Part shown: one piece after another, positions 1 through 64,000 of the stretch | Numbering within the stretch: the first letter of the stretch is position 1 | Layout: each line of letters opens with the position of its first letter | Assembly (NCBI GenBank): GCA_022496805.1 | Contig: CM040086.1 | Span: 1,986,501 to 2,050,500, forward strand | Direction: 5' to 3' | Origin: Pohlia nutans | Taxonomy: Eukaryota; Streptophyta; Bryopsida; Bryales; Mniaceae | Length of the DNA stretch: 64,000 nt | Translations under genes and position numbers: made by a program | Notes under the pieces: model-generated | Told to the model about the DNA's origin: nothing | Seen by the model: the letters and a program-made list of their open reading frames with translations, nothing else | Databases searched by the model: none

Positions 1-895
1 AAATATGCACACGCTCTTTTCAATATGTATATAATCTTTTTTTTTTCTTTTTGATTTTAATTTTTTCTCAAAGTAACCATATTTTTCAAATTCCATAATA
101 TAATCCAGATTTCATATTATTTTTTTCATACTCTCTTCTGTTGAATGTTTTTTTTTTAAAGTTTATTTTTTACTTTATCTTTACAACTAAAATGACTCCT
201 AAGTCTTTGTTTTCAGTTCATATGTTCCACGCTTAAAGTTATTAAATTGCGCTTTCAAAATCGTTATGATGCATTAACCCTTCATTTTGTTTCAAATTTA
301 GCCCTTAAGTTCATGAGCCATTTTCAAGGCGATTTGGAGCTAAATTGACCAAGTTAGAAGGATTTGCCTCTCAAACTAAGTTTATGAAGTCACTTGAAAA
401 AATAATCATAGGATCTTTTGGAAGGGTCCTTCTTTATTATATGTGTCAAGTGTTGTGTCATTCAAGTCAAAGATTGCAAAATTTAAATCAAAATGTAAAA
501 GAAGTATAGTATGTTTACTAAAACGACTTAGTGAAACTTCACTTTGTTTGCCTTTAGAACAAAGCTTTTGAAAACTTGGCATCCTATGCTAATTCTCTTT
601 GTTACAAGCTAGTCGTTCATAAATACAAAGCCCATATTTTTTGGACCTATACAAATTGAGTTACTAGCCTTAAAATAAAAGTCACATAAAATTGAGGATT
701 TTGAGAGTGTGAGGGAAATTTATAATTCAAGAGAAATTAGTGCCAAATTTGAAAAATTCAAGACAATTGATTGAAAATATACATGAATTGACATATGTTT
801 GCAAAAAAATAATAGAAAAATGGTAAAATCCCAATCAAATACATGCATTCAAATTAAAACTTGTACCCATAGCTTAGGCAGGTGTGGAAAAAGAT
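1..895. other. AT-rich intergenic DNA
   Basis: I see no coding region, RNA gene or clear repeat here. A phrase beginning TTAACCCTTCATT near 274 vaguely resembles the TTAA-type ends found elsewhere in the window, but no partner end is evident. Confidence 0.6.
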
Positions 896-1260
896 TGGGT
901 AGTACTAAAATACTTAAGGCCAACTAACCCAAAAAAAAAGAATCCTAAGGGCCCAATTCAAGGAGCCCATGGGAACGTTAAGGGTCGTCATAATTGCCTC
1001 CATTTAATTGCACATGTCAACTAATTGGAATTTCAATCCCCCACCAAGTCCTAATTTCTTCCATGCTATCCCATGTGCCACCCAAGGATATAAACAATCA
1101 CCCACACTCGAACATCCAAATTTCGACCAATGACAACCTTCTACAAAGCAGACAAAGCGTGAAGAAAAATTATTTATTTGAAAGATGGGCCAACCAGCTC
1201 AGTCACTAACATCACTAATTGACTTAACTAACTTTTGTTCTGCATTGGCGGCTAATCTCG

Positions 1261-1650
1261 AGTACTGTCAAAAATCTAATCATCTTTACCTACCCAAAAC
1301 TTTGCCAACTAATTGAGTCACTAACGCCACTAATTGAATTGACTAACTTTTGTTCCCGGGTACTGTCAGAAATCTAATCATCTTCACCTACCCAAAACTT
1401 TGCCAACTAACTGAGTCATTAACGTCACTAATTGAATTGACTAACTTTTGTTCCACATTGGCAGCTAATCTAGGGTTCTCACAGAAACCTAATCATTTTC
1501 ACCTACCCAAAACTTCACCAGTTGTCGAGTTGTCGGGTTCTGACAGAAACCTAATCATCTTCACCTACCCAAAACTTCACCAGTTGTCGAGTTGTCGGGT
1601 TTTGACAAAACCTTGTTCATCTTCACCTACCCAAACCTTCACCACTTGTC
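1261..1650 (+). repeat. Degenerate tandem array inside R1
   Basis: The phrase 'taatcatcttcacctaccca' recurs about five times, with a spacing of roughly 65-115 bp, interleaved with 'gttgtcgagttgtcggg'. The same array is in the second R1 copy (about 26430-26715). It belongs to the repeat and does not look like a gene. Confidence 0.65.
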
Positions 1651-2316
1651 GACTCATTGGCTAAACCTACCTTGTCTGTGAGCTTCCCATTCCAGCACCA
1701 TGACCACTCAACCTTTGGGATTTATTTATAAATTCCTCGCATGTCCCACAACAAATGTTGGGCGATATTTGTTATAATGAAGCTAAATTTCTATGTGTAA
1801 AATGAAAATTGATATCAACATCTAAGAGATCAAAATCATAATGATTAATCATTTGTTGATTTTTCTTTCAATTCATATATTGCAATTTGAAAGTTTTCAT
1901 GATTTTTATGTGCAGCCATAATTGTTCATAAACCTCCACTTTGTTTTCAATCCATATGTAGTAACTTTAATGTATTAAAAGATTTAATGTCGAGCCTTGA
2001 AAATTGTAACAACTCATCAATCCAACGATTTATTTTCAATTCAAATCTTAAACTTTTCACATGTTAAAATAAAATTGATCTTGTTTTCAATAATAGAAAG
2101 TTGAACATCCATTTATTAAAAGTGAGTTTAACTTTAACTATATATTAGATGAAAGTAAATGTCAACATTTAAAAACGATAATGATTCATCAACCACCCAC
2201 TTTGCTTTCAATTCAAATATAAAAAATTTCGGCTCTTAAAAGAAAGCTAAAATTGTACAAATTAATTGAAAGTTGACGACACTTCATAAATATTAGATTT
2301 ATTTGCTTTTTTTTAA

Positions 2317-2725
2317 TGATGTTTACTTACTTTTTTTATCATACGATTGTTTGTTTGCTGACATTTGTGTCTTTTTTAATTATGTTTACCCACTTTGTTT
2401 GTTATAGGGTTGATTGTTTGTTTGCAAACAAACGTCTCTTGTTTAATGACGTCTATTTACTTTTTATTATTTTTCATACAATTTTTTGTTTGTTGACAGA
2501 CGTCTTTTTTTAATGTGTTTACTTACTTTGTTTGTTTGTCATACTCTAGATTTTTTTTTGGTGACAGATGTCTCTTGTTCAATGGTGTTTACCTACCTTT
2601 TCATCTATGATAAGATTTTTTGTTTGCTAAGAAATGTCTTTTATATAATGGTGTTCACCTACTTTGTTTTTTTTTCATAAGATTGTTTGTTTGTTGACAA
2701 ATATCTCTTCTTTAACAATGTTCAC
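2317..2725 (+). repeat. Imperfect ~80-bp minisatellite
   Basis: About five to six diverged copies of a unit containing 'gtttacttactttgtttg' followed by 'ttgacagacgtctctt'. It is absent at the corresponding place of the second R1 copy, so it expanded in, or was inserted into, this copy only. The short hydrophobic reading frames across it are an effect of T-rich repeats. Confidence 0.65.
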
Positions 2726-3689
2726 AGACAAAGTAGGTAATTCTCGTAAATATTAATATTCATTTTATCAAGATAGGTTGGATTATTTACACAGCAAGTG
2801 TATTGTGGTCATTAATATTCATAACAGAGAACCATTATGATCCATCAATCCCCAACTTCCTTTTCAATTTACATGTCGTAAATTTTATCAGGTGAAAAAT
2901 GTGTAACTTTTTTGTGTTAAATGAAGTTAATGATTGACACTCATATAATGAGTGTATGTTCTACCCTCTTCATCCATCCACAACTTGGGGTCTTCATGCA
3001 CAAAAGGAATGAGTATGAAAGGATGAATGCACACATGCAAGTCACCCAAGTTTCCACATCTCAATAAAGATGGGTAGCTACTGATGGGCTATAGACCATG
3101 GATGATGATGAAGCATATGTTTGACATTCTCCTTAATAGGGCAAGGCAAAGGTAGCACTACCTATTGAACGTTATATTAATACTTTCAAAACTACTACGA
3201 TTTATTAGTCTCTAACTTTGTTTGTCAAAATGAAAATTTTGAAGTTTAAAATTTCCATATAAAACAAGTTAATGTTTTAAAGATTGGTTTAAAAATCATG
3301 TTTATGAACTAAACATACAATATCTATAGAAAGGTCACATTGTGACATACTACATTTAAATGAATTGTACCATGCAAATTCATTGTTCCCTATTTGTAAA
3401 GTAACTAGTTCATCACATCACAAAATAAAAATTAATATAATTTGTTGTACTTTTATTATATATCTTTGCTTTATGAATTTTTATAATGTTAGAAATTTAA
3501 AACTTGTTCAAAAAATAACAACCACCAAATTTTGGAATGTAAAATGATTAATATTTATATGTAAGGACCGATTTTAACAAATCCAGCTAGTTTATAGACC
3601 CAATTTTAGTTTCTTTTGTTGCAACTAGATTTTATAAATAATTTAACACCTATTTGAACATTATATATATATATATATATGTATATCTA

Positions 3690-3860
3690 TTATATTAAAT
3701 GCAAAGTGTCACGACCCTTATGTCACAAAATCCGTCACGTTTTCATCCAAGTCTTCCATCCATCACTTATCATCCAAGTCGTCCATCCATCACTTATCAT
3801 CCAATATCTCATCATATACCATTTTCATTCATTTTCCTGTTTTGTAAAACTATTTTCATC
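3690..3860 (+). repeat. Dispersed repeat R2, copy 1
   Basis: It matches 51275-51440 in the same orientation through 'tatgtcacaaaatcc', 'cacgttttcat', 'caagtcttccatcc' and 'atataccattttc'. Inside it, a 27-bp unit ('atccaagtcttccatccatc' and the next 7 bases) is repeated twice in tandem at about 3745-3798, with one substitution. Function and class are unknown. Confidence 0.6.
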
Positions 3861-5562
3861 ATACTCAAATTTTTTCAATTTCTTTTGATCAACAGTCTTT
3901 GCAATGGAGTCCATGTTTCTTATCATGTTTATTTAGTTTTTTTGTTGCATTGCAACAAGAGATTTGCTAGTATATATGTATATATATATACATGAAAATT
4001 CACTACTATAGGTCATTTTTTAATATTATTTTCCTAAACTCAATATTACTCTATTTCTTAATATTTGTTCATTAAAAAGTTGATGGAATACATGATATCT
4101 TTTCAAAGACATCATTCCAACATTTCAACATTTAACAACCTGTGAGCTAAGGTTTTATTTTCATACTAAAATTCATTCAAAATATTGGTGTACGTTGATT
4201 AGAATGAAACATGTATATATGGGCATTTGTTTTAAAATTTAAAAATATCTCATTAATTCAAAATTCAATTATGATAAATTGTAACAATATAACAACCATT
4301 TTTTTAATACTTCAAATGTTTATATTAAAAGCTCTACTCTTAACCATAGACAAAGATAATGAGAGAGATATACTCAATTCTATCTCTTTCTTTTATTAAG
4401 TTTTTTTAATTCTACTTAGATATATTTTCACATAATACAAAATGTGTAGGAACTAATTATATGTATTCTATTGCCTTTAAACTATACACTCTTGATTCCT
4501 TAAGGTTTCACATGGTGTTTCAACTACCTCCTTTCTATAGAAGTTTAGCTTCTTTATCCTCTTCTAAACCCAACATTCATATTTTGAACGTTCTTGAGAT
4601 AACTGCAACTTTGAAGATTTGTGGCTTTTCAATAAAACTTTTGCGGTTAGATTCCTTTACAAGTCTAATTTTGGTGAAAATCATTTCAAATCAATCCAAG
4701 ATGTAATGAAGTTTTTGGAATCATTTTAGTACACAGGGTTCAATCTTAGTTCACCAAAGTACATTTGGATGCATGCAACTTTGGGGGCTTTTTTCTCCGT
4801 CATTCAATGTTCATTTTCAAAAAAATGATTGAATTAAATTCCTCTTAAAGTCTAGTAATCATGGAAAAATTCATATCTATTAAAGTTGTTCAAAATGTTT
4901 GGAAATCCGTTTCGGGCACAAGTTAAATTTTGGGCACTTTTTTCTTTTTAGAATTGGGTTCCCTTCTTCAGCTACTTTTGACATTTCAAAGCCATTTTCA
5001 ACACATCAAACATAATTATTAAAAAAAATTATACCAATGTCTTTATATGATGATTTTGAACCACTTTTTAGTTTAAGGTTTTTTCATTTGTCTAAGTAGT
5101 TTTAGAAATAGAATTTCAATGCACAATTGCATAATTGCTAAAGAACTTTAAACATCTAAACCTATGGCTTAATTCTATTTAATTATTTTAGCTAATTTCT
5201 TATTGGAAACAATAAGATTGTTAATTTTAATTTATTTTCCATGCTAGCAATCTCTGAAAATGCCTTATGCTATTCCAACATTCTTTAGAGCACTTCCAAA
5301 CTCAAATTCTTTTATAGCTTTCAAGTCCAACACCAAAGTATTCTACTATTGTATAGAGTAATAGCTTTGAGGATATATACAACTATTCTTTATCCAATTT
5401 TTTAAAATAGTTACATTTTGAACTACAATTCTTCATTTTTAAAGATTTATAATGTCATGGTTACACTATGATCCCAAAATTGGTTGCTATTGTGTTTGGA
5501 AATGACGGCGGAAGAGCCGGTAATCAGAAATTGTGAGGGGTCCAAGTATCAAAGGAAAGATT

Positions 5563-5569
5563 TTGATTA

Positions 5570-5604
<35 letters not shown>

Positions 5605-5652
5605 GTTGTTGTTGTTGTTTTTTTTTGTTTTTTTTGGAGGGGGAGGGGGGGT
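5563..5652 (+). repeat. (TAA)n/(TTA)n/(TTG)n microsatellite plus G-rich run
   Basis: TAA repeats switch to TTA and then TTG repeats, giving a self-complementary centre. A T-tract follows, then a G-rich run at 5636-5652 with three G blocks separated by single A residues. The G run could fold, but three blocks are fewer than a standard G-quadruplex needs unless the longest block is split. Confidence 0.8.
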
Positions 5653-7295
5653 CATTGTATTAAGGGATGAGCTCCATCACTCTTAGGACAATAATGAGTT
5701 GTTGACTTTTCAACGTTAACGTGCCTCGATTCTATTAGCAACAATAATATAGCTCGATCCCATCATCAACAATATCACAAGTTGCAATTTATATCCTTCT
5801 CTCCTTTCAACTTGCATCCTATGTCCTTGGATTATGAAGATCAAAGGTTGTGATTGAAAAGTGAACAACCGCTATTCTATGATAACTTATTCACCACTAT
5901 TGCAGCTTGTCGGTTGTCAAATACAAACGAGACATAACAGATGAAACCCTAATCATCAAGACAAAAGAAAACTATGTTGCACTCCATTGCTGAATTCACC
6001 CCATTGCTGAATTCACCCCATCGTGCCATCACTCTTCCTCTGTTCTTTTTTGTTTTTAATTCTCGGCAGGCGAAAGAACTGAAGGTGATCGCTAAAAGGA
6101 GTGAAAGTGTCGCCAAAGGGAGTAAAGGTGACACCAAAGCTCACTGAAGAGCAAGAGACGAAGTGCGAGATAAAGGTAGGCATAAGTGAAGAGTTGAATG
6201 TAGTGTTCAGTGAAGAGTAGAAGGTGGCACCGAGCAAAGAACAAGAGTGTCAGGGTGGCAGGAGCGAAGGCCAAGACTGCATGTGCGTATTGTCATTGTG
6301 CCATTGCTATTTTTTTAATTTTTTTTGGTTCTCAGTAGATGGTGGAGCTGAAGGCAGTCCTCCAACAAACTAAAGGAACCAAAAGGGACTGAAGGTCCAA
6401 GATTGCATGCGCAAAAGTGGTGAAGCTAACGGATTTGAAGGCGTAGCTACGTAGAGCAATAGAGCAAGAGTGGCAAATAGTCAAAATAGAAGAAAAAAAA
6501 TGATATAATGAGCGAGATTGCGTGAAATCACGTTTTGGCACGTAACATATAATTTGAGCAAGTGACATATAGTTTGAGCAATGGTGGCAATGATATAGAT
6601 GGCTATGTTTTGATTTGTGGCGATCAGGATTGAGCAATGGTAATGCATGTCTAAGAGTTCATGTTTTGTGAACCTTAGTTTTGCCGTTGTTTTTCTATCT
6701 ATTGTATTGTCTAAAGAACTTTTGTTGCTACAACATTGAATTTCTAAAGTTGTGTTACCGAGTTGAGTTATATTGTTGAGATGCACAGGTTCATGGAAAA
6801 AGTTTATATTGCTTATTGAGATTATCTTCATTTTGTTCCAAATCGAATTTCTCATATTTTTAAGATTTTGTTGTCATAGTGGTGCTTAGTATTGCAGGTC
6901 TCATTAAGAATTGCGCAGATTTCGTTTGTTCTAGTGTATTCAATTTGGATTGTGTTCATCTAGCTCTAGGGTTTTTGGGATGGTAGTGATATGTTTCACT
7001 TATGTTAATTATTCAAGCATTGCTTCTTGAAACAATCTACATGAGTCATCATTTTATAAGTACAAATTAGCTGGTACAATTTGAGGATTTTCTTGATTTT
7101 TTTAATTGGTTTTGGAAGCTCCGTAGGATTAACACGTGGACCTTGCATCATCTTGAATTAATCAATTAATGCGGTACCAAAAGCATCCAAAATACCTCTA
7201 ATGATACTATGACTATGACCCCTATACTCTGTTTGAAGTCTTTAGTGACTATATGAGGACACGTAAAATACATTATTTATTTTTATTTTATTTCA

Positions 7296-7537
7296 ACAAC
7301 TCTAATTTTTAAACCACTTGCCTGAAACCGCACCCAAAATCTCTTTTAAATTCCATTTTAAGCGTGATTCTATTTTAAATTTGCTTTGGGTCTATTCTAA
7401 AGAAGTGTAGATCTCTCTAAAATACTTAGTTTAGCATTTTAAAAACCCCATTTGGTGCAATGGAGTAGAAGTTATGAGCAAGATTCTTCAAAAATAAAAC
7501 CAAGCCCGTGGGGCTGGCATTGTCGTTTAAGGGTTAA
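7296..7537 (+). mobile_element. piggyBac-like MITE, family A (degenerate left end)
   Basis: It is homologous over its length to 31086-31327 and 48325-48567 ('cacccaaaatctctttta', 'ttctattctaaa', 'agaagttatgagca'). The right end is intact: a palindrome with arms CAAGCCC/GGGCT(T)G, then GTCGTTTAAGGG and TTAA at 7534-7537. The left TTAACCC end is eroded, so the start is approximate. Assignment to a piggyBac-like type rests on the TTAA and GGG terminus shared with the intact copies. There is no coding capacity. Confidence 0.7.
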
Positions 7538-7584
7538 AGGATCAAATGTGTTATGTTTAAGGGTTAAAGGATCAAATGTGTTCT
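7525..7584 (+). repeat. 30-bp tandem duplication spanning a MITE end
   Basis: Two 30-bp units, each starting GTTTAAGGGTTAAAGG, follow directly on one another and differ only in the last bases. The unit contains the last 13 bp of the family A element plus flanking DNA, so the duplication spans the element/host junction. Comparable duplications occur at 23779-23914 and 60309-60362. Confidence 0.85.
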
Positions 7585-10500
7585 GTTCCTAAAACTCACG
7601 AAAACTACTATTTATAATGCATTGAGCCAAATAATATTTAAACATGTATTTCTCATATTTAATTGTTTGATCTTGTACAAAAATAGTATGTAAACATGGG
7701 GAAACATTTCAACAACTTTGAGCGTATAGATTGTGAGATATTAGTGTTTGAAGGAATTTTAAAATAAATAAAATTAAATCATGCCAAAATAGGTCAACAT
7801 GCTTTGAATCCTCTTAACTTAATATTTTGTACCACAGGACATAAGTACTTAATTCTTTATGTTAAAGAATCAAATTGCGAATCAAAGTACATTTTATTTT
7901 TTTAAATCAAGTTGATTTTCATTCTTTGAATTTCTTTTTTATATAAAAGTAGGTACAAGAGGAAAGGAAAAACTAAATCATATGTAGTTCTACCATGGAG
8001 TTGAAACATATCAATCTTGATAGTAAGAATGTTGCAACATACAATCTAAACCTTATGTACTTTTCTTTGCAAGTTCTTTTGAAATTTGAGTTTAAGCACA
8101 AATCACATTTATGTAAAAGTTGTAAAATATTAAAAACAATAAATAAATCTACGTTGATTTCTACAAGTTTGTAAAATTTGAAATCAGAATAATAAGTGAA
8201 TTAAAAAAGTCAGTGATTTTTTATAAAGTCATAATTATTTAATCCATGATATTTTAGTTTTTTTAGCAAAATGCACTAAGAAAAATGATGTCTAAATAAT
8301 GATTAAGCCTTAAAAATACTTCATATATACAATTATAAAATCATAACCAAAATTACCATTATACAGTTTGTGTTTTTTTGTGTGTATTTTTTATTAATTA
8401 AACATTTGTGGAAAAGAAATTTGAACATAGTTTATGGCATGTTATATTTAGTATCATCGAGTGGAATTTTGATATATTTTATTATTTTATAATGCCCCTT
8501 GGTAGATTTATCTCGAGGGGGTGAGTATCGGAATTTTAGAAGACCACATGAGATAAAAAAAAAATAGGGTCAATTTAATTTGTTTAGGGTAAAATTTATA
8601 ACTTTGTTAAATCTACCATAGCACTAGAAATGATTTATACAAGGTGGTGGATAATTCCTTCATTTTAGTAATAAGTAGGAAAAAATATATATCTATCTAT
8701 CTATCTTCTATGTATCTATTTAGGAAAAAATAGGGTCATAAACATAGGATCTCTTAAAAAGTGTGTAGTAGGATCAGTAGAATAATTATGGGTTTGGCTA
8801 CTTGAATGAAGAAGTTTGTAGTTTTGGTCCAAATTTGAATCACGCACGTTGGTATCGAAGGAAATGACGTGGGATCTTTTTGGAGGAAAGAATGTGTTGG
8901 CACTCCTCTATGGCCGTTGAGTTTTGAAACGGCACTGAACATGTGGGAACTTGTTGAATGCTTAGAACCTAACAACCTCCACCGTCACCCTCAACCACTT
9001 CCTGCGATCGGTTTTGGTTTTCTCACAACCTCACTACTTCACTCCTCAATTGCCAAGCTCACATTTTTTTTGAGCATTTTCTAGGTTTTCTTTTATGTAG
9101 ATTGATGTTGCAGAGTGGCCTCTTCTTTTGCAATGTTTTCCGCATGTATTTGGTTTAGGGTTTAGCTTTCATGGTTTGTCCCTTCTTTGTTGGTTTTGTG
9201 ATTAATAATTTGCTCAAGTTTAGGTAGAGCAATTTCAAGGTAAGGCTTGCTTAGAATTTGGATAAGCATAGACGGTTAGGTGAAGCATGGAGTTTGGTTT
9301 CGCAATGCTATAGTATTCCATTCACTATTTGGTACTTGTACGATTTATAAAAAGAATATTGTGCCAAAAATTAGCTTCTTTAAACAATTACAAATAAATA
9401 TAGGGTGCTAAAAAACCACTGAGAGGTGCATAAATATCCCCTCAGTAAATACCTCATTATCGCACGCGATTACAGAATGTAAGGGGGTGTGATCGCCTTG
9501 AAGATTTTATATCATTTTATAATCTCAATCATTTTAAGATTGAAATCAAAGAGCATATATTTCTTTTTAAGTTTATAGTTTTGGTGGTTGGAGAGTGTTA
9601 CTAAAAGGAATTTTCAAAATTAAAAAATTTACTAATAAAAAAATTTGCACCATATTCCATTTTATTTTAAACTAACATATACATATCTTTTGTGTTCTTT
9701 AAAATATTTTTGAAATTATTACCATTTCATTATGATAGTCACGACTATTATGACCATTATTCAAATCCACTAATTTAATGAGAATATTAAGTTGTTACTT
9801 TTTTATTTTATTCTACACATGTTCACAACATCATTTTGTTGGAATATCATTTTTTTGAATGTTCAATCACTCTACTATGTGACGAAAACGTCTCATAATA
9901 TTTCTTTCCATTATGCAGATGCAACAAATGTTTCTTAGCGCTTTAATTTGCAAAATATTAGGCATCAAGATTGCAAAGTCGTTTTCAACATAGATATTGA
10001 ACACATGGAGGGCGTGTCATTTCAACACCAATAGATGAAACGGTATTTGGTTACCAAAGAATAATGCCAGTATATGGTATTCAAGGCCCATATCAAATAC
10101 TATTCCTTGATGACCAAATATAACTTTTTCTACTATTTTTAGTCCAAAATGAAGATGTTGCAATTCTAACAAATTAGTTAGCGGAATCGTAATGTAATCA
10201 CCTTGAGTTGGATCATGTCATAATGAACATACAAGGATGCTTCATAAATTTGGACAAATCACATGAATACTCATATTAGACAGAGAATGTATTCAAGCCA
10301 AGTTCGAAAAACCTTCCATCTCATTCTGACAATAATTTCCAACTTTGTATTTTTGAGAAATTCCATATACATTTACGTCATTGAAATGAATAATTCAAAA
10401 ATGCTCACAATTTTTTTTATAATGAGAATTAGTTTGGAAACTAAATCTTATCTTACTAATTCTTATATCTTGAAAAGAGAACATTGTACAACATGCAAAT

Positions 10501-10929
10501 ATCTTCTTTAATATCAGGAAACCCAAAACTCGTATTTTTGCTAATGAGCACAATTACTATCATCAAATTCTTGTTGACAATCAACCTTTAAACATCAAAA
10601 AATCCTACTGGTTTGTTTTGAGAATGATAAAAAAAAATTTAAAAATTTAAAAAAAATCTCAACCAAAATTGAAATGCATCGGCGCTTTGGAAAGGTGATG
10701 AAAAAGCAAGGCTAATTTGAGCAAATACGCATGTTTTAATAAATTGTACATTCCAAAAAAATTGAAAAGAGAATTGGTGAAGAGGGAGGAGAGGGAGTCT
10801 CCAAGAGATCACTAGCATGTATTTAGTGTAACTATGTGCGTTAAGAGGGTATTTCAATGGGGGCTCTCACATAAATTCAATATTTGAGGTATGTTATAAA
10901 TAGACTCTTGAATTGTTTCTTACTTGAAT
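7585..10929. other. AT-rich intergenic DNA
   Basis: No gene supported. A short (TATC)n tract at about 8691-8706 resembles the tail of the SINE-like repeat but lacks its body. Small reading frames on both strands at 8754-9084 overlap each other and have no recognisable domain. Confidence 0.55.
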
Positions 10930-11269
10930 TTAACCCCTAAACGTCCCAACGTTCAAAAATTGAATCACAAACAGATTTAGGGCCTTGCAACTTTATCATA
11001 CAATTTTGGATGACTTTCATCCAAGTCACCTTTGTAAGACTATTAAATTCTCTACCAATTACAAAAGTTCTCTTGTGATGAGGAGTTGTTGATAATATTA
11101 AGGAGGCCTCCAACTGCAAGTATGTCAAATTTGTTGGGTAGATTTTATGCTTACAATGGTCCTTTCATGTACATCTCATGTACATTTGAGCCATGCTAAT
11201 ATCTATCTTTGAGACTAGCATGCTAATAGCTATCTTTGAGCCATGCTAATATCTATGTTTAAGGGTTAA
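10930..11269 (+). mobile_element. piggyBac-like MITE, family B
   Basis: Bounded by TTAA at 10930-10933 and 11266-11269. The left end reads TTAACCCCTAAACGTCCCAA; the right end is GTTTAAGGGTTAA. The interior matches 59173-59473 in reverse complement ('ggaggcctc', 'tctaccaatt', 'ttaatattatc'). Near the right end a roughly 30-bp motif ('gccatgctaatatctat') is repeated about three times. Non-coding and about 340 bp. Confidence 0.8.
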
Positions 11270-11670
11270 AATGTCTTGTATTACATATAAATTTTTATAA
11301 TTAGGTAGAATCTTTCTGTCTAATGAATAAAAAGATCCTATAGTTTAACTCACATGGTTTCCTACTTTTTGCATAGTGACCTCTTTGAAGAGGAAGTCGG
11401 GTAGCTTGAGATCTTGATGGATACGAGAGTTGCTAGCATTGTTCAACGGTATTATTTTTATTATATATATATTTGTATATTTATTATTTATTATTTTAAT
11501 AAAATTTAAATACAAAAATGCAAAGCTCAATGCAGTTCCAAAATCTCATTGTATTTTTTAAATTTGTTTTTGGAATGACATTGTTCACTCCATTCACTGT
11601 TCATAGAGGATTTGAAGAATTCTCATTAGTTGTTCACGTTGCTCAATGACCTACTGCTAGGACAGCTCTC

Positions 11671-11903
11671 TTAACCCCTAAACGTCTGAATATGCCGTAG
11701 CGGCCAGTAGAATACGGTGTATTTTGTTTGTATTTGGAATAAATCCACACTTTTAATGGGTTTGAGTTCATAAGAGAAGTTGAAATTTAAATCAATGCGG
11801 TTCTAATGAGCTCTTAAGATCCCATTTTAAAGTTTCTTGTTGGTAGAAAATCTCAATTATACAACAACGTATATACTATCCCCATGGGACGTTTAAGGGT
11901 TAA
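11671..11903 (+). mobile_element. piggyBac-like MITE, family A2
   Basis: TTAA at 11671-11674 and 11900-11903. The ends TTAACCCCTAAACGTC and GACGTTTAAGGGTTAA are complementary apart from one base. Next to the right end is the perfect palindrome CCCATGGG; near the left end is GCCG-tag-CGGC. A second copy at 58954-59176 shares the interior ('ttgtatttggaat', 'atactatccccatggg'). Only 53 bp beyond it, GACGTTTAAAGGTTAA (11944-11959) looks like another right end whose partner I could not identify. Confidence 0.85.
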
Positions 11904-11959
11904 TTTAATTTATTCCTTTGGACTGCATGTCTAAGACCTTCTTGACGTTTAAAGGTTAA

Positions 11960-12427
11960 AATAAATTTCAACACACTAGCATTTGGATAGTGTACATGCA
12001 AAAGTTATAGATGATATTCCTAAATGAAATTGTTTTTTTCAACATATTGATTGTATAACATGGTATAGTAGGAGAAATGCTTTTACTAAATGCAAAGATA
12101 CGTTTGGTCCTCCATATCTATTGCCTCTTTGTAAGTAAAAACCCTCTAGGAATGTGTTACAAAAATATATTAAATGTTGAGTGTTACTTAATGTTATTAA
12201 TACTTACTTTTTGATTTTTTAATATTAATTTCACTTGTCTAGTCTTCACATTTATATTTTTATCAAATTTCAACTTGATTTTTTATTTAACATGCTTGAT
12301 TTTAATTTGTTATGCATGTTAAATTTTTTTTGGAATTCACAACGCACAAGTGTTATTTATAAATATTCATTTTTCAAATATAACAACTCTATATACGTTA
12401 CTACTTTATATGTATTATTGTTTGGTG
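11960..12427. other. AT-rich intergenic DNA
   Basis: Nothing recognisable; a small reading frame at 12235-12447 is phenylalanine/asparagine-rich low-complexity translation that runs into the adjacent SINE-like repeat. Confidence 0.5.
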
Positions 12428-12560
12428 TCTATTCTCGAAAGAGGTGAGTAGTCTTGTACCAATGGCCCTTTGTCCGGTGGGCACTGGCTCATTGTCAAGA
12501 CGAACATACACTTTATTCACGCCGGCCTCGAAAAAGGACCGGAGTTCATATCTATCTATT
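12428..12560 (+). mobile_element. SINE-like retroposon with (TATC)n tail, copy 1
   Basis: This ~130-bp unit is shared with 52476-52609 (same strand) and 29338-29450 (opposite strand); shorter 3' pieces are at 50878-50945 and about 21518-21550. Conserved blocks are 'tagtcttg', 'ctttgtccggtgggcact', 'acactttattcacgccggcc' and a 3' end 'ggagtt...tatctatctat'. The small size, variable 5' truncation and simple-repeat 3' tail fit a SINE. I could not find a tRNA-type A/B box, so it could also be the 3' end of a LINE. Confidence 0.6.
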
Positions 12561-12591
12561 ATTGTTTGAACTACTTCGAAGGAATACCATA

Positions 12592-12729
12592 GGTGGAGGG
12601 CAAGGTCAATACATTGATGCTAAGTAATTAATTAAAATTAAAAATTTATTAGTTTTGATAGATGGAGGGCAAGGTCAATACATTGATGCTAAGTAATTAG
12701 TTAAAATTAAAAATTTATCAGCTTTGATA
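12592..12729 (+). repeat. 69-bp tandem duplication
   Basis: Two 69-bp units starting 'tggagggcaaggtcaataca' differ at only a few positions (for example attaa/attag), so the duplication is recent. It lies just 3' of the SINE-like repeat. Confidence 0.9.
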
Positions 12730-13652
12730 GAGAAAATATTTGTAAATATTTTTTCAAGATGTTTTTACTACCATACAAGAGTGATTTTCAAAAAAAAACA
12801 AAATCCAAAAAATTGGCATCTATTTTTAGAATTTTTTTTTCTCTACTTACATCAAAATGTGAAATAGGCCAACTTAGCAATGAAATGAACCGGCGTTTAG
12901 CCACAAATTGAAACACTAGTACAATGGGTAGTTTTTGGACACAAGGAAAAAATGTCAAACCATGGTGCCCAAGGCCCATATTGGTACTAGTTTGGTGCCA
13001 ATATAGACCTCTAGCACTACATTCAAATACTATTCTTGGTATCCAAATACCCCCCTTTTTTCAAATGAAATTAACACTTGACCAGTTGAATGTACTATTT
13101 TATTTTATAAATGATAGTAAATTAACAGTGGTGATCACATCTTGATAGATTGAGATCCCCTAAACTAACATAATGACTTGCTATCAAGAGGTTATAAGTA
13201 CATAATTCAAATAAAAAAATCATGGCTGGTTCTTTCCAAAATCTTCTACATACCATACCCAACCACCAAGGTTAGCAGTTCAAGCAAAATAATTAATCTC
13301 TTTGAATTTTTTATTTTTAACTAATGCTAAATTATGTAGATATTCTCTAAAATTCTCATTTTTACTATACAAAATAGATTTATTTATTTTTAAATCTTAA
13401 AGATTTAGGCTTCTATTTTCATAATTGTATTTTTTTAAAACATGCTTACTAAAATTTATACATGGCTAATGTAATGGACAAATACGTAAATAACTAATCT
13501 TTGGAAGAGAATACTACCCATCCATTACTTCTCCTGTATGTGACTCACCTAACCCTAACACCAAGTTACTTGTTCTTTTAAAATGCAACCAACATCATAT
13601 ACATGCCTTTCACACAAAACGCCATAACAAAAGAGTTTAGGAGATTCAAAAA
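12730..13652. other. AT-rich intergenic DNA
   Basis: No gene or structured repeat seen. Confidence 0.5.
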
Positions 13653-13655
13653 TTA

Positions 13656-14121
13656 GGGCCTCTTTACACTAGAGGCGAGAAGCCATGAAGAAGAAAGAAA
13701 TTTCAGCCTATGGGAGGCCTAAAAACCGAGAAGACCAAAGAATGTCACTTTACACCCAAAATTTTTAGTCCAAGGGACGGAAGGAGGAGAAAATGACATG
13801 GACAACACTTTTGTCCTTTGTGGCAAGAAAAGTGGACATCTTTCAAGGCCCCCGGATTTTGCGTTAAGCCCACCTCAAGAGGTGGGTCTAACACAAAATC
13901 CCGGGGGCCGTTTGGCCAAAATTCTCACAACCAATCATTTTTTATTTTTTAAGAAATATGTAAGAACTTTATTTTTAAAAACCAACACTTTATTTTGTGG
14001 CCCCTTCTCACTTTACACTATATCTAAAGGCCGTCAAGTTCAAAGGTTGGCTTCTCAAGGATGAGCCATGGCCCTTGTGAGGTTTTCTCCACAGCTTCTC
14101 GCATGTAGTGTAAAGAGGGCA
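13656..14121 (+). mobile_element. Tourist-like (PIF/Harbinger) MITE with nested hairpin
   Basis: The termini GGGCCTCTTTACACTA (left) and TAGTGTAAAGAGGGCA (right) are complementary except at the outermost base. They are flanked by the 3-bp direct repeat TTA at 13653-13655 and 14122-14124, the target duplication expected of PIF/Harbinger elements. The TIR continues with a conserved 'gcgagaagc'. At 13847-13909 there is a second, internal hairpin with about 30-bp arms beginning GGCCCCCGG and ending CCGGGGGCC. There is no transposase; overlapping short frames are translation artefacts. Confidence 0.8.
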
Positions 14122-14124
14122 TTA

Positions 14125-14459
14125 CTTGTCTCCTCTAATTCATCTAGTTGTTACACACTCATGAATACAAGAATCTTTAATAAAACTCCCCGAGAAAACA
14201 TTGTTCCGCAATCTCTGCTACAATGTAAATGTGAAAATCAAAGATGCCACTATAATGCAAGATTTAAATCATATATCTTATATATCAAAGGACTCCCATA
14301 TCAACATAAACCACCTGCACAACCAACTCCTAATTTAACTGTTCAATGCATAGAATTCATACTGCAATGATCAATTCTCCCCATATATTGTACTGTACAG
14401 TACAATCCAAACATGAAAAATATCAACCACTTATGAATCATATACACAATAGAGGTTGG
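14125..14459. other. Spacer between MITE and large GC-rich element
   Basis: Ordinary AT-rich sequence; a short palindrome 'ttgtactgtacagtacaa' lies at about 14387-14404. Whether the large element starts here or slightly further in is not resolved. Confidence 0.4.
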
Positions 14460-16998
14460 ATGATTTTTCCACTTATGCTTATTGTCGCACCACGTGGTAC
14501 CGGATACTCCCCTAGAGCGCACTTTTTCGTATTAAGAATGTTCGTAGAGGTGATTTCCGGGTTATCGTTCCGCGCAGACTCTTTGAAGTGGAAAGTTTCC
14601 GGAGGCTGGCCCGGATTGGTGACTGCTCTCTCCCGGTCACCAAATAACTACCTTTTTTTCGTACAAAAATCGGATCTTCTCTACTCACTGACTCGGCTAT
14701 GGCTAGATCCGGTTTCTGTCCGGGTTGGAAATTTAACCAACCCTACTCTACCCGGTCTAACCCAGCTACTAAATCCGGTTTCCTCTTAACCTCTGTTTTC
14801 CCTCAGGGGGTTCTCCATTTGTATTTTTAAGGATGCTGGATCTAAAGTCACACCTTCCCCTACTGATTTCCGTGGCAGGGGATTCACCACTTCCTGGTTA
14901 TCCAAACTCAACTCCCTAATCCGGGTACTGTAGATAGTCGTTGTTATTGATTGTTAAATCAAATAGTATAGTTTAGGATCCAACCACAAGGGAAATGCTA
15001 ACGAACAAGTGTACAATAAAGTCACAATCAATTGCTTGCCACCTTAACTAATGAATGCTAAATACACACTTCAATTCTCTCAAACTGAGTTAAATTACTC
15101 CTTTCAACACAATTCAAGTATCTCTCATTGTATTATTCAATAATCTTTCCAGTTATACTTAATTACTGATGATATCTTCCAAATCAATTCCTTCCACAAT
15201 TTACTTATTCAAATACACTCAATTCAAGTTCACTTCAATTCCAATTAATATTCACACACTTACACAAATTTACACACACAAATTGCTTTCAATTATACTT
15301 GTATTATTTCAATTATCACTTTGATACACAAACTTGTTCGATGTTTCTAAAAAAAACACAAAACTCAAAACTAAAAAAATAAAGAAATAAAGAGATAGCT
15401 TCTTGCTTCCCTGGCTACCCAACTCTCTGGATGGTGTTCGCAACAAGTGTCGTTTCTCTTAAGCTTTTTATACTTTCAAAATGAACAGTCGCACCTTTAC
15501 AATTCTGACCGGAACAACCGACACACAGCTTTCCAATTTTGAACGGAACAGAGTGTTCCCTACTGACTTACTACCTATTACAGCTATGATACTGAACTAT
15601 CTCCGTTCTATACAAACTCCGTACTTAACTTCCGTACTTCTACTGACTTCTACCGTAACTGCTCCGTTCTGGCATCGATTCCAATAGAACGGAAATACTC
15701 CCGTTCACTGAAATATCCTCTATCCGTACTGCTACTACCAAACTAGTAAAACAACCAATTTAACCAATATTTTCTGTTCGCCAAAACTCCGTTCTACAGG
15801 TACTCTCCAGTTTGCTCTTCAACTATGGATTTATCCCAAACCCACAGCCGGTCACACAAGCGCAACCCGGTTTCCCCCTAATCCCCGAAGTACTACAACG
15901 ACTTGCTAACCGGAATGGACAATAACCGGGGTGTCCGGAAGAGATTGAATACCTCAAGACTTGTTTTACTCTAGCTTTCCCACACTCTACAGTTGCAAGA
16001 TCTGCCCGGATGCTGGAACCTCTACCGAACTACCCGTCCAGGAGTTCTGAGAGAACCGGAGTACCCCCTCCTGCTCTCCCAGCCACTAACCCGGGTTTCC
16101 ACCTGCAACCAGGCACAGGAAACCCCACATTCAAACGCTCCTAATTCTTCCAAATCTTCTACCCGGTCTCTTAACTGACTTCACGTCCGAGCCTGGCTAA
16201 TCCATCCGGTCACCAAGAGACTAGTTGTGACACTTGTTCCGGTAATAACACAAGCAAATATACATACGCATCCACACCCACACACACACACACACACAAA
16301 GTTTGTGTAAAGAATATGCACTTCTACTCATTTACACGGAACAAAGCTACACAAAAGACCCAAGGAATGAAGAACATCCCTTGATAAAAAGCCAACATAA
16401 GCCTGGACCCGGGAGATCCTCAGATCCTACATTCCCGGGATCCGGAAATCCGGGGAGCTTCCTCCACGGCTCAATTCCTATCCTAAGCCGCCACTAACAT
16501 CAAAACCCTAGTAGTCATTTACATCAAAAAGGTCTTCTAATCTACCTACTCAAAAAGTCCTATTCTAAGTGGCCGGATCCACTAAGTCCGGGCCACTGAT
16601 TCCGGACCCCCGGTGGTCCCGGGCAGCTACTGATCCTCCCTTGGCTGCTGCTCCTCCTCATCTTCCGGGCTTCCCACCACGATCGGATCCGCCGGCCGAT
16701 CTCCTCGCATTCCGTGCGCCGCCGGCTGTTCCACCTATGGTCCCACCTGATGCTTTTCTGCCCTGTCCGGTTGAACATCCATTACCTCCATACCCTTGCT
16801 CAAATCCCGGACCTCCTCTGGGCTTACTCCGGCGGGTCTGACCATGTGGATTGGTTCCACATCTAGCGCGGTCCGGGAGGTGTGCTCCGGAGTTGATCTT
16901 TCCATCCTCATCAACCGGTCAATCTCACCCTCTTGAGGAGCATCTGCAGATATATTAAACACACCCTACAGCCTACCCCCGGAACCTACCCTCTCACC

Positions 16999-19171
16999 CT
17001 AGTTGGCAGCCTCCTCTTTATCCGGTTCTTGGTCGAAAGAGCTCTCCCTCATGCACTTTGCCAATACCCGGAATTCCACCAGGTAAGCCTCCACCTTGTC
17101 CGAGTACTCCTGGACCACATTTTTTATCCGAGCTGCTCCCTCCAGTCCCGGCTGGTCCACATGCTCGTCATACAACCAGGCCTTCATCTGTGCCTCCCCA
17201 TCCGGTTGGAACAGCCCCGACAGCTTGGTGACGCACTGTCGGCTCGTCTCCCCTATCCTCCGGATGGTATCCTCCTGTTCCCGGATCTGCAACTCGTTCC
17301 TTTGAACGTGTGCCTCCATCTTCGCGATGTAGGTCACCTTCCGTTGCAGCTCCTCCTCCAAACCCCTCAAAAGAGCGGCTGATTCTCGCTCTTCCTCCCG
17401 GAGACCCTGCAATTGTCCGGCCAACTTGTTCTCCTTCTCCCGGCTCCGAAGGAGTTTCCTCTGGAGCTCTGGATCCGCGCCGGATACTTTAGGGCGTCGT
17501 CTGTCCGGAGGAGAATACCTGTTTCCTGGAGCGCGGCGAAAATCGGAGTGTACTGCTCCGTCACCATGTCCAGCGCTATCCCGGTCTACAGGAGCATGTT
17601 CTCCACCCGGAGCTGGGCCTCCCGTTCCTCCGGATGGACCCACCTCTCGGACCGGTTCTTCTTCCACTGGCGGTCCTTGTTCCCGGTCGACCTCGTCTCC
17701 GGTTTCCTCCCCGTCGTCCCCTACCTCCTTGAGACGCTTGTTCAAGGGAGTTGTCTTCCTTCGGGCCGGTCCCTTCTTCTTTCGGGGTGTGGTCTCCGGT
17801 CCTTCCGGCTCTTCCTCCTCCTCGGCCGTGAGGACCAACTTCCTCTTCAGGCCCTGAGGTCGCACCTGAGACGGACCTCCTTCCTCCGGTTGGTTCCTCT
17901 CTGCCGTCTGTTCCTGTGGAGCCACCGGGACAGGATCCTCCTCCATTGGTCCGGACCCCTCCACCGGTTGCTCCGGGGGCTATGTTGGAGAAGGCCCTGT
18001 CTCCTCTGCTGGCCTGGACTTCACCACCGGATACTCCCGAGGCTGCGCTTGGGAGGAACTACCTACCTCCGGTTGAGGAGCCGCCTCCCGATCCCTCACC
18101 AGCTTCTTCCGGGTCAGCTTCGGCTGTGGAGACTCCTTCTCCTCCGCCTCGTCCGGATCCTCCCTTTGCTTTGTTCTGAGCTCCTGTTGAGGTCTTGCCT
18201 CACTCGGTCGGCCTAACTCCGGGTCCTTTCTCCTTTCCTGCCGCTCCTCCTGTCGCGGCCTGGCACCACCCGGGTGGCCTCTCTCCGGGCGGTCTTCTCG
18301 CCACTTCGTTCTCAGCTCCGGGTTAGCGCTAGCTCCACCCAATCGCAACGGGTCTCCTCCCTCATTCCTGCGCTCCTCCTGGATGCTGCTCTTGTCCGGT
18401 TGAGGTGCCGGTGGAGCCATCCTTCTTTCTTCCGGTCTCAGTGAGGATCCGGGTCGACTGGTTCCTGCTCCTCCTCCCGGAAGAGCCATCTTCTTCTTGG
18501 CCGGGCTCCTCAGTCCCGAGATGGGAGGAATGTCTAATCTCTTCCTCTCCTCCTCCGTGATGCACCCCTCCTTCTCATACAAGTGGTAGAGAAATGGGCC
18601 AACAGGCACCCCTTCTTGTTGTCGAGGTTCCGGGCCCACTTCTGAGTGTTCTTGTGTACCAGGTACGCCCAGTTAATCTTCTTCTTCCGGATGAGTGCGG
18701 ACAGGATTCCCCTCGCCAGTGTAACCGTGAGGGTGGTGGGCTTCTCCGGGTTGAAGATGGGCACCACGTACTGGAGTAGACGCTGCTCCCGGGATATACG
18801 CAATCCGCCACCTTGAATCCGTCGTGGTCCGAGAGGTGGGTGAAGCGCGCCTTCACCCAGTCCGTGTCGCCCTTGCTGCCCGGTTCTAGGTCCTCGCTCG
18901 TGTCCGGGAAGTCGTACACGGCTCGCCAATGCCCCCGGGTCCAATTCCCGTACTTTGCCCGGATCGTTGCCCGGAAGGCAGGCTCCATAGCTCCGCCCTC
19001 AATTTCTTCCAACATCCGGGCGTCCTGTACATCCCACACCTTCCCAAACAACCCCAAACACCCGATCTGTTTGAGGTCCTTGAACAACTCCCCGAAGTCT
19101 TCCGGATGCTGTGGTATGTCCGGAAGAATCCTCTTCTCCGGGATTTTGGACCCGGTCTCCCTGCTCGCCAT
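16999..19171 (-). pseudogene. Decayed ORF of the CCGG-rich element (coiled-coil, proline/charge-rich)
   Basis: The likely start is the ATG at 19169-19171 (MASRETGSK). An N-terminal folded-looking part runs to about 18800, where the sensible reading changes frame. It continues for about 80 codons with a block including TLARGILSALIRKKKINWAY, then changes frame again near 18600. The third frame is rich in Pro, Glu, Arg and Lys and is cut by an in-frame TAG at 17980-17982. The same frame then resumes to 16999. It ends in a predicted coiled coil (about 17480-17130; heptad-like LQRKLLRSREKENKLAGQLQ), and around 17500-17590 another frame looks more protein-like. At least two frameshifts and one nonsense codon make it a pseudogene. 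The middle block recalls plant transposon-associated proteins of unknown function, but this is only a resemblance. Confidence 0.55.
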
Positions 19172-19232
19172 GGCTGCGGACTCCGGACGCGCTCTCTCAC
19201 TCCTTTGGAAACGGCGCAGCTTCTTCTCCGGG

Positions 19233-19236
<4 letters not shown>

Positions 19237-19291
<55 letters not shown>
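19237..19291 (+). repeat. (CT)n microsatellite, about 27 units
   Basis: An uninterrupted CT run. On the minus strand it lies upstream of the proposed ATG of the decayed ORF and is translated as an Arg-Glu repeat in one frame. In plants CT/GA tracts are common in 5' UTRs, so it may sit in the leader of the element's transcript. Confidence 0.95.
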
Positions 19292-19293
<2 letters not shown>

Positions 19294-19930
19294 GCAAACC
19301 ACGCGCTTCTTTCTCCGGACGCTTCCCCTTCCGCTTCCGTGGTGCGCGCCTGACCTCCCGGAGTCCTCGCACCTCTCTTCCCGGCTGCGCACTCACTCCC
19401 TTCCGTAAACCTCGCCGGAAATGGCGGCGCTCACTGTCCGGGTGCTCGCCTCTACCCAATTCTTACCTCGCGCTACTGTTTCTCCGCCGGCGCTAAATTT
19501 CTCTTACTCCCGGGCGCTCAAAATTCTCACAAGTCGGTCGCTCACTGCTTTCTATCTCCGGGTGCAAAATGGAAATCCTAGCGCTCTTCGGAATTGTGAA
19601 AAATGGTGCGCGCGGAGGGCTGGAGGAACCGGGGAGGAATGAATAGTGAGCCGCCCAATTTAAGGCGGCCCAATTCAAATCCCGGATCGTGGCCGGGACC
19701 GGCAGAGGTCCGTCCTCCGACATCCAGTGCCCCATCCGGTCTCCTGTCTGGTCCGCCGCCATTCCCAGGTTCCGTAGCGAACACTTAAGGTGCGCGTGAG
19801 AGCACCACTCTCTCCAAATAAATAAAGAGGCCATAATGAACGCTATTTCTCCCATTTATGGCGGTTGGGCTATCCCTTACTGCCCTACCAACCCTAACTG
19901 CCCATTTTAGAATAAACGAGGTTCGACACT

Positions 19931-21286
19931 TATTACAAGTAGAGCAAGAGCCACCATACATATTTCTTCAATGAAAAACCTCATGGAAACATTTAACCTT
20001 GCCAAAACTGTAACAAAAAAAACGTTCCAAAACATTCAGCATACAATATGCAATGTCCATCTTCTTGCCTAAAAGGCGCTTCAAAAATAACCAACCACTA
20101 CCTGATAGACAAGATCCACCTTAAAAAAAAAAAATTGTAGTGGTAAGAATTGTAATTGTCATTGTAATTGTAGTGCTTCTATTTTATAGAAACTTGTCAC
20201 ATGTTTTTGAGACGTGCATATTGAGGGGTATAATTTATTTTTCCTACCATAGTTCACTCAGCAAGCACCAAATCACTACATATCACATACCTACTCGCGG
20301 TGATTGCAAACTACGGTTACCCAAGCTTTTTGTCGCGATTTACAAATTGGTGCACTTTCCCTATCTTTGGAAAATCATCAATAAATATTGAGATGGAATT
20401 TTGTGACGAAAAAAATTGCATTGTTTTTAGAATTTCAAAGTTAAGATGTTTACTACTATAAAATTTGCAAAATTTCAATCTCTATCCAAATTAAGCATTT
20501 CTACTTGGATTTGGTAGCGTGTCTCTTGTCAAAAGTGCACCTATTTTATGGGAAATGCTAAAAGGGGGTCAAATTTGAACTCCAAAAATTTATAGCAACA
20601 TACCACAAGTGTGTACAAAGCTACCATATTTTATTTTATTTTGATATTACGCTTAATTATTTTTTAATTAATTGTATTGTGATGTTTTTGTTTTTTAAGA
20701 TTTTTGTGCAGTTAAAACTTTCTTTTTGGATTTGTTTTTTGGAAATGAAATAATGGTTCAATTTCACAAGTAGGATATGGAATGCATTTTTCATAAAACT
20801 TAACAAAGGATGTTATGTAAAAAAGGTTCTATTTGCTCCTACTAGGTAAAAAGCAAAAAAGGTTGTTGAGTAAAGCCCAAAGTCTTGAAATTAACTTAGC
20901 AATTGCTAAAGTGAAAGTATTAGCATAAACTCTATTTGGGATGGTGAAATTTTTGATTTAATTGAAAGTTGAGAGGTGCACATTACAACGCTAGTGCATG
21001 AATTGCACAGCCCTTAGCTGCACAAGCTGCACTCCCCATTTGGTAGACCGTAGCTTGCAATCACCCCTCACACAAGTCCAATCGGATTCAAAATATATGT
21101 GATAGGCACTCATAAGCCCTCAATAATGAACTCATGACTTCGTGACCAATACATGCACTAAAACACATATAAATTAAAAATAAAAATAAAAACTCACAGT
21201 TCTCTTGTTTAATTGTCTCTTTTTAATATTGCTTACTAGTTCCTTAGTTACAAAGTGTTTACATTCTAACCGGTTGAGTAAATCTA
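19931..21286. other. AT-rich intergenic DNA
   Basis: No gene supported. A purine/pyrimidine-biased phrase ('attgtaattgtagtgc') near 20150-20175 gives short valine/isoleucine frames that I regard as noise. Confidence 0.5.
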
Positions 21287-21473
21287 CCATAGGCAAAGGG
21301 CAAGTTGAGCAAACAATAATCCATACCAAAATTTTAGGAAATTATTTTTTCAAAAAGATAAAAATTGTAAAGAAAAACAAGAAATTCAAAAAATATTTAA
21401 AACGTCTAACTCAATTTCCACACTTTAAATAATTATTGGGCACAGATGTGCCCAACTTGCCCTTTGGCTATGG
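21287..21473. mobile_element. Foldback MITE, 187 bp
   Basis: Terminal inverted repeats CCATAGGCAAAGGGCAAGTT and AACTTGCCCTTTGGCTATGG pair with one mismatch. Inside the right arm a second small hairpin GGGCACA-GA-TGTGCCC lies at about 21438-21453. No target duplication could be assigned, so the superfamily is unknown. Confidence 0.7.
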
Positions 21474-21610
21474 AATACCTCTTATCTATGTCATGTAGAC
21501 ATACACCTAAATGGATCCAACGAACACTTTATTCACTTTGGGGACTAGAGGTCATCTTCTTCTTGTTATTGCCGATCTTGACGGCAGACTTCGGTACCTT
21601 ATAGCAATCA

Positions 21611-21905
21611 TTGATCTCAAAACTGGTTAAAATTAGCTAGATTTCTACCAAAAAAATGGGGCTGCTAAACATACAAAGAAAGAAAATGAAAAAAAATTGA
21701 AATGTTGCGAGAATGCTCATCATGATATAAATATGTAGCAACTTCATGAGGTGATATCCTCGGATATCATCATGGTATGACCTTAATATATCAATGGTAT
21801 TGCCGGATATTATAGAGGTATCATGAGTATTGTATGCACTCGGTAGCAAAAATAGATACCATTTACGTGTGGAGGTCGCATAATGTTCTAAACGTCATAA
21901 AGTGG
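21611..21905 (+). repeat. Dispersed repeat R3 (uninterrupted copy)
   Basis: It is the reverse complement of 62720-63475, except that the latter is split by a 470-bp insertion. Landmarks here are 'gatctcaaaactgg' (start), 'catacaaagaaagaaaatga', 'gctcatcatgatataaatat' (the empty site) and 'catcatggtat'. It contains an A-rich region and no coding potential. It may be a MITE or fragment of a larger element. Confidence 0.75.
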
Positions 21906-22221
21906 TTCTGAGATCACTGCCTGTAGCAATATCCACAACACAATAAGTGATGACATCACAAATTGTCAGAATGTGGGTTATCGCGCTACAATATTCACTG
22001 CACTGGGCTGTTGTGGTATGAGGCTGAAGCAATGAAGCGCCTGAATCCGGCCTCATGAGACCCAAGTTGTGATAACTTAAATGATGCTTGCAGGAGACGA
22101 CACTGTTTCGTGGGCGAGGCGCACCACTCAGTACGTATTGATTGGTATTTTGACTGTGGCATCTTTGTCATCTCTGTCACTTCTGTCCGTGAAGAAATTT
22201 TGCAGGTCATTCTCTTACATA
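21906..22221. other. GC-richer patch, possible gene fragment
   Basis: The base composition is more balanced than the surroundings, and a 94-codon minus frame covers 21995-22279. The translation shows no family I recognise, and its N-terminus runs into an adjacent MITE. A captured exon fragment is possible; chance is equally likely. Confidence 0.3.
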
Positions 22222-22440
22222 AGGTAGGAGCACCCAATTCCAATAGTGTACCCAATGCCGATAATTTTAAACATGGCAATTATTCTAAAACATAAATCTA
22301 GGTAGACGATAAATAACTTATCATTTTAATCAACAAACAAGAGAGGCTTTATGATGTGCTTAGATTTGGGTTCTAAGATGAATGATGTGTTTAAAAATTA
22401 TCGACATTGGGTATAGTGTTGGAATTGGGTGCTCCTACCT
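22222..22440. mobile_element. TA-flanked foldback MITE (AGGTAG ends), 219 bp
   Basis: About 50-bp terminal inverted repeats beginning AGGTAGGAGCACCCAATTCC, flanked by TA on both sides (22220-22221 and 22441-22442), which is the Tc1/mariner (Stowaway-like) target. A 220-bp element with the same outermost bases but a different interior is at 43805-44024. The right TA overlaps the TTA of the next MITE, so the two abut. Confidence 0.75.
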
Positions 22441-22442
22441 TA

Positions 22443-22747
22443 AAGCATCTCCACTAATACTTTGGATTGCATTTGAAAGGTCATTCAAAAAACTAGACCT
22501 CGCCATGTAGTTCTCCCATCAACATTACTCAATTAGGCTCCTGAAAAGAGTAAGTGTGCCACTCAAAACTCACCACACAATTGTGATGTGCAATTGAGAA
22601 GAGAAGATACACTAGCAAGACTGATTTTCAGGGCCTTGGAATTTAGCGGATTATCTAGTGTCACGAGCCAAATAAATTGTTTATCAAAACAATCTCATTC
22701 ATTTTTCTATGGCTAGAGCTGTATTCATAGTACTAGTAGAGATGCTC
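22443..22747. mobile_element. PIF/Harbinger-type MITE (GAGCATC ends), copy 1
   Basis: Ends AAGCATCTCCACTA and TAGTAGAGATGCTC, flanked by TTA at 22440-22442 and 22748-22750. It is homologous to 48657-48964 ('ccatgtagttc', 'cactcaattag', 'gagaagatacactagc', 'ccaaataaattgtt'). A third element with the same ends and length, at 24045-24351, has a different interior. The 3-bp TWA target duplication supports PIF/Harbinger. Confidence 0.8.
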
Positions 22748-22750
22748 TTA

Positions 22751-23227
22751 GAGCTTTTTTCCATGAGCTCTTAGCAGGCCCCCTCTTCCACCCTATAGCC
22801 TAATATAGAGTCTTTTTTTAGAAAATATTTGTTGCCCATTTGCTTGGGCAGACGATCATGTAAACCGGCTCTTACAATATGACTTTAGAATGTTGAACCC
22901 ATATGTGCATCCAAAGAATTTTGCTACCTAGGGATTTTACTGAATTTTTTAGTTTTTCAAGCACGTGGCATTAATGAAACAAAAATTGTAGCACTTTCAT
23001 CTAGGTTTTAGATGCAGTCGTCGTAATGGAATGAGAATTTGGTCTAGTGAATGAATATTTCGATGGTAAAGGAATGAGTTTTGGGTCCAAATTTAGCTCT
23101 TTTTTAAAATGATTTTTCTTCTAGTTATATCATTTTGGAAGGTGCGTGATTTTAGTGCAATATTGTTTCAATAAAAGGGGTGATATTGCATTTTCTCTAA
23201 GTTAAACCAACAAGCCTTAAAATTTTA
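22751..23227. other. AT-rich intergenic DNA
   Basis: No gene or clear repeat seen. Confidence 0.45.
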
Positions 23228-23810
23228 TTTCCTCCTAAATGCCTATAGCTCTCTGCAGATTTGGAGAATGTCAAAGATGCATTTTAAAATGCAACTAAGA
23301 GGGGTATTTTGAATTTAATGTATGAATTGAATTTGTACATTGTGAATTTTGGATTCTATCCATATGGTTAAATCTATGATTGCAATCACCTATATTTTTG
23401 TATAAATTTTGAATTTTGAAATTCAAAATTCTTTTGTTAGTAATTACATGAAAAATAAGATATTGACAATTTGTGGATGTGATGGGTGGAAAAGTAATAC
23501 TCAAAGTGTAGTGATTTTTGGAGTTTTTTTGATTGCTTGATTTTATGAGTTGATTTTTTCAAGAGCACTTTTGATTTTTTTTGAACTAAGATCTTAAAAA
23601 AAATTGGTGGAAAACAATATCATGAAATGAAGCCGCATAAATTTTTCACAAACCATCCCCTTTCTAATTGGATCACACCTACATGAAACTACAGTGCTAC
23701 AAAATTCTGTAGTATTTTTTTTACTTGCAAGAAGTGTATGATCGATAAGAAAACAAATGTCAATTCTGTACATCAAGCCATAAACGTATGGTTAGGCAAT
23801 TAAGGGTTAA
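23228..23810 (-). mobile_element. piggyBac-like MITE, family C (reverse, one eroded end)
   Basis: Reverse-complement homologue of 50094-50670 and 59749-60324. Shared blocks include 'gattgcaatca', 'aaccatcccctttctaat' and 'ctgtacatcaagc'. The end at 23795-23810 reads GGCAATTAAGGGTTAA and is the family's TTAACCC terminus. The opposite end near 23228 retains CTCCTAAATGCC but has lost its TTAACC. This terminus is tandemly duplicated with its flank (next entry). Confidence 0.75.
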
Positions 23811-23914
23811 GATGTGGCTCTTGGGTATAAATCTATCTACTTTGACCATAAATGTATGGTTAGGCAATTAAGGGTTAAGATGTGGCTCTTGGGTATAAAT
23901 CTATCTACTTTGAC
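23779..23914 (+). repeat. 68-bp tandem duplication spanning a MITE end
   Basis: Units 23779-23846 and 23847-23914 are nearly identical (acg/atg difference near the start). Each contains the terminal 32 bp of the family C element through TTAA and then 36 bp of flank, so the duplication crosses the insertion junction. Confidence 0.95.
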
Positions 23915-24044
23915 AATCAACGGATTTGTGAAAGTGGAGGTTCTAAGTTCAAATCTCCATGCTCACAAAAAGAAATTATGAATCATGATTCATTTGCATG
24001 GAGATTGTGAGCATCATTCCAACTCCAATGATCACAATGATTTA

Positions 24045-24351
24045 GAGCATCCGCACCCATGCACGCTAAAGTTGACTTGCTAAAATTAGTCATTTACATT
24101 TAAAGAGCCCTTGAACTTACACGCTTCCACCCTTAAACGTCCCTCAAGCACCAAAAGTGCACATCAAATAGTCAATGGAATAATCAAAAGTAGAATTAAT
24201 GTCGGATACTGTCAACTAAACTTAGATTTTAAGGGCCATTTCTTAACACGCTAGGATTGAGGGTCAAGAGGCGTTTTCGAAAGGCCTTTAGCATTTTTCA
24301 TCGAGTTATTGTATGTGTCAGACTCCTCAGAGGGCATGGTTGTGGATGCTC
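24045..24351. mobile_element. PIF/Harbinger-type MITE (GAGCATC ends), copy 2
   Basis: Ends GAGCATCCGCACCCATG and the complementary CATGGTTGTGGATGCTC, 307 bp, flanked by TTA on the left and TAA on the right. The interior differs from the other two GAGCATC elements, so the shared feature is the terminus and the size. It includes the phrase CCCTTAAACGTCCC near 24133, which resembles TTAA-type termini but is preceded by A and not TTAA. Confidence 0.7.
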
Positions 24352-24370
24352 TAATTCATAAGGGTTTGTC

Positions 24371-24485
24371 AAAATACACTCAAACCTCAAACCTCCTTGA
24401 CTCTCAACTTTTTCACTATGACATAGTTTGAATATGTGACAAGTGTGGTACATTCAATGATAGTGTCACAAATGTGCAGGATATT
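24371..24485 (+). repeat. Dispersed repeat R4, copy 1
   Basis: Reverse-complement counterpart of about 52710-52800. The shared phrases are 'gtttgaatatgtgacaagtg', 'ggtacattcaatga' and their complements. Class unknown; no coding content. Confidence 0.5.
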
Positions 24486-24626
24486 TTAGAATGTCATTAT
24501 AGAGAAATTATAATAAAGAGGTTTAAGAACTCAAAATTTTGAATTCAATCAACATACCAACCTTTGGGCAATGGATGATTTTAATGGTTGTATCAAAGGC
24601 CGACGGCTTTGCCAATTTTGGCAAGG

Positions 24627-25215
24627 TTAACCCTTTAGTGTCTATAAATGCTTTCAACAAAATGATTTTTTTATATCTGTGTGCACTATTGCCCCTTTTG
24701 AAAATGTGTTCAAATGCTAAATAAAAGATTCAAGCAATAAAATATAGAAACAACTATTATTGGGACATCACGTTTAAAAATAGTTTATATTTGATGGATG
24801 TAAGTATAAATCACAACATGTATTTATGAGCATAAAATGAACAAATACGTTGAATCACAAACATAAATGTTGGATTGAGACATTGTTGGAGCACCACTCA
24901 AAGCGCCGTCTAAGCTCTAGAAAACGCACGTGCGGCTTTTGCTTCTAGTATTTAGTGCCAAAGGACAATATTGTCATGCAATTGAATGTTTACAAGATGG
25001 ATATTTGTCAACTTGGCAGCAACATGAATTAGCGGTAAACCCAGTTATCATTGATAATTAAGGTCTCACTTTCTGAATTAAAAATGAGACTTGAAATAAA
25101 CCACTTGTGTTATTTTCAAAAAATCACAGCATATTATTTTGAAAATCCATACAATAAAAATAATTGTGAACTAGCACAAGAACTAAGATAAAATTTGGAT
25201 GGATGAAAACTGTAT
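24627..25215 (+). mobile_element. piggyBac-like MITE, family D relic
   Basis: It begins TTAACCCTTTAGTGTC (TTAA at 24627-24630). Its 3' half (about 25080-25215) aligns with the right half of the family D elements at 57813-58360 and 56831-58957 ('gaaataaaccactt', 'ttttgaaaatccata', 'aactagcacaagaa'). The right terminus is not recognisable, so the end is approximate. Confidence 0.5.
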
Positions 25216-25384
25216 AAGATGTAGTGTTGATAAAGGTTGCAATTATATTTTTGTTGTTCGTTATATTAACACATGCGTGTCAAAGAATTGACTTGTGAAG
25301 TTATTAGAAGTCCAAAATGGTTTTTATGCAATATGAGGCAAGCTTCAAATTGAGATTCATTTTTTTACATATATTTTTGGTGTA

Positions 25385-25580
25385 ACACCTAGCCCATGGA
25401 AATGTTAACGGTCATCATAATTGCCTCCATTTGATTGCACATGTTAGCTAATTGGGATTTCAACCCCCCACCAAGTCCTAATTTCTTCCATGCCATCCCA
25501 TACGATACAAATATGCAAAAAATAATCACCCACACTCCAACATCCAAAATCCGACCAGCCATACCTTCGAGAAAGCATTC
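25385..25580 (+). repeat. Partial R1 copy (start only)
   Basis: Matches the first part of R1 ('tcataattgcctccatttga', 'ccaagtcctaatttcttcca', 'cacccacactcc') and then gives way to the 92-bp tandem array. Confidence 0.65.
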
Positions 25581-25950
25581 AAAAATAAAGCGCCAAGGAA
25601 ATGATTTGTTTGAAAAAAAGCGCCAATTGATTGAGTCACTAATGTCGCTAATTGAGCCTCGACAAAGCAGTCAAAAATAAGGCGCCAAAGAAATGATTTG
25701 TTTGAAAAAAAGCGCTAATTAATTGAGTCACTAATGTCACTAATTGAGCCTCGACAAAGCAGTAAAAAATAAAGCACCAAGGAAATGATTTGTTTGAAAA
25801 AAGTGCCAATTAATTGAGTCACTAATGTCAATAATTGAGCCTCGACAAAGCAATAAAAAATAAAGCGCCAAGGAAATGATTTGTTTGAAAAAAAGAGCCA
25901 ATTAATTGAATCACTAATGTCACTAATTGAGTTAACTAACTTTTGTTAAG
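25581..25950 (+). repeat. 92-bp tandem array, four units
   Basis: Units start at about 25581, 25673, 25765 and 25857 with 'aaaaataaagcgccaa'. Each contains 'aaatgatttgtttgaaa', 'attgagtcactaatgtc' and 'gagcctcgacaaag'. Units differ by a few substitutions. The block sits at the junction between the partial and the full second R1 copy and shares phrases with R1, so it is probably an amplified piece of R1. Confidence 0.85.
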
Positions 25951-26077
25951 GACTCGTTGCTAATCTCGGGTTCATCTTCACCTACCCATTCATCTTCAAC
26001 TACCCCACCCTTCACCAGTTGTTGGCTTCTCATTGGTTGGTTGACTTTCCATTTGGACAGTACCACCCACCTTGTGG

Positions 26078-27720
26078 TAGTACTAAACTACTCAAGGCCA
26101 ACTAACCCAAAAAAAGGAATCCTAAGGGACCAAGGAGCCCATAGGAACGTTAAGGATCGTCATAATTGTCTCCATTTGATTGCACGTGTCGGTTAATTGG
26201 GATTTCAAGCCCTCACCAAGTCCTAATTTCTTCCCTGCTATCCCATGTGCCACCCGGGGATATAAACAATCGCCCACACTTGAACATCCAAATTTCCACA
26301 AGTAAGAGCCTTCCACAAAGTAGACAAAGTGTGAAGAAAAATGATTTGTTTGAAAGATGTACCACCTAACTAAGCCACTAACGTCACTAATTGAATTAAC
26401 TAACTTTTGTTCCGCATTGGCGGCTAATCTCGGGTACTGTCAGAAATCTAGTCATCTTTACCTACTCAAAACTTTGCTAACTAACTGAGTCACTAACGTC
26501 CTTAATTGAATTGTCTAACTTTTGTTCGGCATTGGCTGCTAATTTCAGGTTCTCACAGAAACCTAATCATCTTCACCTACCTAAAACCTCACCAGTTGTT
26601 GAGTTGTCGGGTTTTGACAGAAACCTAATCATCTTCACCTACCCAAAACTTCACTAGTTGTCGAGTTGTCAGGTTTTGATAGAAGCTTGTTCATCTTCAG
26701 TTACCCAAACCTTCATCAGCTGTCGAATTCTCATTGGATGAACCTACCTTGTTTGTTAGCTTCCCATTCCAACACTATGATCACTCAGCCTTTGAAATTT
26801 ATTTATAAATTCCTCTCATCTCCCACAACAAAGATGAGCATATCACTAGATAGCAAACTTGATTCCCAAGGTAATTTGACTAAATCTGACACGAATTGGA
26901 GTCATATGGCTAACCAATTCCATTTCTAAAAATAGATAAACCCATTTTGGGGTGACTCCGCAGTTCAAGGTTAAATGTTGGGCTTATATCTGTTAAATGA
27001 AGCTAAATTTCTACAAGTGAAATGAAAATTGATATTAACATTTGAGAGTACAGAATCACAATGATTAACCGTTCGTTGATTTTTCTTTCAACTCATGTGT
27101 TGCAAATTGAAAGTTTTCATGATTTTTATGTGGAGCCATAATAATTCACAAACCTCCACTTTGCTTTCAATCCATTTGTAGTAACTTTTATGCATTTTTT
27201 TAATGTCTACCCTTGAAAACTATAGTGACTTATCAATCCAACAATTTCTTTCAATTAAAATCTTAAACTTTCATGTATTTTCAATAATAGAAAGTTGAAC
27301 ATACATCTATTAAAAGTGAGTTTAACTTTTACTATGTGTTAGATGAAAGTTAATGTTAACATCTAAAAAGCATAATGATTCATCAACCACCCACTTTGCT
27401 TTCAATTCAAATACAAGAACTTCTAGCCATTTAAAAATGCTATTCACGTGTTGTAAGTTTTATGAGCTAAAAAAGTGTAACTTCTTTGTATTAAATCAAT
27501 TTGATATTCAACATTCATATAAGTGTATAGTCAATCCTCTTCATCCATCCACGACATGGGGTCTTCATGCATAAAAGGGATGCATATGAAGGGATGAATG
27601 CATAAGATACTTTAGAACCACTACAATTTATTAGTCTCTAACTTTACTTTGAATAAAAAAATTGAAGTCTAAAATTGCATTAGAAAGAAATTAATGCTTT
27701 AGAATCCACTTGTATTTTTA
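26078..27720 (+). repeat. Dispersed repeat R1, copy 2
   Basis: Direct copy of 896-3270, lacking the 2317-2725 minisatellite. The TATA-like 'gggatataaacaatc' (about 26258) and 'cttcacctacc' array are kept. No coding region is shared between copies, and reading frames are not conserved, which argues against a protein-coding gene. Confidence 0.7.
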
Positions 27721-28984
27721 TTTAATTTGTTAAACTACCTTCAATGCTCCTAGAATGTACTTTGTTCCCAATGTACTCTTCTCACATTCTTTGGTATTTT
27801 GAAGAATCGCTGTTTTTTTTTTTTTTAAACTATATTGTTTTAAGATTCAAAGTAACTTAAATCTATTACACTCTAACTAAAAAAATCAAAGATTGTGGCA
27901 AAATTTTAGAACTATATTTAATATAATTGAATTTTAAAAAATAATATATATAGTGTATTGTCAAAATGACAATCATGTACCAAAGGTCATCAAAAAACCT
28001 TTACTTTAGTATAAAAACTCTCGAAGATATTGTACTACACTATAAACACATTTTGTATCTTTTTTCAAATTTAGAATAATTTATACAAAATTTAGAACAT
28101 CTTTTTCTAATTCCAAGATTTTTTTGCTTACAATTTGTGAAAGCATGGAAACCAAGTGTTTTTTTTAATGGTGATTAGGGATTTTTTTGTAAATTTTGTT
28201 GTAAATATATTCAAGATTAAGTATTTTACATCAAAAATTTTAAAATTGTAAAAATCAAGTCACAATTTGGTAAAATTATTGTTCTAATGGAAGTTTTGAA
28301 ATTTAATATCTTCAAGATAATCAATTTTGATAAAATAAAATATTATTTTATAAATTTTTTGAATGTATATACATACATATACACAAATACACATACCTAC
28401 ACATGTTTTGAAAATTGGTCTTCTTTTACAATTTTTGTTTTCAATGTCACATGTTTTGACAATTAGTTTAAAAATCATGGTTTTGAACTAAACATACATG
28501 TTTATTAAAAGGTCAGATCATTAACTTTTTGTAATTGTCCAAAATGTATACATTTGCAATTCTCTCTAGTCTGTACCAACCATTATTTATATAGTTTATT
28601 TCATTTGAAATACTAAATCAAAATGACTTTTAAAACTAATGGAGATGAATGTGAAGTCATGATAAACTCAACATTTATAAGGATAGATCATGATTGTATA
28701 GTAATTGAACCTATCTACCAGTAGTACTAACATTCAATGATAAACATGCAATACGTAGAGGGTTAGCAACATTTGGATTTTAAATTTTTTTACTAAATGC
28801 CTGATTGATAAATTAACTCTAAATGGTTCTTTGAAAAATGTGCAGATTGTCTCTATAGTGTAGACAACTGAACATTAAACTTTTTCATAGACAAGAAACT
28901 TTGCTCCAAAATCTAGATTTTGTTCATACATCAAAATAATAATAGTATTGTAAGGTAGGGGGACAATCATGAACAAAACAACCT
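27721..28984. other. AT-rich intergenic DNA
   Basis: No gene supported; includes short poly-T and (TA)-rich stretches and an alternating 'tatacatacatatacac' near 28370-28395. Confidence 0.5.
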
Positions 28985-29205
28985 GTTGGAGTTGGTAAGG
29001 GGAATGATTGTGAATGAATAATCTATTCGGGTTGGTAAGGGGAACCATGGTAAATGGAGAGTTTGTCGGGGTGGTAAGAGGGACTTTTGTGAATAGAAAA
29101 TATGTTGGGGTTGGTAAGGACGGTCGTGAATGGAGACCTTTGTGGATTGATAATATGTTGGACTTGGTAAGGGGGATCATTGTGAATGGAGACTTTGTTT
29201 AGGGT
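28985..29205 (+). repeat. ~38-bp minisatellite, about six diverged units
   Basis: The unit contains 'ttggtaaggggaa' and 'tgtgaatggaga'. It can be read through on both strands as a repetitive peptide, but composition and the absence of flanking exon signals make a coding role unlikely. Confidence 0.75.
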
Positions 29206-29337
29206 AGTTAGTCTATTTATGTCTCAAGGACATATGTTGATATATACACACACAAAACTACAATGATTAGATTGACAAATGCAACAATTTCAACTATTGA
29301 AACCCTTTTGTGATATTAATTATAAACAAGGTCTCCA

Positions 29338-29450
29338 TTCTATAGATAGATACAAACTCTTGGAGTGAATAAAGTATCTGTTTGTAATATTAATGACCTA
29401 GTGCCTATCGGACAAAAGGCCATTAGAACAAAACTACTCTTCTTTGTAAA
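29338..29450 (-). mobile_element. SINE-like retroposon, copy 2
   Basis: Reverse complement of the 12428-12560 unit. Read on the minus strand, it has 'ggccttttgtccgataggca' followed by 'actttattcactcc' and a tail of 'tatctatctat'. It is more diverged than copy 1. Confidence 0.55.
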
Positions 29451-30295
29451 AGTCTTCATTACATATATCGGTATGAAAGTATGAACTTGTAACTAGAATC
29501 TTCGGTCAAGAAAAGGAGTCTTAAATTTATTGACATGAAGAGAGGAAGAAAAAATAGAGTCTTAAATTTAATGACCCTTATACTTTAGGATTGGGTTATT
29601 TGAGGTTAGAGAATAGGAGAGGTGAATTAGTTAATGCTTAGAGTAATTAGTGAGGCATGAATATATCATTGGTGACATGTAAAAAGTTTAAAAGAGCATT
29701 ATGATTCAAAATCGTGTTATGTATGTGCATTTTATAAAAAATGAAATATGCATATTTTTTCATATAATAAGTATGTATGTTTTCAAATGTGTATTGTGCA
29801 AATCACTATTACTAGGAACATTTGAATGAAAATGGCTATGTTTCTACGTGCACACCCCTTTTAGTATTGGGAATTTTTTGTTATCTAATAATTTTTTTCT
29901 TTTAAAGTTTGTTTCGAAAAGCCAAATGGTTTTAATGGTATTCAAATGTATATATTAAATTTATGGAGTATGCATAAAAAATTTCATATTTTACAAACTT
30001 CAAAAATTCGTATGAAACACATACTTTAACACATTTAATTTGCAGCAAAATCCATTGGCATTTAAAGGGTTAAAGAGCCTAGTTGGCCGTATACAATGAC
30101 TATATTTAAATGTTCAAGTACAATAAAGTAGTAAAATGTGTTGTGTGAATTATTGACTAAAAACAAATTGGACTCATTCTGAAATTAAGTTTACCTTTAA
30201 CTGATTTTGTCTCGAGTAAGATGCCAAGTTCATTATTCAACCAAGTTGGAGTGATCAATATAATAAAAAATAATGTTCTAGTTTTCAAATATGAA
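29451..30295. other. AT-rich intergenic DNA with a solitary TTAA-type end
   Basis: No gene. GCATTTAAAGGGTTAA at about 30058-30073 matches the right end of the TTAA-type elements, but I could not locate a left partner. Confidence 0.45.
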
Positions 30296-30870
30296 CAGAG
30301 GATGAGTGTATTGAAAGCTAAACTAAGTTGGTGAGTTGGTAAGATATGTTGACAAAAGGGAATTTGTACAAGAAGTATACAGAAAATCGATATTCCAAAC
30401 TAAAGTTCAGAGAATGAGATATTAGAAGAGTTTTGTATTGAATTGATGGTGAGAAAGGCCATGTTGTTGAAATATGTTGACAAGAGGAAATCTGTTGTAG
30501 AAGTATGTAGAAAAGGATATTCCAAACTCAAGTTGAGAGAATGAGATATTAGAAGAGATTTGTATTGAATTGATGGTGAGAGAAGTCCGAGGAGAAGTCA
30601 TATTGCTGAAATATGTTGCTAAAAGGGAATTTATACAAGAAGTATGCAGAAAATAATATTCTAAGTTGCAATTCAGAAAATAAGATGTTGACAAAAGTTG
30701 TATTGAATTCCCGATTGAATTGATGATGAGAAAAGCTAAGTTGGTGAGATATATTGATAAAAGAGGATCTGTAGAAAGAAGTATGCATAAAAACATATTC
30801 CAACTTGAAACATAGAGAATAAATATAAGAGAGGATTTGTATTGAATTGATGGTGAAAGAAGTTGATCAG
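30296..30870 (+). repeat. Large-unit satellite, ~125-140 bp, four to five units
   Basis: Repeated blocks are 'atatgttgacaaaa', 'gaagtatgcagaaaa', 'gatattccaaact', 'gagatattagaagag' and 'attgtattgaattgatggtg'-like phrases. The phase recurs near 30346, 30472, 30608 and 30750. Minus-strand frames over the array give repeated 'HHQFNT' peptides, as expected from translation of a satellite and not evidence of a gene. Confidence 0.8.
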
Positions 30871-31085
30871 AAGATAAAATGCTTCACTTGTTTGTGTTGT
30901 GGTAACAAAATCATAACAAAAAAAGAGAGTGTACGAGGTCATCATAGTTGGAATTGGATAGTGAGGAAGTAAAATTGGTATTGGTTTTTTTGGAAATGGG
31001 AAATTGAATTGGGATTCTTTTCATGTTTACAACATTTTTAGTAAAGAACTGCTCCAATTTTAACTTATCATAATAAATTTCAAGT

Positions 31086-31327
31086 TTAACCCTTAAACAA
31101 CATGGCTTTCTTGGTTCTCGCACCCAAAATCTCTTTTAAACTTCATTTTAAGCACCATTCTCTTTTTAATTTACTTTGGTTCTATTCTAAAAAAAGTATA
31201 GATGCCTTAGACATATTCATTTTGGCATTTAAAAAACCACATTTGGTTCAAATTATAAAAGTTATGAGCAGGATTCTCCCAAAACAAAAGTAAGCCCGTG
31301 GGGCTTAGTATGTCTTTTAAAGGTTAA
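31086..31327 (+). mobile_element. piggyBac-like MITE, family A
   Basis: TTAA at 31086-31089 and 31324-31327. The ends are TTAACCCTTAAACAACATGG and GTCTTTTAAAGGTTAA, with the subterminal palindrome AAGCCC-gtg-GGGCTT just inside the right end. It is homologous over its full length to 48325-48567. Its right TTAA is also the left TTAA of the next element. Confidence 0.85.
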
Positions 31328-31887
31328 CCCTAAAGAACCTCACCTGTTTTGTAAAAGTCAAAGCCTTACAATTTGCGTACATGAAATATCACATTGTGTA
31401 ATTTATAAATTTTCATAAATATTCATCAACATTATGGAGGTATGACAAAAATTTCAACATAATTAAAAGATATTTAAAATAATTACAAATCTTGACAGTT
31501 AAGAATCCAAGATAAATTTATATGTGAAAAATTAATATTAAAAATAATATTTAAGTTATGTTTACAAGTAGTTAAAAAATGAAAGTGAATAAATTAAAAC
31601 AAATGCATGATTGGAGCATCTTTAGAAAGCCTTTGGTATTTTGGACACTCAAATTTTAGATTTCTCAATAATGTAAATTCTTTCAATGAAGTCAATTCTC
31701 CAATAACAACTATTCAAAGTTGTATTATGACTCAATTTAAACATCTAATGAAAACATCAACTTCAACAAAATTAAAACACTTGAATTTTTGGGTTGGTTT
31801 TTGGCCAAAGGAGTTAAAGTATTGATACTTTTGGATAAAAGTAAAATTTCATTTTTGATACTCTTGGGATGGTCTTTTAGGGGTTAA
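31324..31887 (+). mobile_element. piggyBac-like MITE, family H
   Basis: It begins TTAACCCTAAAGAACC at the TTAA shared with the preceding element. It ends GGTCTTTTAGGGGTTAA at 31884-31887. The two ends are imperfect inverted repeats over about 17 bp. No other copy was recognised in the window. The small reading frame at 31607-31825 lies inside and has no known domain. Confidence 0.55.
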
Positions 31888-32931
31888 AGTATCAAAAATG
31901 TAATTTTTGTGAATTTCAAATGGAAAAACTTGTAAATTCAATTGAAAAAAATATTCAATCCTATTTTTCAAACTTGATCACACAAATGTCTTTCAATCAA
32001 CATGCCTTCTTCCATGCCTTACAACTATTTTTTGAAGTTGCTTCAAAAACCACACTTTATAGTACATCTAAGTTATGTTCAAAAGCCTTGGGCATTTAAG
32101 GATTAAAGAATGTTGTGGATGCTTTTTCTTGAACCCTATTTTTTTCCATATGGCCATCCTTCTTGTTTTCCTTGTCCTTTACTTTTCCTTATACAATTGA
32201 TTGCTAACATATGTTACTTGGTAGATAAGCTAGAATAGTCCCCAAAGGGCTCAACCTAAAGGGTCTCCATATAAACCTTTAAATTTTCACTCAAAAAAGG
32301 GCTAAGACCATCCGTACTCTACAATGGAAATCATCCATGAGCTCGGGGATTATGTGTTAAAGTTCAAAAATTTGTACCACATCGTTGCCTCTAAACCGTT
32401 ATGGTGTGAAGGGTGGACCTTGGACCAAGTTTTTTCCACACCACATAGGGGAAATATTGCATGACTGCAATTGCCCCTGAACTTCAAGGTCACGTTGCTG
32501 ACCAACCATTTGTGCATACCGACCGGTAGAAGAATTCCGAGAACGTGGCAGGAACTTTCGAAACTTCTTTCTGATCATTTAGTAAGAGACACATGAAGAT
32601 AATGAGACATAATGCAAGGTAAAGATGTAGCCGCGAGAACCCAACGCATGAACTCAGCATTCACGGCTGCGCAACGTGCCCCGTCAACGTCAACTTCCAA
32701 GAATGATCTAAATGCAAGTGATCACATTGTAAATGCTCTAATGCAAATCTTGAGACCGGTTAGTTTCTTGATTTTAATTTTAATTTTACTATATATATAT
32801 ATATATTTATTGGTTGCCAACTTGCTATTTGGAAAATGGGTTTGCTATGTTGTTGGAAGAAAATTGTGTAAAAAAAGAGAGTATATTGCCATAATCTTCC
32901 CTTATCGATCATTGGTATGTATTGTGGCAAA

Positions 32932-32963
<32 letters not shown>

Positions 32964-34300
32964 TAAAAATGTAGAAAGCTATGTATGTGTAGTACATTTC
33001 TTTGGGGTAAATTTCCAAAAAACGCAATTTTCATTTTATTATTTGAAAAAAAAATCAATCTTTAATTTCCAAATAGCCACTGGGGCTCCCTTGAAAAAAT
33101 GAAAAAAAAAAAAAACAAAAATCACTGCACCCCAAGTCTCAAATCCCATTCATGACTGATTATGGTAACATATGATTCATGTACCTCTGATTGTACTGTA
33201 CAAGAAATGACAGGCTTCGTTGAATCTCATCTCCTCAACAGCGACGGACTGACACGTAAGGCGAGAAACCTTCAAAGCCGGGGAATGGCCACCCAGTCCT
33301 TACGACGAACGGTGAAAGGGACTACCGGAGTGGGAAGTGACCGGATTAATGAACACCTTACTCCCCAAGCAGTCACTTTGTCAGGTCTCACACTTTGCAC
33401 GCTAAACCCTATCCACCTACATCAATAAGTTATCAGATGTGATACCCTCCTTGTTACTTATTTGCTTAGATTTGGCATGTGTAACTTAGTCCTTTCCTTT
33501 TTATGTACACTCATTATCCCATTTAGTGTGTTGAGGGGAGGTTTATATTGTGTGAGGGAAATTAGTGTCGTCGGCTACTACATGATGCAGAATTGGGGTG
33601 TAAGGTGTGGCATATTCTTGGAATATTCTTCCCCGTCAGCACTACCATATGGAAGTCTAGGGGTTAGGGTTTCAGATTTATTTTTGTTAATGTCATTCAA
33701 TATTATGGGAATATTTTGTGAATATACTGCACATACTTGCACCCTACACCTCCAATTTTGCACCACGGAGTAGTTAAACCTCGAATTAGTGAAGGTGATA
33801 CTAAATATTATTATGATGTAAATTAAAGTTATATGAAGATTTCAATCACTTAGTAAAAGATTCAGCCCTCACTAATATTGAGATTTGGAAAATTAGTGCA
33901 TGCTTTGAGAATTAGTACTACACACATTAAATGGGATAATCGGTGTAGTGAACTTGCTTGTGCAGACTATGGTGTTTACCAGAGGCCACTCCAAAATTCA
34001 TTTTTCATATTTATTATGGCATGGCTTATTTTATCATAACACTAATTTTTGTTTAAACTAAAATTGGTTTTGAAATTTTAAGCTTTAAAGGTTTCTTGGG
34101 GATAGTAGATACGTTGGCATATATTTGGCATTTGTTGTAAGTAGAAAATTTCAAATTAAGAACGTCAATAACTTATTAAAACGTTGTTGACATGAATGTT
34201 AACTTCACTATTGATCTTGAAACTATAGGAGGTGTAGAATCATTCCAAATACAATGAAATATTGTTGTATAATATTGGTCAGAATGAGTTTTATGGATCT
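31888..34300. other. Intergenic DNA with GC-richer patches and (AAT)n
   Basis: Two patches are more gene-like in composition than the rest. The first, 32460-32765, includes 'MQGKDVAARTQRMNSAFTAA' reading towards a possible donor 'ccg|gttagt' near 32757. The second is 33160-33430. Neither translation resembles a family I know, and no continuous gene model links them. A (TA)n tract lies at about 32789-32804 and an (AAT)n tract at about 32932-32959. They might be exon fragments or pieces of an element. Confidence 0.3.
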
Positions 34301-34538
34301 TTAAGGGTTAAGGATCAAGGATTTGCAGTTTTAAAATGGCACATTCAATTAATCATATTGAGGAAAATCAGTAATTTATACAAGACTAAATATTACATCA
34401 CCAGAACTAGTGAAAATCATTGTTCAAAAAACAAATAAATTTAAACAAGAGGAATCTAAATAATTCCTACTAAAATTTATAAAAAAAACATAAAAAAACA
34501 TAAGATCAGATTTGGGCTTCTTGATCTTTTAGGGTTAA
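34301..34538 (-). mobile_element. piggyBac-like MITE, family F2 (reverse)
   Basis: Reverse-complement homologue of 61391-61613. The right side 'tttgggcttcttgatctttt' then AGGGTTAA corresponds to that element's TTAACCCCTCAAGGACCAAG end. The left side, 'ggatcaagga' then 'ttttaaaatgg', matches its other end. TTAA sits at 34301-34304 and 34535-34538. Both ends are partly eroded. Confidence 0.6.
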
Positions 34539-36884
34539 TGATGTAGATATTTAGTATAAATTTAAAAATGCTCAACAACTTAGTAATAAGGTCAAAGAAT
34601 ATTTCAAGTTACAAAATTGTAACCTTAATTATGAAAAGAATGTCATGAAGAAAATGTAATTATGAGACTTGGAGAAATAGGTTGTATGTAGTTTGTAGGA
34701 AAATTTTGTAATTATGATTTAAAAAACAATTGATGAATTTTCTTCATTCTTGATGTTATTGATAGAAATTATATTCCCAAGCAATCATGCAAACTACATC
34801 ATTTTCCCATGTAATGGTAATGCATTGTTGAAAAATATATATTGTAGAGCTATAAAATCAAGTGCCAAAAGAACTACAATGATAAGATAAGTAAATTTTT
34901 TTCTAATTATCTATAGGGCATTAAAATAATTAGGCTCAATAGATTTTTTTACTTATAGGATGCCTAGTATTCCAATTTAAAAAAATAATACACCCCCCTA
35001 AAAATAAGTGGTTATTGCATTACTCTTACTGACCTCGAGAATTTGGACATTTGTCAAACTCTCGGTCGAACTGGAAAACGCTTACCGAATTGGAAAACGC
35101 TTACCTAGGCACTTGCCTCGCTAGTGCCTCCTTCCTTCTTTTCTTCTTCCGCCAAAATTGCGTTTCTTTATAGGGCTGCAATAAGCCCTGCCATTGTAAT
35201 GAAAATTTCATGTGTGTGTCGAGACTTTGTCTTGCAAGGCAATGGTTACTAGTAGGTGGTAGAAGGTGAGCAGCCAACTATAGCCTGGGCTAGGTATAAT
35301 GATGTAGAAGTCATATGGGATGGACTTGCATGACAGGTGACTTGCAATGTATAGTCGCGTAGGCCATAATCCAACTCATTTGTCTCCGACTCTAAACCTC
35401 CCCTCGACCTTAGTGTAAGAGGACAAAACGTGCCCCCTAATTTTGTGCATATAGGGCCCACCTTAAAAAACTAACTCCTTTTCCTCAAGGGTTAAAAATT
35501 CTTGAGGGAGTCCTATTAAACTATAATCGGACTATAGGCCCCAAATTGCCAAAAAGAAGACCCTAGGGTGTTCAAAATGGAGATTTCAGAAAATGGGGCC
35601 TACAGGTGAATAGTGGGGGGATTTAGGGTTGGGGATGTTTTGACGCTATCTCGCTAAAAAGTAGAAAGTTATGACAAATGTTTTTAATTGTGGCCATTAT
35701 ATCATACTCAGCAATCAAAGTTAGTAAAAACTAATTGTAAAAGAGATGCCCAAATTTTCAAGAAATTATTTTTTCAAAAAGATTTTATTTTCTATGATGA
35801 AAAAGAGAATATTAGAAAATATCCACCAAATCAAGAAGAATATTTGTGTCATTTGAGCACTTTAATTAAATATTCAGCAGGAGCTGCCCAAAGAACTACC
35901 GATCTTCATAATTGAGTATGGTATTGCTAAAAAACAAGGATAGTGCACAAAAGTAGTCCACCCTATTGTGGTCATATGAGTATTTGTTCCGCTCTAAGAA
36001 AGGCCCAATTTTGCTATGCAAGATCTCTTGCAAGATGTTCAAATGTCTTAATTTTAACAAGCGGCTAATTGCATAGTCTCTACGTTGGTATTTACCCTAA
36101 ATTTACTTTTACACTTTGCTTGTGCTTGTTGAGTCATGTAACTTCTAGAAAACTAAATGTTTCCGTAGTCTTTCCCCTAGTGGGACAAAGACAATAAATG
36201 GTACTTTATGAAGTGAATCACTTAGTGATTACAATAGTCTTGCACTTTTTTTTAATGTAAATCCATAAAACAAATGTGATCATTTTAGAGCCTCAACATT
36301 GTGACCTTTTAAAGAAAATATTGTGACCATTTAAGATCAGAAAAATAAACATTATAGACAAGTAAGATGACCATTTTGAGGGATCTAGTGACACTTATGG
36401 ATTTTCGGACACCTTACTTCAATTTTTTTTTATAAATTACATAGTTAAAGATTAAAAATATAAAAATTAAAAGAACACACGATTCCATTCCTTATGACTT
36501 TTAAAACTATTCTTTCGCATGTGAAAATGAATTTGATGCCTTTCTAATCCTCCAAGGGATCAAATGAGAAACTGTGGCACAAATAAGGCAGCATACCTTA
36601 TACTTCCTTCGAACAATAATAGATGATGCTTTAATGAAGCAAAATCACAAGACAAATACATAGGAAGTGTTTCTTATGTTTGTGAAGCTTGTATTTGCTC
36701 ATGTGTGGAGTCCTAAAATTATTGTAACGACCTATTTTCATAGTTTCTATCATCCAATGTTGTAAACTCCAGAAAACACTCCAACAAACATCGGTCACCA
36801 TGCTGCTATATGCCACACATACCATGTGTAATATCATAAGTACTACTTGGAGAGACAACTATTCCAAAATAGAAAATTGATGTG
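34539..36884. other. AT-rich intergenic DNA
   Basis: No gene supported. A short tandem pair with 'ttggaaaacgcttacc' lies at about 35070-35107. The more GC-balanced stretch 35225-35465 has only a 70-codon minus frame of no recognisable family. Confidence 0.45.
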
Positions 36885-37397
36885 TTAACCCCCAACTACC
36901 CAGGTGTTCATTTTTTGAACGATGTACAGATTTCACCCAATTTTTTAATCCGTCATCCAATTTTTGTAGTATGGATTTTTTTTATAGATTTTATAGGAAG
37001 TTTAGCTTTGCGCATGTGTTATCTGATTAGAAAAGGGATGATTTGTGAAGTTTTTATACCTCGTTTCATGTTGCATTAGAGTTAACCAAAAAGAGTGTCT
37101 CAAAATGGAAAGAAACCTTAAACTCACCATAGACTTGTTTTGAGTTCCAAAAAACTGCAAACCTAATTTATGGTGAGTTGGAGAATAATCTAAAGAAAGA
37201 CTTTGCACTAATAAAGGTGTGGAAGTCGTGACCTCCCCAATGCTAGCAGAGAGTTCCCACATGTTCCCTCAAGCCAAATTTCATAATGTACATTTTTTAT
37301 TCATTCATCAAGTTTAAAATGTCCCTCTTTGCTACATTTTATAAGCCATCTTTGAAATTCTCCAAATCCAGAGAGGTGAGGACGTTTAGGGGCTTAA
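36885..37397 (+). mobile_element. piggyBac-like MITE, family C, internally replaced
   Basis: Left end TTAACCCCCAACTACCC followed by GTTCA-ttttt-TGAAC, a small subterminal hairpin also seen at 59749. Right end GACGTTTAGGGGC then TTAA (37394-37397). The first 190 bp and last 110 bp align with the other C copies. The middle, from 'tagagttaaccaaaaagag' (about 37077) to about 37290, is replaced by sequence whose start resembles the end of the AGAGTTAACC element at 62881. Confidence 0.7.
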
Positions 37398-37725
37398 TGC
37401 GTTATAATGGCTATTTTAATGACAGGGAATTGGCGTGGGAACAAAATACCTCTACCTAATGCTTCATGTGAATTAGGAAAGCTGGGCAATGTGGTCTAAT
37501 AATTGAAAATGGTTGATGAAACATATACATTTGCATAGGCTTTACTCTACAGTAGAAACACCCACAACCCTCCAAATACAAAAATTGAGCATACTCAGAA
37601 GCACTTTTTTCAAGGCAGAGTATTTTGTAGTATTAGTAATTGAAAAATGATAATTTTATCAAATATTTTTGTGAATCAATCATATAATTTCTATGAATTT
37701 TCAAAGAGGACGCGGCCTAAACCAT

Positions 37726-38260
37726 TTTACCCTTTGACTCGCCAATGCTCATATTTCGAACGTTGGATGATTTTTGATGCGTTCCTTCACCACATATAGT
37801 GATGTTTTTCATTCATTTAAATTTCTCTTGGTTTTTGTGCTAGTTGAGTATCATTTGTACGGTATGGATCTTCAAAATAAGATATTATGATTTTTTTTTA
37901 AATAACAAAAAGCGGTTTATCGTTCTTAGTTTAAAAAATGTGATCTTAATAATGATTTTCCAAAATAAATAGAACTAAATAATGAAAATTATACCATCTC
38001 ATAGTGCATGTTATTCCAAATTCATTACAAAAAAAAATAGTTAAAAATTGCTAACTTGGGATTTTTAATCGAATTTCAAAAGAAAATTTTATAAAATTAA
38101 TTAAATAATATTAATAAAAAATTATGATAAATCCAACCGTACAAATTTGATTTACACATTAAGATTTGTATATATATTTTTTGCCCATCAACTCCATTTT
38201 TGTGATTCATCAAGCATTTTATACCACATCTTTGAAATTATTTGGACGCCAAAGAGTTAA
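37726..38260 (-). mobile_element. piggyBac-like MITE, family D (reverse)
   Basis: Read on the minus strand it follows the family D order: 'ccaaataatttcaaagatg', 'aaaatgga', 'gatgaa', 'gtacaaatg', 'aacgcatcaaaaatcatcca' and a terminal palindrome relic. The TTAA at 38257-38260 is intact; the other side reads TTTACCC. It shares its TTAA with the next element. Confidence 0.7.
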
Positions 38261-38805
38261 CCCCTAAGTGACAGATCAACCATTTTATGGTCTCTGCCCT
38301 TTTTTTATGAGCTGCCCGAAATAGAAAAAATATTTTTATAGAAAATAAAAAATATTTTTAAATAGGCAATCAAGTCTACTTTCCAACCCAATTTGAATCA
38401 TGTCAATCCGAATTAAACTCCACCCGGGAGAAATTTTCAAAGAAAAACACTTCTACATTGTCTAGTGTTAGAAAACTTACTATTTGGGGAAAGTAATGAT
38501 GTTCTCTCCGTTAAAAAATTTGCAATTTTAGATTTTAGAATAGAATGTCTAGTTTTAACAAATCATACAAAATTTCAAATTCTAAAAATAAAATTTGTGA
38601 TTCTTATAAATATTTGAAGTTAAATGCTTCTAAATTCATTATGAGATGATAAAAAGCTATTTTTTGATATTTGACCGTATGGAAAATTACTAAACATCAA
38701 GCTCCTCATTTTCTCTTTTGGACCAAACTTCATCAAAGTTGAAGAAGTAATTTTTTATAACACATTTATGTTTTGCCATTACCCCCTCCGTCATTTAGGG
38801 GTTAA
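38257..38805 (+). mobile_element. piggyBac-like MITE, family E
   Basis: TTAACCCCTAAGTGACAG (left) and CCGTCATTTAGGGGTTAA (right) are complementary over about 17 bp with two mismatches. TTAA occupies 38257-38260 and 38802-38805. The interior has no second copy that I recognised. No coding capacity. Confidence 0.75.
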
Positions 38806-39630
38806 ACCATTCCATAGACTGGTCATAAAACCAATCTTTATAAAACCATAATCATGTTTAGAATATTTTTTGCCGACCTTGCCCTCTACCTATAGTATTT
38901 GACACACTATCGTACATGATTGTCAAGTCAGTAACTCATGCCAAATAACTAAAAAAAAAATCTACAAATGCCAAATTCTATAAATATTCTATAAAATTCT
39001 CTTTTTCACCATAAAAAATAGGATTTTTTTTTAATAGATAATTTTCTAAAATTTTGGGGTTCTCTTTTTATGATTAATGTTTGTGAATTTTGATGACCAA
39101 CTCCGGTATGTACAATGTCTTCTTTAGTCATGAAGATTAAGAGGTTGAATAAGGTACACATCAATGTGTATTGTTAATAAACAGCTCCATGGACATCCAA
39201 GTGATTAAGGTTAGGACCACAGGAATGGCTTGAGTACGGCAAGATAATAAGACGTACCCACAGGATCCGCAGGGGTGGACACCGTTGTTCTTCGACAACA
39301 ATGATGGATGCCTTCATGGACCGCAAGTTTCCCTCCGCCTTCCCGTAACTTCCCATGGTAAACGATTGGGAAGTGAATTTAGTGTAGCTCATAAATTCCT
39401 AAATCTCACTTAATCCAAAGGCCCTTGGGGTCCCTCTCTACAACCTATATTTAGCTTTATTATTGTTCAATTGTGGTTAAATACACGAATTGTGATATAT
39501 TGTTACATACATATTATCATGATTATTAATTTTACTTTGTACTGAAAAGTGTTTAGTCATTTTTATTTTGATGAAATACCATCAAATATAAAATATACTA
39601 TACGGTTGCAAAGGGCTTTCAGGCCGTTCA
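38806..39630. other. Intergenic DNA with a GC-richer patch
   Basis: 39174-39392 has balanced composition and a 72-codon minus frame with no recognisable domain. It may be an old gene or element fragment; the flanks are AT-rich. Confidence 0.35.
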
Positions 39631-40090
39631 AGGGTAACCGTTTGGATGATGTACAGATTCATCCACATTTTCTCATCCGTCATGCGTTTTTTGCAAGGAA
39701 AAACAACAAAATCCTATGGCAAGATAGCTTCATGCATGCGTGATCTGATTAGAAAGAGGATGAAGTGCATGAAAATTTTTATGTTAGAGTGATTCACAAG
39801 AACTTTTTAAGATTTTAGTCTAAATGTGCTCTTAAAAAAATCATCTCACAAAATTGAGCAACCAAAAAATTTCAAAAATCCACTACACTTAGAGTATTAC
39901 ATTTTAACCCATCACAACAAATTTCATTTATAAATAGTCAATATTTTATGTGTAATGTATTTACAAAATATTTTTGAATTTCAAGTTTTAAATTTTATAC
40001 AAAAATATTTGTGATAGTAATCGCATATCTAATCATATGGATAAAATCTAAAATTTATAATGTAGAACTATTATTCAAACATGAAGTTCA
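39631..40090 (+). mobile_element. piggyBac-like MITE, family C relic
   Basis: It aligns with the left and middle parts of 50094-50670 through 'gatgtacagattcatcc', 'tttctcatccgtcatgc', 'tgcgtgatctgattagaaag' and 'atggataaaatctaaaattt'. The left end is degenerate (GGGTAACCG without TTAACCC) and the right end is missing. Confidence 0.6.
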
Positions 40091-43300
<3,210 letters not shown>

Positions 43301-45034
43301 CTTAAAATGGGCAGCTTACCTTGTAGTACTCTGAGCTACAAAATTTTAGCAGGCAAGGTTGCAGATTAGAGATTTGAATCAGTTCTTGTTCGGGTACTGG
43401 AGGGAGAAATAGCCATCTACTTATATTCTACATAATCAATGAAGATAACTGCTCCAGAGTCCACAGGACTGATTCAAGCCAACATCAGGGGATGCTTACA
43501 AAATATCATACTGACTCATCTAGTACCTTCATCTGTACACTTGAAAATTGCACTGCAACTAGAAAACTCTACTGACTGCGAAGTACTGCCATAGAAAAAC
43601 TGACAAAGAGGACTTCTGGTTTCTAGTTAAATCAGTTCCAACACAGATGAAGGTTTCAGAAAGAGCAACCATGGCACGATGTTCTTTGTATTCATGACAA
43701 ATCTGGAATGTAATGTATCCAGAGAGTCCTTGCACATAATGACTGACAAGGATGCCATGTGCCATTCAGAATTAGACACAAACACAATACCATTTTGAGT
43801 GCTAAGGTAGGTGTACCTTAAACCACCACAACACCTAAAACCACCAACTTCTACACCCTTTCTTCATTTTAGGGAGGAAATGTAAGTTGTCGGTACACGA
43901 CTTAACTTTTGAGCAATCGATGCATAAGTCATGTAATGAAAGCCTACATTTCCTTCCTGAAATGAAAGAGAGGTGTAGAAGTTGATGGTTTTTGGTGTCG
44001 TGTTGGTTTCAGGTACGTCTACCTTAACACCAAACCATGCAATAGCTGAAAATTCACCAGTTGTCATGACTAGTGAGCACCAAAGATAGATGAAAATCCA
44101 ATTCACCATGCAGCACGAGTGTCCAAAATCTTGACTTGCAAAACCATCACGTCACAATTACAACTAACTTTTCACTGGTACATTCTGGACTGAATACAGC
44201 AGAAACTGTGTGACAGCTCCTAGTGCACAAAGGAAGTTCACAGTTGCCAAAAATGCTTATATAATACAATTGTACTCAATGCTAGTACAATAGAAAGAAT
44301 GCAGATCCTTACTAACCTGTAATCTGCTGGCTTTCAAGGCCAAAAGCTGTAAACTTCACTACGCGCTGACGTTGACTTCAGAATCTCCCAAACCCAAGAT
44401 GCCCAACACCAATGAGTAATTTCTTTTCTTTTTCCACCAAATGAGTGAACTCCAAAACCTCAAAAGTTGTCGACCAACAACTTCATATTCAAGGTCTGTC
44501 ACAGCTTCAGTACACACGCCTAAACGTGCAAAGCAGGGTACTTATCTACTCAGAATCTTGACAAGGTTGTCACCTGAGTGGAATTGAAACTTTCCAGGAG
44601 CAATCAACCAACTTCTCCACCCATTTCTCAACGAGAAACGCTGCAAAACCTGATGAGTATTGTCATTGTGTTGTGAGCCAGGTTAACAGTGCTCTACAAC
44701 CCCACGTTCCAGTGGCATTAGCTCCTATAAGTCCCAAGGAGGTAAACTTGACCTTATTGCCTCCCGCAGAGCGAAAGCAGCTCTTATTCACAGGAGCCCT
44801 AGTAGCAAACATTACTGTTCTCCATAATTTCCAGTAGCCACTGGTTTCCACAGTAGCAAAAAGCTCCCATTTGTGGTGCTGCGACACCGATGTTCAGAAT
44901 CCAAGGCAAAGTAAACAAAAGCTAGGAGCATTGAGAGAGCTCAAGGTGAGAAGAGCAAGAACTCGAATTCTCTTTCGAGGCCGGCGTGAATAAAGTGTCT
45001 GTTTGACCCACCCTTGGTTCGAAGAGGGACTTCA
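43301..45034 (-). other. 3' flank of the TBL gene
   Basis: This stretch downstream of the TBL stop codon is less AT-rich than the surrounding intergenic DNA and may contain its 3' UTR. It has no open frame of recognised identity. It holds the 220-bp hairpin MITE at 43805-44024. At about 44974-45000 it holds a short match (gaggccggcgtgaataaagt) to the complement of the SINE-like 3' end. No polyadenylation site can be fixed by eye. Confidence 0.35.
43805..44024. mobile_element. TA-flanked foldback MITE (AGGTAG ends), 220 bp
   Basis: Two arms of about 80 bp (left 43805-43884, right 43947-44024) are imperfectly complementary, from AGGTAGGTGTACCT at the left to AGGTACGTCTACCT at the right, with TA immediately outside both ends. 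If it lies in the 3' UTR of the TBL gene, the transcript would carry a long hairpin. Its terminal bases and size match 22222-22440. Confidence 0.75.
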
Positions 45035-47920
45035 TTACTTGGCAGAAGCTCGTTCAGATGCTCGGAGCAGTAACGAAGCATACAATTGCTCGTTCCATAT
45101 ATCAGGCACGCCAGGAAGGCACCAATGTGCGCAGTCGAGGCGAGGACCGCCACGACTGTAATTGAAGATGTGGCCATCAGGGCGAAAGGACGACAGCTTT
45201 GTGATGTTGAGTAGAGTGGCTCGCACATGCAAAGAGTCCCATACATTGTCCAGCACGCCGGATTGCATGTACTCCCCCAGAGGCTGCAGATGGGTTTCAT
45301 TCGTGATGGGGAAGGTGCTGTTCAGGCAAGACTTCCTGTACCAGTGGCTGGGTTCAAAGCTCCGGAAAAAGACGTGGGAAACATCAGGGTTGAGTTGCTC
45401 GTTCACCCAGGCTGCCCACGTTGCTACGGCTATACTGTAGGCTTCCTCCATCTTCATGCCCAGGCGAATGCTAGACCCCACCTGGAAGTAGCAACCCCTG
45501 CCAGCACAGCACCCTGCTTGGTTAGTGAGGAAAAAACATAAGCCTTAAATATACCAAGGATACATGGTTATAAAACGACCAATATTGTGAAAATAAGAAC
45601 CAAAATTGAATCAATTTTTTTGTAAAGAATCAAATTGAAAAGGTGTTGATAACATATCAAGTACACTAAATGGGCTATTTAGTGTCCGGGACACTATTTT
45701 CTCACATCGCCTCGAAGGAATATGGCACTCTCGATAAAAGTGGGAATGACAAGTGACAAACTCCTATGTAGTGTAGGCACACTACTTCTCCTCACCTTTG
45801 AATGAATTGTGGTAAAAGACATCAATTCTCCCCGGACACTAAATAGCCCATTTAGTGTAGTGAAAATACAATCCAAATCATATCACTAAAATCAATGAAG
45901 AAAATTGCATGTACTAGATAAAATTGGGCCTAAAAAAACAGTCCCCCAAACTGCTAAAAAAACATGAAGCGCTTCTTGGTCCTTTAGGAAACGATGTTTG
46001 CGAGATAAAGCCTCTCTTCCTGTTCAGGATCAGGAAACAGCAGCACTTAAAACCTAACGTTAACGAGAATATTTTGAAACAAGGTAGTAAGGGGTAGAAA
46101 CTTACGAACGGTAGGTTTTGGTAGTAGTCCACCAATGGCCAGTGTTGAAGACGAGAACATCGGCCCCCTGCCATTGACTACTGGCTGACTCCAGCTTGTC
46201 CAGTTTCAGTGTGGCCATGACTCGTTTTGGTGAATGTCTGGGAGGACGACCCAGTCGAACAAGCCAAGGCGACCTGTAATATTCCACCGTCACATTGTAG
46301 CCCGGAAACCGTACTGCTAGATACGGAGCTGTTTTCGTGATAACCCTGCCATTGGTTTCCTTCACCAGAGTCTTATCCGGCACTCCAGCCATTAAAAGAC
46401 ATATAATAGACTCCCACTGGGTCCTGCCCATTGAGTCTCCAATGAACGCAAGCCGCTTATTCTTCAACCTCGTGAGCATGTCCCGAGCATTGAATCTGAT
46501 CAACAACAGAACCCGAACTCCTTCATAAGTACTTTCCTTTCCCCAGTAAAGAAGACTAAGACTACATTCAACGCTTTACCAAATCACTAGGGTTAATATC
46601 ATAAGATAGAGGATACCAGAACCTGATCCCGTCTCCTACACTCCCTCCTATTACCAACAGCAACTCATCTCTTCCAATACACTTGGATGGCCTTCAATTC
46701 ACAAGTGGTGTAAACATGACTTGGCTAAATGTCTATGACCACTCATCTTTGAATGGAAATAGAGTTTTCTCTGTCACTTACAGTGGTTTACAACCTCCCA
46801 CTTCAAGAAATTCAGAGTGATGAATCACACTCCTGCATGTGTTAAAATACTTTAACCCCTAAGCGTCTAAAACGCCATCTGCATCATTGAACTTTGTGGC
46901 ATTTTCTCATTTTACCTCGATTTTCTAATTGCAACAGAGTTAACCGAAAACAGAACAAGTGTTCTAACCCGCAAAATTTCAGGAAGTCAGATTGCATGCC
47001 CTCTTTTAGTGTAGCCGAAATCAAAGCTCCAAGGGAAGAAGATACCCTCTATCTTCAATTTTAGACACGAGCTCCAAGTTGTCAACTAATCAATGCAGTC
47101 ACCTAATTATATCTCAAGTGGATGTGGGCCATCCCCTCCAAGCCTTGGCTCTCTTTGAACTCACCTTCATCTCAGTTTTGCCTACTTTATGACGGCAAAA
47201 CTAGTTCACACTCCTTTCTATTTTGGATTCTTTGGAAACCATGCCAGTTTCCTTGGCTGCCTTAGATACGGGTCAAACTCACCTCACCTAACATGTATTT
47301 TCTCTTCTTTTCGGTTAACTCTTCTACATCATTTTAAAGCACTTGTTCTATACTATAACATCAACAGTGACGATCATGTCAAACTGAAGTCATTTTCACA
47401 CAAACAGATGCTTTCCAGCAGGGGCTCCAATTTTTCTACACTACAGCAAATACACAGTGGACGCTTAGGGGTTAAAGTAACGGAAAGAGTATCAACGTGA
47501 ACAACACAATTAGCTATTGCTTATTAGAAAGGCTGACCTGGGCATGTTACAATCACGGGGCTGCCAGCGCCAGTTCCGGTACTGCAGATCGGCCCTTCCA
47601 TTCTCAGCGCAACGGAACCCTTGCTCAGCAAACGAGCAATTGGTATACAAAGGGTACGTTTCATCGTACACCCAGCTTCCAGTGAACAGGTCACATCCGG
47701 GGGTTAACCCCCCATTCATCGTGTTAGTCCCGGCTAAGCGTCCAAAGGCGTGCAAAGGGAAGGTGGAGTCCAAGGCGAGCAGCGAAAGAATGACGACTAC
47801 TGTGAGGAAGATGAGAAACGTGCTCTTGGGGCGAGCAGCTATGGTCATCAGTCGCTGCAGCTTCTTCGCTTCCCCCGGGGTCCGCCATCGCGGACTTCGA
47901 GCAACAGCAATTCGACCCAT
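45035..47920 (-). CDS. Trichome birefringence-like (TBL/PMR5-type) polysaccharide O-acetyltransferase
   Basis: Three coding exons: 47538-47920, 46106-46495 and 45035-45497, giving 411 residues. Donors are AG|GTCAGC and TC|GTAAGT; acceptors are GATCAG|A and GGCAG|G. The protein has a signal-anchor membrane segment (about residues 33-50) and a PMR5N domain (about 75-127; CDLFTGSWV...NWRWQPRDCNMPRF across the first junction). Exon 2 carries the Gly-Asp-Ser motif (FIGDSMGRTQWES, Ser149), and the C-terminus has DCAHWCLPGVPDIWN, whose Asp379 and His382 complete the catalytic triad of the family. TBL proteins are Golgi type-II membrane proteins that acetylate xylan, mannan or pectin; the substrate here cannot be read from sequence. 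Length is normal and no break is seen. Each intron carries a MITE. Confidence 0.93.
45664..45857. mobile_element. TA-flanked MITE in TBL intron 2, 194 bp
   Basis: Perfect terminal inverted repeats of about 27 bp starting CACTAAATGGGCTATTTAGT, with TA on both sides (45662-45663 and 45858-45859). This fits a Tc1/mariner-type MITE. It occupies about a third of the 608-bp intron 45498-46105 and leaves both splice sites untouched. Confidence 0.8.
46852..47475. mobile_element. piggyBac-like MITE, family E2, in TBL intron 1
   Basis: TTAACCCCTAAGCGTC and GACGCTTAGGGGTTAA are perfect 16-bp inverted repeats including TTAA (46852-46855 and 47472-47475). It lies wholly within intron 1 (46496-47537) and contains another element at 46936-47322. 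Reading frames inside are not exons of TBL: the exon 1/exon 2 junction is fully accounted for without them. Confidence 0.88.
46936..47322. mobile_element. AGAGTTAACC-ended element nested in the intronic MITE
   Basis: Ends AGAGTTAACCGAAAA and TTTTCGGTTAACTCT are perfect inverted repeats. The right 140 bp (about 47185-47322) is the reverse complement of the left part of the insertion at 62881-63350 ('catgccagtttccttggctg', 'gacggcaaaactagttcaca'). A target duplication was not recognisable here. Whether it arrived after the outer element is inferred only from nesting. Confidence 0.65.
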
Positions 47921-48043
47921 GATGATTCCAGAAGTGTGAACTTCTTCCGATTTGGTACAAAACCTTAGGCATTCTTATCATCCGAAGGAGGTTCGAGAGC
48001 ACTGTTTGGTGGCTGCCAATCCCCCCTCTCAAAGCGCCCACAT
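47921..48043 (-). other. Probable 5' UTR part of TBL exon upstream of the ATG
   Basis: On the minus strand a good acceptor (pyrimidine-rich tract ending ttgtgtag) precedes 48043, and the stretch from there to the ATG at 47920 would be leader. It pairs with a donor CTAAG|GTGAGG at 49140/49139, giving a 1.1-kb leader intron (48044-49139). No transcript evidence is available, so this is a splice-signal inference. Confidence 0.45.
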
Positions 48044-48324
48044 CTACACAAGGAACAAGGATTCACAGCTTTAAAATGATCGTATTGTGAATAATATGGG
48101 ATCAAATTTTATATCACTACAACTAGTGAAGATCATTGCATGTGTTGGTTAAAAAAATAAAAAATAAAAAAATCAACAAGAGGAAGTCCAAATAGGACCT
48201 ACTGTCAATTCCTCAACGAGGAACACTTCTGAACTCCAAACTTCAATAAGGTGGATGCTCAAACTCCACAAACTATACATCCATACTTTCACTATATCCA
48301 TACTTTCACTCAATGCCAGCAACC

Positions 48325-48567
48325 TTAACCCTGAAAGGACATATGCTTTCCCGATTCCACACCCAAAATCTCTTTTAAACTCCATTTTACGCATGATTCT
48401 ATTTCTAATTTACTTTGGTTCTATTCTAAAGAAGTATAGATCCCTCAAAGGTGCCCGGTTTGGCATTAAAAAACACCTCATTTGGTGCAACAGAGTAGAA
48501 GTTATGAGCAAGATTCTCCCAAAATACTATCAAACCCGTGGGGCTTGCATTGTCCTTTAAGGGTTAA
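48325..48567 (+). mobile_element. piggyBac-like MITE, family A, in probable TBL leader intron
   Basis: TTAA at 48325-48328 and 48564-48567; left TTAACCCTGAAAGGACA, right GTCCTTTAAGGGTTAA. The inner palindrome near the right end is AACCC-gtg-GGGCTT, one position degraded from the family form. It is homologous to 31086-31327 and 7296-7537 along the whole length. Confidence 0.85.
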
Positions 48568-48656
48568 ACCAATGAGAATTTTCACATGCTAAGATTCCAT
48601 TCATGGAAAGTACCCTCTCGTGCAAGGCTTTTAAGGTCAGAATAAACATAGTCTAA

Positions 48657-48964
48657 GAGCATCTCTACTAACAACTCTGAATTGCACTATGAAGGCCATC
48701 CAAAATTACAGGGCATACCATGTAGTTCCCCACCGACACCACTCAATTAGACTCTGAAAATAGTAAGTAAGCCACTCACAAGTCACCAGACATGGATTGT
48801 GAAATCATATTAAGATGAGAAGATACACTAGCTTGAGTAGTTGCTCAGGGTTGTTGTATTCAGTGCTCAGGGTTGTTGTATTCAGTGTCTCCCTCCAAAT
48901 AAATTGTTGACCAACCCATGCACATCCATTTTTCGAGCTAACCAGAGTGCTGGTGGAGATGCTC
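48657..48964. mobile_element. PIF/Harbinger-type MITE (GAGCATC ends), copy 3
   Basis: Ends GAGCATCTCTACTA and the complementary GTGGAGATGCTC, 308 bp, flanked by TAA at 48654-48656 and 48965-48967. It is homologous to 22443-22747. An internal 25-bp motif (gctcagggttgttgtattca) is duplicated in tandem at about 48844-48888. Confidence 0.85.
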
Positions 48965-49139
48965 TAATACATAGAAGACCATAACTACTTCATTAGAACT
49001 CAAAAAATTACGAAACAACTTGCGTTGTGTTCGATTTACTCTTTGCGACAACCAAAAAAATTCAAAAGCAATTCTCACCACAGGTCAGACACGGTTTGAA
49101 GGAACTTAACGTAGCTGAACAAGAAAGACTAATCCTCAC

Positions 49140-49520
49140 CTTAGCTCGACTCTTCCCGGAAACCGATGAATGTGAATGCAGAGCTTTCAAACCCTAATCT
49201 ACCATTGCAACCAAACTGTCAACATAATCCGTTTCCCTTGGAGCTGCCGAAAAGCGCACGGGGATTTAACCAAGCTCCTGCAATAGAAATTGTGCTCCCG
49301 CAATCGCAGAACGCGGAGTGAGAACCAAAAAACAAGGATTTCATTGCTCCGCTAAAAAAATGAACATTAAAAGTCGATTTTTTTTATAGAATCTAGCAAA
49401 AAAATGGATCTGTAATCTACAATGGAACGGGGAGGTTGCCCGTCGGGAATGCACAGCAACGATCTGGATCTCGGATTCTCGGAGCTGGAGAAGAGAAGAG
49501 GGACTTCGCCTTGACTTAGC
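49140..49520 (-). promoter_or_regulatory. Probable TBL leader exon and core promoter region
   Basis: GC content rises here against AT-rich flanks, as in the other gene starts of the window. The stretch ends on the minus strand at a consensus donor (AAG|GTGAGG). Neither a TATA box nor a start site could be placed with confidence, so the upstream limit is arbitrary. Confidence 0.4.
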
Positions 49521-50093
49521 CAGAGCATGAGTTTCTCATCCAATGGATGAACGTTTGCTTCCGGATGGGTGATTTCGGTTCTCTTGGATGAATGTGTTAT
49601 AAGTAGATGAAGATATGTATAAATGGAGTGTTCATCAATATCACTGATTGGGTGTCACAGCTGAGCGTCCAAAATGTATGTGATATTATGGAGTTATTAA
49701 ATACAATACCGTACCCGGCTATAGAATTTTTATTTATTTTGTTTAAATGATGCAAATATTCTTAAAAATACTATGAATGTTCTTTAAGATTCACTTTTTC
49801 ATCATAGAAAATATATTTTTATTGAAAAAAAAAAAAAATCTTAAAATTTAGGGTTCTCTTTCTACAATTTTTTTTGGCCAACTCTAATATCCAGGTGTGG
49901 TAGTATGGCAAAATATTATCTCTCCCTTGATTATTACAAGCATAAAAATGTATACTTTTCATTGGCAGGAAAAAGAATCGCAACTATTCTTGTTACTTTG
50001 TTCTTTGGGCAACTCACAACATAGTTTTTGAGACAATTATTAGTATGAGAGTTCTTTTAATGAATATTATTGGGCTTTTGTGCTTTACATTGT
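49521..50093. other. Upstream intergenic DNA of TBL
   Basis: AT-rich; no gene or structured repeat recognised. Confidence 0.45.
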
Positions 50094-50670
50094 TTAACCC
50101 CTAACCGCCCAACCATGCATATCTTGCTTGATGTACAGATTTCATCCGTAGTTTCTCATCCGTCATGCACTTTTTGTAGTGTGATTTTTTTACTAAATTT
50201 TTTATGGAAAGTTAGTTTCATGTATGTGTGATCCGATTGAAAAGGAAACAATTTCTGAAAAAGTTATGCCTCATTTTGTATTGCAGTGTTTCACCCAAAA
50301 TATTGAAGATATTAGTCTAAAAGTGTTCTTGAAAAAATAAACTCATAAAATCAAGCATCCAAAAAATCTCCAAAAATCACTGCACCTAGAGTACTATATT
50401 ATAACCCATCACAACAAATTTCATCGACAAACTGTCAATATCTTATTCGTAATCAAATTTCAAAATAAATTTTTATTTAATGTTTCGAAATTTTTAGAAA
50501 CAAATTAATGATAGCAATTATAGATCTAACCGTATAGATAGAATCTAAAATTCAAAATGTATAACTTGTATTCATACATCAAGTTCCAGATATTCATGTT
50601 AGTTGCATTTTATAATGCATCTTTGCAAAACTGCCCAAACTGGATATAGGTGAGGACGTTTAGGGGTTAA
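50094..50670 (+). mobile_element. piggyBac-like MITE, family C (best-preserved copy)
   Basis: TTAACCCCTAACCGCCC on the left and GGACGTTTAGGGGTTAA on the right, TTAA at 50094-50097 and 50667-50670, 577 bp. Homologues are at 23228-23810 (reverse), 36885-37397, 39631-40090 and 59749-60324. There is no coding capacity. Confidence 0.85.
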
Positions 50671-51274
50671 CCAATTACCAACTTCACTTTATTGAAGTTG
50701 GAAAATAGAGGCAACAAAGTAAGGGTATCAATTCTCTTTTAAATAATTTTTATTTTTAATTGTTTGCATTTTTAAAAATATTTCTTGTGTATGTATGTTT
50801 AAATGCAAGATATCTAGGTGCATGGTTTGGTATAAAACTAGAAACCTAAAATGTATCTAATAATACTTGGCATTATGAACGGACACTTCAATCACGCTAG
50901 CCCCTTGCTAAAAAAGGGACTGGAGTTTCTATCTATCTATCTAATAATTTTAGAGGAGGCTCTATTACACTATATACCGTATTCGACTAGCAAGATCGGC
51001 ACTTCACGTTGAATATTTAATCATTTTGCCAAAAATCATGCAAGTATTCTATGATATTGGGTGAATATTACTTAAGATTCTTTTTTCACCATAGAAAATA
51101 GGTTTTTTTGAAAAAAAAAACAATTCTCTAAAAATATGGGCTTCTTTTTTTATAATCATTTTTTGTCGACCATGACCGCGAAGTATGGTAATGTTATATT
51201 TAAAAGTAGTTAGGATTACAAGAGATAAGAAGATGATTTAGAATCCTTATCACATTTGTTGAACTCCTTGTTAT
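50671..51274. other. AT-rich intergenic DNA with SINE-like fragment
   Basis: 50878-50945 matches the 3' part of the SINE-like repeat (gaacggacacttcaatcacg, then 'gggactggagtt', then (TATC)n). The rest shows nothing recognisable. Confidence 0.5.
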
Positions 51275-51440
51275 CTATTATGTTAAATGTAGAGTGTTAC
51301 GACCCAATGCCACAACCTTTATGTCACAAAATCCATTACGTGGATGGTCACGTTTTCATTCAAGTCTTCCATCCGTCAATTATCATCCAATATCTAACCA
51401 TATACCATTTTCGTTCATTTTTCATTCATTTGCATGTTTT
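51275..51440 (+). repeat. Dispersed repeat R2, copy 2
   Basis: Direct copy of 3690-3860, with the 27-bp internal unit present once instead of twice and a short extra segment 'ccaatgccacaacc'. Confidence 0.6.
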
Positions 51441-52475
51441 GTCAACTACTTTCATCTATACATAAATTTTTCCATTACAACACGGGTTTCGGTTTTTGCT
51501 AGTTACATTTACATGCAACTTCTTATGACAGAGCAAAGTGTGAGGGTGAGAATAGAAAGTGGATTTTGAAGGGATACACCGATTCTCTGAGATTAGGTGA
51601 GAGAGCAATATTGAAGAAGGTGATATTAAAGAGGTACAGGTGTAGTTACTCCACGCAGGATTGCCTCTGCTGGGAGATCATCACTGGTCTTGTTAGGTAG
51701 AGAGTGCCATGCTAATGCTGTCAAATTTTAGTCCACACATTTCAATTTTCACACTGAAAATCTGGAGGCTGTCACATGATTGAGTTGAAATGATACATGA
51801 ATGTAATGATCACCTAGATTTTTAGTGTGAATTAAAATCCTCATTTGGAGCCACCGATGATAACAATCCGAGTGGATTAACTTACAGAATGGACAAATTC
51901 ATGTTCAAGGTACAGTGCAATATTGCACATTATTACCTTGGTTGTGTGAACTAAAAGTTCAAAGTGTCACACGCAACTGCTAAAACTATTTGTTGCATAA
52001 TAAGTTTCTTGTTTGCTCAAACTACTACTTTCATTGGTCGTGATTTAGGGTCCGTCCCATTGAACTAGTTAATTTTACTATATTGAGGGTTGAGGAAGCT
52101 TATTATGGGACAGAGAAGTATATACTAATGACTTTTCAGATTGCCTTTTGTAAAAAATCAAAGTTATTGGTTGAAGTGGTTAAATAACATTCAGTAGCCT
52201 TCATGCACTCTGCTCATCATCTTGGGACTCTACTTGTCCAATTAGCTACTAATGAAGGTCATGATGGGTGTAGAACATGTTGTACATTCTCATGACATAC
52301 CAAATGGAACCAAATCCAAATGAAATAATTGTAATACAAAATCCTCCACCAACCAACCACAAAGCCCATGACTTGTCCATCATCACCAAGATAAATTTCA
52401 AATTATATTCAATAGTTATCCAACTATTAGGATATGATGTTAATTTTTGTTATTGATTATTGGTAACTAAAGTGT
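51441..52475. other. AT-rich intergenic DNA
   Basis: No gene or recognisable repeat over about 1 kb. Confidence 0.45.
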
Positions 52476-52609
52476 TTATTCTTGAAAGGGAAGAATAGTC
52501 TTGCACAAATGACTCTTTGTTTAGTGGGCACTAACTCATTGTCCATACATAAACAAAAAAACACTTTATTCTCGCCGGCCTTAAAAGAGGACTAGAGTTT
52601 CTATCTATA
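52476..52609 (+). mobile_element. SINE-like retroposon, copy 3
   Basis: Full-length counterpart of 12428-12560 in the same orientation: 'ttattcttgaaaggg' start, 'tagtcttgcac', 'agtgggcactaactcatt', 'acactttattctcgccggcc' and the 'ctatctata' tail. It differs at many positions from copy 1, so the family is not recent. Confidence 0.6.
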
Positions 52610-52699
52610 TTCTCTTGTGGGGTCAAGTAGAGCCAATGCAATCTATTGAAATAATTGAATATTGTGTAATGTTCCCACTTTACACTCAAACCTTTTTAT

Positions 52700-52850
52700 A
52701 GTGATCCCTTATCCTTATCCCATTCTCAAATGTGGTATACATTGTCATTGAATGTAGCACACTTGTCACACATTCAAACTACGTTGTACTGAAAAAGTTG
52801 TACTGAAAGAGTTGGTCAGATTGAGTGTAACATCAAAACTGCCACTCAAT
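52700..52850 (-). repeat. Dispersed repeat R4, copy 2
   Basis: Reverse complement of the 24371-24485 block; here the phrase around 'gttgtactgaaa' is doubled at about 52789-52812. Class unknown. Confidence 0.45.
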
Positions 52851-53104
52851 GACCCATAATTTCACATGCCCAAAATGGTGTAATGCAAAGTAATACCATC
52901 TTTAGCTCAAAAAAACATCCATACACCTTTGGTAACCAAACTGCACGAACTCAAGACTTGGCATGTAAAAAACGTCCAACCAAAGCTTTACACAATAGCA
53001 AATATTGAACAGTGTAATAATGATGAGTTCAGCGCATAAGAAACCCACCAACCTCCCAGCATTTAAGCCATCAACAAAAACAAATGATTCCTTTTAACAC
53101 AATG

Positions 53105-53605
53105 GATTATTCCACCAAAAAATACACTCAAAGAGTATCACCAAATCAGAAAAGAAATCATATCTCAACTAGATGTAGCATTGCACACTTTCAAATCAAC
53201 ACAAGAAATGTGCTTGACTACATTCTCTGTTTAAGTAGCATGCACCAAACAAATGCTCAATTAAAACCGCACAACCCTTCCAGATCTACTACCCATACCG
53301 GAAACTGAAAATCTACACAAAAACCTGAGAATGCTATGCACACAAACACCTTCACGTGGTCAAAAATACACAGAGAGTGTCACAGTTGCAAGAAGAGGAA
53401 TTATATCTCAACAAGGTGTAGCATTGCACACTTTCAAATCAGGACAAGATACTACATTCTCTGTATAAGTAGCATACACTCTTTCAATGTTCTATAAGCA
53501 ATCTATTAATAAAGCATCAAAACGGTTCTATTAAAACTGCACTCTTTCAAATATAACAGTTTTACTACCGACACCGGAAACTGAACATATAGACAGAAAG
53601 TCCCG
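53105..53605 (+). repeat. Diverged ~270-bp tandem duplication 3' of the SURNod19 gene
   Basis: Two halves share 'tagcattgcacactttcaaa', 'actacattctctgt', 'aagtagcat' and 'accggaaactgaa' in the same order, offset by roughly 250-270 bp. The second half ends some 35 bp from the stop codon of the SURNod19 gene, so it probably includes the 3' UTR. The small plus-strand frame at 53084-53308 has no recognisable identity. Confidence 0.65.
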
Positions 53606-53639
53606 AGAACAGTGGTCAAAGAGGCAATGACCAAGGAGC

Positions 53640-55770
53640 TTAGATGACAGCGGAGACGCCGTCAGGGACGATCTTGACGCCCACCAAGCCCATCAAGCCG
53701 GTGTGAGGGCCACCGACCTTGGTGGACGTGACGACGTAGCGCAGCTTCTCGCCCTGCTGGACGCGCAGGGCGTTGGGGGAGCCCGGGTTGCCGTAGCAGT
53801 GCTTGATGCCCACCACGTAGTGCTTCTCGTTGCCGGCCTCCTCGCCCTGACCATACACGGGCGTGGTCTGGCAGATCAAGCGCCCGTCCTCCCCATAGAT
53901 CGCCGCGTCCAGCGTGGATGCGTGCAGGTGCGACACTGTGTACACCACCTCCCCTCCCTGGGGCGCGATCAGCGTCGCCTCGCGCCTGTCCACGCACTCC
54001 TCCGAGTTCAGATCCGCATCACCGCACCCGTCCACTGTGAACTCCACCAGATTCTCGTCGTAGCCGTTGTGATTCGTGATGTCTATGCCCACGCTCGATG
54101 TGGCAACCAAGCACTCGTTCCAGTCCACGTACTCCAATGTGTACTGCACAACATCGATAATCCCATCAGAACAAAACCAAACAAGCAATCGATGCAAAAA
54201 ATACCAATGTGCACACAAGGTAAATAATCTTTACTATATAACACAGGGCACCTTGACACATTCACCAGGTAGTAAATGGTACAAGAATGATGGTAAATTC
54301 TTGGTGTACACTTGCTAAACTGAAGTAGTTGTTCAATTTTAGCAAGTGTTCACCAAGAATTCACCATCGTTCTTGTACCATTTACTTGAATCGGTAGTGA
54401 ATCGGTCAAGGTTCCCTGTGTAACTCGCCACCCAACCATTGAAGTCAGATCTTGACGTTGTGATCTCCTTCACCCACCAAGCCATACTTTTAGAACTTCC
54501 TAGTATTGTCTGTCTACCACCCACCAAGCCATACTTTTAGGACTTCCTAGTATTGTCTGTCTACGTACTTAGTTTTAACACAAACTAGTAATCTAGTTTA
54601 TACATATTCGAACTTGGAGTTGTAGACGTTGGGCCTATCAGTTACCTCATAAGTAACTTAATGAGTAACTTAGTCCCAACAAAGAGCGAGGGGATTTGCA
54701 TGTACCTTCAAGTAGAACGTCCTCTCTTCGCCGTTGTATCCTTCCTGAAGAGCGCACATGTTTCCGTCTCCACAGCATCGCAATCCTCCAATGTAACCCT
54801 CTGGCAATGGCTTCCCGTCCTCATCGGCGGTCGCATTGTACAAGTTGCACCTGAACAGTTTAGTCACAATCAATCAGCACCTGCATCATTATTGAATCAA
54901 TAGGCTTTGCTATATAGCATCGTTTCAAAGGGAAGAAAAACGTCGAAACTATGACAAAACAACATACGACGTCATTTAAATCCTTTTTTGATATGTTTTT
55001 CTGGTATAGAAATGATGCCTAAATGACGATAAATATATAGAGAAGTTTGTTGTTACAACAATGTTTCAATAGCCTGAGACTTGAGATTCAAAGTCCTAAC
55101 GAGAAAGAGGAGGGTTGTGAAGAGAAAGAGAAAGAGCGGACCTGCATTCGGCGCAGCCCATGTGGTTGACAGCGCCCCGGGTGTCCAAGCCATGGACATT
55201 CAAAACCCAAACACTCTCGTGTCCTTCAACGGGAATGCCACTTTCCGTGACGTAAGGTCCCGGCAATCGGGTCTCCGTGTGCCTGGTCTCGCCGCCCTTC
55301 CCCAAGAAAGTGGTGATCTTCGAATACGAGGGTCTTTTCGAGTGAAGCGCGTGGCGGTGGCTGGGAGCTTCCAGAGCAGCGAAAGCGGTGGGGTCGTAAT
55401 GCATCCCGTGCTTGTGATGCCGGCGCATGTGGCGCAGCAAGTGGCCCAGATGCCGCTGCGCCTTGTCCTTGGGCACGGAGAATTCCACCATCACCCAGTG
55501 GTGCAGGTAGAGCTCCGACAGCGGAATCGGCGCCCCGCTCTCGTCCACGAGCTCCGCCGTGAACGCCTTGATTCCGATGTGCCCCGCGGGAAACTCCCCG
55601 GGGAAGTACTTGTTGTTCACTTCCCCTGGCTTCGCCCTCAGCGGAGGCGACATCGCGTGAAACTTCTTCACGTTCAAATTCTTCTCACATTTTTCTGAAA
55701 CGATCGCTCGCCCGTCCACCGCCACCGCCGCCACGCACATCAACAGCAAACACCACATCTTCATCGCCAT
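53640..55770 (-). CDS. SURNod19 (stress up-regulated Nod19) domain protein
   Basis: Three coding exons: 55142-55770, 54706-54850 and 53640-54143, giving 425 residues. Junctions are TGCAG|GTCCGC to TTCAG|G, and TTGAAG|GTACAT to GTGCAG|TAC. I chose the ATG at 55768-55770 because it gives a clean signal peptide (MAMKMWCLLLMCVAAVAVDG); upstream in-frame GTG is not needed. Family landmarks are FPAGHIGIKAF and LYLHHWVMVEF in the N-terminal part, a Cys-rich stretch across the first junction (GCAECRCN, GLRCCGDGNMCA), YTLEYVDWN at the start of exon 3, and PHTGLMGLVGV near the C-terminus. It is expected to be secreted or wall-associated; the molecular activity of the family is unknown. A His/Arg-rich loop lies at about residues 110-140. 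The plus-strand frames over exons 1 and 3 are shadows. Confidence 0.9.
54241..54422. mobile_element. Hairpin MITE in SURNod19 intron 2, 182 bp
   Basis: Arms 54241-54319 and 54336-54422 are complementary with few mismatches. The inner 49 bp of each arm, between 'agtaaatggtacaagaa' and 'cacttgctaaa', differ at about four positions. The outer ends are ACACAGGG and CCCTGTGT next to TA, which suggests a TA-targeting type but is not decisive. Transcribed within the intron (54144-54705) it would form a long hairpin. Confidence 0.75.
54471..54564 (+). repeat. 47-bp tandem duplication in SURNod19 intron 2
   Basis: Units 54471-54517 and 54518-54564 start 'cacccaccaagccatacttt' and differ at a single base (aactt/gactt), so the event is recent. 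Confidence 0.95.
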
Positions 55771-55841
55771 TACTCCCCTTCTCACTGCACCAGAATTCAA
55801 AACCCCCATCAACCCCCCAAATTCTACACACACCGACCCGG

Positions 55842-56090
55842 AGCTTCAGAAACAAAAATCCAAAACCCACGCTACTGATTCACGATACTCCAACAATGAA
55901 AGCCTTCGTCGCCACAACGAAGCTCTCAATCACAACAAAGGACCCCACTCGCAATATATAGAACTTCAGAAACAAAAATTCAAAATCTACGCTACTGATT
56001 CACAATATTCTAACAGTGAAAGTCTTCGTCGCCACAACGAAGCTCACCATAGCTCGCTTTCGATCACAACAAAGGACCCCACTCGCAATC
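55842..56090. promoter_or_regulatory. Tandemly duplicated ~120-bp leader/promoter segment of SURNod19
   Basis: 55842-55957 and 55963-56088 share 'cttcagaaacaaaaat', 'acgctactgattcac', 'ttcgtcgccacaacgaagct' and 'aaaggaccccactcgcaat'. The second unit has an extra 12-bp insertion 'caccatagctcg'. The two may give duplicated control elements or alternative start regions for the minus-strand gene. Confidence 0.75.
55953..55962 (-). promoter_or_regulatory. Candidate TATA box of SURNod19
   Basis: On the minus strand the sequence reads TCTATATATTG about 185 bp upstream of the ATG, between the two duplicated segments. The distance suits a start site near 55925-55930 and a leader of about 155 bp. No experimental support. 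Confidence 0.4.
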
Positions 56091-56586
56091 ACAATCAAAG
56101 CGCAAAAAGTTCAACAACCGGCGCAGTAACAATCACCGAACTCAAAACTGGGTTTCGATTTGCGACAGAACATACCTGCAGATCCTGTGAAGCTGATTGT
56201 TGCTCAAGGTTGTGATGAGATCCTTGAGCTCTCACTGAAGAGATGGGTCGTGGAGCTGGAAATATAAGGGCAATTGTGGGGTGGCGTGCAGGCCACACAT
56301 GATCATGGAAATGCGTGGAAGTGGAAAATCAGTGGCACAGTCCTTTCGTCGGATACTTCTCGACAGCTTCGGAAAAGGGGAGATTTCGGAAAGGGGCTTC
56401 GGTTTTTGTGTTCGAACCGGTGCCACGTATGGTCTCGTGTGACGTGGACCTCTGGAAATCTGACGTGGAAATGAGTTTTATGTCTGGAATGGACATGTGG
56501 AAAAGGTGGGACCGTCTCCAAATGGGGTCCAATGTCATGATTCCAGAATATTGTTGTAGGATCAGAAGCGTAGTCGGAGGTTCTAG

Positions 56587-56652
56587 AGTGAAGGATTTGG
56601 GGCTGGATAGTGAAGGATTTGGGGCTGGATAGTGAAGGATTTGGGGCTGGAT
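56587..56652 (+). repeat. 22-bp tandem repeat, three perfect units
   Basis: Unit beginning AGTGAAGGATTTGGGGCTGG, G-rich, three identical copies about 0.8 kb upstream of the SURNod19 ATG. Confidence 0.95.
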
Positions 56653-56915
56653 TGTGTGGGGGGAAGGGATGACCCTGAGGGGCAAAGGGATTGGGGGTTT
56701 TTTTTTTATGGTCATTTTTTTAATGGAAAGTTCGTTGAATGTGTTTGTATCGGAAATTACCCTCTTTGAGATATCATTATTACTAATGTATTAGCTTGAT
56801 ATTTTTTTGATCTTGCTTGCTTGTTCTGTATTAACCCTTTAACGTCCCAATTCAACACTGTTTTCAAAGATTCGTTATAAAATAGATGATGAAAAACGGA
56901 AATGGAGTTGATGTA

Positions 56916-58491
56916 CAGTGGGGTCCAACATGGAATGGCGTTTTTGGTTTCGCAGTGAGTAAAGTTTTAGTACTGCCAACTTTGAAAGCCTCCCGAGAGC
57001 TCAAAAATTGGTATCTTACCACGAAATTTTTACCAGAGACTCATCTTTAAGTTAATTATATGTATGCCAAATTTCAAGGCCAAAAGATTCACCCAAAAAA
57101 AGTTATTCAGAATCTACCAACATTGGTAGCTGTGGAAATTTTTTCACTGCTGCCAACTTTGACAGCCTCCCGAGAATGGAATTTTTTTTTCCTTACTTTG
57201 GTTTTTTTTTGGTAGAAACCAATTTGTGTTAGTAATATATGGTAAAAATATAAATTCTAAAAGATTAGTAAAAAAAAAGATATTAACAATCTACCAACAT
57301 GTGTAGTTGTGGGATACAATGGGGAAACCATTTCATTCCTACCAACTTTGAATACTGCCAACTTTGAAAGCCTCTCGAGAGCTCAAAAATTGGTATTTTA
57401 CCACGAAAGTTTTACCAAAGAAATATCTTTAAGTGAATTATATGTATGCCAAATTTCAAGGCCAAAAGATTCACCAAAAAAAAGTTATTCATAATCTACC
57501 AACATAGTAGTCAAAGTTGGTAGCAATGAAATGGTTTCCCCCATTGTTTCCCACAACTACACATGTTGGTAGATTGTTAATATCTTTTTTTTTACTAATC
57601 TTTTAGACTTTATATTTTTACCATATATTACTAACACAAATTGGTTTCTACCAAAAAAAAACCAAAGTAAGGAAAAAAAATTTCCATTCTCGGGAGGCTG
57701 TCAAAGTTGGCAGCAGTGAAAAAATTTCCACAGCTACCAATGTTGGTAGATTCTGAATAACTTTTTTTGGGTGAATCTTTTGGCCTTGAAATTTGGCATA
57801 CATATAATTAACTTAACCCTTTAACGTCCCGATTCAACATTGTTTTCAAAGATTTGTTATAAAATGGTGGATGAAAAACGAAAATGGAGTTGATGTACAA
57901 AACAAAGTTGTAAATGTCAATGTGTAGATAACATCTGTACGGTTGGATTCATCATATTTATTATTAATATTCTTAAAGTAATTTTGCAAGGTTTTCTCTT
58001 GAAATTCAATTAAAAATCCAAAATTAACACAAAAAAATTTAAAAATATTGTAATGAAATTAGAATGACATGCACTACGAGATGGTATGGTTTTCATTATT
58101 TGATTCTACTTACTATGGAAAATCATATTTAAGGTCTTTCTTTTTGAACTAAGATTGAAACTTGACATTAATCACTTTTGTAAATTTTCAAAAATTCACA
58201 TTATCTTATTTGGAAGATCCATACCGTACAAATGGTATTCAACTAGCACAAGAATGATAAAAAAGAAAAATGGATGAAAAACATCCGGTACCTACAGAAA
58301 TCGAGCTGCTGAAATTCATCCGGCGTCCAGATTCTGGACGCCGGCGCGCTAAAGGGTTAAAGATGAGTCTCTGGTAAAACTTTCGTGGTAAGATACCAAT
58401 CTTTGAGCTCTCGGGAGGCTTTCAAAGTTGGCAGTACTAAAACTTTACTCACTGCGAAACCAAAAACGTCATTCCATGTTGGACCCCACTG
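56916..58491. mobile_element. Long-hairpin TA-type transposon (CAGTGGGGTCC ends)
   Basis: Termini CAGTGGGGTCCAACATGG and the reverse complement, each next to TA (56914-56915 and 58492-58493). The uninterrupted site in the inner family D copy (about 57893-57902, gatgtacaaaac) has a single TA, so TA was duplicated. This is Tc1/mariner/pogo-like behaviour. The arms pair for about 430 bp (56916-57345 with 57500-57812 and 58361-58491). The loop holds a third copy of part of the arm (57347-57495 versus 56971-57122). The right arm is split by the inner family D element. No transposase. Confidence 0.85.
57813..58360 (+). mobile_element. piggyBac-like MITE, family D, inner copy with preserved empty site
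   Basis: TTAA at 57813-57816 and 58357-58360; ends TTAACCCTTTAACGTCCC and CGCGCTAAAGGGTTAA. The flanks aattaac and agatgag are contiguous across one TTAA in the complementary arm of the host hairpin (57047-57050 on the plus strand), so insertion duplicated exactly TTAA. Just inside the right end is a perfect palindrome with 11-bp arms CCGGCGTCCAG and CTGGACGCCGG. Non-coding, 548 bp. Confidence 0.95.
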
Positions 58492-58953
58492 TACAAAGCA
58501 AAGTTGTAAATGTTAATGTGAAAATAACATCTGTACGATTGGATTCATCATATTTATTATTAACATTTTTTAAACTAATTTTGCAAGGTTTTCTCTTGAA
58601 ATTCAATTTAAAATCCAGAATTAACACAAAAAATTTGAAAAATATTGTAATGAAATTGGAATAACATGCACTACAAGATGGTATGGTTTCCATTAGTTGA
58701 TTCTACTTATTATGGAAAATCATGTTTAAGGTTTCACTTTTTGAACTGAGATTGAAACTTGACATAAACCACTTTTGTAATTTTTCAAAAATTCACATTA
58801 TCTTATTTTGAAAATCCATACTGTACAAATGGTAGTCAACTAGCACAAGAATCAATATAATATTGAATGAATGAAAAACATCACCTTATGTGGTGAAGGA
58901 ACGCGTCAAGAATCATCCAGCGTCCAGCATATGGACGCTGGCGTGTCAAAAGG

Positions 58954-59176
58954 TTAACTCCTAAATCTCTAAACGTGTCGTCGCAACCAGTAGTATACAA
59001 TGTATTTTGGTTGTATTTGGAATGGATCCACATCCTTAACGAGTTTGAGTTCAAAAGGGAAGCCGAAATTTAAATCAACGCGGTTTTAGAAAAGCTACTA
59101 AGATCTCAATCCAGAGTTTCTCATTGGTAATAAATCTCAATTGTACGACAACATGTATACTATCCCCATGGGTTAA
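58954..59176 (+). mobile_element. piggyBac-like MITE, family A2, copy 2
   Basis: Homologous to 11671-11903 through the whole interior. Left end TTAACTCCTAAATCTCTAAA is altered, and the right end CCCATGGGTTAA lacks the GACGTTTAA found in the other copy. It shares TTAA with both neighbours. Confidence 0.7.
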
Positions 59177-59473
59177 CCCCTAAACAAAAGTGGATGCTAG
59201 TCTCAAAAATAGATATTAGCATGGCTCTGGTGTACATAAGGTGTATATGAGAGGACCATAGCAAGCATAAAATCTACCCCAACAAATTTGACATACTTGT
59301 AGTTGGAGGCCTCTCTAATATTAACAACTCCCCTTTATATTGTAATTGGTAGAGAATTTAATAGGCTTCAAAGGGGACTTGAATGAAAGCCATATGAGGT
59401 TGTACAAGAAATTTGCAAGGCTTTGAATATGTTTATGATTCAGTTTTTGGACGTTGGGACATTTAGGGGTTTA
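59173..59473 (-). mobile_element. piggyBac-like MITE, family B, copy 2
   Basis: Reverse complement of 10930-11269. Left TTAACCCCTAAAC; right GGGACATTTAGGGG followed by TTTA where TTAA is expected. Confidence 0.75.
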
Positions 59474-59476
59474 CTC

Positions 59477-59752
59477 TTAACCCTTTAACTCCTAAACTCC
59501 CAAACAACCAAAATTTGATCATTTCCATTCTTTCAGCATTCACAAATTTTCATCCATGTGGTTTTTTTCATCATTTTTTTTTTCTAAGATTAGTTAAAAA
59601 TCTTCGTAGTGGGCTAGTGGAACTAGAAACTGATCGAATAATTGTTTTTATGATTCTTTATAGCTTATGAAAGCCAAAAACTTCAATACTATGGAGTGTA
59701 TTCAAAAACATTTAACTCAATTTTGTTTAGACTACCAGACATTCGGAGTTAA
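59477..59752 (+). mobile_element. piggyBac-like element, family F (degenerate)
   Basis: It starts TTAACCCTTTAACTCC and ends at the TTAA shared with the following family C element, preceded by CGGAG where GGG would be expected. No other copy in the window. Boundaries are plausible and not proven. Confidence 0.45.
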
Positions 59753-60324
59753 CCCCTAACTGCCTAAGCGTTCATTTTTTGAACAATGTACAAATTTCAT
59801 CTATAATTTCTCATTTGTCAAGCACTTTTGGTATTGTGGAATTTTTACTGTAGATTCTATGGGAAGTTAGCTTCATGCGCATATGATCTGATTAGAAAGG
59901 GGATGATTTGTGAAACTTTTATGCCTCATTTCATGTTGTAGTGATTCATCCAAAATTTTGAAGATTTCAGTGTAAAAGTGCTCTAAAAAAAGTCAAATCA
60001 TAAAATTAAGCAACCAACAAATCTTCAAAAATCACTACATTCAGAGTATTAAATTTCAACCAATCACAAAAAATCCATTCATAGATTGTCAATATCTAAT
60101 TTGTAATTGAATTACAAATTAATTTTGAATCTCATGTTTCAAATTTTATACAAAATTATTAGTAATAGCAATCATAGATTTAACCGTATAGACAAAATCT
60201 AAAATTTATAATTTACAACTTTTATTCATATATCAAGTTCAAAATATCCCTCTAGGTTGCATTTTATAATGCATTTTTGAAAAAATGCCGAATTTGAAAA
60301 GGGCTCTAGACATTTAGGGATTAA
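59749..60324 (+). mobile_element. piggyBac-like MITE, family C, last in the chain
   Basis: Left TTAACCCCTAACTGCC followed by GTTCA-tttt-TGAAC hairpin; right GACATTTAGGGA then TTAA (60321-60324). Homologous to 50094-50670 throughout. The right terminus is amplified three times (next entry). Confidence 0.8.
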
Positions 60325-60362
60325 TGGACATTTAGGGATTAATGGACATTTAGGGATTAATG
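60309..60362 (+). repeat. 18-bp triplication of a MITE end
   Basis: GACATTTAGGGATTAATG occurs three times without change. It consists of the last bases of the family C element, its TTAA and two flanking bases. Confidence 0.95.
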
Positions 60363-61390
60363 GACAGAGGAAGCGTCTCCAACAACCTCATAAGGCTTGT
60401 TGAGGTTAGAGTATTAAACTATAGATTGACAAAATTCTTTTCGTTTCTTCTTCTTTACAAGGCCCATCCAATGATGTGTGTACTGTGATTCAATTTTTAA
60501 AAACTCTCTATGAATGTCGAGGATTAAAGGTGAGAGAGAATCTTTGAGAAATTTTGATGAGCAAGCCATAATATTTGCTTGCTCCATTTTGTTGGCCCGT
60601 ATTTGGCCAACTAAAACTAGTGCATCAATTACCATTTTAAAATATAAAACTTGGCCTTATGCCACTTTTTCTATAGAGAATATTCCACATGTTGACCACC
60701 AAGGCACTGAAAGTGTCATTAATACGTAAAGGACCAAGGATCTATGGTTTCAAAATATAAATTCAATTGATCCTATTGTGAAAAATATAATAAAAGTTCA
60801 AATCCACAACCAAGGTGACAAGTGTTTTTTTATACATGTGTATGCAATAATTGTCCAATGCATATTTGCATCTTTATGGTGCTATCATCTTCAGACACAT
60901 ATGTTTAAAAAAAGGCACATTAGGTTATAATTTTACGAGAAAATAATAAAATTCATAGATAAGCCATGTGATTGTTACAAGTTTTCAAAGTGGAAGTTGC
61001 CTAAACCACTTAAACATCCCATAGACTTGTCTGAAAATTAAGAAAAAGAATATTTCATAAACATATTTCAAAGCAAATTTACAATGCAAGGAAGGAATTG
61101 AGTATTCTTACCTTTAGGCTATTCACTCATGAGTTAAAACTCATAATCAGAGTTGTTCTTTTGAACTGCTACATCAACAAAGAAAGTGAAAGTGAACGAT
61201 TTAAATTAAAAAAGGCACATAAGGTTATGTCCCATAACGGTTTGGGACTGCCGTGCCTCACCAATTATGTAGTATATTATTTTGAGTTGCTATTACTACA
61301 AAATATTCTACCTCGAAAGAACTACTTCCAATTGTGTTGGTTTGCTTTAAAATAGATAGGTTTTAGTTGTTACTACAAAAATATTCTAAC
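60363..61390. other. AT-rich intergenic DNA
   Basis: Overlapping small frames on both strands at 60414-60729 have no recognisable domain and no splice or start context. Nothing else seen. Confidence 0.45.
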
Positions 61391-61613
61391 TTAACCCCTC
61401 AAGGACCAAGAAGCCCAAATTGGGCCTCATGTTGTTTTTAGCATTTTTTAGTAGATTATAATGAAGTTCCCTTTGTTCATATTTATTCACATGGATTCCC
61501 GCGTGCAACGTCCTTCTATGTTTTCTATGATATAAAATTTGGTCTCGTTTGAATTATAATTTTATCAATACAATCAATTTTAAAACCATGAATCTTGGTC
61601 CTCTAGGAGTTAA
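61391..61613 (+). mobile_element. piggyBac-like MITE, family F2
   Basis: TTAACCCCTCAAGGACCAAG (left) and CTTGGTCCTCTAGGAGTTAA (right) pair over 20 bp with a few mismatches, TTAA at 61391-61394 and 61610-61613. A subterminal palindrome GCCCAA-a-TTGGGC lies near the left end. A reverse copy is at 34301-34538. Confidence 0.75.
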
Positions 61614-62049
61614 CTTCTAAACATTGGGCCTATAACCATAGAATCTCGCTTAATCTGTCACACTCAATTTTGCCACTCTAAATAAGATAAGCATTCAATT
61701 TTATAATTTTAGTAGATGAAGCCATGAGTCCATTACAAATCATGATTTTTTCATTAAATTTGGTGAAAATTTGAAATTATCATGATTTTTTGAAGTGATT
61801 GTAAAGAAAATTCATATCAATCATAGAATGTACTAAAAAATTCCATTTTTTTAACCCAAGGTGTGAATTACAATGAAGAACATAACAAAAAATGAAAATC
61901 ATCTGCTTATCTAAATTAAGATATTTTTTTTGGCTACACCATGGTAACACCCACCGAGCTTGTAACTCCAATAAAGCACTTAATTTTCAGAGTTTCTCAA
62001 AAATTCAAAGTGAAGTAGAAATTAGATTTGGTAAGCCTCATTTTGTTAG
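61614..62049. other. AT-rich intergenic DNA
   Basis: Nothing recognised. Confidence 0.45.
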
Positions 62050-62447
62050 TTAACCCTTAAACGTCAAGAGGGCCTGAACGGGGCAGCCCGGGAAGAATCT
62101 AATTTTTTTTGCAAATAAAAATAAAAATAAAAATAAAAATAAAAAAATAAAAAATAAAAAATTGCAAAAACGGCTCCGCAGTGCACTGCTGGCTAGCACT
62201 GTAGCACTGCGGCACTGCTGAACTTTAGCTGTCCCAACCTCAAAACTTGTTCAATTTGATAACTTTGATTGCTTACCAAGGATTCTACAATCTCTCAAAT
62301 GAGGCGAACATTTGGAATCTAGATTGCTTTTTCAGTAGCTTTCCAACGCAACAAGTCTCGCTTGATTTGGTTGAGTAAAACTACTTTTTTCTCCAATTAT
62401 TCCTTTACACCAAGCCCGTGGGGCTTGCTTTGACGTTTAAGGGTTAA
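62050..62447 (+). mobile_element. piggyBac-like MITE, family I (perfect ends)
   Basis: TTAACCCTTAAACGTCAA and TTGACGTTTAAGGGTTAA are perfect inverted repeats. TTAA lies at 62050-62053 and 62444-62447. The right subterminal palindrome CAAGCCC-gtg-GGGCTTG is the same as in family A although the interior is unrelated. The interior holds an AAAAAT microsatellite (about 62110-62160) and a GC-rich segment full of 'gcactg'. Probably among the youngest elements here. Confidence 0.9.
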
Positions 62448-62719
62448 GTTCAAATGCAAGAAATCACGTTTTCATAGCCTTTTAAATTTAGTTTAAGCAT
62501 AAAAACAAAAAATCCCAAAATACACTACATGTTGAATTGTATGTACCATTCTTTCTGTATGTAAAATCCAATAATAGCTTGAACATCTGAATTTTAAGTC
62601 GAAGAGGTCGCATGACTAAACAAAATCCTTCATAAAAAGAATTAGATGAAAATCAAACATGGAACAATTGCAATTGAATAGTCAGTTTCATTTATAAGCA
62701 CTGAATGAAACTTTATGGC

Positions 62720-63475
62720 ATTTAGAACATTATGCGACCTCCCACATAAATGGTATCTACTTTTGCTACCCAGTGCATACAATACTCACGATACCTTCAT
62801 AATATCCGGCAATACCCTTGATATATTAAGGTGATACCACAATGATATCCGCGGAAATCACCTCATGAAGTTGCTACATATTAGAGTTAACCGAAAAGAA
62901 GAGAAAATACATGTTAGGTGAGGTGAGTCTGACCCATATCTAAGGCAGCCAAGGAAACTGGCATGGTTTCCAAAGAATTCAAAATAGAAAGCAATGTGAA
63001 CTAGTTTTGCCGTCAAAAAGACTGCAAAACTCATTCTAAGGGGAGTTTTATGTCAGAAGCTTCGTTGCAAATTGCCTCCTTCCTCTCGCTTTACTTAAAA
63101 ATAACAATTTTGTATAGCTGCCTTATCCCACCCTGTCAGACACAGGATCTATTTTTTTCCCACGCCTCCCTGCTACCGCAATAGGCCTTGATTACGAAGC
63201 CTTATTGTGCCTCTGACAGTTCCGAATTGCATGGAGAACAAGAATCTTCAAAACTCGTTTTTGATTTCACTTACACTCAGACACCTCATCGATTTCCGGA
63301 TCCACGATTTTAGGGGGTCATAATACCTCTTCTGTTTTGGGTTAACTTTATTTATATCATGATGAGCATTCTTGCTACATTTCAAAAAAATAAATCATTT
63401 TCTTTCTTTGTATGTTTAGCAGCTCCATTTTTTGGGTAGAAATCCAGCTAATTTTAGCCAGTTTTGAGATTACTG
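62720..63475 (-). repeat. Dispersed repeat R3, copy split by a 470-bp insertion
   Basis: 62720-62880 and 63351-63475 together are the reverse complement of 21611-21905. The insert 62881-63350 starts TTAGAGTTAACCGAAAAG and ends GTTTTGGGTTAACTTTA, with imperfect inverted ends. Comparison with the empty copy gives a duplicated target of 2-4 bp within TATT. The left 130 bp of the insert match the intronic element at 46936-47322. The right part of R3 lies about 150 bp before the anthranilate synthase ATG. Confidence 0.75.
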
Positions 63476-63538
63476 CACACGAGGGCAAAAGTGTTTTGCA
63501 AGAGGGATAGGAAGAAGACGACGAAGAAGGGAGGGGGG

Positions 63539-63550
63539 AAACCCTAAAAG
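63539..63550 (+). promoter_or_regulatory. Telo-box-like motif upstream of the anthranilate synthase beta gene
   Basis: AAACCCTAAAAG lies 78 bp before the ATG. AAACCCTAA (telo box) is a recurrent plant promoter/leader element of genes expressed in growing cells. Single occurrence, so the role is an inference. Confidence 0.4.
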
Positions 63551-63627
63551 CCATCGCCGGTTGCTCGTCTTGCCGATCCCCCACTGCCATTCTTCTCTAG
63601 GGTTGTCGTCCAACTTCAGACCGGGCC

Positions 63628-64000
63628 ATGGCTACCGCTGCACTGGCAAGCGGCGTGTGCCTGGAGAGCCTTGTCACAAATGCGCACAAATTCTCCAAGG
63701 GAGCAAACCGGGGCCCCGTTTCACAGCAGCTTGCTGTTGCACGAGCTTCGTCTCCTTTTCTAGGGCTCCGAGTTAGGGTTCCAAGTTCCAGGAATGCGAG
63801 CCGGGGTTGTGCATTGCGCGTCCAGGCGGCGGCGGCGGGTGTGACGGAAAAGAGGAGCGTAGTGGTGATTGACAATTACGACAGCTTCACTTACAATCTT
63901 GTTCAATATCTGGGGGATTTGGGATGTGCGATCGAGGTGTTTCGGAACGACGAAATCACCGTGGAGGAGCTGCGAGCCAAGAAGCCGCGGGGCATCTTGA
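63628..64000 (+). CDS. Anthranilate synthase beta subunit (glutamine amidotransferase), 5' part
   Basis: The open frame starts at the ATG 63628-63630 and continues past the window end; 124 codons are visible. Residues 1 to about 72 are rich in Ala, Ser and Arg with few acids, a typical plastid transit peptide (MATAALASG... ALRVQAAAA). The class I glutamine amidotransferase (TrpG-type) domain begins at about 77 with [20 protein letters not shown], followed by [12 protein letters not shown] and PRGIL. The catalytic Cys, His and Glu are beyond the window. The protein supplies ammonia to the alpha subunit for chorismate to anthranilate, the first step of tryptophan synthesis, in the plastid. The homologous PabA domain is similar, but a stand-alone plastid-targeted subunit points to anthranilate synthase. 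No break in the visible part. Confidence 0.9.

Follow-up and report, generated by a model that had tools for sequence, protein, structure and literature searches.

TTAA-flanked elements of the moss Pohlia nutans as probable piggyBac superfamily MITEs served by several transposase lineages

What are the short TTAA-flanked elements that recur along one stretch of plant DNA, and what moves them? piggyBac is a well-known class of jumping genes, described mainly from animals. The first-pass annotation ascribed the elements to this class and the host to the land plants, and the assembly matched by the sequence is that of the moss Pohlia nutans. The window, meaning the whole 64,000-nucleotide stretch analyzed, held 22 elements of 223-624 bp as drawn, a count that leaves out the interrupted element K and agrees with the at least 20 elements of about 220-620 bp claimed at the outset. 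Exact TTAA was found on both sides of 16 of the 22, TTTA on one side of two (37726-38260 and 59173-59473), and an eroded or lost end in four (7296-7537, 23234-23810, 39640-40120 and 58490-58957). Grouping of the interiors by similarity gave about 11 families, K included, rather than about nine. A library of 23 sequences derived from the window covered 9,874 of its 64,000 bases (15.4%), near the one sixth first estimated. The features are as follows; handles beginning with T are transposase loci elsewhere in the genome.

7296..7537, plus strand: family A; left end eroded (7296 was first taken for an intact end but reads ACAACTC); right terminus TTAACCCTTAAACGAC (reverse complement); 84% match to 48346-48568.
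10930..11269, plus strand: family B, 340 bp, TTAA on both sides; 82% match to 59194-59471.
11671..11903, plus strand: family C, 233 bp, TTAA on both sides; kin at 34078-34311 and 58954-59172.
23234..23810, minus strand: family D, one end eroded; 71% match to 50094-50664.
23778-23922: tandem duplication (68 bp) of the other end of D element 23234..23810 plus flank.
31086..31327, plus strand: family A, 242 bp; adjoins the family F element 31324..31887, one TTAA being common to both.
31324..31887, plus strand: family F, 564 bp; adjoins family A at the common TTAA.
34078..34311, minus strand: family C, 234 bp, TTAA on both sides.
34308..34538, minus strand: relative of family I (label L); adjoins family C at a common TTAA; right end TTAACCCTAAAAGATC; 65% match to 61391-61579.
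36885..37397, plus strand: family D variant, 513 bp; 62% overall match to 50094-50670; right end near that of D.
37726..38260, minus strand: family E, 535 bp, TTTA left and TTAA right; 73% match to 57813-58361; adjoins family G 38257..38805 at a common TTAA.
38257..38805, plus strand: family G, 549 bp, TTAA on both sides; full-length copies in stretches L001, L007 and L013.
39640..40120, plus strand: family D, both ends eroded; 74% match to 59778-60315.
46852..47475, plus strand: family H, 624 bp, TTAA on both sides; flanked on each side by an exon of a TBL (PMR5N/PC-esterase) gene.
48325..48567, plus strand: family A, 243 bp, TTAA on both sides.
50094..50670, plus strand: family D, 577 bp, TTAA on both sides; the window's closest match to the T1/T9/T17 ends.
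56831..56917 (first 87 bp) and 58490..58957 (right part), plus strand: E element 56831..58957, split by a 1.57-kb TIR element (56918-58489); the right part matches 57894-58360 at 86% and adjoins family C at a common TTAA.
57813..58360, plus strand: family E, 548 bp; own empty site within the window, 56947-57150.
58954..59176, plus strand: family C, 223 bp; between E and B, with one TTAA in common with each.
59173..59473, minus strand: family B, 301 bp; one end joined to C by a common TTAA, the other bordered by TTTA.
59749..60324, plus strand: family D, 576 bp; right terminus three times over (18-bp unit, 60309-60366).
61391..61613, plus strand: family I, 223 bp, TTAA on both sides; adjoins K.
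61610..62053, plus strand: K, left part; interrupted by J and resuming after 62447; its own termini in the window are not of the CCC type.
62050..62447, plus strand: family J, 398 bp, TTAA on both sides; inserted in K.

The elements had the traits of MITEs, being short, non-coding and multi-copy with autonomous-type ends; ends were shared with autonomous elements by families A, D, I and J and weakly by B. Two open frames scanned against Pfam in elements A and H, both longer than 100 aa, gave zero matches. Full-length copies of the window's A, C, D, E, G, I, J, K and L were present in a 200-kb sample, and none of B, F or H were found in it. The 12 of 68 listed window frames that were scanned included no transposase; their only domain matches were to TBL and SURNod19. 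Neither Rfam nor tRNA searches gave a match in the window.

The ends were far more frequent than chance predicts. TTAACCCYTAAACGTC occurred 42 times in the window at up to three mismatches, against a mean of 1.45 and a largest count of 5 in 100 shuffles. When the paired form TTAACCC[CT]...[AG]GGGTTAA was sought at a spacing of 100-900 bp, 11 of 19 left ends in the window had a partner, compared to a mean of 0.13 and a largest value of 1 in Markov-1 simulations (n = 30). The MITEs had the core CCCYTAAACGTC, and the TIR start CC[C/T] was present at both ends of eight of nine transposase loci. The approximate consensus of the shared terminus is CCCYTMAACGYC. The end plan first proposed, TTAA-CCC(C/T) and its complement, held up in that it was enriched and paired in the window, but TTAA was missing before some cores: it directly preceded 23 of 34 12-base cores at up to two mismatches and 12 of 15 at up to one.

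Target duplication was assessed by searching for empty sites of 75 candidate elements. The search gave 38 spanning matches, eight of them at least 80% identical, and of these eight, seven carried a single intact TTAA and one TTAG. A single-TTAA empty site would fit seamless excision but looks the same as a site never occupied. Several of the more diverged matches had no TTAA. Eight comparisons covering six filled sites, hand-picked from the 38, always showed one TTAA and zero gap at the junction. The joined flanks of E element 57813..58360 were identical to its empty site at 122 of 124 positions, with one TTAA. An empty site for the A and F pair (31086-31887) was found in L007 (70/89 identical), and empty sites for the insertion of J in K in L011 and L004; with J left out, K matched L004 at 78% and L011 at 76%. 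Filled sites are thus flanked by TTAA and the closest empty sites carry one TTAA, which is insertion at TTAA with its duplication. A lack of such duplication had been named beforehand as the outcome that would speak against the piggyBac reading, and as far as tested it did not appear.

A Tc1/mariner (Stowaway-like) origin would give TA duplication, with the terminus starting from ACCC and TTAA as a target preference. TA-class plant MITEs are known, with Stowaway and its TA duplication named in a passage of PMC10004981, and since TTAA is palindromic, empty sites alone do not separate TA from TTAA duplication. Under that origin, however, the outer T and A should vary, yet both are conserved. In 13 blind 10-kb stretches outside the window, 42 cores were found at up to two mismatches compared to 15 cores read backwards, and TTAA stood before 4/4 exact, 11/15 one-mismatch and 23/42 two-mismatch cores. 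PF13843 transposases also sit inside such ends. We consider a Tc1/mariner origin highly improbable.

The first-pass annotation proposed looking for an autonomous partner with the same ends and a PF13843 domain, and this check was positive. A first look at the moss's own genome gave 1,305 PF13843 transposase candidates. All 116 of those scored were over the cut-off (best 281.7 bits), each match spanning at least model positions 5-347, and 78 of the 116 were stop-free within the match by hand count. The domain was found in 0 of 14 control genomes. In the first 5.5-kb transposase stretches, zero pairs of TTAA-flanked inverted ends were found because the ends lay outside; longer stretches found pairs. 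TTAA-CC[C/T] ends flanked eight of the nine loci examined, in elements of 4.7-9.1 kb, though the ends are so dense (75 on the plus and 82 on the minus strand in 264 kb, at up to four mismatches) that two of them could surround a transposase by chance. T17x, of 9,103 bp, carries TTAACCCCTAAACGTC at each end, and its alignments with T1x and T9x begin exactly at the left TTAA. The alignment of T6 with T18 starts seven bases within the left end and extends a single base beyond the right end; T18 kept one intact end. For T7 and T14, the boundaries come only from the matching of ends; a further TTAA-CC end exists beyond the chosen one in T1x and in T14.

The proteins themselves resembled known piggyBac transposases. 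T1x matched the piggyBac transposase of PDB 6x67 (phmmer E 8.8e-28, moss residues 71-495) with the catalytic Asp residues aligned. The checked copies had open transposase frames and three catalytic Asp, except T18, in which Asn replaces the second; some moss transposase frames reach about 1,000 aa. Cys pairs were visible in the C-terminal tails. The zinc-finger model of piggyBac, PF13842, gave a reported match in 0 of the 9 moss proteins scanned; in three of the nine, the tail had zinc-binding matches that were weak and below threshold. A PF13843 transposase lies inside same-ended elements, of the DDD type in all checked copies but T18, and this confirmed the piggyBac assignment made from the TTAA/CCC ends. 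A different transposase class within such ends, the other outcome named beforehand as adverse, was not found at the nine loci, all of which were chosen for carrying PF13843, so the sampling was not blind.

These loci also bear on another TTAA-inserting superfamily, Kolobok or similar, as the source of the elements, with the nearby piggyBac genes being coincidental. Kolobok too duplicates TTAA (in the part of PMC9587614 that was available), and the density of ends puts some near any gene by chance. The same source describes Kolobok termini as 5'-RR...YY-3' and a different transposase, whereas the window's ends are CCC...GGG. T13 and T15, transposase-bearing copies at different loci, align over 5,576 columns at 90%, beginning at one TTAA end and stopping a single base beyond the opposite one. 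We therefore give the Kolobok explanation very little credence.

It is almost certain, in our view, that the elements are non-autonomous piggyBac superfamily MITEs of the moss and that several transposase lineages are present, each with its own families. The first-pass annotation had one transposase moving many unrelated passengers. On that account a single lineage would move every MITE family, and a 12-16 bp core is indeed common to the families and autonomous lineages examined. The subterminal DNA, however, pairs different families with different lineages. The 5' end of D element 50094..50670 matched the left end of T17x over 110 bp (76%, E 8e-20) and its 3' end matched the right end of T1x over 22 bp (100%). 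The right end of A element 7296..7537 matched the left end of T7 over 42 bp (83%), and both ends of J matched T7 (subterminal E values of 7e-8 for A and 2e-6 for J). The 5' end of I element 61391..61613 matched the left end of T15 over 36 bp (89%; 6e-8 with T15/T13). The matches of D with T17x/T1x/T9x, of A and J with T7, and of I with T15/T13 all run from base 1. The nine transposases also form several well separated groups in a tree. A single lineage thus seems unlikely. By sequence comparison, the MITEs and the transposase-bearing elements have ends in common, extending into subterminal DNA for four families, and at least three autonomous lineages each have subterminal DNA in common with their own MITE families. 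Families C, E, F, G and H had little in common with the autonomous copies examined beyond the terminal core, and their cross-mobilization is possible.

On the genome scale, one 16-base end variant had 14,155 exact copies compared to 0 in a reversed control. The window library covered 10,300 of the 130,000 bases of the blind stretches (7.9%, bootstrap 4.0-12.4%); seven further stretches, picked for holding exact ends, were excluded from this estimate. The named matches among the transposase relatives listed were animals, as would be expected from animal contamination or misassembly. Against a foreign origin, the window holds moss genes (SURNod19, for which the best named match was Ceratodon, and TBL, with element H between its exons), and many chromosome-scale scaffolds carry the junctions and the transposases. 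The nine moss transposases also formed one clade (100/100) without the seven named animal rows. Contamination or misassembly is extremely unlikely.

The piggyBac MITE reading suggests the following mechanism. piggyBac-class cut-and-paste transposases would come from autonomous elements of 5-9 kb elsewhere in the genome. They would recognize the common terminus (about CCCYTMAACGYC) plus lineage-specific subterminal DNA, and the elements would insert at TTAA, duplicating it. Several such lineages would act side by side, each with its own MITE families. Binding and mobilization in trans are steps that we infer, as are excision without a trace and whatever activity there may be today.

Back-to-back junctions at one common TTAA numbered 32 exact cases genome-wide compared to about 10-14 expected from genome-wide end counts and TTAA density. 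The local sequence, 264 kb in all, gave 11 such junctions where 3.7 were expected at four mismatches (P 0.0016), and 13 where 7.2 were expected at five mismatches (P 0.03); the excess in the window alone was not significant. We treat a stacking preference as a lead, and uneven element density could account for part of it. Tandem end-plus-flank duplications (7525-7587, 23778-23922 and 60309-60366) were considered as a by-product of transposition and rejected, since ends spanned by tandem arrays were not enriched (7/113, all seven in the window, compared to 66/1,634 other TTAAs, p = 0.32).

Among known systems, Trichoplusia ni piggyBac (PDB 6x67/6x68) has the same TTAA target, CCC ends and DDD transposase; from what PMC10813416 gives in part, it differs in its length of about 2.5 kb, compared to 4.7-9.1 kb for the eight measured moss elements, and the host here is a land plant. 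The CMITEs of the coral Acropora (PMC2872659, in part) are likewise non-coding TTAA/CC[C/T]T elements tied to piggyBac-like transposons, with several families and some tandem arrays. CMITEs are 96-108 bp long, and their interiors are conserved across families and their TIRs less so, whereas the moss elements are 223-624 bp with conserved termini, differing interiors and far larger end counts. Angiosperm MITEs were assigned to piggyBac by TIR and TSD, as here; the portion of PMC10004981 consulted offers classification alone, whereas the moss genome also contains transposase-bearing elements that match its MITEs in both the ends and the subterminal DNA. A fern paper gives 1,230 copies for a class PiggyBac (PMC6890710, in part). 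A moss paper, PMC10619864, was discarded as a piggyBac report since its text matches were 'piggybacking'. In our literature searches, with most subscription journals outside their coverage, those aimed at piggyBac TTAA MITEs in land plants and at TTAA MITEs in moss gave no paper, and no account of a moss with autonomous piggyBac elements came up. The Pohlia genome paper puts DNA transposons at 23.68% and shows a track for EnSpm; the word piggyBac is absent from its main text, and its supplementary transposon table may name it.

The class itself is known, and what is new, and unexpected for a class described mainly from animals, is its scale in a land plant. Tentatively, and with somewhat less than even confidence, we suggest that a living piggyBac community of several lineages exists in this moss. 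Multiple working transposases would each drive their own MITEs, with native footprint-free excision and with flanking TTAAs as preferred targets that give back-to-back stacks. Together with the MITEs, the community would amount to about one tenth of the genome and would account for much of the DNA now annotated there as other DNA transposons. The presence of piggyBac in this moss bears on the repeat annotation of the Pohlia genome. According to the part of PMC10905368 consulted, a 2023 plant-engineering paper, a footprint is left by every DNA transposon found in plants, and insect piggyBac is used for precise excision. The many open piggyBac transposase frames in the moss are native plant candidates for a precise-excision tool, and they also allow plant control of this transposon class to be tested. 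Since one genome combines multiple autonomous lineages with a large number of MITE families, it can be asked directly which part of the end sets the match between transposase and MITE.

TTAACCCYTAAACGTC was found 42 times in the window with at most three mismatches, compared to a mean of 1.45 after shuffling. An opposed partner lay 100-900 bp away for 11 of the 19 left ends in the window, while simulation gave a mean of 0.13. The first-pass annotation had described at least 20 MITEs in about nine interior families. The number of elements held, as we counted 22, but the interior families rose to about 11 when K, an element interrupted by J, is included. Sixteen of the 22 had exact TTAA on both sides, two had TTTA on one side, and four had an end that was eroded or lost. 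When the first 60 bases were locally aligned with the last 60, the listed pairs scored only 6-18 and, therefore, the terminal inverted repetition barely exceeds 12-16 bp. Divergence between copies within a family is about 10-40%, so most of the insertions are old.

The window (C2:1986501-2050500) is plant nuclear DNA. Besides the MITEs, it contains the following features, with both genes identified by a Pfam scan.

Other features in the window
about 45.0-48.0 kb, minus strand: TBL gene with PMR5N and PC-esterase domains
about 53.6-55.8 kb, minus strand: SURNod19 gene; the best named relative of its exon is from the moss Ceratodon purpureus (67%)
16999-19462, minus strand: stretch of 57% GC with long overlapping open frames, retroelement gag-like by eye; the three frames scanned had no Pfam match
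898-3340 and 25391-28518: a pair of long related repeats that are about 71% alike in their longest match and contain tandem units of about 62-115 bp

Target duplication was examined by joining the flanks of 75 candidate elements (found in the window, in 20 sampled stretches and at six transposase loci) with one TTAA and seeking unoccupied copies. This search gave 38 spanning matches, several of which stem from mispaired ends. The closest empty sites mostly showed the single TTAA expected under the duplication proposed in the first-pass annotation: seven of the eight that were at least 80% identical carried one intact TTAA, and the eighth, an F insertion in the T14 transposase locus compared to stretch L007, had TTAG. 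Some of the more diverged sites retained TTAA (A plus F against L007, 72%) and many were without it (TTTA for J against L020, TTAG for F in L011, TTCA for F in T14 against I-type copies). All eight alignments of six filled sites, selected from the 38 matches, showed a single TTAA with a gap-free junction. The best empty site was within the window, where E at 57813-58360 was compared to 56947-57150 (122 of 124 bases identical). TTAA is a palindrome, and empty sites and shared TTAAs alone would also be compatible with duplication of TA plus fixed outer bases. The question is settled for TTAA by the conservation of the outer T and A and by the transposases.

An E element (56831-56917 and 58490-58957) is split by a 1.57-kb TIR element whose inverted ends (CAGTGGGG...) are 98% identical and lie next to TA or TGTACA. 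Judged by its end motif alone, this interrupting element looks pogo/Tigger-like. The younger E copy at 57813-58360 lies inside this interrupting element and, thus, E moved at least twice. One TTAA is common to abutting elements at 31324, 34308, 38257, 58954, 59173 and 61610, of which only 38257 and 61610 qualify when at most four mismatches are allowed for both ends. There were 32 exact palindromic single-TTAA junctions genome-wide, compared to about 10-14 expected from counts; uneven element density may explain part of this excess. Tandem duplications of 30, 68 and 18 bp (7525-7587, 23778-23922, 60309-60366) each cover the end of an element together with the adjoining flank, with no enrichment over other TTAAs.

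A search of the Pohlia nutans assembly (697,796,988 bases) with PF13843, the piggyBac transposase domain, gave 1,305 first-look candidates. All 116 that were scored were above the cut-off and spanned nearly the whole domain, and 78 of these were stop-free within the match by hand count. None of 14 control genomes was positive. Nine loci, taken mostly from the top of the list, were examined, and two TTAA-then-CC[C/T] ends could be paired at eight of them.

Autonomous elements with paired TTAA-CC[C/T] ends, and other boundary evidence
T1x, 8,004 bp: left TTAA aligned with T17x; further candidate end outside
T6, 5,507 bp: boundary comparison with T18
T7, 4,736 bp: paired ends only
T9x, 5,968 bp: left TTAA aligned with T17x
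T13, 5,555 bp: boundary comparison with T15
T14, 5,035 bp: paired ends only; further candidate end outside
T15, 5,540 bp: boundary comparison with T13
T17x, 9,103 bp: left TTAA aligned with T1x and T9x

End pairing alone is weak evidence since TTAA-CC ends are so densely spread through the genome, and comparing loci was the decisive test of the boundaries. The alignment of T13 with T15 (5,576 columns, 90%) begins at one TTAA and stops a single base after the other. Similarity between T6 and T18 starts seven bases inside the left TTAA and extends one base past the right TTAA; the T18 left end has lost the TTAA-CC motif. T17x begins to resemble both T1x and T9x exactly at the left TTAA. TTAACCCCTAAACGTC is present at both T17x ends, and the other end variant, TTAACCCTTAAACGTC, at the T7 left end.

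PF13843 was identified in open frames at every one of the nine loci. The T1x protein (555 aa) scored 262 bits against this domain and matched a solved piggyBac transposase structure (E 8.8e-28) with the catalytic aspartates aligned. Thus, the autonomous partner anticipated by the first-pass annotation was found, as PF13843 transposases lie inside elements with TTAA-CC[C/T] ends. PF13842, the piggyBac zinc-finger model, was reported for none of the nine loci, and the tail of three frames gave weak sub-threshold zinc-binding matches. T18 has Asn in place of the second catalytic aspartate, and its transposase is probably dead. This locus (L037, C18:2302001-2312000) is within a palindrome, in which 14-base samples match perfectly out to 354 and 8998. 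At T17x (L025, C17:26323001-26328500), 40-bp repeat arrays flank the transposase frame in opposite orientations, an inner structure that is, to our knowledge, unusual for a piggyBac element. The T1x and T17 loci and blind stretch L016 (8072-8291) have in common a palindromic repeat of roughly 222 bp, the copies of which are 90-96% alike.

MITE ends were then aligned to the autonomous ends; the matches relied on begin at base 1 of both, and some weaker ones do not. D ends match T17x, T1x and T9x, with 76% identity over 110 bp (E 8e-20) for T17x, and the two unlike ends of D correspond to the two unlike ends of T1x, with the subterminal TGATGTACAGA also shared. A and J ends match T7, I ends match T15 and T13, and there is a weak match of B ends to T9x and T17x. 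Little similarity to the autonomous ends beyond the shared terminal motif was seen for C, E, F, G and H. In a tree of the nine moss PF13843 domains with 32 database sequences, the moss domains fell into several separate groups, all of them within a single 100/100 clade that has none of the seven named animal sequences. Unnamed environmental sequences are interleaved among the moss transposases, since the moss label requires five changes on the tree. Two homologue searches (best 120 of 300 and best 120 of 247) gave mostly metagenome proteins; the few named relatives were animals, and no plant-named relative was among these listed matches.

The whole assembly contains 7,114 forward and 7,041 reverse copies of the exact 16-base CCCC end, compared to 0 occurrences of its reversed control. 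A library derived from the window covers 7.9% of the bases in 13 blind stretches (bootstrap range 4.0-12.4%). If these 13 stretches, which are few, are representative, the genome-wide total would be several tens of megabases.

We observed ends, a target site, open coding frames and subterminal DNA common to the MITEs and the autonomous elements, and the mechanism is most likely the known piggyBac one. The insect piggyBac transposase cuts beside the end with hairpins over TTAA, and the donor TTAA re-anneals. The moss transposase would likewise cut adjacent to the CCC end, forming hairpins over TTAA; the donor-site TTAA would anneal back, which would make excision seamless, and the excised element would insert at another TTAA. 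The MITEs would contribute ends only, with the enzyme presumably binding them and mobilizing them in trans. Some of these transposases may still be active at present.

The elements fit the piggyBac superfamily on the features tested apart from the zinc finger, for which three frames gave weak sub-threshold zinc-binding matches. The Kolobok superfamily was excluded by the termini. Coral CMITEs are the closest described parallel found (PMC2872659), and piggyBac is among seven MITE superfamilies recognized in angiosperms (review, PMC10004981). Plant piggyBac-type MITEs are, therefore, not new as a label. No land plant with autonomous piggyBac elements that have ends in common with MITEs, in comparable abundance, was found in the literature searched, which leaves out most subscription journals. 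The piggyBac class is known, and what appears to be new is the presence of such autonomous partners in these numbers in a land plant.
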